In this document: piece after piece, positions 1 to 64,000 of the stretch
Position numbering within the stretch: position 1 is the first letter of the stretch
Layout of the letters: each line of letters opens with the position of its first letter
NCBI GenBank assembly: GCA_949825065.1
Contig: OX463839.1
Span: forward strand, 26,893,734-26,957,733
Length of the DNA stretch: 64,000 bases
Origin: Odontocerum albicorne
Lineage: Eukaryota; Arthropoda; Insecta; Trichoptera; Odontoceridae
Direction of reading: 5' to 3'
Notes under the pieces: generated by a model
What the model was told of the DNA's origin: nothing
Database searches by the model: none
Seen by the model: only the letters and a program-made list of their open reading frames with translations
Made by a program: the position numbers and the translations under genes

Positions 1-575
1 GTGTTTGGCCGGCAGGATCACGCAGGAGCACGTCTTACATTGAACGGTGCTGATATAGAGAGAGTGAAAAATGTAAATACCTCGGAAGTATCCTAGTGGA
101 AGACATCGACCCAGAAACCGAAGTCAACTGCAGAATTGAATCATCTCGTGCGACTTTTAATAAAATGAGAAGCGTATTCTGCGATGATAATCTAAACTTG
201 AAACTTCGACAACGGTTAGTCAAATGCTACGTTTGGTCAGTGTTATTGCATGGAGTAGAATCATGGACCCTCAAAGTAAGCAGTATGAACCGACTGGAAG
301 CATTCGAAATGTGGATGCACCGGAGAATGCTACGGATACCCTGGATGGATATGGTCAGCAGCACAAGGGTTCTTCAAAGAGCCAAAGTCGATAGAGAGTT
401 GCTGACTAATATTAAAATCCGAAAGGTGTCCTACTTGGGGCATGTACTTAGAGGAGCAAAGTACAAATTACTGCACCTGGTCATCCAAGGCAAAATAGAA
501 GGCCGAAGAGGTGTTGGCAGGAGGCAAATCTCCTGGCTCCGCAATATACGTTATTGGACTGGCATAGTTTGTGCT
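1..575 (+). mobile_element. LINE-A: 3' end of non-LTR retrotransposon ORF2 (frameshifted relic)
   Basis: The C-terminal part of an endonuclease-reverse transcriptase, cut off by the window start. The frame from 43 reads NGADIERVK and shifts by one base in the A run at 67-71 into KCKYLGS, the usual post-palm motif. It then continues through YVWSVLLHGVESWTL, MWMHRRMLRIPW, SYLGHVLRGAKY and QGKIEGRRGVGRRQISWL to WTG near 560. This order (YLGS, LLxGxESW, RRMLRI, YLGHxxR, GKIEGRRGxGRR) is typical of RTE/CR1-like LINE C-termini in insects; clade not resolved. The reading frame stays open to 710, but similarity fades after WTG. A second copy of the same region lies at 63310-63610. Confidence 0.88.
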
Positions 576-786
576 CTTGGTGATATTTCTGGCGCGCCAT
601 GTCTTTCCGAGTTTCTCCTCAACAGATCTCGTGATTCTAATTATTACACTCATCTTCTGACTTTCTTTCACAGTGAACATAAGTATGCTCTATATGCATA
701 CGATTCTTAATTTAAGTTGTTTGAAGGAAGATGTGGATAAACACTTTAGAATCTGAAATAATTTTGAAGTTCTTTTTTGTAGTTTT
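576..786. other. No recognised feature
   Basis: AT-rich sequence after the LINE-A fragment. The frame remains open to 710 without family similarity. Confidence 0.5.
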
Positions 787-1207
787 TTTATTTTTACGAG
801 TATACTGTGTTTCAGCTCATCCCAAAGTATACTATGTTTAATTTGATACTTATTAGGAAAAATATTATACCCATTTATTACATTCCTTTTTCCTGTCCAG
901 CCTCGTCGACTTACTTACGCAATATGTCCAATGCTGTGCATTATGACTCGAGTTGATTCTATTTGTTTATATGTGTTTATATTCATAATTATTTTTATTT
1001 TTACGAGTATACTGTGTTTCAGCTCATCCCAAAGTGTACTTTGTTTAATTTGATACTTATTAGGAAAAATATTATACCTATTTATTATATTCCTTTTTCC
1101 TGTCTAGCCTCGTCGACTTACTTACGCAATATGTCCAATGCTGTGCATTATGACTCGAGTTGATTGTATTTGTTTATATTTTATATGTGTTTATATTCAT
1201 AATTATT
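787..1207. repeat. Tandem direct duplication, ~217-bp unit, two copies
   Basis: The block starting at the TACGAGTA at 795 recurs with an offset of 217 at 1012. Long matches follow (TTTCAGCTCATCCCAAAGT, CCTCGTCGACTTACTTACGC, GCATTATGACTCGAGTTGAT), with a few substitutions and a short insertion near the end of copy two. Both copies carry the 8-bp scar, so the scar predates the duplication. No coding content is seen. Confidence 0.9.
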
Positions 1208-1796
1208 ATGTGGAACTTTATTATTGGTTTACTTTTTACTTATGAATTGTTAAGTCCCTGAATAAAATAAAATGGAAAAAATAATGGTTGTTACGCTAGA
1301 AAATCTAAAATGTATTCGAGTGTTCCTTATTTATGCCGAAAATAAATCAAACTTCGTTTGACAAATGCTAGGGGCTAAAAATTTTATTGCTAAAAATCTA
1401 TCATAAGGAAAATGTATACCTACTAAGTATTTTTAAATCAAATATTCATTCGACTCGAAGCGAGTTGTATCTTTATGGAAGCTGTCCAGGCTCAATCGAT
1501 TGTTTCTCCATAAAACGTTTTGTAATTTTCTCTCCTTTCTGGTTTAACTAGAATATTACGAACGTGAGAGAACTGTATCGATTACCAGTTTAAAATCAAG
1601 GAGTTAATGTCCGAATAATGGTTATTTTGTGGTCAACAATATTGTTTAGTTCACAAGTTTAGATGAACAAGTTTCTACCACGGATTATTTTTAAAATATC
1701 TTACCGGAATGACCTTTTTGAAATGAATAATACCTACTTTTAAACCAAGTCGCTGGGGCATTGATAAAAAACCTATGAAATAAGCTACATTTGGAT
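1208..1796. other. No recognised feature
   Basis: AT-rich, no coding signal. A small hairpin ACTCGAAGCGAGT lies near 1452-1464; a related GACTCCCAGCGAGTC occurs near 11430. Confidence 0.4.
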
Positions 1797-1990
1797 AATA
1801 CCATCATTATCACCATCACACTATGTCAATATTGAGGTAGACAAAGAGAATAGATCTCCACTCCATTTTATACTGAGACATTTCTTTCAATTATACCAAA
1901 TCAATACACCTCGCCATACATACTATCTTAATATAAAGGTGTTTCCCTATTTCCTTTATTCTGAATTTGATTGATTCGTTCGTTTTTCTA
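1797..1990 (-). mobile_element. LINE-B 3' tail (degenerate)
   Basis: Begins with CATCATTATCACCATCA and GGTAGACAAAGAGAATAGATC, the reverse complement of the tail following the C-terminus in LINE-B copies (compare 51620-51770, and the plus-strand tails near 39205 and 43920). The adjacent TACCAAATCAATACACCTCG stretch is consistent with decayed coding sequence. Assignment rests on the tail motif only. Confidence 0.4.
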
Positions 1991-2152
1991 GATCTTTCAA
2001 ACTTCTGATACGTTCTATACTGCTTGAGTAAATTATTTTGTAGATCTTTCATTATTCAATGGTAGTTTTATGATCTAGACCAATTATGATCTAGACTTAT
2101 TAATTCAATTATAGAAAACTACACGAAGAAGTTTTCAAAAGTCTTCAACAAA

Positions 2153-2258
2153 CATTCATTTAAATATTAGAACCCGCTAGAAATAATTTTCTTGATTCCA
2201 TACATTCATTTAAATATTAGAACCCGCTAGAAATACTCGTAATGTTGTTGATTCCATA
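2153..2258. repeat. Direct duplication, 50-bp copy and 56-bp copy
   Basis: Copy one is 2153-2202 and copy two 2203-2258; they abut exactly. They match across CATTCATTTAAATATTAG, AACCCGCTAGAAATA and TTGATTCCATA. Copy two is longer by exactly six bases, CTCGTA, inserted after GAAATA. The remaining nine spacer bases align without gaps (ATTTTCTTG versus ATGTTGTTG). Confidence 0.95.
2234..2241. repeat. Excision scar shown against sister repeat
   Basis: TACTCGTA in the second copy of the 2153-2258 duplication. The first copy has the plain TA at the matching place (GAAATA-ATT), so the difference is a clean 6-bp gain. Confidence 0.9.
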
Positions 2259-3179
2259 CAATTCATATTTTTTATAGCTTCAATATCATTATTTGAATAC
2301 ACAAAATATGTTGAAAATTAATTTAAAATTTGCATATATCGTGATGAAACAAACAAATAAATAAATGGGTATATACACATATAAGGATAAACAATCAGGG
2401 TTGGAATGTTTCAGTGGGGTGTTTAAGTATTTAGGAAAAGTATATATAATTTGTAATTTCAAAATGAGGCCACTTCGTCACAGACATTGCCTAGTGAAAT
2501 GGCCCTCTGTATTCACAAAATAGTGGTTTTGTACTAGTACTTATTCTTCCGTTCACTCTTTCCATAGAAATGTAAAATTTCCTTCGAATTTTAGATCATC
2601 GCTAACTAGTAAACTAAGCAAAACATTTTCGAGTGTCAAGAAGTATTTCAAGAACGAAGCAAACTTTTTATCATACAAAGACTATAAAACATTGCTAATT
2701 TATCATTCAAAAACTATGAAGCATAGCTACTAAGTACCCCAGAAAGCGTTGAACAGCGTTGCCACAATCGACACTAACCCTATGATGATCATTTTTGCTG
2801 CTAATTTTCTTTTGCTTAATATTTTATTTTATTTATACAGTAAGTAGTTATAAATTATAAAATTTAAATATTCACCATGCCAATGAAAATGATTCGCAAT
2901 ATTCATAAAGAAATTAATGTCCAGGCAACATAAAAATCAAGGTAATCAGCATCAAATATGAAAAAAATAGTTGTGAATTTTAATAAACACCGCAGTAAAT
3001 AATTCATCTCGATAACAGTTGCTCGGAATACTCGTTTGTCTGGTCGGATCGGTGCGAAGAGACGCGAAGGCACAAGGCGTGCCCCCATAATATGACTTGC
3101 CACCGCGCTCTCGTATGCAGAGTAGGCTTTGGCTATTATTTTTACACAATTGTAAAATAATATAAATTCTAAATGAATA
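2259..3179. other. No recognised feature
   Basis: AT-rich with frequent stops. Near 2470 a short less AT-rich patch (AATGAGGCCACTTCGTCACAG) is not assignable. Confidence 0.4.
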
Positions 3180-3300
3180 TCATTATCATCAGCCCGGTTG
3201 AGTTCAGTGTTGGGTATAGGATTCCCCTCTCCTCCACCACTCTTTTCTATCATGGGAACATTGCTTCCAGTCACTTTTCTGATATCATCCGACCAACTTG
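3178..3300 (+). mobile_element. Retroelement tail of the ATCATCAGCCC type
   Basis: ATTATCATCAGCCCGGTTGA followed by CAGTGTTGGGTATAGGATTC and CCTCTCC resembles the CATCATCAGCCC...CTGCTGGGCACAGGCCTCCCCTC block common at the ends of insect retroelements. Strand and family are not certain. The minus-strand open frame across it (to 3274) is probably incidental. Confidence 0.45.
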
Positions 3301-3469
3301 ATAGGGGTTTTCATTATGTAGTTTGAATTGAGTTTTTGACAATTGATTAGTTTAATGGGTAGCTAAAGCCCTCTGTTAGCAGCCTGGTTTAGTCTTCCGT
3401 GTCCAAATTGCCGGGCCCCTGTGTTGGCTACTAGCATGGTCAAACGTTATATGGCAGTGATGAAGACGT

Positions 3470-3708
3470 TTTTTTCCTATGATTTCCTTTCATACTGTGG
3501 GTTTTTGGACTGCTGCTTCCATTGTAGCAGAAATGAACGTAAATGCGGTAATTCTTATTATGACACGAATAGCGTAAAAGCCTTGCAGATCTTGGTTGAA
3601 TTCCTCATGCCATAATGCGAGTTGCTCTAAATCAGCTCTAAGTGCTGACCATGGTATATGCCCACGGGACAACAAGGCAACGTGCATTTTTTCCTTATGG
3701 TGTGTCAA
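3470..3708 (-). CDS. Unrecognised short ORF with hydrophobic segment
   Basis: A 72-codon frame on the minus strand, starting at ATG 3706-3708, in a locally less AT-rich patch (3360-3720). The middle reads LALWHEEFNQDLQGFYAIR followed by about 20 mostly apolar residues ending FTFISATMEAA. The layout, a polar helix followed by a membrane-like segment, recalls a piece of an insect chemoreceptor exon, but no diagnostic motif is present. No splice sites were found that would confirm it. It could equally be a chance ORF. Confidence 0.2.
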
Positions 3709-5953
3709 GTCAGATTATTAAATTGCCTGCCTTTATCTGTATTACATTTATTTATTTTTCTGTTGTCATTTAGTAACCATTATATGATAATTAAGGAAAT
3801 AGTTTTTAAACTAACATAGATACGTGCACGGCAAAAAAATCTAATTTCTTAGTCTAAATCATTATCTTACATAATCAATTGTTGCCAAAGTATACCCAAA
3901 ACTTACCTTACTTAAATGACAACAAAAAAAGTCGAAATAACTTTCGGCTTCTAAAAACCAAAATGACAAAAAGTATATAACTTATACAAAGGTTTCCATT
4001 TTTTTAACGACACAAAAAAAGCGTTAAAGAAGTCGAGAGCATCCGGATTTTTCATCGTCTGTGTTTTAAACATCAATAATAGATTTAAATATTGTTGAAG
4101 TAAAAAAATATGACTTTAAGTTCTCGGATATAAAATGAACTAAATAAATATACAAAACAAAACGAGCGAAAATGAACCCCGGGTAACCTATGTTTCATTA
4201 TTGTTTGATAATTGTGAAATTCACAAAAACAAGCTTGCTAGTGGGAATCTAGCCATAGTTGGATATTTCTACGCCAATTGGCCATTTCTTTTATGAAATT
4301 ATTTATATAGTGTTATCAATGTTGCCTATATTTGCATTCCGTAAATAGTCTTTAAGAATGTGTTTTATGGTTTACGCCGTATTATCGTATTTGCACTTGT
4401 CTAAATTTTTCACACGACGTTCTTGATTTATGCTGATTCTATTACGAATTCATCTAATCACTGACTAATTCCGCCGTAAGTTCACTAATGTACCACAGAA
4501 TTTTAGCTCAATTTCCGTCTAATGCTCTCGATTCTTAAAGAATAAATCGTGATTCAATAACATTTTCTTTCGTCAAACATATTGATCTGATAATCTTTAA
4601 ATTATTTGAGGCAAAGCGTGTTTTCATAATTATATTATATCTTTCGAATTGATTTCTTAGATTCTTTGGGCAAGATGTCTTCTGTTTTTATGCCACTTCC
4701 AACCAAATAATTTTGTGAGATGTTTTAATCAAAAAATGTTACAGGCTCAGTACCCAACGGTACCCATTTTTTTTCAAAAAGTGTTCCAGTCTTCTTTTCA
4801 CTTTAGGCCTAATTAAGATAAATGGTTGATTACAAGACATTGGCTTATAGCTATAAAGTTGTACTCTATAAAATTAAAGTGAATATTAAACAATATTTTG
4901 TTGAATATCAAAATCGTTAAATATTCTTGTTTCCATTTTTTTCTCATGTTTACGCCGATCCTGTTCTCATGCCCCAATCTTATACGAGTAATAACTAAAA
5001 TCATTCTCAATCCGTGCTCCTACAGAATCAGCGCCTCAGGCAATAATGCGAAATTAAAGCAGTTTTTAATACGATGTAACAGTGTATTTACTAAATGCTC
5101 AACTATTAGGAATGTTTTAAAATATTATGAAACGATAGACAAATTTTATCCGCGATTTTAAGCGATGTACCTTATTTAATAAAAAGTTAACGATATCTGA
5201 TTTAAAAACGTATTTTTACGCATTTATCAATTCGCAAGCTCAAATCAAAATATGATTAAAAAATGATATTTTTGTTTTAAATGTTTTGAAATTTCTTTCA
5301 AGTGGTTATTGAATTAATACTTGTGCTCGTATATCAGCTGAATTGAAATTTTGGAGGAAGAATGTTAGGTTCATTTATATTTTAAAAAATAACCCTTTCT
5401 TTGTCTTGTAAAAATATCGATGAAATACAACAAAAATACTGTAGTTTAAAGTCTTAAATTTTTCGGTATTCCAAGTAAAATAGTAAAATGGTCCATAATA
5501 TGTAAAGATAATAAAATAATTGACGACGTGATGAATGCAGAATCTACTAATTTACACCTAACATCACGCAGATACACGTAATACACGGCGACCCTGACCA
5601 CACCACACCACACCTATATGGAAATATGATATTATAACAATACAGATTCTCAAATAATTATTTTAATAATTCTTTTCAAAATATGAGATTTATATTATAT
5701 CTGTGCTTTTTGATCTATGTTAATTCTGAAATGTAAAAAATACAAAAAAATCATATCTTTTCAAAAGCTCGAAAATATTATTGAATTTGGAAACAGCTCC
5801 ACAATTTTGGTATTTCTTTTGTGATCCTTTCCTAATTTACAGAGCAATGAAATATTTCTAGCTTCAATCTTTTTAGTCATTTATATCTCATCAATAATTG
5901 ACGAAAAATCACAGATTATGCTTTGATCAACTCATTCATTCATATAGTAGCCT
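3709..5953. other. No recognised feature; one scar
   Basis: About 2.2 kb of AT-rich sequence without coding similarity or clear repeats. TACGAGTA at 4983 and a one-mismatch form TGCTCGTA near 5324. Confidence 0.4.
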
Positions 5954-5954
5954 T

Positions 5955-6265
5955 TAACATGGTGATGCGGATATATTGAAGAGCGTGGTCGGAAGACAAT
6001 ATTTTCTTCGCCCCCTGTAATCAAACCTTTGGGTAAAGAACCACCGGAGAAGGCAAGTACACTCACAGTTCACCAACGTATGCATTGAAAATAATACCAC
6101 ACGTGGACAGGCAATACGCACACGTCTATTCCATGCGTGTTTTGTTACCAAACGAACTCTTTAACCAGACTAAAATCCCTTTTTATATTTTTTTGGCATC
6201 GTCGGGAATTGAACCTGAAACCCCTGGGTAAAGCACCTGCAACATCTTACGAACTAGGCCATAAT
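5955..6265 (-). mobile_element. SINE-B (tRNA-headed), minus orientation
   Basis: The right end, read on the minus strand, is a tRNA-like head: TATGGCCTAGTTCGTAAGAT (A-box region) and GGTTCAATTCC (B box, from GGAATTGAACC near 6210). The body, read leftwards, ends at GAGCGTGGTCGGAAGACAAT near 5980. The same body is found at 8625, 37215, 37975 and 62400, so this is a family distinct from SINE-A. It would be transcribed by Pol III from the head. Confidence 0.75.
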
Positions 6266-8624
6266 TAGTAATAAATTAAAATAATGAAATAAATAACATA
6301 CTCATAACAGAAAACAAAACTCCTCGAGTGATTATTGCTTATTTTTTTAACACAGAAATATTTATTATAACATATCAATGTTAAAACGTACGAAACCCTT
6401 TTAAAATGTTGTTGAATTACGCCGAATACACTCGTATACTCGTATATTGTAATAGGTAACTATTGTATCATATAAATGTGACTGTCTTATCCAATTTTTT
6501 TCCACTATAAGTTCATTTTCTATTCTACTTTGTTTCTTACAATTTATTCTCTATGTTCATTCCTATATCTCGTAATAACCTAATCTTATTTTCGCCAGAT
6601 TCAGCCGAAGACGTTCAAGTCATATGATACAATCGGTATTTGCAATTAAATATCTGAGTGTGGGTTTTGTAATAGGCACGATCTCCGAACATGTTTTACG
6701 AAGAGCACAAAGACAAATTGGAAGTCAACATAAAATCAGTATATAAACGTATTGATTGTCTCGCGCTAAAATTTATGCAAATATATGTAAACAACATCTG
6801 TTGGAATTGCCGTTAAATTATAGAGAATGCGTGCATGCCTGATGTGTATGTTTTCCTTGAATCCTTTTTTACTACTTTTGTCATTAACGAATTTATACAC
6901 TATTTATAAACTAAACTTCTACTACTAAGATAAAAATGAATGTTTTTTTTTAATTTATGCATTTCTGAATGATTTTACGAGGTCATCATGTTATTTTATT
7001 TCAGTCCTTATAACCAAGGAATAAATAACTGAATCCATTAAACAAAGGAATTTAATTAATGCAAAAATGTAACCAGAGATACCTTTGAGTCTAATTTATT
7101 AATTTAATCTTCTTTTTTAAACCTGACAAGTGGAAGAGCCATTAACGTTTTATGTTACAATAGTTCGTAAAGATATTCCTGCCTTCACTGAAATTCACAA
7201 CAATATTATGGAACAGCAATCGAGAAACAAATTGACGCCTGCAAAAGAAAAAAAATATTAAATATCCATTTCTTCAGATATGGAGATCATATTTCTTGAT
7301 AATGAGTCATGTAAAATCAAATAAAAAAACAAAAATCCTACGAAATAAGAGATTGAATTATTCTGTATGACAATGATTTGAAGCAGAGATCCCTATTATT
7401 TAACAAGTAGTGTTAGAACAAAAGTTGATTTTTTTTAAATGAATAAGTAATACGGTTATTGATAGCAATGTATAAAGTTTGTAAATATATATCCCGAAAT
7501 TATGTATAAATATATAGATGTGAACGTAAGATGTTTTTCAGCCCGTAGCATTGTACATGTAAACAATACGAGTATAACAAAAAATTAAATGATAATGAAG
7601 AAGTTCTTGATATTATTATAAACACTATTAATAAGTATAAATATGATCAAAAATATAAACTCATAGACATATTCTCTCATAGATACACTCGTCCAGATTT
7701 ATTGCCAACATTAAAAACAGAAAAACGCATAATCCTATTCTTTCAAGAGACGGATTTTAGTGAATTTGTGAAATATTATTGATAATATCAGTTGAAATGT
7801 ACATACAAGTTTTTTAATAGATCCTTATAGTGTTAAAATTTTTTTTTAATATTTAAAACCCCACACGTTGAGAATTATTACTGATCTAACACCCTTGCCA
7901 AAAGTAATAAAACACTTAATTGGTCTACTAGTTCCCAGACCAAACCTTTTTGAACCTATTCCACCATTCGTGGTACTGATAGAACACCTTTAATGTCAAA
8001 ATTATCCATCTCAATTTCTGCCCCTTCGATCTTCATGGTATTTTAAATAATCATTTATAAGGGATTTTTGTTTTGTTTTTCACTTATAGGAGATTATTGG
8101 TTTATCGATCATTGGACTCAAGATTGAGGGAAGAAAGAAAAAGTATTAAAAAATCGGATAAACGGTGTGCAAACAGGTTATCTAAGGCATAAAATGACAT
8201 GTAGGAAAATAAGATTAAGTGAGTTCATAAATTATAATATATAAATAAGATTAGTTAAGTAATAAAGTTGTATATTATAGGTATAGCCTTGACAAATATT
8301 TGTACCATATATCACTTTGTTTACTAAAAAAAAGGTTATCTAAGGTCCAGAATAAGCATGGAATAATTTGATCACATATTTTATGGCACCTTACACTATT
8401 GTTCTTAGATTTCACTACCATGTTACAGAAATGTCAATGACCAGATGGATATCCTCCAAGCTCCAAGCAAATCAGACACTCTTCACTTTGCTCATTGAGC
8501 TGTGCGTTTAAAGCTGATTAGTTCAATCCTGGATCCGCATACCCTCTGTAATGTGGACACACTTGCCGGGCGACATCTGGGAACTTTATACTGAATGCTT
8601 TTATTTATTCTTATAGTACCCCTC
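6266..8624. other. No recognised feature; scars
   Basis: AT-rich. Contains a doublet CACTCGTATACTCGTA at 6429-6444 and TACGAGTA at 7567. No supported coding region. Confidence 0.4.
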
Positions 8625-8925
8625 TGAATATCTGAATTGATGATGATAACATGTTGAGAGGCGTGGCCGGGAGACAATATTGTCTGGGCCCAACAATCAA
8701 GCTTAAGGTTAATAACCACTTAAATAGGCACATAACTCATTTAATATGCTTGAAATACTATCGCACGTGGATAGGCATCGAGTTGTTACAATACGGTTAC
8801 ATTCTTACCAGACAAACTCTTAAACCAGAGTGGGCCCATTTTTTTATTGGTTGCCATCAGGATTTGAACCCAAAACCCTGGATGGAAGACAAATCTCTTA
8901 ATACCTAACTAGATCATAGAAGTCA
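8625..8925 (-). mobile_element. SINE-B, minus orientation
   Basis: Body hallmark GGCGTGGCCGGGAGACAAT near 8660 and CTTACCAGACAAACTCTTAA near 8808. The tRNA-like head lies at 8850-8925 (minus-strand GGGTTTTGGGTTCAAATCCT and CTATGATCTAGTTAGG). The head is decayed: the B box is GGTTCAAATCC. Open frames across it are incidental. Confidence 0.75.
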
Positions 8926-10491
8926 TGGAGGTTGGGTGCTTTTTTTGTTTTATGCACTTTATTTATTCTCGGTTCCGTCACGGATCTTCAAAAACTGCCG
9001 TCCCTTCAGTCACGGTACTTATCCACAAGCCGCGCTCCGGTGCTACTGTAACATGTGCTGATGTTAGTACAAAGTATACAAAGAATGAGAATGTACTGCT
9101 CACAACATGGCCCGTTATTAAGTTATTTTCAGAGGATACAATCAGTAGTACAAGATTAAAGAAGTTGCAAAATGATATTGATGAAACAGTTTGTCAATCG
9201 CTGCTCTATAATATTCACATGTAAGATGTTAATACATAGTTGAATTGTTTTTCTTTTTCTCGAACCTGTTCATATAAATTATAATAACATATGTCCCACC
9301 TGTTTGGTGATGACATTAGTATTCCAAGTGCGCAGATACAATTTGATTATGTATAGCGTTGGATGCTGGAGTCACTGCTAATCAATTCACGTCTTGTATC
9401 GCGCCCATCACAATAGGCATCTCTGTCTTATTTTTTGTTTTTATGTTCACTTATCTCCATGTCCCATCTCGCTAATATTCAAATCACGTTTTATTTTATC
9501 AGATACCCAAAATCAGTTTCCGGGATGTTTTTGATTTTTTATCAGCTTTTTTTGCTTTTCCAGAGAAAATTTATGGTTGTTCCTTCTTTTTTCAAGTCTA
9601 GCGTTTCATATCTTGCAGACAAAAATATGTTTTTATGGTTCTTTAAGTAATCAAGAGCACTCTGGTTTTAAATTAAAACTCTTAAAACACTGCTTACAAA
9701 CGTCACAAATCACCTCTCCGAGTGTGATTAAAACAGGATGTTAAAAATCGATTGGAGAAAACACTATCCACGAGAAAAAAATTGCTGCACTTTTGTCTAA
9801 TATACGAGTACTCGTATACAATATATTTGGCTAAATATACGTATCTCATAATAAAACCCACGAGACACGACGCAAAAAACTGCGTGTGAAATACTCAATT
9901 GTATTAATCACGTGAAATATGTTCTACGAGTAACTCATTCAATATTTCATAAAAAAACTTGATGTAACCAACAAATTAAATTAGAGATTTCAAAAATACT
10001 GGCATGTATTTTCAAACGTAAACGAACAATTCAATTTTATTTTGTGAATTAAATTTTCAACGAATTTTCAATCAATGAAGCTCCTTAAATGCAACTCACT
10101 CTTATGTTCATGCACTCACTTTCTCGAGTCATTGAATGGAAGATTAATATTGAATTGATAGGTTTTTCGAAATACTTATTTATACACATTTATACACTGT
10201 GAATCCATCTATTTTTTGTGTTTATTTCTAAAATATTGAATCTTGCTACGATTTTAATAATGATGTTAATAATATTCCATCTATTTGTTCTGACATTTTT
10301 CTAACTTAAGATACAATGTTCTCATAAAAAAAACATGAGTTGGTTTTTGCTGCGGGTGCATCTGTGACATGATACGAATATAGGCAAACATATTTTGTAT
10401 GGGCGATACGGTAATAATTTTATGGGAATATTGCATCGTGTCTTGTGGCCTTTCTATGATTTAATTTTACTTGCATTTATATCAAAGTTAC
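8926..10491. other. No recognised gene; scar doublet
   Basis: A 99-codon plus-strand frame (8925-9224) shows no family similarity. Overlapping scars TACGAGTACTCGTA at 9803-9816 and TACGAGTA at 9925. Confidence 0.4.
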
Positions 10492-10741
10492 TTAACCCTG
10501 AGAGATCGGCGCACTGCTATAGCAGTGGAAGAAATTTGTTCTACCCTTGTATTCTAAATGAATATCATTCATTTAGAATACAAGGGTACATATTCTAAAA
10601 TATATTTATGTTGTAAAAATATATTTTTTTTTGTTTTTTTGTTGTTTAAAATAAATATTTATCACGAACGTCCGAATCGTAAATATATCTCAGCACTAGA
10701 TAGACAATTATATTTTTTTCTCGTAGCGCTCTCAGGGTTAA
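10492..10741. mobile_element. piggyBac-type MITE, TTAA-flanked, with central palindrome
   Basis: TTAA at 10492-10495 is followed by CCCTGAGAG. The right end is CTCTCAGGG followed by TTAA at 10738-10741. This gives a 242-bp element with CCCT ends and TTAA duplication, as in the piggyBac superfamily. Inside are a perfect 16-bp palindrome CACTGCTATAGCAGTG (10512-10527) and a long perfect inverted repeat at 10543-10587, with 21-bp arms starting ACCCTTGTATTC and a 3-base spacer. There is no transposase, so it would depend on a partner in trans. Confidence 0.85.
10543..10587. repeat. Perfect 45-bp hairpin inside the piggyBac-type MITE
   Basis: Left arm 10543-10563 and right arm 10567-10587 are exact reverse complements, with ATC between them. 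It sits off-centre in the MITE, towards its left end. Confidence 0.93.
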
Positions 10742-13700
10742 GTAGAAATATTACATTTAGTCCTATGGGGCAGGCATACAAAACTTGAAGGATATTTTAA
10801 AAGCCACTCCACTAGTAAGTGAATGAAATGGAAGTTTTTACACACTAATTTGCTCTTATCGAAAATTGTATTATAAAATAATTTGGTCAACATCAAAACA
10901 TGCGATTGAAATTCGATAATGCGTCATTCAACTCCAAGATGTATATTTTTCCATCCATTGTTTGAAACAACAAATCTGATATTTTGATTTCCCATTCAGT
11001 TTTCATTTATCGAATGTGTACTTTTTAAAATTATTTCGTAATAATTTTTGACATAATTTTCCGTACTCATTGAAACAATTAACATTGTTTTTTCAATTAA
11101 ATAACACTCAAAATTCTAATTTAGTATTACTTTTAAACCTTTTTTTAATGGTAGATAAAAGACTACATTGTAAGAAAATGAAATTGAAATAAAATGTCAT
11201 CCGTAACTTGTCACTTATTACGCAGTCATACGCTTATTCCCAGTTCACAAACGCGCCATACACTTTCGTTAGAAAATTTCTTTAAAAGTATAATAATGAT
11301 AAAATAATCAAAACAAAACGAAGAACCTTCGCTACTACTCGTATGATTGTTGCTGAATCAAAATCATTTCGAGTTTTCTCCTCAAATGGTTTAGATCTTT
11401 TCTAAGTAATCTAGCACGCCTAATTCGACTCCCAGCGAGTCACTTCATTTTTGAATAACAATTTGTTGCCTTACATTGGTTTCATATACTGTGGAGCGTT
11501 ATAACGACTTCCGTGAAGAAGTTTGTAGGACGTTTGATTCGTGCTAGAACCCAAAAATGGGTTTAAGTCTCGTTACTCATGTGAGACCGAGACCTTTGAA
11601 CATATTTCTGATTTAATAGAAATAACATATTACATTGTATACAACGGAAGGATAAAATAAAGGAAAGGGAATACCCACATCTTGACAAACCAGAGACGAC
11701 TAGAGTCAATTTTACCGGTTTGATAGTTTTAATAATGACTAAGGTTTTATTTTTTTTAAATATACTTTTTCTGAATTGTTTTTTATCTATTGGGTGTTAA
11801 CATAAGTTGTGTCCGTTTTTTTTCAATTTAAAAATGAGCACCAAAAATAAAACAAAATGGTAAAGGTTATACGTCATTTGAAAGAAAATTTTCTGCTCTA
11901 CAAGATATTGTGTTTGCTTTTACGTTACATAAATTTTTTATTTGATTACAAGCCTTCAAAATGAAATGTCAAGTAGACGAAAGTGAGCTTTTTCGACATC
12001 GTAAAGCCAATCGATTAGTTTGAATAGATCATGTCCACAGACAAAGAATAACCAAAAATATGTAGGTGTCTTAGCTTTTAGGAACCAAACCTAGTCAGCC
12101 CTAGCAAAGACTGTTGAGCAATGTATCTGTAAACTTTCAAAGGCTGGTGTTTTACAGAAACTGGATACAAAATGTGCAAATTCGTTGAGATTGGAACTGC
12201 ATCATCATGAAGGCTAAAATGTGTTATTTGTTCGCATTTTTACGAAACGGAAGACTGTAATTCATTCCAAACTGATAGTAAAATTCTCATTACCAGAGAT
12301 AAAAACTAAAACAATACCCACATGGGTACATAGTACATGTTCTAACTAGTCAGGTATTGCTTATGAAAACAAACGATTATCTTTTTCAGAGTTAGTGACC
12401 GAGTTTGTCGTAGACAATACGCAATAATTAATATTTCTTATTTTAGCCTTGAGAAAATGTTATTATTACAGAATTACTCAAATTTCACAAAATATGCCGA
12501 TGTGCAATCGCAAGCTACGCATCCAACGAAAACGATTTCGAGATATTTTTATCAAGAAGTATACAGGGGCGGAATTACTGAAATAAAGTATTATAATTAT
12601 AGAAATAATGTATTACAGATGGTAAGTGGTTGATGATTAAGTCAATTCATCAAATCTTGTAATGTTAAATATCGTCAATATTTCCAATAAGTGAAGGAAA
12701 AAGAATTTGATTTCAATACAAAGTACAATACATATATTAAAAAAAAATCTTCGTGTGTGTGTATATAGATTTGATAAAAATAATTAGATGGTTAATAAAT
12801 ATGATGAATCCTCACAACGCTAGTGATCACTCGATTACTAAAAATTCTTTCGGCGACGGCATGGAATGGCTCCTATTTTGGACGGGTATTGTGGAACTAA
12901 AATAGGAACCTTCTCCTGTTTCCCTGCCCAATTTATATTTTATCCTTTAATTTTAAATAAGTAAATTAGATTTATAAATTGTTTTTGTTATACCAACTAT
13001 TATTAAAATAAAAATGAGTAAAAATGTGTTTGTTGTTTTACTAAATTGAATTAAGAACTTTTGGGCGTATTAAACAAAGACTGTTTGGGTGATACGAACA
13101 AGCTCACATGTTTTCTTATACAAACAAAATGCACATTTGTATACACAATTTCTACTTTCTGCAAATTACTGGAAAAAACATTCATAACATTTTCGAGATT
13201 TATTATTTTATCTTCTTTGGGACAAATGGTTACATTTTTGGATACTGTTTATTAATTGTTTAACATTAACAACGTTCTATATTATAACTTACAATAATTT
13301 CCAATGATTTTTAGACTTTATATTTTGTTCATGGAACAGTTATAAAATTATTAAGAGCTTTTGAATAACGTCTTACATATACTCGTAAATTTTAAACGAT
13401 AAATATTGCAGCAAAATACCATATATAAATAGCAGGAAAAAAAAATGTAGCAATATTTTAATAATGAAGCATTTTCTAAAGTGTTTGTTAATTTTGTCTT
13501 TCTTACTAGATATGTAATATTTCTTCTTCACAATAATACAATCATAATATGTGCATGAATTTCGATAAATAAGTCAGCGTAACGAAGCGTGAAAGAGGGG
13601 TCTAAATATGTAAAATGAACTCTAATGGACATCAGTTCTCGCTGCTTAGTTTCAATGAACCCTGTGAGATTTTTAAACAATGACCTTTTCTTCGTCGCGA

Positions 13701-14404
13701 TGAGTAATCACAAGCTTATTCATGAACTGGAAACAATGATAATGTTATGCATTTCTCAAAAAAATAACTTGTCAATTATTTATTAAAACAAAATTTCTTC
13801 AAATTCTTTCTTTGACTTTTGTAGGTACACCAAACGTTTGACATTTATGTTATATATGTGTGTGTGTGTGTGTGTGTTGTGTGTGTGTGTGTGTGTAAAA
13901 CCATAATGATTTTATAATAAAACGACAAAATCTATTAGTACTCAAGTGCACGATATACTATTGATCGCGTTTTACTACAAGAAAGCAACAAAATATTTAT
14001 GGAAAGGAAAGAGAAAGACTGTCTTTAAAAGATTTTAGGTAAATATGCAACATTTATTTGATACACCTTTGTATGTTTTGTTTTAATTCATATTTTCAAG
14101 TAACATTGAATAAAATGGTGCAGCGTTCTATTCAACAAAACGCTTTGAGAGGCTATTTATTTTATTAATTTAAAAATAAACTAGCTCATTGTACTATTTT
14201 AAGTGTAATATGAAAATTTAAAAAAGAACGTTGCCCGGTATATTTTTTTCATTATATTTATTTATTCAATAAATTAAGTTCCTCTGGATATTAGAGACAT
14301 TTCTATATAAAACAAATTGAAATTTCCAAGATAAAACATAAGACAAGAATGATTTAACAGTTAAATGTGATTTTTTTATTATTTTTTGAGCATGTTTAAA
14401 CATG
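10742..14404. other. No recognised gene; scars, hairpin, microsatellite
   Basis: AT-rich. TACTCGTA at 11336 and 13380. A small hairpin at 12868-12910 has arms GGCTCCTATTTT and AAAATAGGAACC, one mismatch. The phrase TTGACAAACCAG-GAC near 11685 recurs near 18474 and may be a decayed dispersed repeat. Confidence 0.4.
13855..13897. repeat. (GT)n microsatellite
   Basis: About 20 GT units interrupted once by TGTTGTG. Confidence 0.97.
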
Positions 14405-14465
14405 GTACATTTGGCGGGCTTATTGCTTTATAGTAATTTCTTCCAACCAACCAGCTCATCTTGGA
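14405..14465 (-). mobile_element. SINE-A 3' end fragment, minus orientation
   Basis: GGCGGGCTTATTGCTTTATA and ATTTCTTCCAACCAACCAG match the 3' body of SINE-A (compare 39905-39975). No head is present. Confidence 0.7.
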
Positions 14466-14799
14466 AACATTAAACCGTTTTTAATCCATGAGATTTTACA
14501 AAAAAATAATCGCTTAAATTTAAGTGAAAAAAAACAAAACAAATTGACTAAAGAAAGGAGAGATTCTGAGATTTTTTTCAATTCTCTCTTAAACGTAAAT
14601 AAGGATAGTGCACATCTGATAACATTTAGCAAAAACGTTGCACAGCCACGCTGAGTGAACTGCAAATGAAGATGTGTAAAATATGGTGTGATATGCTTGT
14701 ATGAAAGATGTCTTTCATCCTCTCATCGAAGAGAACGGTCATATTTTGAAAAAAAAAAACAGAAATGATCTAGATTGGCTGGTAGTCCAACGGTAGTTT

Positions 14800-15137
14800 T
14801 TGGCAACAGCAAAACATATTCACATTCCCACAAATTTAGAATAAACTACAATCAGAAGAAAAGTCATTTGAGCCAAAATAATCGGCAGAATCATTTTTAG
14901 AAAGTCCACACTTATATCGTCTATTCCGGTTGATTCAGTTTTTATAGTTATCAAAATCGATTCTCGGACAGCAGAGAAAAAAAAGGGAGTGACATTTGAT
15001 CGGGGTATAATTTTAATATTACCAGGGATCGGTGCTGTAGGTGTTGTGAAATGGGAATTCAATACGTTTAATTCATATATGATATAACATTGGGTAAATT
15101 CTACGAAGACTCTATCTATGACCGTAGTATTTTTCAT
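14800..15137 (-). mobile_element. Reverse transcriptase relic (start of RT domain)
   Basis: A 105-codon minus-strand frame contains TESTGIDDISVDFLKMILPI, matching the non-LTR RT entry motif S-x-A-x-GxDGIS-x-x-x-LKxxLP, followed by LAQMTFLL where families have LxxLTHIFN. The upstream part (FFSAVRESILITI) fits the preceding V...I segment. No further RT blocks follow. A truncated, unassigned LINE. Confidence 0.65.
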
Positions 15138-15465
15138 AGATTTGTAGAGGGAACTTGACTTAGAGAAGATTGAAAATTTTTAATATCTTGGTTACATTTA
15201 TTACTCAAGACACGGTATAAAAGTATCTCAAAGTGACGATCGCAAGAATGTCTTTTAAAATGAGAGTTTTCTTTATATCATGAAGCCAAGAACTTTATTA
15301 TTTCACAAATAATCCCTGGAGTAGGAGAGCGTTTTATTTTCCCAACTTTATGGTATAAGGTGCAAATGAGTCCAACAGTCTCCTCAAAAAGTTGCTGAAA
15401 ACTTCAACCGTTCACCGACACAATCTCATAAATTTGATTACAATCAATGTTGCGGCAATGAAAAT

Positions 15466-15592
15466 TCTATATAATGAACTTAAATTAAAGTGACAGACCT
15501 GTTTCGCTTTTCAAAAGTATTGTCAAACTGTTTTACAATGCCTTTGTAAAGCAAAACAGATCTGTCACTTTAATTTAAGTTTATTATATAGA
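15466..15592. mobile_element. Fold-back element, near-perfect 127-nt hairpin
   Basis: Two 58-nt arms (15466-15523 and 15535-15592) separated by 11 nt. Outer parts TCTATATAATGAACTTAAAT and ATTTAAGTTTATTATATAGA pair with one mismatch; shared core AAAGTGACAGA...TCTGTCACTTT. Looks like a fold-back MITE or a collapsed inverted duplication. No clear target duplication seen. Confidence 0.85.
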
Positions 15593-16829
15593 TTTTTTTC
15601 ACATTGAAGTGTTAAATCATTCTGTTTTTCAAAAATATCAAATCAATTAGTAAAATAAGGATTTTTAAATCTACAAGTTTTTATGAATTATGAATGTTTT
15701 TTCAAATATCAATTAAATTTACTATAATCAGTGCATTAATATTTATATAATTGTGGACTCAATACGGATATAAATATGAATGAAACAGTTCCTGTGCTTC
15801 TAAGTTCACACCTGTGCGAATAAGATTGTTTTTAGTTTCTAAAAGTGAAACAGAAAACAATAGACTCAAATGAAGACTTTTGCGGTGATGTTTGTATACG
15901 TACATTTTTACACTCAGTCAATGCCTTATTGTTCTTGTCAATATACATTTATATAAATATCTCGTGATTTGCTGCAGATGCACATAAAATATCGCTAATC
16001 TTGCAAAATACACATTGAATCGTAAAATATACACAAAGCATATAAATCTGAACACTTGGTTACTGTGGTCGGTTTTAACATTCGTTGATAATATCTTATC
16101 ATAAATAATTTACGCAAATATTACATATTCCATTTGTTGTTTATATATTATTGTGCTAAAACCTAGTATATCTAATTAATATTTTAATTTACCCACAAAC
16201 ATATAACGGGTTGATGCAATCTGGATAACTTTTCCTGTAAAGTTAACATTTAGAAACCTTATTAATAAAGGTATCATTAATTTACAAAATAAACGTAATT
16301 TAGTAGGCATTTATTATAAAGTTTGGATCACATTAAACTAAATAAATTCATATTATGCAATCAACTACAGAGCGTAATAAGTTTTTATATTTGAACCGTT
16401 CAACTTTAACTTGACAAAAATTTATAATCAATATAAATTTAACTACTTACTTTAAATATAATCGTAATTTTATTAGGTATATGTTTTCTATCTCTACTGT
16501 ATTTAAAATTCAACTGTCTTAAGATTGGGATGGTCAGAACGCAAGACGAGGAATAGGAAAATGGGGAATACACAAAATATCGAGAACTCTCTGCATATGT
16601 TAATATGGCCAAACCACATCCCATCTCCCTAACTGTTCAGCGTGCATATGGGTCATTATCTGAAAATTTGTACATTTGAAAAAAAAATTTTTTTTTTTGT
16701 GCCCCGATTTCGTTCAGGATTTTAATTTAATATTGTCATTATTTTAAGGACACGATTTCAGTGGCAGCAGCGAATATTTGCTATTATCTTGCAAGTTATT
16801 TAAAAAAATGTTGCATAAACTCCTAATTT
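15593..16829. other. No recognised feature
   Basis: AT-rich, including an A9T12 run near 16679-16700. Confidence 0.4.
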
Positions 16830-18310
16830 ATGTCACCTACGTTACCATAGAAAAAAATTAGATATCTATAGTATAATTTAAAAAAATTCTATTTGTTCTT
16901 ACATTTCCTTTTAAAAGATTTAATTGCAGATTTAATTACAATTAATAGATAAAATAAACTAAAATTTATCGATAAAATTTGGAATATTTGTCAACTGTGT
17001 TACCAAGATTGTGTTTTTGAAATTTTATATTTAAAATAATTCAAAGAAATGTAAAGTTTTAAAAACGACTCAAACGAAAAACATAAGTAGATATGTTTCT
17101 ATTTTGAATATTGCGTTTAAAACCACAATTAGAAAATCAATTATTTAGAAAAAAAATTATAATTGAAAATAATACTTGGGACAAAAAAGTAATGCAGTGG
17201 AGAAAGAAGTAACGCAATTGACATAAGTTTGTAAAACAGTTCATTTATTGATTGATTTATCAAAAGTTACATAAGTCCATTCATTATCTGAAAAATTTAA
17301 GTAAAGTATATAACATAAAAATAAAATAACATCAGTTCATTTGTTATTATAAAACATAAAAATATAAAAAAACATTAAAAAAAGTAACATAAGAATATAA
17401 AAAAAATTATAACAAAAATAAGTCCTTTTCTACAAGAAAATTAATCTTTCCTGCATATGGTTTTAAGCTTCCTCCAGCACATCAATATAATTTGGAAACT
17501 CGTAATAAATTCGACTTCCTTTTAAAGTTATCACAGGATTAACAAGTGTTGTTATTATATCATGCGAGTGGATATCAACTACATCATTCTTATCAATTTT
17601 AAATTTGGTTTTTTCTGGATTAACTGATACTAAAAATATCACTTTAATTTCATTTTCATCATCAATTTCTGTCTGAGCAATGGCCACGTATCTGAAATTG
17701 ATCCTTTTTCGTTTATTCTCGTTGTCCTTCAACCGTTGCCGATACCGCCTTTGCTTCTCCGCTGGTGTTAGTGGCATATTGATATTAACCTAAATCCAAA
17801 TTAAAAACTATGAAAACTATTCATTGTAACTCATTTCGATAACATAAAGTCAACTATGTTACTTTTTTGTCAGTTTCGTTACCAAATATGAGTAACGTAG
17901 CTGACCGGTAACGTAGCTGACCGGTAACGCAGTTGACATTTATTGCATAAATGAGCTGCCAACAATTAATGTACACTATTTCGAAAATTCTTTCTATATT
18001 ATATTCAAGGTTAACACAATATTAATATATTATGTTAACTAAACTATAAGTTTTAGCGAAATATTATAAAAAAAATTTGGTAACACAGTGGACAAATAAT
18101 AAAAATACATACCTCCGCTGTAACAACACACTGAATACTGCAGAACACTGATACTTTTTCAACCGACTCAGGGGAACTAAACAAAACTAAGCGACATGTC
18201 TGAACACGTTCATCTTCGTTCATCGAAAAACAAACGGTTTTTGTCCTTACTTTGCCGGTAACTTAGTTGAAGTAACGCAGTGGAAAAATAATAGGGACAC
18301 AACTTCTTTC
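16830..18310. mobile_element. Candidate unknown element: 104-aa ORF plus array of GGTAACGCAGTTGACA motifs
   Basis: Variants of GGTAACGYAGTTGACA occur at about 16834, 16990 and 17850 (minus) and 17188, 17209, 17892, 17908, 17925, 18081, 18264 and 18278 (plus). A partial GTTACC copy lies near 17874. The tightest cluster (17846-17940) sits just upstream of the start of the minus-strand ORF at 17777, where a promoter or operator would be. Others flank the ORF on the far side. This arrangement fits either transposase subterminal binding sites or a small autoregulated unit. No terminal inverted repeat or target duplication was found, so limits are approximate. Confidence 0.45.
17463..17777 (-). CDS. 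104-aa protein with basic N-terminus, unknown
   Basis: Starts MPLTPAEKQRRYRQRLKD. This basic start resembles the PAEKQRRYRxxLK opening of many uncharacterised transposon-associated proteins in insects and cnidarians (from general memory, no search). Residues 1-27 are strongly basic and could bind DNA. The rest (about 28-104) is acidic/aliphatic with IDDENEIKVIFLVSV and ends YIDVLEEA with a clean stop. No catalytic triad is seen. It is much shorter than a transposase. The frame is intact in very AT-rich surroundings, and recognition-like motifs cluster within 170 bp upstream, so it may be expressed. A DNA-binding accessory or regulator is an inference only. Confidence 0.5.
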   Translation of the reverse strand: MPLTPAEKQRRYRQRLKDNENKRKRINFRYVAIAQTEIDDENEIKVIFLVSVNPEKTKFKIDKNDVVDIHSHDIITTLVNPVITLKGSRIYYEFPNYIDVLEEA

Positions 18311-19424
18311 ACAGTAAAATCATTGAAAAACACATTTTTTAAGTAATATGATTTAAGTTTAACAATAAAAAAAGATGAATTAAGAGAATTGCAATTATAA
18401 ATTATTTTTAAATTTAATGTTAAATACTTTAGTTGAACGCTACTTTTTGATTTTGCTTACCAGGACAGGTCGTTTTTGACAAACCAGCGACAAACTGTAT
18501 CAATTTTCGCGGTTTATTATTAACTTATTTTTTCAAAATCATGTTTATTTTTAAGGAAAATATACAAATATTTGAATCTTCTTTTAATATAATTCTAAAA
18601 AATTTAAATGGAAGTAAGATTCAAGTCATAACCTATGGGACACCAATGAACAAGATTCCAGATAATGACCCATATACTCGATTTGCAGCACTAACAAGGT
18701 CGCAATTGTCGTCACTAAACTTTTAGGCTAAAAATACTGATTTAGCTTAAAATCACACAAAATAAAACTCCCATTTTCTAACAAGACAAAAAAATAACAA
18801 TTCCTTCATATTTGTACAAATTTTAAAAAATCGTAAATATTTATAACGAAAGAATAACATACTTTTATCATTTTGTGGAGATGACAAATGGAAACCAAAT
18901 TCTTTCTTTTGTATTTGTAGCCCAAATGTTTTAGCGCCTCCTACTAATGCACCGAATCGGTATATCACACTATTATATTCTAAAAATGTGACGTACGAAT
19001 AATATACAAAAAATTATTGTACATTACATTCACAAGGTTTGACATGCAATCTTTTACACAGTTTCATCCGCACGCCATTTATATTTAAAGTTTGTTGCAC
19101 GAATGGAATCGCTAACCAAGAAAGTTTTGCACAAACGCGATTGGAAGTTGGGAAAATCTCCGATAAATCTATATAAAATTCTAATACAGCTTATGTGACA
19201 TTGAAGATGTTTTTAAGGCCATGTGAACAAATACGAAAATACTGTTAAATATATTAAAAACCTTAATTGTTTTCGCTTTTTCGCATAAATACTCTGTTAT
19301 TTTAAAAACAGAAAATAAGTCTACTTCATATTTTAAATCAAGCAGTTTTCTATTGTTTATGTAAAGTTCTTCCTTTTCACACGCAAGTATGTACGAGTAT
19401 TTCATTACACTTTCACGATGTACA
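18311..19424. other. No recognised gene; one scar
   Basis: AT-rich. TACGAGTA at 19392. Short incidental ORFs only. Confidence 0.4.
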
Positions 19425-19610
19425 GTTTAACCTTAGGGGCGTATTATCACATAGTAATTTCTTCGAACCTACCGGAAAGATTTTTCAAGGACTTATGTGA
19501 AAACTAGACTGGAATTCTTTTTGGATTCAGTCGTGGATCGGATGGGTCAGAAGTCAGAAGTCAAGTGCTCGACCAACTAAGGCACAGGGATCGCCAATTC
19601 GTCGCTTCCT
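19425..19610 (-). mobile_element. SINE-A, strongly decayed, minus orientation
   Basis: GGCGTATTATCACATAGTAA and TTTCTTCGAACCTACCGG match the SINE-A 3' body. CTCGACCAACTAAGGCACAG near 19567 corresponds to the head A-box region in reverse complement. The middle has lost the B box. Confidence 0.5.
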
Positions 19611-20946
19611 AATCAAGAAAAAGATTACAACGCTTTAAATTGATTATTAACACTTTATATAAACACCCCATCATTGCAGTAGAGCATCTTTATTGAAAGT
19701 AGGTTTTGTATCACTTGGATCTTCCAGTTATTCACATGACTGAAATGTATTCATAATCATTAGGTTTATCAAACTTGCTAAGGAGAGAAAAATAGCCATG
19801 AACAACGTTATTTGAATTGTGGTCTTGTTGAAATATCGTGGTTGTCAATTGGTTATATCTTGACAAGTTGATAAAACTAAAATTAAAAACTTAGTTTCAA
19901 AAATCAATTAAACGCTTGTTTTCTTTGTATTTACCAATGTGTCATTATAATTTAATTTAAGTAAAAGTCCTTACCTCAACCTGTTTCCCATTCAAATATC
20001 AACTTGACTCCGCTTACATAATCATTTACCTTACTAGCAACTAACTCCTCTCTCTCTACTAGTAACCCCTAATTAATATATTTTAAACATGAAATATGAT
20101 TCTCCATTTGACAAAGATGGTAGAAGACTTTGAAACCGATAGTGAACAAAATTAATAAAACAGAAGGAAGGGGGGGGAATAGTAATAATTTTTTTTAACA
20201 AAATAATTAAGATGATACCAGAAAATTAACAAAATATATCTTTTAATATTCAAGACATAAGAAAAAATCAAATTAAGAAAGAAAACACGGATACACATTA
20301 TGGAGAAGGAAATCTGTGCACTGAAACTAGCACCGGAAATTATCAACGAAAAGGTGTCATGGCTCGCAAACCCAACCCTCGTGCGTCGAACTACTGAATT
20401 TATATAACAATAAACACCTAAAGAAGTATAGCGAAAATATGTATATTATCATAACAATATTTATGAAAAATAATATATATTTATGTCGACATGGCTCATC
20501 ACAATATGCAACTCAATTTGTTAGAGTTCATTTGTTGTATACATGTGTTTTGCATCTGGACGCAATCTGCGAGCATGTTGGGTTCTGCGTGCGTTATAGA
20601 TCGAGCTCCAAATTCATAGAAATGTTTCGAAGTTAAAAGAGCACAGAAAATCTTGAGACAGCTATATTTGTATAGGGATTTCTAGGAATTTTACCTATGT
20701 TTGGAGCGCTGCACGAAATATCCAAATGATCCCGAAAGCTTCCGAATGACAGTTTGCTGGGATAGTAATACATCAATTTAAAGTTTTTTTTTAAATATGA
20801 CCACCGCAGAGAAGGGATGATTTGTTCGTAACGTTTAAACTGGGGCGTCTTTTTAGTACATATGTCTTTGCGAGTATATGTCTCCAAATTAACAAACGTT
20901 TTTGCTTAATTAGGTAGCGACTTTCTTTCTTTACTTTAAGTATAAC
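19611..20946. other. No recognised feature
   Basis: AT-rich with incidental ORFs. TGCGAGTA (one mismatch to the scar) near 20869. The 300 bp before the hAT exon contain no transposase upstream part. Confidence 0.4.
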
Positions 20947-21744
20947 ATGAGTTGTGTTTTATTACATTTTTTCTTGCTTTTGCGCTATCTTACAGATGAA
21001 ACATTTCTTTATTGGTTGAGTTTTTTCCAAAAAATTATGCCACACTGTGATATTTTATTTAAACAATTGCAATTTAGGAATTTAGATCCCGTTATAATTC
21101 GTAACAATATCAGTGAGTTTGAAAAATGTGTTCAAAATGTGCGTAACTCTACGGATAATTTTTTTGAACCACCGACTAAACGAATAAAAACCTCAAAGTC
21201 AGTTATTTGTAAAGAAGTCTGCGATACAATTTTGTGTGAAATGAAACAACGTTTTGCATTCAGCGATCACTTAACTGCAGCAAAATTACTCTATTGCGAA
21301 AAATTTACTGAGTATAGGTCAAAATTTCCCGAACGTGATTTTGTTTTGACGGTAAAAACATACGATTTTTTAAATAAAGTTCAATTAAAAGGTGAACTCA
21401 GTGCAATTTATGCTCGCGATGATTTTGCCAATGCTGATGGCGCTTTGTCTATTTTACAACTTTTTTATAATACTGGTTTACTAGAAGATTTTTCTCAGAC
21501 TGTAAAGTTAATTAAACTCGTATGCACTATTCCAAGGACTTCTGTTGAGAGTGAAAGGTGTTTCTCTACGTTAAAAAGGATAAAATCATTTTTGAGAAAT
21601 ACAATGAGCCAGGACAGACTGAATGCTTTATTAATATTAAGCATCGAAAAAGAGCTAATTCAGTCTATACCTGATTTCAACAAAAGGGTCATTGAGGTCT
21701 TCGCTAAACAAAAAGAGCGGAGAATAGAATTTCTGTATAAATAG
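20947..21744 (+). CDS. hAT transposase C-terminal exon (dimerisation domain)
   Basis: An intact frame of 265 codons to a TAG stop, but the coding part probably starts at 20996, after a good 3' splice site (TTTTGCGCTATCTTACAG). Residues 16-40 (TDETFLYWLSFFQKIMPHCD) and 195-234 (IPRTSVESERCF, STLKRIKSFLRNTMS, DRLNALLILSIE) are the C-terminal hAT dimerisation region in the ZMYM1-like or 52-kDa-repressor-like group. The N-terminal zinc finger and RNase-H core are not found upstream in the window. A right terminal repeat lies 88 bp downstream. Likely the last exon of a hAT transposon cut off at its 5' side; a domesticated gene is less likely because the TE end is next to it. Confidence 0.8.
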   Translation: MSCVLLHFFLLLRYLTDETFLYWLSFFQKIMPHCDILFKQLQFRNLDPVIIRNNISEFEKCVQNVRNSTDNFFEPPTKRIKTSKSVICKEVCDTILCEMKQRFAFSDHLTAAKLLYCEKFTEYRSKFPERDFVLTVKTYDFLNKVQLKGELSAIYARDDFANADGALSILQLFYNTGLLEDFSQTVKLIKLVCTIPRTSVESERCFSTLKRIKSFLRNTMSQDRLNALLILSIEKELIQSIPDFNKRVIEVFAKQKERRIEFLYK

Positions 21745-21793
21745 GTATGTAATTTTTTTTTCTTTATATTATTTGGTATTTGGATACCTACTC

Positions 21794-21832
21794 TGGTGAA
21801 CCCCCAATTATTTGGTTCACCGGCCGCCACTG
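21794..21832. mobile_element. hAT-type right terminus
   Basis: TGGTGAACCCCCAATTATTT followed by GGTTCACCGGCCGCCACTG. The outermost inverted form is CAGTGGCGGCC, a common hAT end. AACCCTAC after it could be the 8-bp target duplication. No matching left end is visible. Confidence 0.6.
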
Positions 21833-21984
21833 AACCCTACCCAGTGAAATGCAGGTAGAACGTTGAATGCAATATTTTTTATTCAACTGTATTTAGTTCT
21901 AGTTTAGTCACTTAGTAACCAACTCGTAACAACTTTTAAAATTAATAAAATCAACTAAATATATAAAAACCTAACAAATGAAAA

Positions 21985-22110
21985 ACGTCTGGCAACGGCA
22001 AAATATATATTCCTCGGAAATAGCATGAACAAAACGGAACACGGTGAAAACAGAATAGGTGTTGACACAATGCGATATGTAGAAAACAACTATTGTCGAT
22101 TTTATACACA
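21985..22110 (+). mobile_element. Small LINE C-terminal scrap
   Basis: AAATATATATTCCTCGGAAAT reads KYIFLGN, with SMNKTEHGENRI following, like the YLGS...I segment of LINE-A/B. Short and weak. Confidence 0.35.
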
Positions 22111-22894
22111 AGGGAAAGTCAGCACAGTTTAGTCTTCTATAGAGAATTTGAGTTTCTTATCCAAGAATAATTGACCAGAACGCTTAGAAATTAAGTTTAT
22201 CTCTTCTGGTTAAACGGTTACCGTATAACGTGCATTATGAAATTTAAAAGGTAACTCGAGCTTTAAATATTCAATTAATAATTTCTGTATTCAAAAAGAA
22301 CAAAGTCGATAGTCTATTTATTATCAAGTATTATATTTTTTCTACAAATGAGTAACGCGATACCTAGCATCTAGTGATGGCCTAGTTTCGGTAATATTAA
22401 CTATAGAAAAATCTTTTTTTATATCATGTTTTTAAATATACGAGTATTTCTTTAAAAATATATTTATATCAAATATATCGCTAATCAGAAGCAAGAAGAA
22501 CCTAGTAAAAGAGTACTCTGGTGGGAATATTGTGATTAAACATCTATCTATCTTCTCCTTGAGTTTTCTCTTAGTCTTGTTCAGGAATGGTCGATTTGCT
22601 ACCTTAAACTTAATTGTAAAAACCAGTGCACACTATGCCAGTTGTAGTGATGAAGGCATGTTTTGGAAGTTTTTGTCTCATCTTCACTACCCTCAATCAA
22701 AAGTCCTTTTTGGAACTACCTAGATATTTTTGTAGTCTTGTGACTCGTTTTGATACATTCTCAATTGAAATTATTTCGTTAAATTATATTTCATTCCCGT
22801 GTATACAGTCTAGCCTAGCAGGCTTAACGATACTATATATATATATAGCAATTTCATTCACACAACCAAGTAATTAAAATCTTATTTAAAAAAT
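22111..22894. other. No recognised gene; one scar
   Basis: TACGAGTA at 22439. Two overlapping small ORFs at 22532-22877 lack similarity. Confidence 0.35.
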
Positions 22895-22990
22895 TAAACT
22901 GGAACGCATATTTAGGGATCCATTGGTAATCGAACCCCAAGTTTAAAATCAAGAGATGTAGCGACTAAGCCACGGAGGTCGTCAAGATTA
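22895..22990 (-). mobile_element. SINE head, minus orientation
   Basis: On the minus strand: GACGACCTCCGTGGCTTAGTCG (A box TGGCTTAGTCG) then GGGGTTCGATTACC (B box GGTTCGATTAC). This is the tRNA-like 5' head shared by SINE-A and SINE-B, without enough body to choose. Confidence 0.75.
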
Positions 22991-24310
22991 TTTTTAATGT
23001 TAAAAAAAACTGTGTACCTAAACAAATGTCATGATAAATAATATTTCTAAGAAATCTGTGTAATAATGGAGTATACCCGTTTACATCTCTCAATATTTTT
23101 TTATTTTCTTGTAAAAGGTAATCTTGTCTTGTTTAAACAGAATCCATGATAGTATCATAATACGAGAAATAAGCAGACGTCTTATATATATAATACAAAT
23201 ATTAATTTTCTGCTGAACAAGTATCCAAGAGTCATATATTGAAGGTTGAGGATGGCATTAGTTTTATTTAAAATATATTACTTATTTAATAGCTAAATAA
23301 AACGTGACAAGGCTAATGAATCAAATAAAAAATGTATTTGTATTCACGTTGTGAACCCATCCACATACCATAGTCTCAGGTACTCGTACTAGGAATAAGA
23401 ATTCCTCTAATGTACGAGTATATTCCGAGTGTGTAGTCTCAAGCAGAATAAAATGGACTTTTCTAAATGGGTCACGTGTTTGCCACTTGGCATTGTTGGA
23501 ATGGACTATACACGTATTATTACTATGGAGCATAGTCCAAAATGCTAATATTACATTTTTAACGTAACTATGAATAAACAATTTTAAAGGAGGGAATGTG
23601 TTAATGAAATCAGCTCCCAACTACTAATATTTTCTAAAATCATATTTTTTTCTACTTACTGTAGAAAAATCTATATGTATCGTGAATAAACATCCCATTT
23701 TTTATTTCCTATCCATGTATAAGAACTGATTTTTTTGCATAATTTTAGAGCGGAAATATCATAGAAATAGTCTGCATACCAGTTCGATTTGAAACTATTG
23801 ATTCCGCCAAGATTTGTGAAAGAGAAAGTAATTTAACCTGCCGCGTGGCTTGTAATAGGCCTCAAGAAATTTTGTTCCACTTTTGCCTGACAGATGTTTA
23901 ATGGATGCGTTTCTCGGACATTGCAATGAATTTATAAAATATTGCAAATTAGTTTTCTACCATTAATAGAGAAAACATCAGAGACGTAAGAATTTCCAAG
24001 TTTTTATCTTGTCCGCACCCAAATAAAAATGGAAATTTTCTCCTGTCATGAAACGTTTAGTTATTTAATTGTGGAGTATCATAGAATATCTTCAATTATT
24101 GCTATGAAATGAATTAATTACCAATTGATTAGAAAGATTAAATCAGAGTTTTTGTTCATTTTCAAATTTTAAGAAGTGATAATTGCTGTTTAAAAAATAA
24201 TGGCACGAAAACGGGAGAAATTAATGTTTCGATAACACGTAGGTGTATGAATTAGTACATGAAAACTTTTCACTATAACGCATAAGCGACACGCATTGAT
24301 ACTCATAATA
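22991..24310. other. No recognised gene; two scars
   Basis: TACTCGTA at 23381 and TACGAGTA at 23413 are 32 bp apart. A 99-codon minus-strand frame (23321-23620) spans both but is not recognised. Confidence 0.35.
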
Positions 24311-24600
24311 TTAAAAAAAAAAAAAAAAAGACATCGTCCGTGGCCTAGCTGCTAAAACGTTTGATTTCCACTGCTGAGAGGGCTCCCCTACGACTACCAC
24401 TCTGCGGTTCTCATACTTATAAGCCTGGTGTATGAAGTAAAGACCCGATAAGTTTTGTCATACAAGGGTATTGGCTAACTCCATTTTCTGCCTGCCCTAT
24501 AGCTTTGGAGAACACCTAGTGATTTTGTCTCAGCATAGGGTGCTTCGATGTTGACCCTATGGGCACACGTGGTATAGCATTAAAAGGCTGAAAATAAAGA
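24311..24600 (+). mobile_element. tRNA-derived SINE (third body), plus orientation, with preceding poly-A
   Basis: An A run at 24312-24329, then CATCGTCCGTGGCCTAGCTGC (A box TGGCCTAGCTGC). The B-box place is degenerate. The following body (ATAAGCCTGGTGTATGAAG, GGGTATTGGCTAAC, ending CTGAAAATAAAG near 24600) does not match SINE-A or SINE-B. Confidence 0.5.
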
Positions 24601-24884
24601 ATGATTAGTACATGTGAGAACTGTATCGGTAGTTGAAAGTATTGCTATAAATAACTAAATAGTGGATGAAATAGCGTAAAGATTTGAAGTATTTACGAAT
24701 ATGTCGGGTTGAGGTTTAGATTAACATATTGATCGTATTATGTATGATATTTTATTGTGATTGCTTTTAAATTAGTTGATACTGATGACTTCGGTTTTTT
24801 TCTTTGACATAAGAAAGGGGACAAAAACTTATTCATAAGAAAGGGGACGAAAACGATCTGAAAAATTATTAACCAATCATATAA

Positions 24885-25170
24885 AAAATATTTACAAAAA
24901 TAATAACAACGAGGATAGGAAAAGAACTAGACGATATGCAATTAAGATAACAAGCGGGTTTTAGAAGTGGGTAAAGTACGATGGACTACAAGTGATATAA
25001 ATAAGATAAGTAATTGCAAGATCCAATGAATATCGCAGAACCCTGAGTATGTTCTTAATCGACTTCAAAAAAATCTTTGACTCGGTAAAACAGTATACAT
25101 ATATTCGAAGCACTCGGAAAACAGGGAATAACATCAGCTTATATAAGAATATTCCAAAATATATTATTTA
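24885..25170 (+). mobile_element. LINE-E reverse transcriptase relic
   Basis: Reads as decayed RT fingers/palm: QAGFRSG (GFR motif), then LIDFKK-FDS (catalytic block A, I/L-D-F/Y-x-K-A-F-D-S), then IFEALGKQGI and SAYIRI. Several stops and shifts. Order and words fit a CR1/RTE-like RT; this is 5' of the C-terminal fragment at 25420. Confidence 0.7.
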
Positions 25171-25419
25171 TAGTTAAGGCATTAACATTGTGGAAGTTTA
25201 AAGACATGGTAATCTATTTTATCCAATACAGTTTTTTCCACTTTATGTATCGGTAGGGTTATATCGGGTTATAACAAGTCTTATTTGTGCTCCCATGATG
25301 ATGAGGTAAAAACCTTGAAACCGGTAGGGTTATGCCGTTACATAAAGTGGAATAAACAGTGTTTGATAAAACAAATTACAATATTCCGAAATATCTGCAT
25401 ATCAAGAAGCAAAAGCAGT

Positions 25420-25610
25420 GATTCGTCTACTAGAAAAAACAAAACACGTAGCGAGAAGGAGGAATAATAGATAGACAAAAAAGAGCACAGATTGGATAAC
25501 GCGAGAAACAATAAGACCGAGGAGAAGACCCTAAAACAGATGGGAGAGGTCCTTCGTTAAATTTGCAGACGCTACCTGGCAAACAGAGTTGAGAGACCGT
25601 AAAAAATAAA
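25420..25610 (+). mobile_element. LINE-E C-terminus relic
   Basis: Reads RRNN(R)-TKKSTDWITRETIRPRRRP, then a stop where the family has K, then RWERSFVKFADATWQTELRDRK. This matches the W-x-x-R-RRxGRPxxRW-x-D...W-x-x-AxDR end of LINE ORF2. Probably the same element as 24885-25170 with the middle lost. Confidence 0.65.
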
Positions 25611-25684
25611 AAAATTTGAAAATCGCCTTTACTCTGGAGCAACTGAAGTTAAGACAGACTTATAAAAAAAATATATGCATATAT

Positions 25685-26030
25685 TATATTACCCGTCCTT
25701 CTTTCAAAATTTCATTAACTTGGTCCAACTATACTTTTATCGGTCACTTTCTAGCACGTCTTCTACTCATGCTAACATTGTACATTTGTTTAGCCAGTCT
25801 TTCATTCAACATGTCCTAACTACCTCCATGTGCTCTTTTCCACCCTACTTAACATTTCAGTTTTTAGCTCACGTTTATCCTGAATAATTATATTTTTCAT
25901 TCTATCATATGTCGAGATAATACATATTCTCAGTGCATGCATTTACTCTGCTTTCTTTCATGTTCCATCTCCATGTTTTGCTCCCAATCAGCAATGTTAA
26001 TCTAAAGAGCCGTTGGAAATCATTGGCTTG
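25685..26030 (-). mobile_element. LINE-B fragment, minus orientation
   Basis: Read on the minus strand from 26030: LLIGSKTWRWNMKESRVNAC, then VLESDR and KYSWTKLMKF-KKDG. These correspond to LIYGSETW, ESRINAVEM and W-x-DQVNEILKEG of the LINE-B family, with many stops. Confidence 0.6.
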
Positions 26031-26461
26031 GCAGGTCTGGATATTGCTTGGCATGAATAAAGTATTATTGTTTTTATTTACAATTGATTAGTTATACTTA
26101 TATTTTAGAGTTTCACAGGTTTGTCCTCAATATGCATAATATGTAATTCTTAAAGCACATCCTCCAATACATAAAAACTCGTGCAAATCATGCAAGGCTA
26201 CTATATATTTTTCATAAATTATAACATAATTTTAAACGGGTGACGAGGAACTAATTTTTTTCATTTTTTACTTCATGGATTGAATTCTTAAGACCTCGAC
26301 CAAAATACAAAAAGTTATGTTACTTCATCCGATTTCGTAGATTTTTTTTTCTAATTTGACGAGAACGATAAAAAAGCGAGAGTGCTTATCTTCTCGGATG
26401 TAAAAGTCAAGACCATCCACTTCACGCAGTTTATCTCGATAGTTTGAGACATTCGTCATAT

Positions 26462-26501
<40 letters not shown>

Positions 26502-26503
26502 TC
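26462..26503. repeat. (TC)n microsatellite
   Basis: About 19 TC units ending in TTTCTCTTTC. Confidence 0.97.
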
Positions 26504-26844
26504 ATTATTGAAGCGCCATGTAATGACTCGATGCCATAATCATTTATGAAATCGGTTCATGGAAAACTACTCCACTACTAACCACCACCATGAGTGTCTC
26601 CAGATTATCAGGTTGTCTTGTCAATATATCCGAACTGCATTATGCGGCTTACATATATGTGAAAGATAAAGAAACGCAGTATTTCTTCAATTCGCAACAA
26701 GTCACCAAAATGGAAATACATTCGTATAACATATATGTAACATATTTGTTCATGGGCCTCCGTCAAATACACAGCATTTGTGACAGCGCCATATTGCAAA
26801 TGTTGATCTCCGCCTCTTCGATTTCCACAAGGTACTGAGAAGAC

Positions 26845-26971
26845 ATATGACTTATGTAACCTTGTTGGTAAAATGCCTATTTCCTAATCCGGTGGTTGCG
26901 AGTTTGGTTCCAATTGCTACCCAATTTCTAAAAAGAGTTTCAGTCTAATTTTCTTTAAAGCTTCGTTAACA
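26845..26971 (+). mobile_element. SINE-A, 5' part, interrupted by mariner-1
   Basis: Head at 26853-26925: A-box region CCTTGTTGGTAAAATGCC, B-box region GAGTTTGGTTCCAATTGC. Body CAGTCTAATTTTCTTTAAAG to GTTAACA. The expected continuation TTTCTGGTTGATTAGAAGAG is found 2.7 kb away at 29709, directly after mariner-1. This shows the transposon inserted into this SINE. Confidence 0.75.
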
Positions 26972-26973
26972 TA

Positions 26974-29706
26974 CACGGTCTGTCCAATGCGAAAGGTAAC
27001 TGATTTTATTTTCGCGTAACCATCAGCGCCACTTGTGTATGAATAAATGAGTTTTAAGTAAAAGTGCCACAGAAACTTTTGAAATGATTCAAACTGTTTA
27101 TGGTAGTAAAGCAATGAGTCGTAAGAACGTTTTTAAGTGGTAGAGAGAGCATTGAAGATGATCCACGGCCTGGATCATCATTGACAGTTCGAATTGAAGA
27201 AAATGTTGGTGGTAAAAAATGGCTGAATTTTTTTAAAATTATCGTTTTGCGTCTACTAGGCTCATCGAAGAGCTTACTTGAATGCCTAAATCCATTATCT
27301 ATCTCATTGCAACGAAAAATTTGCGCAAACAAAAGGTCATACACCGACTGGCGATCAAAAAGTTTGCAGAATGGAGCATTGCAGAGACATGAAAAGAGTG
27401 GCTGATATGGATCCAAACTTCGTGTCAAGCATTGTTGTCGTCCTCGTAGTCGAGGATCCCCTCGCCACTCCAACGTCAATCTTGAACTGATCTTCCACGT
27501 CGATTATGTGATCTTCTGTGAGAAAACAGCCCGATCCTAGACGCGCACTTCCTCCCGTAGATGTCATAGACATGTGGACCCTGCCGAACCGCCCGACCAT
27601 GCTGACGCATGTTCGCAGCGCGCTGACTGTTTCTCACACGTCTAGTTGCTGAGATGCCATCAGCCCGAGAACATACGGCTCTCCCCCCTCACGGTCCCGA
27701 GCCACCTGCTCCCAATCTTCAGGCGCCCCGCACAAAGTAAGTAAGCGATTCTTGCAGACTGTCCTTATAGCGCTTCATCTGCCCACCAACTCTTCGCTTG
27801 CCCACCACTTCCCACAAAACGCGTTTTGGGAGTCTATGATCGCCCATGCGTATCGTATGCCCAGTCCACCGGCATTTCGCATTTACAACCATATCTTCTA
27901 TAGGTTTACAGTTGGAGCATTGCAGGACCGAAACATTTGTGACATGGTAACTGCAGTGGATCCGAAGAATTCGGCGAAGGAAACGCTGATGGAACGTTTC
28001 AAGGCTTTGAGTGTGCCTTCTATAGGGAACCCAAGTCTCAAAAGTGTGGGGAGGACAACAGCCTTGTAGACTGATATATGTGTAGACTGGGAGATGTCTC
28101 TGCTGTAGAATACTCTGTCATTCATTTTAGCAACAGCCGCTGACGCACTCCTGGTGCGACTCTTTAGTTCATCATCAAGAGAAAAGTTCAAAGCCAGGAT
28201 GCTGCTCAGATATGTGAAGTTAGGTACATTCTCCAGCTGCACACCATTCACTTGAATGTCGGGTGATTGAAGCACCTCATTCCTTGTAGAATAAGCCAGC
28301 ACCTGAGTTTTCTTCACATTTATTTCCAGGCCAAGCATCTGATGCACCTCTGTATAAACATTGATGATCTCTCGAAGGCATTCCTCTGAATGCGCAATCA
28401 TCCGCATATTGCAGCTCCGTGATATATATGTGAGCAGCTCTTGTTTAGGCATGTAATCTACGCAGATTATGTAGTCCCTCATCAGTCCTGTATCTTACCT
28501 CAATACCTCTGACACAAAGTCGTCTAACTTTGTCAACGACAAACATAAAAGCTGGTATCAAATGCGTCCGTCTCCACTCCACCAAGCGAGACATAACACT
28601 GGTTGCAGTTATGTAGCCGGGTCAAAAGCGGTGGGACACCAAGTTTCCCAAGGATCCTCCATAGCAAATCTCTATTAATTGAGTCAAAAGCCTTGGCCAA
28701 ATCGACAAAAGCGGCAAACAGACTCCAGCCCTGCTCTCCTGCAGTGGCCTAGCGGTGAACATCAAGTCTACTGTACTACGGGATGTACGAAACCCAGCAT
28801 TTGACTCTGTAGGAATCCTATCCATGACCCTGGTAAGCCTGTCCACGACAATTCTGCTGAATATTTTACCCACACCCGAAAGCAGTGCAATCCCTCTGTA
28901 GCTACCACAGCCCAACTTGTCTCCCTTTTGTTTGTATATATTTACAATCCGTGATTCACGGAAGACATCAGGGGTGGTTCTTGAGGTGAAGCATCAGGTC
29001 GTAAACAGCTACAGTCACAGGGGGGGATAAATTTACAGAGAGGGGAACGAAATTAGGAAAGGAATCCCTCCTCCTTTAACCGGGCTTGGGACTGGCTCCG
29101 TCATTCGATAAAGGGCATTCATTTAAGTACGGAGGCGGAGTTAAACGGTACTACCGAGGCGGAATCTTTCAAGCATTGTAATATGTGCTGATGAAACATG
29201 GTGCTTTCAGTATGAGCCACTTACAAAGCACCAAAGCTTGGAACGGAAGGGTCCACTATCTCCGAAACCGAAAAAAAGTGATTTCATTGGCCAGGATTCT
29301 TCGAGATCGACCCGAATACCGGGAACAAGGGGCATTGTCATTGTTGCACGACAATTCACCGGCGCGCAAAGGCAAGGTTGTACGCGATTTCTTGGCCAAA
29401 AAAAGTATCGATCACCCCCCATATTCGCCTGTTGGCTCCATGCGACTTCTATTTCCAACACTGAAATAGGCGATAAATGGAAAGCGTTTCGACACGATTT
29501 CAGCCATCCAGAAAGCTTCAACCGCGATTTTGAAGGCAATTCCGAAGAACGAATTTCAGGAGTGATTTGGAAAATTTTACAACCACTTCCAGTATTGTAT
29601 TGACTCACAAGAAGTGTATTTTGAATCAAAGGTGATTTAAACTAAAAATAAACAATGTCTTGTATTTCCTTTCCTGTCAGTCACCTTTCGCATTTGACAG
29701 ATACTG
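26974..29706 (+). mobile_element. mariner-1, interrupted by LINE-C
   Basis: Flanked by TA at 26972-26973 and 29707-29708. Inverted ends: left TCTGTCCAATGCGAAAGGTA, right (reversed) TCTGTCAAATGCGAAAGGTG. The left half (27055-27435) reads KSATETFEMIQTVYGSKAMSRKNVFKW and, after frame breaks, DMDPNFVSSIV. The right half (29169-29600) reads SSIVICADETWCFQYEPLTK, then LLHDNSPA and HPPYSP. These are the catalytic DETW and HDN blocks of a DD34D mariner transposase. Without the LINE it would be about 990 bp, shorter than the ~1.3 kb norm, so the middle is deleted. Dead copy. Confidence 0.88.
27436..29168 (-). mobile_element. LINE-C: 5'-truncated non-LTR retrotransposon inside mariner-1
   Basis: Flanked by the 11-bp duplication TCAAGCATTGT (27425-27435 and 29169-29179), so the limits are exact. 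On the minus strand from about 29000: YRGIALLSGVGKIFSRIV, GFRTSRSTVDLMFTARPLQE, a frameshift in block A, then AHSEECLREIINVYTEVHQM, LGLEINVKKTQVL, FTYLSSILA and VYKAVVLPTLL. At the 3' end the frame decays through a segment readable as EQVARDREGG. The 3' tip is a small hairpin TCCTCGACTACGAGGACGAC next to the duplication. The active-site YADD is missing through decay near 28450. No poly-A. Confidence 0.9.
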
Positions 29707-29708
29707 TA

Positions 29709-29734
29709 TTTCTGGTTGATTAGAAGAGATTACC
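29709..29734 (+). mobile_element. SINE-A, 3' remainder right of mariner-1
   Basis: TTTCTGGTTGATTAGAAGAG plus ATTACC continues the SINE-A body broken at 26971 and then runs into LINE-D. Confidence 0.7.
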
Positions 29735-30360
29735 ATTAACGGCAACCGGATCCCCCAGGTGAATAAATTCAGATACCTGGGTGCCACCATCATCTCCAAT
29801 GGTGATCTCCAGACAGAGCTGCCCATCCGCATCGAAGCTGCCAGCGGGGCGTTCAACAACATGGATAAGATTTGGAAGGCGACTGGATTCAACGTCACAA
29901 CAAAATTCCGCCTTTTTAACGCATGTGTCATCCCGATCCTCCTGTATGCCTGTGAATCTTGGCATCTCACCAAGGCTCAAGAGCGCAAGATACTTAGTTT
30001 TGAAAACAGGTATCTCTGGAGGATATTGGGAATCAGGTGGTATGACCACATAACAAACGACGCTGTACACTGGTGCATCCGGCAGGTGTCTGTCGTCTCT
30101 CTAATTCGGAAGAGGCGATGTTCCTGGCTGGGACATGTTTTGAGAATGCCCGATGATAGTTGGCCGAGGAGAGCGCTGTTTTTTCTGTCCATTGGGGTCC
30201 CGATGGCCTGGAAGACCCTCTCTCACGGTGTACCGTTCCTATGACAAGGAAGTCAGAGCGTTAGGAATGTCGTGAAGGGAGATTACCAACACCGCCCAAA
30301 ACCGCTCTGAATGGAGAAGACTGGTGGCCTCCCTATGCTCCCTCGTAGAGCTTTAAAAGA
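29730..30360 (+). mobile_element. LINE-D: ORF2 C-terminus with tail
   Basis: Reads ITINGNRIPQVNKFRYLGAT, then FNNMDKIWKATGFNV, LFNACVIPILLYACESW, RYLWRILGIRWYDHITND and SWLGHVLRMPDDSWPRRAL. After a frame shift near 30175 it ends NRSEWRRLVASLCSLVEL at a stop about 30354. Followed by an A-rich tail (AATAAAAATAAAATAAAT). RTE/CFDP2-like C-terminal order. Better preserved than the other LINE relics and clearly more GC-rich than its flanks, so probably younger. Confidence 0.88.
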
Positions 30361-30934
30361 AGGGTGAATAAAAATAAAATAAATAAACCAAATAGCAATA
30401 AATCCGCCAGATTGCATTGTGTACAATTAAAGTATATTACAATACAATAGTAATATTTTTAAATCTATATAAATAAAAATGTAAATGTTCATATATTAAA
30501 AATCTCTAATCTCCTAAAGTTCTTCACCGATTGCTTTGAAATTTTGACAGTTCCATTGTGATTTTGAATATTAAATGTTAAATAATAAACATTAAATATT
30601 AAATAATTAAATATTGAATAATAAAATTCAACTTTCAAATATGTTTATTGAAAAATAGCGCCATCTGCTTGGACGTAAAAGTATACTAAATTTTTAACTG
30701 CCATTTTGTATTGTGGCGTCGTAATAGATGTGCGCTTTTAATCCGGTGTTTTAAAACTGTTTTTTATTATTTTTCAGTACAATTAGCGATGAATTTAAAC
30801 TGTGTCGATTGATTTTCATTTGAATTCATGGTATGTATCTGTGTATGTTTTATACATTTAAATAATTAAAACTTTCACGTGTTCTTCTTTTTCAGTGCAA
30901 TCGATCTGCTTTAGTTCATCAAAAGTATAGTTCG

Positions 30935-31335
30935 TTTATTTCACAGCTGCAAATGTGCAACAAATAGCCCTGAATTCACCGGCTACAACGTTAACTGCTT
31001 TCTTCACGTTATGTCAAAATGACGCGTTTGCGAAAACACTGCTGTATTCGGACGTGCCTACGTATTACACGTGGAATGCGAGTAGAAAATCATTTGAACT
31101 ACGCAAACGAGGAGAGCGAATCGACGGACAACCTGGCATATTCAAAGAAACTACGATAGGCAGACTGTACACTGTGCATCCCAATCAAGATGAATGCTTC
31201 TTTCTTCGCATGCTGTTGGTAAATGTGCCCGGTCCAACGTCTTTCCAGCAATTGAGAATTGTCAACGGCGTTACACATGCCACTTTACGCAGTGCATGTC
31301 GAGCTCTGAATTTATTGGAGAACGACCGACACTGA
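30935..31335 (+). pseudogene. Helitron helicase fragment, linker to PIF1 domain
   Basis: Reads YFTAANVQQIALNSPATTLT then AFFTLCQNDAFAKTLLYSDV, PTYYTWNASRKSFELRKRGE, ETTIGRLYTVHPNQDECFFL, RMLLVNVPGPTSFQQLR and ends CRALNLLENDRH at a stop. This is the well-conserved segment between the Rep region and the PIF1 helicase of arthropod Helitron proteins. The Walker A helicase core is absent. Good preservation over about 130 codons suggests a recent copy. Confidence 0.9.
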
Positions 31336-31498
31336 GATGTATGCATTAATGACGCGTGCAACATCCAAATCAAATTCGTGCATTGTTTGCAATGTCTTTC
31401 CTTAACATTTAATTAATTCCAATAATCTCTCTCTTTTTATAACATTTAATTAGTTCCAATTATCTCAGTATTTCCTTAACAATACTCCTATTTGACAA

Positions 31499-31780
31499 AT
31501 GCGTGTCCAGCTGCAAAACGATCGATCAGCTGAGATATTCTCACACCAATTGCTGGAAATTGGGAACGGAAAGGTGGCGGTTGATATGACCTCAGGACGA
31601 ATTTTATTTCCTCATAACTTCTGCAATTTAGTGACGTCAAAAGAACAATTGGTTGAAAAAGTGTTTCCCTATATTCAAATCAATTATAAGAATCACGATT
31701 GGCTGAGTGAACGAGCTATTCTTGCCGCCAAGAACGAAGACGTCTACGAACTGAACAATATTATTCAGGTCCTTTTTTAA
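31499..31780 (+). pseudogene. Helitron helicase fragment, C-terminal-side helicase segment
   Basis: Starts MRVQLQNDRSAEIFSHQLLE, then IGNGKVAVDMTSGRILFPHN, FCNLVTSKEQLVEKVFPYIQ and DWLSERAILAAKNEDVYELN-NII. Corresponds to the segment of the PIF1-like helicase with the conserved ERAILAxKNxDVxxLN motif. Separated from the preceding block by about 160 bp of non-coding sequence, so helicase motifs between them were lost. Confidence 0.9.
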
Positions 31781-31829
31781 TGTTTCACAATTTTATATGT
31801 TTTTGTTATAACTTTCTTTCTTCTTTTTC

Positions 31830-32120
31830 AGTGCAATCGATCTGATTTAGTTCATCAAAATGCTGATGAAGCAGCAGAGCGACGTGCAACCAGACTTGAG
31901 GATGCACGGTTGCGATCACGGCGATCGCGTTCTGCAGCTTCAGATCTGCTTCGTTCTCAAGAGAATGAACGTGACAGACTGAGAGTGGATGAAAGACATC
32001 AAAAATATTGTATACCCACAAGCATTGTGAAATTAAACATATTAGAAACGTGTACTTTCTCTTTTCTTTCTTTTTCATTTAACCAGACTGAGCCACAGCA
32101 ACGCATGGACGAGTACAGCT
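31830..32120 (+). pseudogene. Arg-rich Helitron protein segment, out of order
   Basis: Reads CNRSDLVHQNADEAAERRAT, RLEDARLRSRRSRSAASDLL then ENERDRLRVDERHQ. Such Arg/Glu-rich coiled stretches lie N-terminal in insect Helitron proteins. Here it follows helicase sequence, so the order is scrambled. Frame closes at TAG 32119-32121 within the element end. Confidence 0.55.
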
Positions 32121-32122
32121 AG

Positions 32123-32864
32123 TAATAAATAAGAATAGTAAAAGGACAATTTATAATGAATCGTTTAGGGGACTGACACTTCAGAACCCACCATTATTGA
32201 CAGATTACAAATGTTACGAAAATAATAATGAATTAAATTGATCTTAAGGATAGGAAGGTGGTGACTTAGTATGCACATCTTTATTCTTCCACATTCTAAC
32301 CAGACAAATCGTTTCACTTATGGCAGCTCATTTTTGTAAATCGGACAAAATCTTTGACAACCATCTTCGCCACTTACAAAATGGTTCAGATAATATAATT
32401 GAGGATACTGCCAACATAAAAATGCTTTGTTGATTAATTATCGAAACAAAATATAAGTTCAAAATTCAAAACTTGGAAATTCACATTAACATCGGTTATA
32501 TACGTAAATGTCTTATTAAAATTTCGATTGCTACTACAGGAATTAATCTCACTCCATTATTGCATGTTATAAGACATTCATTATGCATAGTCAAATTCAT
32601 AATATAATAGCTTCTTATATTCTAGATATTAGAAACGCGTCTTACATGATATGGCATGTTTACAATATAATTATTGTGTATACTCTTAAGCTGAGCTAGA
32701 TCGGGTGAACAGACCAGGCTACCTCGTTCAGGCTTTTAGAGTAAATGCACCTGTAATGACAGGAATGTATTCTATCTCAGAAATTGTAAAATTTATATGG
32801 TAAATATAATTTAAAAATAAGTGAACTGACGGAATAACAGAAGGAGGAAGAAAAATCTGCATTT
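32123..32864. other. No recognised feature
   Basis: AT-rich, no scars, no similarity noticed. Confidence 0.4.
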
Positions 32865-33480
32865 TGCAATTTGCTGATGGCATCACTATTGTTTAATTCA
32901 GTGAAAAGGAACTTGTAGAATCATACCGCAATATACAATAGAATCGGAAAATGAAATGATTGATTTGCGCATAAATAGGGGGAAAACAAAATGCATATTC
33001 ATTGACCGTTCTAACACGGCAACAAGAGAGTTGCAGGATTTGGAATATGTCCTCTCTTGGAGCAGGAGTTTGTTTACCTGGGCTCCTTGGTTACTGACAT
33101 ATGTTAGGTTCCTACGATGGGAAGATAATATGCAGAATCCAAATGGCTAGGAGAGTGATGAGTCACTTGGAGGAGATTTAAAGGGATTGAGGAATCTCAA
33201 GGAAAAACCAGACTCGATTGGTCCAAACCTTCGTTGTCTCCATTTTTATATGTGGTGCGGAGACCGGGATACCAAAAACTGCCTGAAGAACTGATCGATA
33301 GACTATTGAAGAACTCGAGACTCAGAAGCGCCTCTTTGTGTTGTGTGCAAAAAGAATCTTACGATGCTTTGGATACTCGTACATAGTGCGTTGGAGGACG
33401 ACTGCCTTGTGGGTTCTATTCTGGCGGGAAATAGTGGATTACTTAACAAATTCTAACTGAAAATACCCCACCAAATCCAT
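32865..33480 (+). mobile_element. LINE-A/CFDP2-like relic
   Basis: Reads IDLRINRGKTKCIFIDRSNT (the I-N-x-x-KTK-x-x-x-DR block), then, after shifts, FVYLGSLVTD, RRVMSHLEE, TRLVQTFVVSIFICGAETG and KRLFVLCAKRILRCFGYSYI. The final motif would be FGHIxR in the family; here FGY-SY-IVR because of the 6-bp scar at 33374. Many frameshifts. Confidence 0.75.
33374..33381. repeat. Excision scar inside LINE frame
   Basis: TACTCGTA. Removing CTCGTA changes TTTGGA-TACTCGTA-CATAGTGCG to TTTGGATACATAGTGCG, i.e. FGYIVR, matching the family FGHIxR spacing. Confidence 0.8.
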
Positions 33481-33769
33481 GCTTTTAAAAGTACTTATAA
33501 GGGCCTGCTAAAAAAGAACATTTCCAAGGTATTTGAATGGATTAGAATCTACATTTCTATAGGTGTTCATTTGAATATTCACGTTGATCTGTCCTAATCA
33601 ATCAAACATACAAATCCAAGAATCTTTAAGTTTGAATACGTCAAGTGTGTGTGTTTTATGGTTATTTCTTATTCTTGCAGATTGTATAGAAACGCCAGTC
33701 ACGTTATAAGAAAGTTGTTAAAATTACAATCATTTCAGCTTAGACACTTTCAAATAATTCAAGTCCAGT

Positions 33770-33875
33770 CACACACACGGCGGGCTGCTAGCGGCAGGGC
33801 GGCCAGGCGGCTAAGCGACGCGCGGCACTGCGGTCATCAGCACTGGAACGCGTTTTGTGCGTCGCGTCGGCTATT
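33770..33875. other. Short GC/CpG-rich patch
   Basis: CGGCGGGCTGCTAGCGGCAG, GGCGGCTAAGCGACGCGCGG and TGTGCGTCGCGTCGGC stand out from AT-rich flanks. Function unknown: promoter, retroelement piece or tRNA-like debris are all possible. Confidence 0.35.
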
Positions 33876-34065
33876 ATTTATTGCCATACGAGGATAACTT
33901 GACTGTACTAATGAATTATTGTGGTCCATGTCACTCAATTCATTGTAACAGCTTTCCAGATATTTGGGTTTTCTAATTTTGCATTGTGGATCTATGTTAT
34001 TTAAGTCAAAACGATTTAAATAGATGGCAAATTGTATAGTATTAGACCTTCGTTTTATACAGTAT

Positions 34066-34228
34066 AACCTGGAAGATTTATTTTAATGTGGCGATCTCTT
34101 CAAACCAACCAAAAAGAAAAATCAGAACTGAACCCTTTTAAAAAATCTGGATTCCAACGAGAATCGAACCCACGACCCCTGGACTGGTAGACAGGCTTCT
34201 TATCAACTAGACCACGGACGTCGTCACA
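34066..34228 (-). mobile_element. SINE-A, nearly full length, minus orientation
   Basis: From the right: GACGTCCGTGGTCTAGTTGA (A box TGGTCTAGTTGA), GGGTTCGATTCTCGTTGG (B box GGTTCGATTCT), then TTTTTTAAAAGGGTTCAG and TTTTTGGTTGGTTTGAAGAG to TTCCAGGTTATACTG. This is the best reference copy for the family in this window, used to judge the scar at 60748. Confidence 0.88.
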
Positions 34229-34574
34229 TGTAGTAGTACACTGGTCATGAAAGGTTAGAGAGGCTGGCGCTGAATATTTTAGACCCCAAAACATAAAAAA
34301 ATAATGGTAAGCACATTTGCTTCGTATTATAGATTGGATCCATTCTTGAACCGAAATTCTAATACACGGAAGTAAAACAAACCACAAAACAATGCTTAAT
34401 ATTTTTATTATTGGCGCGTAACAAGCTCATCATCAAGATATTTAGCATTAGAATTTACTATTTACTTTAATATTTCAAATATTGATATGTCTATTAAGAT
34501 TTTGTCATTTCATTGATTTGATTTGTCGTTAGATTTTCGTTTTAAGGCCGCGTACGTAATATGTATGTATACGA

Positions 34575-34677
34575 TGTATAAATGATATATATAAACAAAT
34601 TTTACATTTATGAATATATATTTTCATAAATGTAGAATTTGTTTTCCTTCCGTGAATATTTCACGGGTTGCAACTAG
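34575..34677 (+). mobile_element. Non-autonomous Helitron-like 3' end, copy 1
   Basis: ATATATAAACAAATTTTACA and TTTTCATAAATGTAGAATTT, then the hairpin CCGTGAATATTTCACGG (7-bp stem), GTTGCAA and CTAG followed by T. Terminal hairpin plus CTAG is the Helitron 3' signature. Confidence 0.6.
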
Positions 34678-34919
34678 TCATAGTATAAATAGGCCAAAAT
34701 CCATACGATGGATGTCGCCAAAGAAAGAATACGAAAATTGAATTTTAAATACAAGAGAGTAATACTTGGATTATCTCCTAAAGTAATTTGAAATTTGAAT
34801 CTCGGTGGGTCCGTGATACTGAACGAATTTTATTATAAATACCTAGCTAACAATTTTTGAACCGGTGTTAAAGGGGACGATGTATAAATGATATATATAC
34901 TATGTATAAATGATATATA

Positions 34920-35854
34920 TCCAGAAAGTAAGTGTACTGAGGCTCTCACGACCGGATGGATTTTATTTTCGACATGTTGGCTACACTTTCGTGTAGCCTG
35001 ACCCTTTCCCTCCGCAACGAGCTCGGTTCGAGGTCAGTACGTTGAGAAGTGTCGACGCGACAACACGTTTCGTGAAAAATGTCAAACCAATCTCCCGCCA
35101 AGTGCGAAATTTTGTAAAAGGGTAAAAGTTTTTGAGGCGCTGCAAACTCCATGGAGATGAATTTCTTCGCTCCATCGTTACTGGAGATGAAACTTGGGTT
35201 GCACACTACACGCCTGAAACCAAAAGGCAGTCTCAACAGTGGCGTCACACCTCTTCACCCTCCGCCAAAAAGTTCAAAACCACAATTTCAACCAAGAAAA
35301 TCATGGCATCCGTGTTTTGGGACTGTCAAGGCATAATTTTAATTGAATATATGCCTCAAGGGGAGACCATCAACTCTGCAAGATACTGTGAGACCCTAAA
35401 AAAATTGCGGAGGGCGATTCAGAACAAGAGGAGAGGCATGCTGACAAAGGGAGTCTGCCTGCTGCACGACAATGCAAGACCACACACGGCCAACGCCACG
35501 AAGGAACTGCTCGCCTCGTTTAAATGTGATGTCCTGAACCATCCCGCGCATTCCCCTGACCTAGCACCTTCAGATTACTATCTCTTTACCTTTCTGAAGC
35601 TGCACATGGGTGGAAAAAGGTTTTCAACCGACGAGGAGGTAAAGGAGGAGGTGGAGAAGTGGACGGAGGGGTTGGCGGGAAACTACTTCGAGGAAGGCAT
35701 CAAAAAGTTGATACCCCGCTTCACCACCTGCATTGAGAGGAATGGCGACTATGTCGAAAAATAGCTTACATATGTACTACGGTAACCACGTAATTTTTTT
35801 GTTTAAATAAAAAAAATTGTAACCTACAAAAATTCAGTACACTTAGTTTCTGGA
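34920..35854 (+). mobile_element. mariner-2, 935 bp
   Basis: TA at 34918-34919 and 35855-35856. Ends TCCAGAAAGTAAGTGTACTG and (reversed right) TCCAGAAACTAAGTGTACTG. Shorter than the usual ~1.3 kb: the N-terminal DNA-binding region is deleted or replaced. It sits inside copy 2 of the Helitron-like repeat (left part 34877-34917, right part from 35862). Confidence 0.92.
35132..35764 (+). CDS. mariner DD34D transposase, catalytic domain only
   Basis: An open frame of about 210 codons to TAG. Catalytic residues are visible: D19 in VTGDETW, D113 in LLHDNARPHTA and D148 in SPDLAPSDYYLF, with 34 residues between the last two. It ends CIERNGDYVEK, the usual mariner C-terminus. There is no ATG at the frame's beginning (TTG is the nearest start-like codon). 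The two helix-turn-helix domains that bind the terminal repeats are missing, so the protein should not act on its own ends. No stops in the DDE core suggest a fairly young copy. Confidence 0.9.
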   Translation: MRRCKLHGDEFLRSIVTGDETWVAHYTPETKRQSQQWRHTSSPSAKKFKTTISTKKIMASVFWDCQGIILIEYMPQGETINSARYCETLKKLRRAIQNKRRGMLTKGVCLLHDNARPHTANATKELLASFKCDVLNHPAHSPDLAPSDYYLFTFLKLHMGGKRFSTDEEVKEEVEKWTEGLAGNYFEEGIKKLIPRFTTCIERNGDYVEK

Positions 35855-35859
35855 TATGC

Positions 35860-35953
35860 CTCGTATATAAACAAATTTTACATTTATGAATATATATTTT
35901 CATAAATATAGAATTTGTTTTACTTCCGTGAATATTTCACGGGTTGCAACTAG
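35860..35953 (+). mobile_element. Non-autonomous Helitron-like 3' end, copy 2
   Basis: Nearly identical to 34575-34677 (TATAAACAAATTTTACATTT, hairpin CCGTGAATATTTCACGG, CTAG at 35950-35953). Its 5' portion is at 34877-34917, displaced by mariner-2. Confidence 0.6.
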
Positions 35954-36254
35954 TAGAATGGTAATAAGCATTTTGAAGATAAAGTAAAAGTTTATACGAA
36001 CGCCTGCTTAAATTCGTTTTCAGCATTGAACGTGTTCAATATTTAACAATATATTTTTTTAGTGGATAAATGACATGCCTGGAAAAAAAATTATAAATCG
36101 AAATAAATCAGTTTTACCCTTAACAACCATAAATACAAGTATTAAATAAGAACGGTTTGAGAGGATAGAACACAAAACTTTACTATCACGACATACTTCC
36201 ATCGCCTCTTCTCATATATAGTATGTAATTCCTCATGTTTATTTTACTATTTAA
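35954..36254. other. No recognised feature
   Basis: AT-rich, nothing supported. Confidence 0.4.
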
Positions 36255-36325
36255 CTTTTAATCTTTCATAATTTAATTCACTCGGTCCAACCATACATTT
36301 CTCGGTAAACCTCGACCGCGACTCC
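36255..36325 (-). mobile_element. LINE-B scrap
   Basis: Reads RGLPRNVWLDRVN-IMK on the minus strand, matching the GRPRKxWxDxVN-IxK block of LINE-B. Confidence 0.5.
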
Positions 36326-36524
36326 CACCTTGAAGAGAAGAAGAATTGTATTCAGCTCATTCTAGTGGGTTGTTTTTTTTTATATTTGGGATATGAACAA
36401 ATGTTATGGGATATGAACAAATGTAAATAAATTTTAAAAATTACCTCTATATATACGAGTATAAATTAAATGCTACTTCGTTCCTGATTCGTCCGTTATA
36501 GTATTATACTTAAGTTTATACATT

Positions 36525-36690
36525 ACAACCTGGTGAGCTTATTGCCATTTGGCAATCTCTCTAATCCAGATGCTGAGGTATTAAGTGAAAACCAGATAAG
36601 AACTCATTTAAAAAAACTGGGTATCAACGAGAATCGAGTCCGCAATCCCCGGACTTGAAGATGAGCGTCTTAACTTATTTGTCGACGAAT
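36525..36690 (-). mobile_element. SINE-A, minus orientation
   Basis: 3' body ACCTGGTGAGCTTATTGCCA and TTTGGCAATCTCTCTAATCC. Middle ACCAGATAAGAACTCATTTA. B-box region GAGAATCGAGTCCGCAATCC and TTGAAGATGAGCGTCTTAAC. Head lost past 36680. Scar at 36454 lies just outside. Confidence 0.85.
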
Positions 36691-37214
36691 CTTAAAAAAT
36701 ATATATTTCGAATTCTGATATGTATCAGACCACAACCGCGACTTTCCTTGATATAACTTTTGTGTAATATATATTATTTTAAAGAACCCTGCATCATATT
36801 TATTTTTTTAATTGGACTTACCACAAAACGATTCTAAAACAAAGCTACTCGTCAGTTAAACGTTCCGGCTGCTGAATAATTTCGGCACGCCTCTCGTTGC
36901 GTTTGCTCTAGCCGCACACTCCGCCTTCCACATGTCTGACTGCCCGTTGCCGTTGTCGTGCTTCTATTTGCAAATCATTAGAGATTTCTACCGATTTCAT
37001 TTGTTACTACATTCTAAATATTGTTGTTAGAGAAATATGCACTTTGTTATCTAGTGATTGGTCCTCACAATCCAGGAAGATCATAATTCTAAACTGTGAT
37101 TGGATATTGGTTTATTGGATATTTATTTATTTGATTCTCGACACAGCGTATTTAACATAACTTGAATGAACATTTAATTAATCTAAATACTTATTTTATT
37201 TATTTCGTATGATA
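36691..37214. other. No recognised gene
   Basis: A less AT-rich patch at 36845-36960 (TCCGGCTGCTGAATAATTTC, GCACGCCTCTCGTTGCGTTT) is unassigned. Confidence 0.35.
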
Positions 37215-37540
37215 TTCATCAACGACTCCAAATTGGTGATTCGGACATTTTGAAGAACGCGACCGGGAGACAATATTATCTTCGGCCCTAGTAATCGAGT
37301 CTTCGGATTTAGAACCACTGAAGTAAGCACGGAACTCGTGGTTTGTTATTGCACGTATTGATAACACTACCGTACATAAAGAGCAATACTCACTCACACA
37401 CGTGCTCGGCGCGTATGATTATTATTACCTGAAAAACCCTTTTTATTTTAGTTTTTGGGAATAATCGGAAATCGAGCCCTATACACTGGATGGACTTTAA
37501 GCGTCTTACTAAATAGGTCATGGAAGTCGTTAAAATGATT
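37215..37540 (-). mobile_element. SINE-B, minus orientation
   Basis: Body GACCGGGAGACAATATTATC, GTCTTCGGATTTAGAACCAC. tRNA-like head at 37465-37535 (minus strand ATGACCTATTTAGTAAGACG and GGGCTCGATTTCCG). The longest copy of this family here. Confidence 0.8.
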
Positions 37541-37974
37541 TAATTTATTGGTATATGTACTTAATTTTTTTATGAAAATAACGACAAGATTTAATAAAAC
37601 AATGGTTCAAGAATTTGATGCAAAAATTGTAAAATAAATAAAAAAAACTTGTATCTGTCACACATAAAGTCGACTATGTCTATAAATTAGAGCATAAGGG
37701 ATATAAAGAAAATAGTTTACGGGATATTAACACTTAACAGCAATATTTACTATCTTTATTAAAAAGTAATTTAATTGTTTGAAGTATTATATTTATAAAA
37801 TATGTATATTAATTTCCGATATATAATATATTCACAGAACATACAATATGTATATTACAAAATATTACAATACCAAAATTGTCACGCAACGCACTTTTTT
37901 TCGTTCGAATGCTACACTTGAACATATCTGAACTGCTGATTCACTCATACAATATTATACATACGAGTATATGT

Positions 37975-38240
37975 TATGTATGTAGCGTGGTAGGGAAACA
38001 ACATTGTATTCAGCCCATTGATCGAGTCTTTGGGTTTAGAATCACTGAGTAGGGAACTCGCGGTTCGTCATCGCATTTGTTGGTAACACTACCCCGTTGG
38101 TAATACTGCCCCGAGGAAATAATACTGATCTAAGGCGTGTAAGTCTTGTTACCAGACTGGGTCCATTTTTTTCTTGAACCATCGGGGTTCGAATTCCAAT
38201 CCCCCGGGGGAAAGCCACGGAGGTCATCATGTAATATACT
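37975..38240 (-). mobile_element. SINE-B, minus orientation
   Basis: Body GTAGCGTGGTAGGGAAACAA and GTCTTTGGGTTTAGAATCAC. Head at 38185-38232 with minus-strand B box GGAATTCGAACCCCG and GATGACCTCCGTGGC. Contains a short internal tandem CCCCGTTGGTAA. Scar TACGAGTA at 37962 lies 13 bp left. Confidence 0.8.
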
Positions 38241-38324
38241 ACATATAGAGCATTTCGTCCTATGAATAGCTGCAAAGAAACACTGTTTTTACTATTTACT
38301 TATGTAACTGATTGAGTAACATTC

Positions 38325-38560
38325 ATACATACATACCATCACGCCATTTCCCTGTCGGGTTAGGCAGAGAGAACAGCGTGCCATACTTTCCTAACTCAAC
38401 GCACATCCTTAGCCTCTTCCCCATCCATATACCTTGTCATTCAACCTCTATGATTTCTCTGACTTTCTACTTTTCCTTCTTTAGAGTATCATTCACTTTA
38501 TCTAATCATACTTTCCTTGGTATTCCTCCCACACGCCTTCCACTCACATAATATACTAAT
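38325..38560 (-). mobile_element. LINE-B C-terminus and tail, minus orientation
   Basis: The minus strand reads CERKARGRPRKSWMDKVNDI-like sequence in broken frames. Clear are ESQRN(H)RG, DKVYGWGRG-DV and the tail GGCATGGTGTGATGG-like end at the left. Parallel to 57265-57500, where the same region is open. Confidence 0.6.
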
Positions 38561-38754
38561 TTATATTGAAAAGGAGCTAAGATACTTTTTCAAAGTATTG
38601 TAGTTTTATCAACTCTGGTTTATCGTATTCAAACGTTACATTCCGGAAAGATCACATATTTAATAATTCAAACATATTAAATAATGAACACTGGGACCTT
38701 TCCTGAATTATGTTATTGTAGAAAAATAACATATATTTTCTTGTATATGTAATA

Positions 38755-39260
38755 GTGTGTTAGTGACTTGGCGTATGGAAGTGAAATTTGGACTTAGGAG
38801 ACGAAGAATTAAAGCAAGCTTTATGATGTGGAAATGCGTGCACTACGACAAAAATGGTGATAAATTTTGAATGTCTATGTACGAAAGTAGGCGGAAAGGA
38901 GACATCAGGAATGAATGCATGAATAAAATTGATGTTTTAAGTAAAATTAACAAAGGAGCGTTTAGATGTTTTAAACACATGGTGAGAATGACTAATGACG
39001 AAAGAAGGACTAAACGAGTATTCATATCAGAAGTACAAGGTGTGCATAGAAAAGGTGGACCGAAGAAAACGTGTCTGAATCAAGTGGACAAGATTTTCTA
39101 AGAAGGTAAAATGAGAAGTATGAATAATTTAAGATTGTACATGACGAGATCTATGCAATTGGAAGAGATGAAAGTTGTGCTCTTGAATTGAAAAATATGG
39201 ATATCTGCTCTCTTTGCCTTGCTCGCGAGGGGCAGCTTGATAATACGGTCGACTAAAGCC
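38755..39260 (+). mobile_element. LINE-B ORF2 C-terminus
   Basis: Reads LAYGSEIWT, VEMRALRQKW, then an open 76-codon part (38871-39101): SMYESRRKGDIRNECMNKID, VLSKINKGAFRCFKHMVRMT, RRTKRVFISEVQGVHRKGGP and KKTCLNQVDKIF, ending early. The block order (YGSExW, VEMRxLR, RWFGHxxRM, KRVYxxEVxG, GRPxKTWxDQV) defines LINE-B in this window. The tail runs through 39250. Confidence 0.8.
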
Positions 39261-39469
39261 CATATCTAAAGATTGTATATTCAACCTTTTATATACAATA
39301 TTTTCTTATGATGTGTTCAAAGAAGAGAAATTTTGCAAGGCATTTCGACCAATCATACAAGTTCAATATAATTTCTACTTAATTTCATACTATTATAACT
39401 TGCTTCAATTACCAGGAATCTTTTCAAGAATTATATTCCCCGATCATTTAGGCGCCAGATCTAAGTGAG

Positions 39470-39600
39470 GATCTCCACGGCCTAGTCGGCAAAACGCTCG
39501 ACTCCCATCCCAACGTTTCAGGTTCGATTCCCAATGGTTTCCAAAAAAAAATGAAGAAGTAAAACGTTCCAATCTAATTAATTAGTTCGTTTGGTATCAT
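39470..39600 (+). mobile_element. tRNA-derived SINE, plus orientation
   Basis: TCCACGGCCTAGTCGGCAAA (A box region) and CAGGTTCGATTCCCAATGG (perfect B box GGTTCGATTCC), then an A run and TTCCAATCTAATTAATTAG resembling SINE-A body. An intact Pol III promoter is possible. Confidence 0.7.
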
Positions 39601-39654
39601 ACTTATATAAACTAGACGTGTTCGAGTTTTCGGTAGAGCTAGAAAAACGTAGCA

Positions 39655-39815
39655 TATCCAAATGAATTAATTATTTAAGAAGAAATAGGGAAAAGGCTTT
39701 TATAATAGGGGAGTATGCATGATGAGATGTATGGGTGTGGCAGAAGCGAAATAGAATGAACCGGAGAACTATTATTTCTGCCTACCCCAATACTGAAAAT
39801 GCGTGATGGTGACGC
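39655..39815 (+). mobile_element. LINE-B 3' tail
   Basis: ATGCATGATGAGATGTATGG, GGTGTGGCAGAAGCGAAATA and TGCCTACCCCAATACTG are the decayed C-MTR-x-M region and the CTGCCTACCCC tail seen near 56075. Confidence 0.55.
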
Positions 39816-39894
39816 TAAAACTTGACAATCGTTTATTTCGCAGGTCGAGTCATTTCTAGAATGTAATCCTATGTCCTATAATATTTAGTTATTT

Positions 39895-39985
39895 ATTTAA
39901 CACTTTTATTGCAAACACAATCTGGCGGGCTTATTGCCAGGCGGCAATCTCTTCCAACCAACCAGACAAAAGTTAATTAAGCAAG
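39895..39985 (-). mobile_element. SINE-A 3' fragment, minus orientation
   Basis: CTGGCGGGCTTATTGCCAGG and GCAATCTCTTCCAACCAACC. Stops after ACCAGAC; head not present. Confidence 0.75.
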
Positions 39986-39995
39986 TTACATGGTC

Positions 39996-40364
39996 TCAAA
40001 AACCATTAAAGTGACTATCCATCCCCACGAAATCCATGAACGAATACGTGAGCATACGCCCATAAATCCCACAAAGACAAAGAATCACCTGAACATTCTT
40101 TTTTATATTAAGTGAGATATCATCAATCGACATGAAACACGTTATATAATATTCAAAACTATTACCAAATATGCAGCCGCCTCGATTGTTTGTAAAGACA
40201 TAATGTACCAAACTGACGTTGCCTCCATGGAATTGTTTAAGACGCATGCTACACGTATTGACGACAAAGCGCATGCGACTCGGGGAGTCCGCATGCGACA
40301 TAGTTAAAATTTGTGCCACATAGTCGCACACCTTGGAACAGGCAACACTAGGAAACATGTCCAT
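39996..40364 (-). CDS. Unidentified 122-codon ORF, coding-like composition
   Basis: Reads MDMFPSVACSKVCDYVAQIL then SHADSPSRMRFVVNTCSMRL, KQFHGGNVSLVHYVFTNNRG, FEYYITCFMSIDDISLNI, and ends MLTYSFMDFVGMDSHFNGF at TGA 9 bp before the SINE side. It is clearly more GC-rich and codon-balanced than its flanks, with clustered aromatic/Cys/Gly residues like a folded protein. A possible 3' splice site (ATGTTTCCTAG) lies at its 5' end on the minus strand, so this may be a terminal exon or an inserted foreign gene piece. I do not recognise the family. Confidence 0.4.
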   Translation of the reverse strand: MDMFPSVACSKVCDYVAQILTMSHADSPSRMRFVVNTCSMRLKQFHGGNVSLVHYVFTNNRGGCIFGNSFEYYITCFMSIDDISLNIKKNVQVILCLCGIYGRMLTYSFMDFVGMDSHFNGF

Positions 40365-41004
40365 GCCTCATGTCGTTCAGTGTTGCCTCAGTCGAATTGC
40401 ACCTTTAGACACACATTTTGAAGACGCTGTAATTTATTTGTCCATCATATGTAATTTATAATCAAATATGAAATAACTGTCGAAGTGAACAAACATTACC
40501 CAGTTATTTAGTGCGCTAAGAATAACGTCATTAAATAAATTATTGAAATGAATACGTTCAAAAGTATCATTTTGTTTCATATTTCTTATACGAGTATATC
40601 TTTTGACGCACCTTTGACATACATTTCCAAGCTACAGTACACACATTGTTTGTGAGATGACAGTTTTGTTGTCTCGAAATCGATGAAAGTGCCTCTTTTA
40701 GGACAAACTTACTTTTTAAACAATAGAATTGTTTTTGCAACAACAAAAAAACTTTCCCATTAAAGGCGATTAAAATGTAATTTTTCATCATTTCTTTTTA
40801 TTTCTGCTGTATTCAAATGCGAGAGAAAGTTTAAATTTTGACTAATGTACTTAATGTTAATTTGTAAATCTCTTAACATATTTATGTGAATTCCAATAAA
40901 GTACACAGCAGCATTCCACCTTATTTACCAATGTGATCATATGATCATGTAAAGCGTTTACTGAACTTATCTCGTTTTTATGAAACTGAGAGATTATATT
41001 TTAT
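40365..41004. other. No recognised gene; one scar
   Basis: TACGAGTA at 40589. Perfect palindrome TGATCATATGATCA near 40933. Confidence 0.4.
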
Positions 41005-41112
41005 ATCAGCTACTCGACTTTTCCAAGAAATAAATTCTCTAAATTTACGTTGGTTTTGCATGAGTGAAAAATTAATTGCGATATTTATTAAATATTCCAG
41101 GAAGAAAAAAGT
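41005..41112. repeat. Dispersed repeat shared with 45160-45450
   Basis: CAGCTACTCGACTTTTCCAA through TTGGTTTTGCATGAGTGAAA is continuous with TTAATTGCGATATTTATTAA and ATATTCCAGGAAGAAAA. At 45160-45450 the two halves are separated by about 180 bp. Confidence 0.85.
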
Positions 41113-41383
41113 TTTTCGTAACTTAGTTACGAGGACTAGTTTGCATTAATTCTAAGAGAATTACGAGTATGTAGTAACAAAAATAATGCCATATAAATAT
41201 TTCTAACCAACTGCTGTAGCAGAATGACTTATGTTGCTTAATGAACACGTAAGAATCGCACTCTATAGATTAATAAAATTTGAAAAAAATCATCCATCCA
41301 AAGTAAGTGTGGACTTACAATCTTAGTCGATCGTCAAAGATCATTATATCAGAAGATAAACATCACCACATTTAAAAGTTACC

Positions 41384-41884
41384 ATAGAATATTCAACAAA
41401 TAAAGAATGCTGACATCGAACTTCACTAACCGTGTTTATATCATAATTCTATTCAATAGAATATTCAACAAATAAAGAATGCTGACATCGAACTTCACTA
41501 ACCGTGTTTATATCATAATTCTATTCCATAGAATATTCAACAAATAAAGAATGCTGACATCGAACTTCACTAACCGTGTTTATATCATAATTCTATTCCA
41601 TAGAATATTCAACAAATAAAGAATGCTGACATCGAACTTCACTAACCGTGTTTATATCATAATTCTATTCCATAGAATATTCAACAAATAAAGAATGCTG
41701 ACATCGAACTTCACTAACCGTGTTTATATCATAATTCTATTCCATAGAATATTCAACAAATAAAGAATGCTGACATCGAACTTCACTAACCGTGTTTATA
41801 TCATAATTCTATTCCATAGAATATTCAACAAATAAAGAATGCTGACATCGAACTTCACTAACCGTGTTTATATCATAATTCTAA
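41384..41884. repeat. 72-bp minisatellite, seven near-identical copies
   Basis: AGAATATTCAACAAATAAAG starts at 41386, 41458, 41530, 41602, 41674, 41746 and 41818. Copies differ at essentially one position (TTCAATAG versus TTCCATAG at the junction). Very low divergence implies recent expansion; the true copy number may be larger than assembled. Confidence 0.97.
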
Positions 41885-42135
41885 AATATTTGTCGTTTAT
41901 TGACTATACGCTTTTTGCGATTGCATACATTTAATATGTAAATTAGTATCAAGGACCAGCGTTCTACAAATTTTCATGGCATGTATAGAAATTAATTATA
42001 ATAATATGAAAATATTTCAAAATACTCGATTGAAAGTATTTTTGAATAGTGGTTTTCAGTTTTAATATTTAACGAAATTATTCATTATTGTTAATTTATT
42101 TAATTAATTATTAATTCTGGCATGTACTATCTCTC

Positions 42136-42297
42136 CGATCTGCTGACAGCAGAATCCTTTCAGAGCATGGCCTATCCCTCCGATCTGCTGACAGCAGAAT
42201 CCTTTCAGAGCATGGCCTATCCCTCCGATCTGCTGACAGCAGAATCCTTTCAGAGCATGGCCTATCCCTCCGATCTGCTGACAGCAGAATCCTTTGT
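42136..42297. repeat. 45-bp minisatellite with palindromic core, about 3.6 copies
   Basis: CTGCTGACAGCAG starts at 42140, 42185, 42230 and 42275; the unit continues AATCCTTTCAGAGCATGG. The 45-bp length is a multiple of three, so both strands stay open, but no gene is implied. Each unit can form a 5-bp stem CTGCT/AGCAG. The array ends at the scar TACTCGTA (42299). Confidence 0.97.
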
Positions 42298-42306
42298 ATA
42301 CTCGTA

Positions 42307-43689
42307 TCAAACCATCACACATAATTCTACACATATTTTACGATTCACTCGGCTCGACTTTGGACCGATCTTCTTGGCTCAATCAGATGGGGTTTGCCCT
42401 TATCGATATTTTATTATGCATTGCTTCAATAATATTCGTAAATATTTGTTCGCTTTCTTAATATTGACATTGTTTTAGTTAATTAAATAATTTCCAATGT
42501 TAAATACAAGAATTTCATAACGAACTTAGTTTCTTCAAATACACTTAACGAACAGATATTCACTACGAGGAAAATATTACACGCCTGTCTGTACGTAAGT
42601 ACGGAGTTTCTTCTACTTTTCAATGCAACTTCTCCACTCGAAGACAAACAAAGCTCGAATACCTCGGAGGACTTTCTTTTCAATGTTCGCCCGAAGCGAG
42701 CGATTCGCCACTCAATTTCACTGCATACCAGTATCAAAATCTGCGTTATTATATAAAAAGAGTCAAACCAAATTCATTTCACATTTATAACCGTTGTATG
42801 AAGATGAAACACTCCTTATTAAGTGTAAATTGAGACGCTCTTTAAGCGATGTAGTCGTACCAAAAGTAGCACGACATTCTCAGACATCGAAAATGTCGAG
42901 ATGCGGTCCAAAATAGCCGTCACGTAAACGCGAATACACCGAGTCGTCTTGCTCACAGTTTGCGCGTCTCTTCACGGTGCATTGAACAGCCCATGAGCGG
43001 TTTATTGATAATGTCAGATAGATTTCCTAACACTGCCTAAGGTTCATTTGTTGTAACGTTTCTTTCAGTTATCATACTATATGCAATCTCCTTTCATTTT
43101 GATGTTTTTTTAATAAACTTAGTAGGTAATTTCTTATTAGTTTAAACTAGATACAATTATAACGTGTTGTTATTTTGGTAAAATAATTTAAGTATCACTA
43201 AAACTTGATAATACAGGTAATTGTCAATTTTCGTACAATTCGCTATTTTGTATTTGTACATTTACTGATGACCAATTGAGTTTTGTAGCTATTTCTAATA
43301 GTCGAGGTTAAATAATAGATACCGGAAAACACCTGATAGTACTACTTATACGAGTACATTTTTTTAACTTTATTAACAGTGCGTCCCAGTACTAGATTTA
43401 AATATAAATTTGCATTCGTGAATATTATATTTATGTCTCCATTATAAAAAATATTTTAAAATCCGCCTTTCTTTGTTTTCTTAATATTTCGTACATTCAA
43501 CGCTTGCTTGTATTATATACATTTTCAGGAACCAATTATGTCATACTACGAGAGTCGACGATCGCTTTTACATAAGTAAACATACTCGTATTTCTATTGT
43601 TTCTTTAATATTTTATGATTCCGAGCTTTTTATGATATTGTTTTTTACTCGAATTTATGTCTGTATATTTTTGATGTGGCTTTTTCAAG
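42307..43689. other. No recognised gene; possible core promoter; two scars
   Basis: Scars at 43349 and 43583. The 42580-43000 part is less AT-rich and holds the TATA-like site listed separately. Confidence 0.35.
42750..42805 (+). promoter_or_regulatory. Possible TATA box and initiator
   Basis: TATATAAAAAGAGTC at 42750 is followed about 25 bp later by an initiator-like TTCATTTC and then ATGAAGATGAAACAC near 42799. Spacing fits an insect core promoter, but no convincing coding exon follows, so this may be chance. Confidence 0.25.
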
Positions 43690-43985
43690 TATCAATGTAT
43701 GAAAGAATGCAGAATGAACACATGCATAAAATGCAAGATAGTGACAGAAACGTTTGATGCTTTAGACATGAGAAAAGAATGAATGATGAAATGGAAGAAT
43801 ACTGCGGAAGAGGTAGACTGAGGAAAGTGAGAATTATGAATAATTGAAGATTGTGCATGACGAGGTTTATGAATGTGGAGTAGACAAACGTTGTGAGCTT
43901 GGAAATAAAATAATGGAGATCTGTTCTCTTTACCTCCGCACAGGGGGCACAGCGTGGTGATGTACTCGTATGTGTGTTTAAAAAC
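43690..43985 (+). mobile_element. LINE-B 3' end
   Basis: TATGAAAGAATGCAGAATGA and ATTATGAATAATTGAAGATT then GTGCATGACGAGGTTTATGA parallel the end of LINE-B at 39105 and 55970. The tail CTCCGCACAGGGGGCACAGC precedes the scar at 43973. Confidence 0.65.
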
Positions 43986-44620
43986 ATAAAAGGTCAAGTA
44001 TTGTACCTATATTTAAATTGTATTAAGTAATATAGATATTAACTGAAGTACAATAAATCACAAATTAACAAAACACGTTTGAATAACATATGAATGGAAA
44101 AATATTTTTAGCCTTGCATAAAATCATATGATTGATAAAATGATATGCAAGATAAGTGGAATCGTTATCTTTTTATATGCCGTTTCGCTGCACTGGAGAT
44201 AACATTTGAAATACTTGAATGATCTTAACCGCCAAACTTTGATTTTAATAAAACAATCCAACGTAGCGCTCCGCTCCGCTTAAGCAAATATGTTATGTTA
44301 TGTTAGTGCATACTATATTGACTTTTTTAGTTAACCGCTCTTCATTTTTCACGCCGTTCTTTACTAGCGATGGCGTAAGGCTTACTCTGTCGTCGGGGTG
44401 GTTCAAACAGCGACTCGAAAAACAATACATTTCCCTTCAGTCACTGAGCGTGTATCCTGGTTCCTCCCATTCTCTTTTTCCCCAATATTCTCTCATATCT
44501 CCAACGGCAGATGAAATTGTTAAATTTAAATCATGAAAAGATTGCTGTCATCTTTTTACCTTGCAATTCTGTATTTTTTTCACACTTAAAACTTTCAATG
44601 TAACTCTGGCTCTGATAGAA
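43986..44620. other. No recognised gene
   Basis: AT-rich. A CGTAGCGCTCCGCTCCGCTT patch near 44262 is unassigned. Confidence 0.35.
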
Positions 44621-45235
44621 AATTATAGATCGGTTTCTAATTTACCACTTTTATTAAAACTTATTGAAAAAATTACTTCTTCTCAGATTAACTCATACAT
44701 AACTTGAAATAAAATAGTTATAACTTATCACACTACAGAGACCGTTGTTTTAAAACTGGTATCAGATTTGTTGACAAGGATAGAAGAGGGGAAATTGCTT
44801 TAACTACTAGTCTGGATATGTGCGTTGCCTTTAATAATGTCAATCATGAAATTCTCTCGCGAAGATTTTGGGATGAGTTTGGCTTTTCAGTCAATATCAT
44901 CACCTGGGTTGAATGTTATTTGTTAAACAGAAAATAATCTCTTGGTGTTAATAGGCAAAAATCTTCTCATGATATGGTTAAATATGGTCTTCTACAAGAG
45001 TTGATGTTCGGACTACTGCTTTTTATCATTTAAACTAATTATATCAACGATTTCATTTGCATGAAGGGTTTTGAGTCTCAGATTTACGCTGATGAAACTC
45101 TGTATTTTAAATTCTACGATCCAAGACATAAAGATATTATGATAAGGAAGTATGATACTTCAGCTACTCGACTTTTCCAAGAAATAAATTCTCTAAATTA
45201 ACGTTGGTTTTGCATGAGTGAAAAATAAAATCTAC
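44620..45235 (+). mobile_element. RT relic, CR1/L2-like
   Basis: In broken frames: ENYRSVSNLPLLLKLIEKI (NYRPISNLP block), HTTETVVLKLVSDLLTRI, SLDMCVAFNNVNHEILSRRF (block A LDxxxAFDxVxHxIL, with N replacing the catalytic D), then ITWVECYLLNRK, LLLFII and SQIYADETLYF (YADDTxLYF with the second D changed to E). Both catalytic positions are altered, so long dead. Confidence 0.8.
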
Positions 45236-45415
45236 GGCACCTAATTAATGGGTTTAAATTGAAGATATTATACCTTTATTTTTCTCAGCATACTTTATAT
45301 CAGCGATTTTCAACGGGGACAATATCGCCCTCTTGGGGGGAGGGACTATATAATTTTCAAGGGGCGTTTTCGTGTACAGGATTATTAAGGGAATTCAGAG
45401 GTTTTAAGGAATTAA
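45236..45415 (+). mobile_element. Probable DNA-element fragment inserted in a dispersed repeat
   Basis: CAGCGATTTTCAACGGGGAC, AATATCGCCCTCTTGGGGGG and TTTTCAAGGGGCGTTTTCG resemble the CAG-G-GGTTCTCAACC ... GGGGGCG block near hAT/ZBED-like element ends. It separates the two halves of the repeat that are joined at 41005-41112. Confidence 0.45.
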
Positions 45416-45439
45416 TTGCGATATTTATTAAATATTCCA

Positions 45440-46812
45440 GGAAGAAAACTATCATATTCAAAAGTACCCGTCTTTCTTTTTAGAATTCCCTGCAGGAAAA
45501 AATCTTAGGGCGTTACATTATTCATCCCGTCATAATAACGCCGCAGGGGACAGTTGAATAAAGCCTGGTCAATAATTTAATCATCAAGCACACACACATA
45601 CTGGATTTTTATAATGACCAATGCATAGAAATTGCTTGCGACTGTACAGTGACCAATATGTAAACGGCACAATATTGATTTTTTTTTCAATCTAATCTTA
45701 TTAAACTATGGTTTGATAGAATTGCATTGTTGAATCGATTTGTACCTGGAAACTTTTTTAATGATGTCTGAAATCCAAAGCTGAAGCCATCGACCCTTAG
45801 TATCGCGTTTGATCTTAATAAACGTAACAGGCAATCCAGTTGAGCATGCTTCCCTTTGCCTATTCTATTCATCAGCTAGTTCATTTCCATGTCATGTGAA
45901 GGAATCCAAGCTTGGAAATCTATTCTATTTTTAGGACTAACTGGAATGATTTCGGTTACATTGAAAAAATAGCCTCGTTGTGATATAACTAAGTAACTCC
46001 CTTAAATTGATAGGACACTAAAAGGGTCGGAGAAATTAATGAATTTTGCCCTGAAGAGAAAACTAGCGGGCGGGAAAGGAGTTTAAAAATTACCTTTTTA
46101 TTTGTCGTTGGAATATGCACAACCCCTCCACGAAGTTCGTCATTATCCATCTTCAATCTATCAGTGTAAATATGAGTAAAAAAGTCTATTAATTATACTC
46201 TTATTTATTTAAAAGGAACTTTAAAACAAGTCAATTATTTTCTTTTCATATTTTTAAATTTTACCTACACATTGCTTATATTATATATACGAGTATGATA
46301 CAAATTACATTATACGTTTTTGTTTGATTCATCATAATTGTGTATCGACTAGGGAATCTTTACGCATTTCTGCTCTAAAATTGTTTTTATCCAACTTCTT
46401 GTCACGCTCACAGCGTTTGAGCAGCCACATCAAGGTCCCGTTGAAAGCAATTTACTCTGCTTACCTCATATACGAGTATGAGATGCGTCATAGGTTGCAT
46501 CTAGCCACACTCGCAGATCTCTCCCTCAGGTGACAGAGGCAAAAGCATCCATCTTACACTACCGACAACGTGTTGAACATACTGTTCTATGAATATATGA
46601 TAACACTGTTTTAATTTATGAGCTTCCTATGCATTATTTTTTCCGATGGATAAAACGTGAAAAAGTATTTAATTTTTCTGAGATCATAACGAAACAGTTA
46701 ATGATATACGAGTATTTTATATGGGGAAAGTCTGCTCTATAAATTGATTTTTTTTTCATTTATGAAACCAACGTCGTACGGCAGTCTAATTTTCTTGTTT
46801 CGGGTCATACTA
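45440..46812. other. No recognised gene; three scars
   Basis: Scars at 46288, 46471 and 46707. No coding similarity in the small ORFs. Confidence 0.4.
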
Positions 46813-47723
46813 CCTTGATCAAAAAGTTTTAGGACCGGCCACCGTGTGGCGCTGTCAGTCACCCGATTGGAGTTCTTTTTTTTTGTTAGGTTACCACATC
46901 TATCATTGACACTTCCCTCCAAATTTCAGCGCCATAGCTTGACATTTGTAAAAGTTACGCTGTACTGAGTACATCTACCTTTGTGCGTGTTTTCGATTTT
47001 TTACAAGTTTGAAAATGGCATCAACTGTGCATCAACGAATTTGCATTAAAGTTTGTGTGAAAAACGGATTTAACGGTCCGCAGACCTTGGAAATGTCGGA
47101 GAAGTGTTTTTTGGTGGCACGAACGCTTCAGAACTAGTCGTAAGTCGGTCGAGGATGACGAACGTAGTGGCAGTCGAAAACCGATGAAAACATCGATAAA
47201 ATCAAAAAAATGTTGGCCGAAAACCGCAAATTGACCATCAGAGAGCAGACAGAGAACTTGAACATCGCTTATGGATCCGCTCAAGACATTTTGGTTAGTG
47301 GTTTAGGCCTCAGACGTGTCGCTGCAAAACTGGTACAGGAAGACCTCAATTTCATGCAAAAAAAGGACCAGGTTGAAATCGCGAAACACATGATTTCCAT
47401 GAGTTTTTGACCAAAAACAACACGACTACTATCCAGCAGACTTTGAATTCACCTGATCTGCCTCCCTGCGACTTTTCCTGTTCAACCGACTTAAAAAACC
47501 GCTTCGCGTTACAGCACCCGAGAGGATGTCATGAAAAAATCGAAGACGGCTCTGATGGACATACCGAAAATTGAGCACCAGCGGTGTTTCGAGGATTGGA
47601 TCAAGCGCTGGCGTAAGTACGTTGCAGTCGATGAGGAGTTCTTTGAAGGGGACCATATCGATTTTGATGAATAAATTTGTATTTTGGATTTTATGAATAA
47701 AGTCCTAAAACTGTTTGATCAAG
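46813..47723 (+). mobile_element. mariner-3, catalytic core deleted
   Basis: TA at 46811-46812 and 47724-47725. Ends CCTTGATCAAAAAGTTTTAG and (reversed right) CTTGATCAAACAGTTTTAGG. N-terminal part reads MASTVHQRICIKVCVKNGFN (47015), then AENRKLTIREQTENLNIAYG, SAQDILVSGLGLRRVAAKLV. The C-terminal part reads EFLTKNNTTTIQQ, SPDLPPCDF, then out of frame to GDHIDFDE near 47670. The DETW and HDN blocks between AKHMISM and EFL are missing, so it cannot make an active enzyme, but both ends are present. Confidence 0.9.
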
Positions 47724-48133
47724 TATACATAAACAATTTCTACTATGACAATTTCTACTCGGAATTCGGCTACGTAAATTTCAACCATCTTGGCGTCCAG
47801 GAAGCAGATCACTTCAAGTATCCATGCTAGGAACACTAGATAGTTAACGAGATGCGATGTACGAGTAGTATGGACTTCCCTGCATATGCAGAGATATTTT
47901 ATGATATCGTGTTTATCCCCAACTTTGCATATTATCTCAGGTTCTAGACACTCCAACCCTAAGGCGTTTGAGCACCTCTTGGATGTCCCAGTCTTCAGAA
48001 GGCCTGGAGGGTTTTTCTCCTTAAACTCTTGCCAGTCTGTTAGATGCCATGGTGTGGTTGAAATTTGATTTTCTTTTCCTAGAGGCAACTGTCTGAAACT
48101 TTCTTCTCTTAATGTATTGAATAATTTTAACAA
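47705..48133 (-). CDS. Unrecognised 142-codon ORF
   Basis: Starts MLKLFNTLREESFRQLPLGK, middle TGTSKRCSNALGLECLEPEI and VGDKHDIIKYLCICREVHTT, then a hydrophobic run LVNYLVFLAWILEVICF. A scar (47860) adds two codons (TR) in frame. Its 3' end overlaps the mariner-3 border, which argues the final residues are not native. No family recognised; may be part of an old element. Confidence 0.25.
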   Translation of the reverse strand: MLKLFNTLREESFRQLPLGKENQISTTPWHLTDWQEFKEKNPPGLLKTGTSKRCSNALGLECLEPEIICKVGDKHDIIKYLCICREVHTTRTSHLVNYLVFLAWILEVICFLDAKMVEIYVAEFRVEIVIVEIVYVYLIKQF

Positions 48134-49490
48134 AAGTGGTGTTCAATTGGTGTTGTCTTTAATAAATCGACATTATATTTTTGTTCTAAAATTAAAGCAT
48201 AAAAACTTATATATTTTTTTAATGCAATACAGTATTTCATAATCACGACATATATCTTTGATGCACTTAACTTCTAGGTAGACTTTTTCTAGTTTGATCC
48301 CTACACTTAGCTTCTCCCTTCGAATAAAAACAAATATCTATACAGCTAGTATTTAGATGTACGAGTACAAGAATATCGATTTCGTCAGGCATATTTAAAT
48401 TTATCAACGTTTTCGGAGTAAATTGTTTTTTCTCCGTTCAGTTTTATTTATCATAACGTAGTTAACATTAACAACAAAATATTAATTTAGATCCGGTATT
48501 AGGCTTAATAATAACCATTGAAAATTTGAAATCCAGTGTGACAGACCTGCCATAAACTCGAGCCGTGTCAATCGATAATCAGGCGCGGGAGTATCGCTTG
48601 TAAAGAGACATCTCCCCGCGCCTAACATAACATAGCCTACTTTCATAGTCGGCCCGGCCCGCCTCAGCATCACTTTCTTATGTTTTTGTCAATTCATTTG
48701 CAAGTTTCATTGCCAATCTGATGACATCAGGTGCGGGCTGGACTTGCAGAACCTAAATATTGTTATGGAATCATTGTACATCATAAATAGGGACTAAATG
48801 TCTCTCTCCAAAGCACATGAAGTAATATGCAGACGATTGACCACATTGAAAACGACTGTTCTATATTATCACTGCCTTTCTTTGTTCATAAAAATATTAC
48901 AATGAGTCTTAAGTCGAGGTCGAAATACTGAATCTTAAAACGCGTATGTTGCTGAATACATTATACGATGATGTAGGCAAAATGAGTGATATTACTGATA
49001 GTACGTCAACAAAACCAGAATCTTGCACATTATGTTATACTGAATAACAAACCTCTTGGCAAACTAGCCTAAAAATCAAGAGCTGATTGCCTCCCAGAAA
49101 GTATTAGCAGTGCAAACAGATCCTAGATTTACAATACTTTTTAAGTAAAATAAATTGAAAAGTTATAAATTATTTTTTTGTTGAATGTATACTTTTGAAC
49201 AATTAGTGTTGTCAGTCCCCTCCCGGGTGACCTCACCCGGATAGTCTTCGCGGATATAGAATCCAATATACGAGTACATAAGATCTTGTGAACAATCGTG
49301 TGAAATATATTCATTCTTTAATTTTATTACTTCATCGGAACTTGTTTTTCAACTTGAAGAACTTTTACTTTGTTCAGAATAGAACATCTATTCTGTATTA
49401 ACTATGGTGTTGAATAGAAATTAACATTAAATAAATTAAAGCACTTACATTTGTCAAAAAATGGAATATAAATTAAAATTGAATTTTAAG
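48134..49490. other. No recognised gene; GC-rich hairpin; two scars
   Basis: Scars at 48360 and 49269. AGGCGCGGG near 48580 pairs with CCCCGCGCCT near 48613, about a 9-bp stem, in a GC-rich patch (48540-48665) foreign to the flanks. Confidence 0.4.
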
Positions 49491-49494
49491 ATCG

Positions 49495-50165
49495 AACTAT
49501 TGAACTGGTGTATTCAAAGTTGTGTGTTATCTTCGATCCATACCATATAAAACTAAATAACAACATACAGAATTGAGGTATTCGTGGTTAAGTGGAATTA
49601 TATTTGAACAATATCAATTAAAACTCATCTACAAAATACTTAACTGAGATCTTCAAGGTTGTACTCGTATGAAATGATCTTTTAACCGTATAATGTAAAA
49701 CTCATCTACAAAATACTTAACTGAGATCTTCAAGGTTGTACTCGTATGAAATGTTCTTCTAACCGTATAATGTAAAACTCATCTACAAAATACTTAACTG
49801 AGATCTTCAAGGTTGTACTCGTATGAAATGATCTTCTAACCGTATAATGTAAAACTCATCTACAAAATACTTAACTGAGATCTTCAAGGTTGTACTCGTA
49901 TGAAATTATCTTCTAACCGTATAATATAAAACTCATCTACAAAATACTTAACCGAGATCTTCAAGGTTGTACTCGTAAGAAATGAACTTCTAACCGTATG
50001 ATATAAAACTCATCTACAAAATACTTCACTGAAATCTTCAAGGTTGTACTCGTATGAAATTATCTTCTAACCGTACGAGTATAATATAAAACTGGACTAC
50101 ACGACACTAAACGGAGATCCAATATTGTGTGGACTTATCTTCGAACCATTTCATGTAAAACTTAT
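49495..50165. repeat. 77-bp tandem array with scar in six core copies
   Basis: AAACTCATCTACAAAATACT starts at 49621, 49698, 49775, 49852, 49929 and 50006: exact 77-bp period. Each core copy contains TACTCGTA. The next unit starts at 50089, 83 bp on, because copy six carries an extra CGAGTA. Diverged outer copies (about 49500-49620 and 50089-50165) lack the TACTCGTA: after removing CTCGTA, TTGTATGAAATGATCTTC aligns without gaps to TTGTGTGGACTTATCTTC. So one scar arose in a founder unit that was then amplified, and a second scar came later. Confidence 0.95.
50074..50081. repeat. Excision scar in array copy six
   Basis: CCGTACGAGTATAATATAAA here versus CCGTATAATATAAA in copy four/five: a 6-bp gain, accounting exactly for the 83- rather than 77-bp spacing. 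Confidence 0.95.
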
Positions 50166-51203
50166 GTTTAGATTTTTTAATGAAAACACTCATAGCTGGA
50201 TTTTAGCGATAGTATTTCTTTTTTTTGTTTAGACAAGTGCTAAGAATGTCTCATTTAGTTATCTAACCGCTTCCACCCAAAATCTGAACTTCAAAATTCA
50301 CTGTATATTTTTAACACAAGAATAAGTACAAAATAATAGGTTCTCAAATCAACAATTTTTATCCGTATTATATTAAAAATAAAATAATTAAATTTGTGTT
50401 AGATTAATAAAGTATTTAACAATTCGTCGTGTATCTTTTTACGGATAGTTAAATTACTATCAAAAATGGCTCGTAATTTGTGGTAACATTAGTGAGTCTA
50501 AATTTGCGGCGTTTTGATCTCTTTTTGTTTATTTTTTTTCCAAAAATCTCATTAAATAATATAAATGATAAAGTCAGAAATAATTAGCATTCAGTAAGAT
50601 CGTTCGCAGTACAATTTTGATTGTTGCCCCATATCTTTTATGATAACTACAGCTTATTTATTATCTAAGTTCCAAGATCTGATGTACTAATATTTAAAAC
50701 ATCAAAAATTAAATTAAAACCTTAGTTACAAACTATAATCAATTAAAAATATCGTTTAAAAAATATTTTTTAACTTGGCGTTTTTATTTTCACATTATTT
50801 ACACAAATTTTAATTGAAAAGAAGAAATCCACACTCAAAAAATCATTTTACCCATATTAAAATATAAGTAAACAGTTATAAAATAGAAAACGAAGAATAT
50901 TTTAAAATATTAATTGTCATTCCATTAATTAAACTTTATCACCGCTACACGTGTTTCTTCCTCGTATTCCGAACCACGTGTAAGATTTATTCCGCCTGAA
51001 GAGTGCCGGGGTAAATTGATATAGTAGTTCCTGGTTTTATAATATAAAACAAAGTTTCACAAAGTTAAAACGGAAATGTTTTGTTTGGTAAAGGAATGTT
51101 CCGCTTCAGAGAGAAGAATTATAATTTTATGATCTCAAAAAATCTAATTATCTGTCCACTAAATGTCAAACCCTTATTTATTGGAATTTACTATAAAATA
51201 ACC
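50166..51203. other. No recognised feature
   Basis: AT-rich, no scars. Confidence 0.4.
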
Positions 51204-51372
51204 TTTTTTTAACTTTGTGTTTTACCACTTATACGATATAAGCTAACTAGTTTCAATAGTTTTCCTTTCTTTCTGAAGTATACCATACACTGTGCCTTGA
51301 GAAAGATAGAATTACCTCTCGAAACTAGTCAGCTTATATCGTGCAATTGGTAAAATATAAAGTTTAAAAAAA
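51204..51372. mobile_element. Fold-back/MITE-like inverted repeat, ~169 bp
   Basis: Left arm TTTAACTTTGTGTTTTACCA and CGATATAAGCTAACTAGTTTC. Right arm GAAACTAGTCAGCTTATATC and TTGGTAAAATATAAAGTTTA. Arms of about 50 bp pair with a few mismatches around a ~65-bp centre. No coding content. Flanks are T/A runs, so a target duplication cannot be decided. Confidence 0.8.
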
Positions 51373-51619
51373 TTGTTTTATTTTTAATATTATGTTATGT
51401 AAATTAAACATTACTTTGAGAATCAAATTAATAAAAAAAGTATCTGTAAATATTTCTTATGTAGTATTTTTGTTTTCTCGAATCAATATGGATAGTCGTT
51501 GACATACAAATAACCTTCCTTTAATGTATTTTTCTAAACGTTAATATCTCGTATTTTCTGTGCTAAATTTCCGTCATATTTTTTGTCATTTATTAACACC
51601 TAAAATTTGTTAAAAAAAT

Positions 51620-51770
51620 ATCACTGTCATCACCATCCCCGCCTTGTTCCTTTTGTGATAGGCAGGGAGAACAGATCTTCAATTCATTTTTGCCTGGTAC
51701 ACAACTTTCGTTTCTGCCACGTCATCTTTCAAAATTTGATTCTTTTTCAAGCTTAAACGAACTTTTCATA
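51620..51770 (-). mobile_element. LINE-B 3' tail, minus orientation
   Basis: CACTGTCATCACCATCCCCG, GTGATAGGCAGGGAGAACAG and ACACAACTTTCGTTTCTGCC are the reverse complement of the LINE-B tail (CTGTTCTC...CTGCCTACC). Confidence 0.6.
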
Positions 51771-52155
51771 CCGTCGTTGTTCTGCGAAAAGCATTTAAGT
51801 CCAAATATTGAGTTTTAGATAAATGCAATTTAAGTTTCGGAAGGCGATGTAAAATCAAGTTTTTAATAAAATAAAATACAAACAGGTGTTATTTAAAAAA
51901 GGTTAATTATATATAAGAATTACTACAAAAAAATGAGTAACTTAAAAACATATTACCTAAACATTTTAAATACGGACAACTATTTTGGGCTTAATCCTTT
52001 CTTGGTTAAAATTTTCATAACAGCGAAACCATATAACTTTTGGACATAAATGTTTTTTTCCATGTGTAGATATTTTTATTTTAAGTAAAATGGCATCAAA
52101 AAGTCATTTTAAGCAAAACTGGACTTAAATGCTTTTCGCTAAACAACGACGATAC
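51765..52155. mobile_element. Possible MITE with inverted ends
   Basis: Left CGTCGTTGTTCTGCGAAAAG then CATTTAAGTCCA; right TGGACTTAAATGCTTTTCGC then TAAACAACGACGATACC. The arms (CGTCGTTGTT..GCGAAAAGCATTTAAGTCCA) are near-perfect reverse complements of about 31 bp. The left sits after TACCGTCG, the right before ATACC, so TACCGTCGTTG/CAACGACGATA are the outer ends. No coding capacity. Confidence 0.75.
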
Positions 52156-52904
52156 CTTCCATACTATTTCTATAGGTTATTATTGTAAATATTTCATCAT
52201 TTTTCACCTTAAAAACTGCATCTTTTCTCAATACATGTTCTTTCCTAACTCCTTCATTCCTTATTCTGAATTATGCAGGTACCATATTAAGCAGAAAATA
52301 AAAAAATGAGGATCATTATAAAAATTAAGAAACATATAAAACATTTTAGAAAGGAACTGTCTCGCATGAAATATAATATGTAATATGGTAAATTAATAGA
52401 ATTCATGATATTTACAAACCAATAAAGGGGGAGTGACACAGACGCATACGATTATTACTCCAAAATAAGGAAATGAAAGAGCATCTAATCTTATCACTTT
52501 ATGGTACTCGTATTGTATGATAAATGATAATGCTATCTACTCGTATAACGTAGTACGATCACGAGAATGGGTTACTCTGCAAATACTGTAGCTTTTGTAA
52601 CGTCTAAATATTTTTGTCATCATTGATTATTCACAGCTAACAGAGCTAAAAAATAAAAAAATATAAAATTTTCCTTTATAAATGTAAAAAACAGTTTATT
52701 ATTTTATGTAAAACTTAACAACGATTCGACAATAGAAATGCGCAAATCTTGAAAAATATTTGGAGTCATATTAATGATTTGAGAGTGAATAGTAATTATT
52801 TGTTTCGTTCTACAGTTTACAAACTGTTTTAGCTTGATAACATACTTAGAAATCCACTCCAACTTATCTTTGGACAGTACTTATTATGTTGTATATTATT
52901 AAAC
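51771..52904. other. No recognised gene; two scars
   Basis: TACTCGTA at 52505 and 52538, 33 bp apart. A pair of distant inverted pieces, CAGTTTTGC.. near 52118 and GCGAAAAGCATTTAAGTCCA near 51786 versus TGGACTTAAATGCTTTTCGC near 52121, suggests a ~360-bp element with inverted ends (about 51765-52155). Confidence 0.4.
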
Positions 52905-53095
52905 ACAGTACAACCCAGTTGATTTATTGCCATTTGGCAATATCTTCCGATAAACATGTTAAAAAAGTGTTTAGTAAAATCAAGCTGAAATCATTTAAAA
53001 AAAAAATGTAGGTAGAGATAATCGAACTCAAAACCCCTGAACAAGAATGTAGGAGTATTATCAACGGTGTCTTGTATCATTAACTTATATTAATT
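52905..53095 (-). mobile_element. SINE-A, decayed, minus orientation
   Basis: TTGATTTATTGCCATTTGGC and AATATCTTCCGATAAACATG are the 3' body. AGATAATCGAACTCAAAACC holds the B box in reverse. The head is degraded. Confidence 0.75.
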
Positions 53096-53424
53096 TAAGT
53101 AAAGAACACAAGTTCTTATTTCGAACAAATGCAATTCCTCGTGAAGATTGAAATATGTGTAAAACTTTGTTAAAAAACAATTGAAAACATTACCAAAAGG
53201 TAATTTAAAAAACTAATATAATTTCTTGATTTGTTCATTTTGTGTTTCGAGTGTAATTGTATTGTAATATTGTATTCGATCAAATATTTTTCGATTCATG
53301 ATTGAGGTCAGGGTTGTTACCTGTGAAATGACAACTTCTATCGTGCTAGTAATACGACGTCATGCCGTGGAAATGTTCTCACATCATACTCGTAAAAGGT
53401 ACTAGCACTAAATCTGAACTCGGA

Positions 53425-54165
53425 ACTCATTCACCGGTAATTTGTGTTGATTTCAATAAAAATACTGAAACCTCAATTATATGGAAGTTTCAGCAAAAAA
53501 CACATCTGTGGTCTTTGGTTAATTTTTTATACATATTTGGTCAATTTGTGTTTATTTCAGTAAAAAAACTGAAACCTCAATGATATTATAAATATGTAGA
53601 AAATGATGTATTTGGTCAATTTTGGATATATTGTGGTCATCGGTCAATTTATATTCATTTCAATAAAAATATGGAAACCTCTACAATACTATAAAATTTT
53701 GAGCAAAAAATCTGTGGCCTTTGGTAATTTTTTTTTATATATTGTGGTATTGGGTCAATTTATGCTAATTTCAATAAAAAATATTAAAACCTCTCTGACG
53801 TTATAACATTTTTATATATTGTGGTATTGGGTCAATTTATGCTAATTTCAATAAAAAATATTAAAACCTCTATAACGTTATAACATTTTGGGCAAAAAAA
53901 AACAAATCTGTGGTCCTTGACCATTTTTTATGCAATGTGGTATTTTATCAATTTGTATCCATTTCAATGAAAATACTGAAACCTCAATGATATTATAAAA
54001 GTTTAAACTAAAACACACATCTCTGGTCTTATTTTTTTATACGTTGTGGTATTTGGGCAAATGTGTTAGTTCGTTAAAAATATTGAAGTATCAAGGATAA
54101 TATAAAAGCTGTAGCAAAAACATATCTGTGTGGTCTTTAGTCTATTTTCGATACAATGAAAATGT
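53425..54165. repeat. Diverged tandem repeat, about 7 units of 75-125 bp
   Basis: The phrase GTCAATTTRTG...TTTCAATAAAAATA...GAAACCTC recurs beginning near 53435, 53528, 53652, 53754, 53829, 53948 and 54058, each followed by ATTATAAA and AAAACACATCTGTGGTC. The 53754 and 53829 units are nearly identical but shortened. Open frames over it are repeat-driven. Confidence 0.85.
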
Positions 54166-54744
54166 TTTTTTTTGTTTCAAAATAAGTACGTTTCTTTGAA
54201 TTTAATAAATTTAGCAAATCGATATTAAAATTCTTAACAAGATGCTTTTCAAATTGTATTAATATTTAAAGCATTTACGAAAAAATACAAAAAATGCAGA
54301 TCCATATCAATTCAATGAAAATGTTTTTATTAAGTTTCACCGTTCAATTCAATAAACTCAATTTAATATACTCGGGTAGAAGTACATAAGGAGACTGATT
54401 TATATTTTACATTTTAAAATGTTAATTTACATACCTTCTATCTTATTTACGACTAAAAAAACTTACCTTTTAAAAAGAATCCAAAATTAGAATAATTTGT
54501 TTTTAGCCTAAATAAAACGAGCTAGCATCAAATGACGGACTGCCAACTTGAAGTTCCAGAGTCGTTTCCCGAGAGTTACCAAACAAGCATGTCCCAGTTT
54601 GGTTTTTAGCAATAACACTCCAGGAGTATCTTCCAAGTAATGCACCTTAATACAATACACTATGTTGAGTACTTATTTGTCATTTTAATTACGTCGAACG
54701 AGATCTAATTAGACGAAAGTAATTTTCTGAATAATGATTAAGTA
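54166..54744. other. No recognised feature
   Basis: AT-rich. A patch at 54525-54640 (CGAGCTAGCATCAAATGACG, GTCGTTTCCCGAGAGTTACC) is unassigned. Confidence 0.35.
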
Positions 54745-54905
54745 ACTTGTAAGAATGAAAGAAGATGAATGTAGTGGAGATGCGTACACTGAGAAATGGA
54801 AATTAAGACAATTTAAGAGATATGATAAGTGAGTTGTATGAGAGATGCCTGGTAAAAGGTTTGAATTATTAAGTATGTATAGTATATCCGATGAGTAACG
54901 AATGA
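54745..54905 (+). mobile_element. LINE-B relic
   Basis: ATGAATGTAGTGGAGATGCG and TACACTGAGAAATGG read VEMRTLRNG; then RDMISELYERC-LVKG, matching VEMRxLRxxxG...RNxxIRExCG in decayed form. Confidence 0.55.
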
Positions 54906-55399
54906 TTGATTGATTGACAAATGAATGATTTTCCTATCCTTATCACTTTCGTTAATTTTTTTTAACAAAAACTGATGACCATTTAAAAAAATCTACACTA
55001 ATTATTCGATATAAAGAATTATATTTGCTTCGAGTCGACGACGATTATCAAGTTCTCGAAATGATGTGGTGCTAATAGGCGAGTGACAATACTTTGTGAA
55101 TAGATTATTTTTTATTTCATTTATTGTTATGGTATTAAAGCACTATAGAACTTCTTATTGTAAATTAATTGTATATGATAAACCGTTAAACACTGTTTTT
55201 GACTGTAATAGAAAATAGGTGGAGGTGTCTGTTTATATTTGCGTAAAATGATCATCTAAAAGAGACGTGAATATAAGCCGTTTATTTTTTAAATTAAAAT
55301 AAAAGCAAAATGAAAACAGTATAACTACACTTAAAAAAATAAACTAGGTAGGTATAGGTTCGGATTTTTTTGTTTTCGCACACAGACAGCTGTATCTCT

Positions 55400-56105
55400 T
55401 ACAGAGGTCCTGGAAAAAGATATGTGTGTGCGATGTATGGGTTTAACTCAGAGAAACTGAAGCAGATTACCATAATTAGTGTTATGATCTGGGAAATATG
55501 TTTACGTGTGATGGGCAACTTGAAAGGGACATTAAAAGAAAAGTAGCGAGACGGAACTAGGTCAACGGAGCACTTAATCTGATATTCAACAATCGCGACA
55601 TATCAAAAGTAACAAAATTGGCAAAACATAATAGTACGCTGGTGCCCACATTGACGTATGGAAGTGAAACTTGGACATGGCAGAAGAAGGATGAAAGTAA
55701 AATTGATAGTGTGGAGATGGGTACACTTAGAAAAAATTACAAAGTGTCAATGTATGAAAGAAGGCAGAATAAAGACATCAGAAATAAATGTATGAATAAA
55801 ATGAATGTCTTAAGTTAAGATGAGCTTTAAGATGGTTTGGACATGTGGAGAGAATGAATTACGAAAAAATTACTAAGCGAGTATACAAAGCAGAAGTGCA
55901 AGGTGCTCGTGGAAGAGATAGACCAGCGAAAACATGGATGCATCAAGAGCACCAGATTTTGAAAGAAGATAAAGTGAGGAGTATGAATAATAGGAGATGC
56001 ATGACGAAATACGAGTATATGATAATGAGAAGGCGAAAGTTGTATGCTTGAATAGAAAAGTTGGGAAATTTGATCTGCCTACCCCGAAAGTGACACGGCA
56101 TGATG
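55400..56105 (+). mobile_element. LINE-B ORF2 C-terminus, best copy
   Basis: Frame-broken but readable: YLGNMFTCDGQLERDIKRKV, VNGALNLIF, LVPTLTYGSETWTWQKKDES, VEMGTLRKNYKVSMYERRQN, a shift near 55815, RWFGHVERMNYEKITKRVYK, AEVQGARGRDRPAKTWMHQE and SMNNRRCMTKYEYMI. The EY in the last block is added by the scar at 56010. Tail CTGCCTACCCCGAAAGTGAC. Non-LTR, clade not assigned. Confidence 0.85.
56010..56017. repeat. Excision scar inside LINE-B
   Basis: ATGACGAAATACGAGTATAT here; removing CGAGTA gives ATGACGAAATATATGATAAT, which aligns without gaps to ATGACGAGGTTTATGAATGT at 43857 and ATGACGAGATCTATGCAATT at 39139. Confidence 0.85.
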
Positions 56106-57264
56106 AAATGTAAGTATAGTATTAATAAATAAAAAGTTCTATAAAAAAACATTTTTGACACTGTTATCTTAATAATTCTGACGCTGTATGGGAAAAATCA
56201 GTAATTATACAAGACAATTAAAAGTATTATTTATATTTTTTTTCAATTTCAATATTCTAACATATTTCAAAACAAGAACATTTCTACTCAATAAATGCGA
56301 TATACACTATAAGCATCATAAAAAACAAAAGTTATTTAACTGGAAATTTGGATTTATGTTGTTAGTGCTATTTAGCTTACAAGAACTGAGCTTTTTGCTG
56401 AGAATATACGAGTATAAGGTATTTTGATGTAGGGTGGTTATTGATTAGAAGAAATATGAATGCAATGGATTGATTTACAATAGTATGCTAGTAAATATTA
56501 TATATGCAGTACATTTCAGCAATGTTCGATAAAATGTTAGTCGTAGAAATCTGTTGCATCTACGATTCAGCATTAGCACACATTTTATTCACAATATCCA
56601 ACTCCATTGATGCTCTGTCGCATCGAATCAAATTAGTGATGAATTTTTATTTTAACCTCAGGAGGGAGTCGTGCATCACCAGGGTCGCTTCAGGTGGTAA
56701 ATAAGTAACATTGTGTCTCAGAGCGTACACAATTCCAATATGCAAAAAGTAAAAAATATCCTGTTATCACTAATACAAATCATTTTTAACATTGATTGAG
56801 TGACTGCAAATGGTAGTCAAAATATTATCAAGAAAATAAAATAAAACAACTCCTTATGGTTAATTTATTGAAAAACTATAATAATAAAAAGAGTTGTATT
56901 AAAATATGTAAATATACAAAGTGGTGTTAGTTTTGGTAATATAACTTTGAAGTTTGAACTGCATTGTACTTGGTTTTATTGGCATTTCAATACAACCATT
57001 TTTCATCATTTTAATATTATACAAAAAAAAAACAAAGATCAGAAATATTGTACCATCGTAACTGGCAATTAGATATCCTCCGAGGGCATTCTGTACCAGT
57101 AAGCACGGGCATGGCGAACCCGAGGTCTCCGAGATGGTCATTATTATTCCTCTCCTGATACCCAATTACAGTGAACCTCCGACACCACTACCCGATCAAA
57201 ACTCCAATATCCCACATGAGTCGCTTGCAAATATAAAAGTTCACTTATTCCGATCCTAATTTGC
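56106..57264. other. No recognised gene; one scar
   Basis: TACGAGTA at 56407. A less AT-rich patch at 57050-57200 (CCAGTAAGCACGGGCATGGC, CGAACCCGAGGTCTCCGAG) resembles an element fragment but was not assigned. Confidence 0.35.
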
Positions 57265-57715
57265 ATTTTTCAAACCAATATATACAATCTGGCCATCTCC
57301 TTGTCGATGTAGGCAGAGAAGACAGAGCGACAGGCTTTTCTATCTCGATATAGATCCTTAGCCTCTTGTATATCTATACACCTTCTCATAAAACTTCTAC
57401 AATTTCTCTGGCTTTCTACATTTCCTTCTTTGTGAATATCATTCACTTTATCTAACCATACTTTCATTTCTCTTCTTCTCACACGCCTTCTATTCACATT
57501 TGCACTATATATCTGTTTGTAAGTATTTCTTCATTCATTCGTTCCACATACCTAATACATCTCAACGTGCTCTTCTTCATCTTACTTATACTTAACACAT
57601 CAGCCTTAGTTCACATCCATCCCTTATAACTTAATTTCGTATTATGTCATACCTTGGCACTCCATGTATTCTTCTCAATGCACGTGTTTCTACAGAATGT
57701 CTCTTTTAATATTAT
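57265..57715 (-). mobile_element. LINE-B ORF2 C-terminus, minus orientation
   Basis: Minus strand from 57710: RHSVETRALRRIHGVPRYD, IRDGCELR, then an open stretch (57497-57270) RRRVRRREMKVWLDKVNDIH, KEGNVESQRNCRSFMRRCID, IQEAKDLYRDRKACRSVFSA and YIDKE. This shows the true family end (EAKxxxRDRxxxRSVxSAYPxGK), missing in the other copies. Confidence 0.8.
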
Positions 57716-57884
57716 TAAATCGAAAACGTATTATTTATATATACGAGTATGTAGTTGAAATTGTATTATTTTAAACCGTTTAATTTTTATTCCATGTCGA
57801 ATTGCCCAAATGCCGGTACGATACATTACCTGGAAATGCATGGTGTTTCTTTTACCCAAGAGCGGCTCATCACTCACTCGTACA

Positions 57885-58420
57885 ACCGAGTGGAAACCCT
57901 CCTCAAGTGAGTGAATAATGCTCGCTCCGCAGCGCGCCTCTGAGCGCGAGAGGCCCAGTCCATTCATTGAATCCACCAGCCGCCAGCCGTCAGCCGCGCT
58001 AGGAACCTGCCTCCGAGTCATTCGTTCGCTAGTGACTAGGTGGCGGGCGCGCGGCGCGCACGTTCATACGCGTACTCTGTCTTTACTCTCCATTCCGTTC
58101 GACCCGTGTGTAAACATACACTTGTGGCGTCCACCGTCCACACCTCGTGGAATGTTTTCTACCGAACCTGTCCTGATGCTTCGGCAATAATTGAAGACTC
58201 GTCAGCCGGTGCTGGCGACCGGCATTCTTTAAATTTGAACGGGTCGCTTCCAATGCGACTTGTTAATTTATATATATTTTTAACCAAGTTAATAAATTAC
58301 CCTCGCATTTGCGATAAAGAGTGTAAATAATTGATAACAGGGCATTTATTTGTTTCATTCTCGAGTGTTATTTTTTCAAGTTAATTTGTGTAATATATAC
58401 GAATAAACAAAAACAGTGAG
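57885..58420 (+). promoter_or_regulatory. CpG-rich stretch, candidate promoter / 5' UTR exon
   Basis: 57900-58215 is rich in CpG (CTCGCTCCGCAGCGCGCCTC, GGCGGGCGCGCGGCGCGCAC, CATACGCGTACTCTGTC), unlike its surroundings. It is followed by ordinary AT-rich sequence and, at 58411, AAACAGTGAGT, a good 5' splice site. This looks like a non-coding first exon with its promoter, transcribed to the right, but no coding exon follows within the window. It could instead be a GC-rich element fragment. Confidence 0.35.
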
Positions 58421-59734
58421 TTTCACTTGACTGCTAAATTGTACAATAATATTGTGAACATTAATAAATTGTACTCGTACAGCGTCCTTTCTCGTTTTCG
58501 CGTTGAGAGAGACGAGACGCTAATGACGTTTATCTACTTTTATTTTAGACATCTGCATATACGAGTATTTTTTGTCACCCTCTTGTGTATGGTACGAGTA
58601 TACCGCTTATGAGATATCTTTAAAGCACGCGCCTAAATATCAAAAACTCTGAGATGCTAAATATCAAGGAATGACGTCCGAAATGTCAGCATCATAACGC
58701 TTAAGATTTGAAGTGTTTAAGTGAATGAATGAATTAATGATTTATCCTTTCTAGACTCCACGTGTTGTGTGTGCTGAATAACCTGGTGTATAAAGCTTGG
58801 ATTTATTTTCCATTTATGACCGCGGAATCTTTTTAATAATCTTCGAGAAGACGTGCTCACACAATTCAAGATTTTGTCCATCATTCGAAGAGAAAAGGTA
58901 ACAAAAATCCTTACGTGCTATAATTTTATTTAAAACAAATCATACTTTATAACTATTCAAGTAATATTGTAAAAAATGGTCTCATGTTGTCATTACTTTA
59001 TTATTTCATATAAAATAATTGTTTTTATCAAAACTAGGCAAGAGCATCTAAACGATTTTTGTGAATCGTAAATTTATCACATTTTCTCCTTAGCATTGTC
59101 CTTTTTAAAAAATATTTAATTTATTTTATTTGAATGATAAACTGGGGCCAAAATTTTCAATAATTTATTTGTATTTTTTATTACTACTTCCTTACTATCC
59201 TCGATAAATTAATATAATAATTGTTTTAACCATAAATTATCTGTAAATGAAAAAAAAAATAAGTAAACACATTCAATTTAAATATTCCTGAAAGAATGTT
59301 GGATATATAAATAAGTTCCCAAAGAACTGATAAAATACAACTCTGCTTCTAGAAAAGAAAAAGTCTTCAATTAAAGTATTTTTCACTCTTGACATTTTTC
59401 TTTCCAAGGCCAGCATTGATACATATTATGATTATTCCATTCTAGGACCAGTTTTCTTTAGAGGTCATTTAAAACTTCAGCCAGATCAACTTTACAAATA
59501 ATTGTCATTCTGAGACACAGAGATGCCTAACAATTAATTAAATATTGAGTACCGAATGGCAATTCATCCACATTATTTTCACAACAATAGAATGATAAAA
59601 TTGCAAGAAAAACAAAACAAATTAAGTAAATGGGTATTTCTTAAAAATTTCAATAAATAATTCCGTTAGTCGAGAATTAACAACTAATTAGCTACTTATA
59701 GAGCGCTTATTATTCCTAGACTAGATCCCCAATC
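58421..59734. other. No recognised gene; three scars
   Basis: Scars at 58472, 58560 and 58593. The rest is AT-rich and could be intronic if the 57.9-kb exon is real. Confidence 0.35.
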
Positions 59735-59890
59735 AAATGACGACTTCCTAGTTTAATTAATGCTTGGTCTACTAGCCCTAGGGTTGCGGGTTCTAGTATT
59801 GTTTTTACTTAAGATTTATTTAACATCTTTCTAGTTGGTTTGAAGAGATGGTCACATGGCAATAAACCAACCGGGTTGTATAACATATAA
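59735..59890 (+). mobile_element. SINE-A, plus orientation
   Basis: ATGACGACTTCCTAGTTTAA (head), GGGTTGCGGGTTCTAGTATT (B-box region) and TTCTAGTTGGTTTGAAGAGA, GGCAATAAACCAACCGGGTT (3' body). Shows the intact junction ACATCTTTCTAGTTGG that is split by mariner-1 at 26972. Confidence 0.85.
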
Positions 59891-60594
59891 TAAAAGTTAA
59901 ACACAAATTAAAACTTATCACCCAATTACGTGCAGAGTATTAAATTTCTATGTAAGTTTATCACATTTTGAATTATCTGTATCGAACTCTTTTTATACGA
60001 TTACAAACTGTCGTAATATATTTTTTTTATAAAACGCAATTTGTTCCAGATCCTACTCATAATTTATAATCTTTAACAAAGTACCACTCTTACACTGCAT
60101 CCTTGTTGATATATTTAGAACTGATTTATATTTTAGTTCTGTCCTGACCATCATATCATGGTATACATACGTTTCACGCTTCCGACATCCATAAATCTTA
60201 TTATGCATGCTGTCAGTGCTACTCTTCCTTTTTTCAGAATTTTTGTTATCGACCGTACTTTGTAAATTGAATTACACGAATTTCTCCCACCTCTTGAATG
60301 AGTTGTTATAAAAGTTAGCTGATATTGTACGCTCAAGCAATATATCATACGATATCATATAGTCAGAAGCTCAGCATCCGAATCACGCTTTTCTCCTTGC
60401 AATTTGAGTTTGTTATTTTTAAAAGCATTTCCTTTACTTTTCGGTAGATTTCAAGAACACCAAAACTTAATAATCTTGATTGACTGGTTTTTTTTTCAAA
60501 AACATTTTTCAGATTTTCAAGATTTTTTCATCAAGTTGAAACTTTTCCTGGATTTAAAATGTACTCAAAGTTATATTATATTACACTTTCGTTT
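59891..60594. other. No recognised feature
   Basis: AT-rich with incidental ORFs. Confidence 0.4.
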
Positions 60595-60790
60595 ATACAA
60601 TGCAGCCTGGCGGACCTATTACAATGTGAAATGTTTTTCCTACCAACCACAAAAGTGTTAAATAAGCCTTAATTGAAATCAGACTCAAACCATTTAAAAA
60701 AAAATGTTAGCTCCGGAATTCGAGTCTGCAACCACCGAGCTGGAATATACTCGTAGGCATCTTATCAACTAGACAACCGAGACACAGAGT
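60595..60790 (-). mobile_element. SINE-A with an excision scar, minus orientation
   Basis: 3' body GCAGCCTGGCGGACCTATTA; middle ATTGAAATCAGACTCAAACC. B-box region GAATTCGAGTCTGCAACC; head CATCTTATCAACTAGACAAC. TACTCGTA at 60748 lies between the B box and A box of the head, where other copies have no insertion. Confidence 0.88.
60748..60755. repeat. Excision scar inside SINE-A
   Basis: CTGGAATATACTCGTAGGCATC; removing CTCGTA gives CTGGAATATAGGCATC, which aligns without gaps to CTGGTAGACAGGCTTC in the SINE-A at 34066-34228. Confidence 0.88.
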
Positions 60791-61274
60791 TATATTATTT
60801 TTTTTAAACATTAAAAAATGCAATGAGATGTGACACCACATGAATTTCTTTCTATATATATTAAACCATTATTATACTCGAAATAGTACGAAATTAATTT
60901 CCCAATCTGAATTATACTGCGTTTCACAACAAAATTGAACTTTATATAACTGCAAATATAACATTGAAACTTAACTACCAGCAATATTTCAAAATGGAAA
61001 AAACTTCTTATTTCTCAGCCTAACCTTAAATATAAAACTTCATCGGTTAAAGGTTAACACTTCGTCCGGATCCCCACTTGACCGTGGTAATACTACGAGG
61101 TTGGCTGCGCGAGCTACACGATAAAAAAAATAAGCAGGAAGCAACCTAACAATCTAACTTGACCATTTTATGCAATTCCGTAAGTACGAGTAGCTCATAG
61201 AATAACCGCGGTTACGTAGGAATCCTGTCTTCATCTCATATTCAATTCGGTACTATAAAGATTCTAGGTTTATT
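60791..61274. other. No recognised gene; one scar
   Basis: TACGAGTA at 61185. GTGACACCACATGAATTTCT and later text not assigned. Confidence 0.35.
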
Positions 61275-61500
61275 GCCCTCTTGGCCGAATTAGTCAGATG
61301 GTGGACATCCCATCCCATCCCATCCACTCAGGGGGTGTCGTGTTCAATTTCCGAAGGTACACAAAATATATATAAATATATATGTATATATAGGATCCCA
61401 GTCTGGTAAAATAATTCATCCACTAACAATATTATTATTATTATTATCCTAAGCTCGACAGCCCTGGGTGGGCCTTGGCTGAGTCCAGGACTAACAATAT
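61275..61500 (+). mobile_element. tRNA-derived SINE (another body), plus orientation
   Basis: CTTGGCCGAATTAGTCAGAT (A box TGGCCGAATTAGTC), a (TCCCA)4 expansion at 61306-61325, GTGTTCAATTTCC (B box). The end is (ATT)7 followed by CTCGACAGCCCTGGGTGGGC and CTTGGCTGAGTCCAGGAC, a 3' block of a different type from SINE-A/B. Confidence 0.6.
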
Positions 61501-62399
61501 TAATGTGCATTATACTTGTGCGAGTGTTGTTTTGCATCCTCGTGTGCGGCAATGTTGCCAACACGTGCGGTATAGACAGCAATTTCCTTATCACTCCAGT
61601 AATTCTAAAACCAAAAGGCTCGATTAATCAAAACAATATTGTACCCGACCGCGTTCTTCAGTATATGTATCTACAATGCCAGTTTGGATGTATTGAAGGG
61701 TACAATACGAATAAATAAATTAATATTAGATGTTAAACAAATATAAACAGGTATACATGTTTTAATAAATGAATAATTTATAAATCACCATTTAGAGAGC
61801 AGACTATCCTCAAAGGCACTCTAACTCGGGAATCGGACTCTAAATATCACAAAAAATAAACGTAGAGTGCAAGGATAGGAAGATGGCGGCTGCAGCTATT
61901 AGATTTGGTATTGTACTTCCACACATCTGCATACGTTTATGTGCTGAAAGCGAAGAAACTTATTTTCTCGAATCATTTTAATCTTATGAAACTTCAATTT
62001 ATTTCCGCGTAAAAATGCAGAATTTGAATATGTAATACAAATAATTGCTTTTTCAGTACAGGATATTATTTATAAAAGTATAGTTAAACAGCAACATGTG
62101 CTATTTTATATTTATAAGTTGAATCTCATTTATCAGAGGAAGTTTATTGTTGGTTTACCGCGTGATGACAGCAACCTTGGATACTCGTAGAAATATTGTA
62201 ATATTTATTGTACCTACATAATCAACCGCCAAAACTCTTCTTAAGATATTGTAATACTAACCATTATCATTGCAAACTTCCAAATAAAACAAAAAAATCA
62301 ATTCAAACTTGCTCACGAGGACCTCCTTACAGTTTCAAGGAACGTCTCTTCTCATTTTCATTGTATACAGAACTTAAAGATTTTTTCTTTCGTATGAGC
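61501..62399. other. No recognised gene; one scar
   Basis: TACTCGTA at 62182. A 71-codon plus-strand frame (61503-61718) opens with a hydrophobic start but is unrecognised. Confidence 0.3.
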
Positions 62400-62675
62400 C
62401 TTCAACATGACCGAATTGGTGATTCAGACATATTGAAAAGCGTGACTGGAAGTCACTATTTTCTTCGGACTCAGTAATAGAGCCTTCGGATTTAGAACCA
62501 TTGGAGTAGGTACTGAAATTGCAGTTTGTCATTGCACGTGAAGAGACAACATTCGCATGCAAGTATTGTTACCAAACGAACTATTTTAGCAGAGAGGTAC
62601 CGTCAGGATTCTAGACCGAAATTCTCGGGTATAATCAAGCACATTACCAACTAGGCTCCGTAAGTCGTCGCTTTA
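62400..62675 (-). mobile_element. SINE-B, minus orientation
   Basis: Body GAATTGGTGATTCAGACATA, GCCTTCGGATTTAGAACCAT and TTGTTACCAAACGAACTATT. Head at 62605-62670 (minus strand GACGACTTACGGAGCCTAGT). B box lost. Confidence 0.78.
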
Positions 62676-63309
62676 AGAATTATGGTAAACCTCGTGAATA
62701 TATTTTTTACGTGTGACTTATAATTTTTTCGTCTCATGGTGTCTTTGGTGTGTAATTTTTTTACAGCCCCCTAAAAAAACTTAACAATTAGTGGGATGGG
62801 CAAGCATGTTTTTCACCATGGGCAAGTAGTTTATCAAATCTTAGAATCAAACTATACACAGCTACCCTTATTCCATGTTCCACGTTGAGTTTTTAGTGAA
62901 TATTTGGTTTTTATTTACGATTGCATGTAATTATTATTATTTTTTAATATCCCACTCCGACCTTGGAATTTAATCGCCGTGCCCCAGGACACCGGGGCGC
63001 ACAATTTGAAAACCTCTGTTTTACATGTACGAGTATATAGGAACTTATTTACATTCAATCAATAGGTCAAATGTATTTTTGTCTTAAACTTATATTTACT
63101 TATTCAATAAACAACGGAAATTCATTAATTGTGTAAATATTTTGGATGTAACATGAAATTCGAAGTATTCAGTTCTCTTGCACAGTTCAAGCAACAAAAA
63201 TGTTGATTCTTTAGCATATCATATATGTACGTATATATGCAAAAAATATTCAGCTCACATTCAACCGGCTTCGAAATATGAAGATTCATATGAAATAAAT
63301 ACGAATACT
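62676..63309. other. No recognised gene; one scar
   Basis: TACGAGTA at 63028. CCCCAGGACACCGGGGCGCA near 62984 is a CCCC-ACACC-GGGG-like element end, not classified. Confidence 0.35.
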
Positions 63310-63610
63310 TTTATAGACACAGAAAATAAGATGTGGAAGTCCAGGTCTTAAGGGGACACGAACTCTTGGAAACTGACAAAAGAAGAAACGTTAACTACGA
63401 GTATATGGGACATATACTCGGGCATGAGAGATACCAGTTAATGCAACTCATAATGATGGGCAAAATCACGGGCTTAAGAAGAAAATCCTGGCTTAAGAAT
63501 ATACAACCGTTGACGAATATTTGGCGTATGAAGGAGCTGTTTTATTTTGTCAGAAATGAGGAACTGACTAGCAAGCAACCTTCACTAATTAGAGTCACGA
63601 AACGATGACG
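63310..63610 (+). mobile_element. LINE-A 3' end, second copy, with scar
   Basis: Open for 91 codons: RGHELLETDKRRNVNY-EY-MGHILGHERYQLMQL, then MMGKITGLRRKSWLKNIQ. Compared with the copy at 1-575 (RKVSYLGHVLRGAKYKLLHL), it has two extra residues, EY, exactly where TACGAGTA lies. Four to five residues of the GRRGxGRR block are deleted. Confidence 0.82.
63396..63403. repeat. Excision scar inside LINE-A frame
   Basis: AACTACGAGTATATGGGACAT; removing CGAGTA restores the N-Y-M-G-H spacing of the family (S-Y-L-G-H at 430-444). The gain is in frame. Confidence 0.85.
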
Positions 63611-63709
63611 ACTTGTATGGAATATATTTTTTAATGATTGAATTTTGGCATATAACACACATTTTATCTTCTGGATATTTTTATATACGAGTATGTATGA
63701 TAACATATT

Positions 63710-63970
63710 CGAAATCAGATGCTCCAATTTAATTTTTGGATAAACTTAGATGAATTCTTTGATTTCGAGTTTTGAATAAAGTTAAGATCAGGTGTTCCAA
63801 TTTAATTTTTGAAGTAAATTTAAATGAGGTTTTCCCAATAGATTTTTTATAAGCTTAGGGTGAAGTGCTCCAATTTGAGTTTGAAATAATGTTTAGATAA
63901 GGTATTCTTATTCGATTTTTTAATAAACTGAGGATGAAGTGTTCCAATTAGAGTTCTGTATGAAGTTTTC
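63710..63970. repeat. Diverged ~38-bp tandem repeat near the window end
   Basis: GTGTTCCAATTTAATTTTTG-AATAAACTTAGATGAAG in about seven variants, e.g. ATGCTCCAATTTAATTTTTG (63719), GTGTTCCAATTTAATTTTTG (63791), GTGCTCCAATTTGAGTTTG (63866), GTGTTCCAATTAGAGTTCTG (63939). It may continue beyond the window. Confidence 0.8.
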
Positions 63971-64000
63971 TCTGCTGCCTGATTACTCACTATAATTAAC

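Follow-up and report, generated by a model that had tools for sequence, protein, structure and literature searches.

The 64,000-nt window analysed here, taken from the genome of the trichopteran Odontocerum albicorne (contig OX463839.1, positions 26,893,734 to 26,957,733), raises the question of why one eight-letter word, TACGAGTA or its complement TACTCGTA, recurs along it as the bases CGAG set between two TA dinucleotides. Excision footprints are usually observed few at a time, in assays, and it is such assays, rather than counts of a word across a genome, that have made TACGAGTA/TACTCGTA known as the footprint of Minos, a Tc1-like element of Drosophila hydei, formed via a heteroduplex. Here, most copies are proposed to be footprints of a cut-and-paste transposon, their main source being probably a DD34D mariner with CGAGGC ends, a reading given a probability of roughly 0.7.

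Abundance of the word in the window and the genome

Exact matching places 52 copies in the window (30 forward and 22 reverse, spanning 795 to 63693), the same count as in the original prediction. Its rough expectation of 2-3 copies was close to the 1.4-1.9 computed here, with 100 dinucleotide shuffles of the window giving a mean of 1.37 (sd 1.22, maximum 6; 0/100 reaching 52) and an order-2 Markov model 1.9. Discounting a tandem array (six copies), the 795/1002 duplication and the 9803/9809 overlap leaves ~45 independent sites. Besides the copies whose surroundings are described below, forward-strand matches lie at 4983..4990, 7567..7574, 9925..9932, 19392..19399, 22439..22446, 23413..23420, 36454..36461, 37962..37969, 40589..40596, 41162..41169, 43349..43356, 46288..46295, 46471..46478, 46707..46714, 47860..47867, 48360..48367, 49269..49276, 56407..56414, 57742..57749, 58560..58567, 58593..58600, 61185..61192, 63028..63035, 63396..63403 and 63686..63693, and reverse-strand matches at 2234..2241, 11336..11343, 13380..13387, 23381..23388, 33374..33381, 42299..42306, 43583..43590, 43963..43970, 52505..52512, 52538..52545, 53387..53394, 58472..58479, 60748..60755 and 62182..62189.

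The genome-wide excess that had been proposed as a check is present: the 1,287,057,991 bp contain 190,753 + 190,749 = 381,502 copies, or one per 3.4 kb, against 15,081 + 15,070 = 30,151 for the reversed-pattern control, and the excess of about 351,000 scars corresponds to near one TA in 340. In a 303-kb sample, TACGAGTA was the top-enriched 8-mer by distinct contexts (147 vs 8.3 expected). Density is 0.33/kb across 17 random 10-kb stretches, 0.81/kb in the window with array copies included, and reaches 1.27/kb at 32-62 kb past its end (three stretches); the window therefore sits within a scar-dense region.

Evidence for excision footprints

Repeat paralogs show an exact 6-bp gap at 5/9 scar sites, compared with 6/1,122 TA-N4-TA control sites (majority state). 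The paralog difference is a gap at 8/9 scar sites, with a single 6-bp gap at five of those, and among these five only 50074 and L012:5343 were aligned at >75% identity. The former (50074..50081, +) lies in a single array unit, its sister units being shorter by precisely these 6 bp. A further 6-bp gap separates a window pair, in which the scar at 56010..56017 (+) is inside a repeat whose paralog at 38768-39211 (39.2 kb; 71% identity) is shorter by exactly 6 bp at this point. One repeat occurs in three states, with an empty version of the site at which the window's mariner sits (34583..34678, +) and a filled copy in the window, recognised from the direct repeat 34588-34678/35864-35954 (97.8%), and a scarred copy with 4 extra bases in the sampled locus L002; these are paralogs, not alleles, and at no orthologous locus was a scar observed together with an insertion. 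A contig considered as possibly allelic (C4) was rejected, as the single stretch read from it is satellite and scar-free.

Scar targets favour the palindromic ATA-TA-TAT, the preference being confined to 3 bp and mirrored on the two sides of the collapsed TA (n=145). Scars are also found nested within scars, as at 9803..9816, where TACGAGTACTCGTA consists of two scars with one common TA (9803/9809), while the scar at 6437..6444 (-) immediately adjoins TACGAGTG. Genome-wide, 520 + 415 = 935 nested scars were counted, against 5 + 57 = 62 for the control; the density of scars at TA would predict 1,039-1,384. All of those examined (20/20) had distinct flanks. Because of the 6-bp paralog insertions, the palindromic, Tc1/mariner-like target flanks and the nesting, the interpretation of the words as excision scars of a TA-inserting transposon is well supported.

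When footprints of different lengths were tested, TACGAGTA, the 4-nt form, alone was raised (153 sampled copies vs 8.3 expected). The 1-nt form TACTA (644 vs 640.6), the 2-nt form TACGTA (45 vs 71.4), the Mos1-like 3-nt form TACGATA (32 vs 44.6) and TACGAGGTA (3 vs 1.4) are not enriched. The half-repaired heteroduplex forms TACGCGTA (3 vs 2.4) and TACTAGTA (4 vs 3.7) are not enriched either, so one strand seems to serve as the template for repair of both mismatches. Overhang duplex energies fail to single out CGAG (-4.7, vs -3.2 for CGA, -5.1 for CAG and -2.2 for CCA).

Most copies look young, since one-mismatch neighbours of the word are not raised (200 vs 213.8 expected). Older scars exist as well, some common to array units at 77-89% identity and one to a duplicated pair at 94%. 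In the window, a 77-bp tandem array (49662..50054, -) carries six scars that repeat comparison identifies as a single scar multiplied along with the array, and the scar at 795..802 (+) recurs at 1002..1009 (+) through local duplication.

The CGAGGC-end mariner as candidate source

The search for TA-flanked elements with CGAG ends, likewise suggested as a check, led to an abundant mariner, with 10,114 + 10,144 = 20,258 TA-CGAGGC ends genome-wide at <=3 mismatches (control 0). In 274.8 kb no other TA-CGAG start recurs as often, a satellite in L018 aside. On the assumption that every copy has kept both ends, roughly 10,000 of them are left. One of the ends falls inside the window, at the junction of element and flank (35860..35865, -; TIR CGAGGCATATCCAGAAA..). 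The copy to which it belongs (34921..35863, +) lacks the terminal bases of its left end, has an internal deletion and finishes on the right with CTCG and then TA. Its ORF at 35126-35764 carries a Transposase_1 domain, the domain matches being PF01359 (E=2.2e-24) and PF13358 (E=2.9e-07), and has D..D34D spacing, with 34 residues, counted by eye, from the D of HDNARPH to the D of PSDYYLF. The element is about 1.3 kb long, with short TIRs and TA insertion, and three copies diverge by 4.2-4.4%. The genome also contains another mariner-like family, whose ends read CGAGGGTTGC.

Within 3 bp of the TA, mariner flanks resemble scar flanks. At position -1, the composition is A62 C8 G20 T10 for 40 mariner ends and A63 C9 G18 T10 for scars, compared with A37 C13 G17 T34 for all TA. 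Under the scar matrix (-3 to -1), mariner flanks have a mean score of 0.68, scars 0.46 and random TA -0.52 (sd 0.20), and 0/20,000 random-TA draws scored as high as the mariner flanks; the mean for Tc1 flanks is 0.16, from a set of eight that is too small for a distinction. Further outward the two kinds of flank diverge, with T at -5/-6 in 52%/50% of mariner flanks vs 32%/31% of scars (35% for all TA), and the near-TA preference may be common to other Tc1/mariner elements.

In the proposed mechanism, the transposon would insert at TA, which would thereby be duplicated, and excision would cut one strand 4 nt inside either end, so that each flank would carry CGAG as a 3' overhang. Once the flanks were joined, the mismatched centre would be repaired from one strand, turning TA into TA-CGAG-TA or its complement and lengthening the site by exactly 6 bp. 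What we infer in this scheme is the 4-nt cut, the route of repair and the CGAGGC mariner as source. Given roughly 10,000 surviving copies, there would be about 35 scars for each. The main objection to this source is footprint length, which is 3 nt in known mariners and would have to be an unusual 4 nt in the CGAGGC mariner. For Mos1 and Sleeping Beauty the cut lies 3 nt inside the ends (PMC4344528, PMC7827188), and a review gives a 2- or 3-nt cut for the family (PMC3878927). The fuller account, in which a single mariner family, cutting at an unusual 4 nt, cycled in and out of one insect genome until ~351,000 uniform 6-bp scars, ~35:1 over surviving copies, made its footprint the most enriched sampled 8-mer, is favoured with a little more reserve than the source itself.

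Alternative explanations

An unlikely, yet not negligible, alternative is that another CGAG-end element with a 4-nt cut, of low copy number or lost (e.g., a Minos-like Tc1), made the scars and that the abundant mariner is a bystander. The footprint of Minos matches TACGAGTA letter for letter, that of known mariners has 3 nt, the CGAGGGTTGC-end family offers another mariner-like candidate, and the ~300-kb sample could miss a family with fewer than a few thousand copies. Minos ends also read TACGAG, as seen from a primer (PMC3680223). However, the Minos terminal sequence is CGAGCCCCAACC beside TA, and its 14-mer TACGAGCCCCAACC gave 0 matches in 1.287 Gb in an exact search, so that Minos itself was set aside and is probably not the source. 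Thus, the original prediction of Minos-type excision scars holds for excision, in view of the 6-bp paralog gaps, target flanks and nesting, and for the length and letters of the footprint, but its naming of Minos is probably wrong, the abundant CGAG-end element being a mariner. Tc1-like elements were rejected too, on account of their ends (CACT(A/G)GCGG and CACTCTG-like): inverted ends at 10 of the 12 PF01498 loci fetched, out of 150 scored, fall in two families, CACT(A/G)GCGGTCATTG and CACTCTGTTTGAC-like, with none seen in the other two (L025 and L034). The near flanks of the CGAGGC mariner, by resembling those of the scars, also speak against a bystander role.

A functional or selected word, e.g., a protein-binding site maintained like an octamer repeat, would fit the missing one-mismatch cloud and the exact retention of the word in diverged array units; it is nevertheless very improbable, as paralogs differ by a gap at 8/9 sites (one 6-bp gap at 5) rather than by substitution, and the word shows zero tolerance at every position, TA boundaries and nesting at TA. 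An assembly or library artefact might yield a single exact word at very high frequency, but it is still harder to credit when regional density varies from 0.33 to 1.27 per kb and scars are common to diverged array units (window 49662-50054, L016) and to the 94%-identical pair 795/1002, and so predate those duplications. Origin from one microsatellite or satellite family, named beforehand as an outcome that would overturn the excision reading, can practically be dismissed as the main cause, since the 153 sampled copies occupy 147 distinct 6-bp flank contexts, even though the word does occur in some tandem arrays (in the window at 49.6-50.1 kb and, among the matches listed, in C1 arrays with a period of 45-50).

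Relation to known systems and implications

The favoured source, the CGAGGC mariner, resembles Mos1-type DD34D mariners in its Transposase_1 domain, TA insertion, short TIRs and length, whereas the scar keeps 4 nt and Mos1 cuts 3 nt inside. Minos shares with the scars ends that start CGAG beside TA and an identical footprint, and differs in that an exact search for its terminal 14-mer found nothing in the O. albicorne genome. Fire-ant Mariner-2_DF (PMC6307670) is likewise a recent mariner expansion in an insect, of 857 copies; the numbers here are about 20,000 ends and an excess of about 351,000 scars, and the main text of that paper never uses the word "footprint". A survey of DNA-transposon excision in rice (PMC4423477) similarly offers a genome-wide view of repair products; it gives 94 putative excisions, only 8 of them perfect, in contrast to the one uniform product in very large numbers described here. 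In the open PMC part of the literature covered, no report of a genome-scale footprint word was found.

If the proposed account is true, excision rather than insertion would be the main legacy of the mariner, with rate, targets and repair countable by k-mer, and it would be shown that a single element can rank as a leading source of 6-bp indels, each adding two codons in coding sequence. The footprints would form a genome-wide, datable record in which copy number, target preference and nesting are measurable, permit estimation of the excision-to-insertion ratio of a wild transposon and help to explain the uniformity of repair. A k-mer scan can reveal transposon activity that repeat annotation may miss, here as scars that make it possible to count arrivals and departures of a kind that usually pass almost unrecorded.

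Abundance and sharpness of the word

The word TA-CGAG-TA, read here as a transposon excision footprint or scar (TACGAGTA or its reverse complement TACTCGTA), occurs 52 times in the window, and the original prediction had counted it exactly (30 forward, 22 reverse), while 100 dinucleotide shuffles of the window contained 1.37 copies on average and never more than 6. About 45 independent sites remain once a 77-bp array, the duplicate at 795/1002 and the overlap at 9803/9809 are collapsed. The window is C2:26893734-26957733 of an assembly whose host is an insect, to judge from reverse-transcriptase relatives in an ant, beetles, a bug and a butterfly. The genome-wide excess implied by that prediction is also present, with 190,753 + 190,749 copies in the 1,287,057,991 bp of the assembly against 15,081 + 15,070 for the same pattern read backwards, an excess of around 351,000. 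Random sampling agrees with this count: 17 stretches of 10 kb (170 kb in all) held 56 scars, or 424,000 when extrapolated to the genome. Regionally, 26.89–27.02 Mb of contig C2 (the window and loci L010, L019 and L020) is a hot spot, with 0.81–1.27 scars per kb versus 0.33 per kb in the random stretches. One 10-kb stretch, 23421-33373, is free of scars; it overlaps retroelement ORFs and one ORF that is Helitron-like by eye (no family hit), and perhaps consists of younger insertions.

In a 303,365-bp sample, comprising the window and loci L001-L034 of the same genome with L018 left out, the scar is the top-ranked 8-mer by distinct contexts (153 copies, 147 distinct contexts, 8.3 expected). Its 24 one-mismatch neighbours, pooled over this sample, numbered 200 versus 213.8 expected and are thus not raised, so that no decay of the scars is visible. 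From the 145 excess copies, mean scar divergence would be at most about one or two per cent, a figure only as good as the Markov expectation behind it. Some scars are older, such as those common to six units of the window array (77–89% identical in alignments) and to the 795/1002 pair (94% identical). Other footprint lengths (TACTA, TACGTA, TACGATA and TACGAGGTA) showed no comparable enrichment in the 303,365-bp sample. TACAGTA was mildly enriched there (95 copies, 78 distinct, 54.6 expected), as it would be if a Tc1-like element whose ends read CAG left 3-nt footprints.

Among the genome matches listed, C1:24114-24706 and C1:71937-72794 carry scars at 45- and 50-bp steps and are probably tandem arrays that multiplied a scar. 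Other tandem repeats carry none, such as the near-perfect array of a 72-bp unit at 41382-41883 and a satellite of about 600 bp in L018 on contig C4, with 0 scars in 10 kb.

Insertion at TA and target preference

Paralogs were compared all-against-all among the window and L001-L022, requiring at least 70% flank identity and leaving out scars within both tandem arrays, 50074 excepted. Nine scar sites had a qualifying paralog; a single 6-bp gap was the majority state at five, other gaps at three and a substitution, probably a chance match, at one (L021:6025), and the scar was conserved in the paralog at none of the nine. Among 1,122 control TA-N4-TA sites, the 6-bp gap was the majority state in 6 and seen at all in 22; in an earlier run with fewer loci, any such gap was found at 4/6 scar sites versus 1/414 control sites. 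Judged against its paralogs, the scar behaves like six bases added at a TA. The strongest cases are 50074 (sister array units, 77–89%) and L012:5343 (several empty copies, 79–91%), while the remaining three, L016:5266, L002:6754 and L013:1788, come from alignments of only 66–74%. A 6-bp gap is likewise present between 56010 and its window counterpart at 39.2 kb (71% identity), a pair that fails the flank filter.

The scar sites have a Tc1/mariner-like target. Across 145 distinct scars, A, T and A are preferred at -3, -2 and -1 (49, 49, 58%) and T, A and T at +1, +2 and +3 (68, 54, 53%), a preference symmetric around the collapsed TA with little past 3 bp. The scar-forming process also strikes its own products: the nested scar TACGAGTACGAGTA occurs 520 + 415 times genome-wide, some tandem arrays included, versus 5 + 57 for its control, and independent events at TA predict 1,039–1,384. 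In 20 nested sites chosen among 100 matches listed, visible arrays avoided, flanks were distinct in all 20. Scar pairs less than 40 bp apart are in excess in the window and loci (12 versus 4.0 expected), several spaced 32–33 bp (23381/23413, 52505/52538 and 58560/58593 in the window), and may reflect either local hopping or small tandem repeats.

A CGAG-ended mariner as candidate source

In the 274,800 bp examined, recurrent TA-CGAG starts with identical first ten bases fell into three groups: ten from the L018 satellite, three from a mariner end, CGAGGCATAT, and two from another mariner-like end, CGAGGGTTGC; a further CGAGGCATAT end lies in L034. A damaged copy of the first mariner, of the DD34D type, occupies 34921-35863, with a mariner transposase domain in the ORF at 35126-35764 and protein relatives including Cacopsylla (83%) and aphid (82%). 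The expected TA-flanked, CGAG-ended element was found genome-wide, with 10,114 + 10,144 ends at up to 3 mismatches and 0 for the control; the 100 matches listed have no mismatch over 32 bp. Provided both ends match, the element would number about 10,000 copies. Three copies differ pairwise by 4.2–4.4%, making them somewhat older than most scars appear.

Flanks were readable for all of the first 40 of 100 listed mariner ends, all on C1. At -1, mariner ends (A62 C8 G20 T10%) resemble scars (A63 C9 G18 T10%) rather than all TA sites (A37 C13 G17 T34%); mariner ends and scars read A35 C15 G0 T50 and A26 C16 G7 T51 at -2, and A68 C2 G0 T30 and A51 C9 G11 T29 at -3. Farther out they diverge, T at -5 and -6 reaching 52 and 50% in mariner ends versus 32 and 31% in scars. 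Scored over -3 to -1 with the scar matrix, the 40 mariner ends gave 0.68, scar sets 0.46 and random TA sets -0.52 (sd 0.20), none of 20,000 random sets reaching 0.68; eight Tc1 flanks gave 0.16, a number too small to call. A window repeat offers an empty site (34583-34678) and a mariner-filled site beside 35864, which are paralogs, and L002 has a scar near the equivalent TA, plus four extra bases. Two mariner copies (35864-35954 and L053) appear, by eye, to have inserted at an identical TA within one small repeat family, perhaps a preferred target.

This mariner is linked to the scars through its ends, its abundance and its near flanks, features that a different CGAG-ended element with a similar TA preference could have as well. 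Some copies of this scar could also stem from the other mariner-like family, whose ends are TA-CGAGGGTTGC and which was seen at L001:4652 and L021:5907-7172. The original prediction of Minos-type scars is well supported as far as the excision footprint goes, given the 6-bp gaps against paralogs, but Minos proper is an unlikely source, because its end TACGAGCCCCAACC (PMC3680223) had 0 exact matches genome-wide.

Proposed excision mechanism

In a route modelled on that of Minos, the non-transferred strand would be cut 4 nt inside each end; for Mos1 and Sleeping Beauty the cut lies 3 nt within the element (PMC4344528, PMC7827188). Both flanks would then carry a 3' CGAG overhang, whose outer bases would pair around a central G.A/A.G mismatch, and repair from one strand would yield TACGAGTA or TACTCGTA. 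The within-site mixed products TACGCGTA and TACTAGTA were not enriched, which is consistent with one strand being the template at both mismatches.

Excision footprints are themselves textbook knowledge. A rice survey lists 94 putative excisions, 8 of them perfect (PMC4423477), and a fire-ant mariner expansion comprises 857 copies (PMC6307670). No report of a genome-scale footprint word was found in a search of mostly open-access literature. What is new here, to us, is the scale and uniformity of the footprints.
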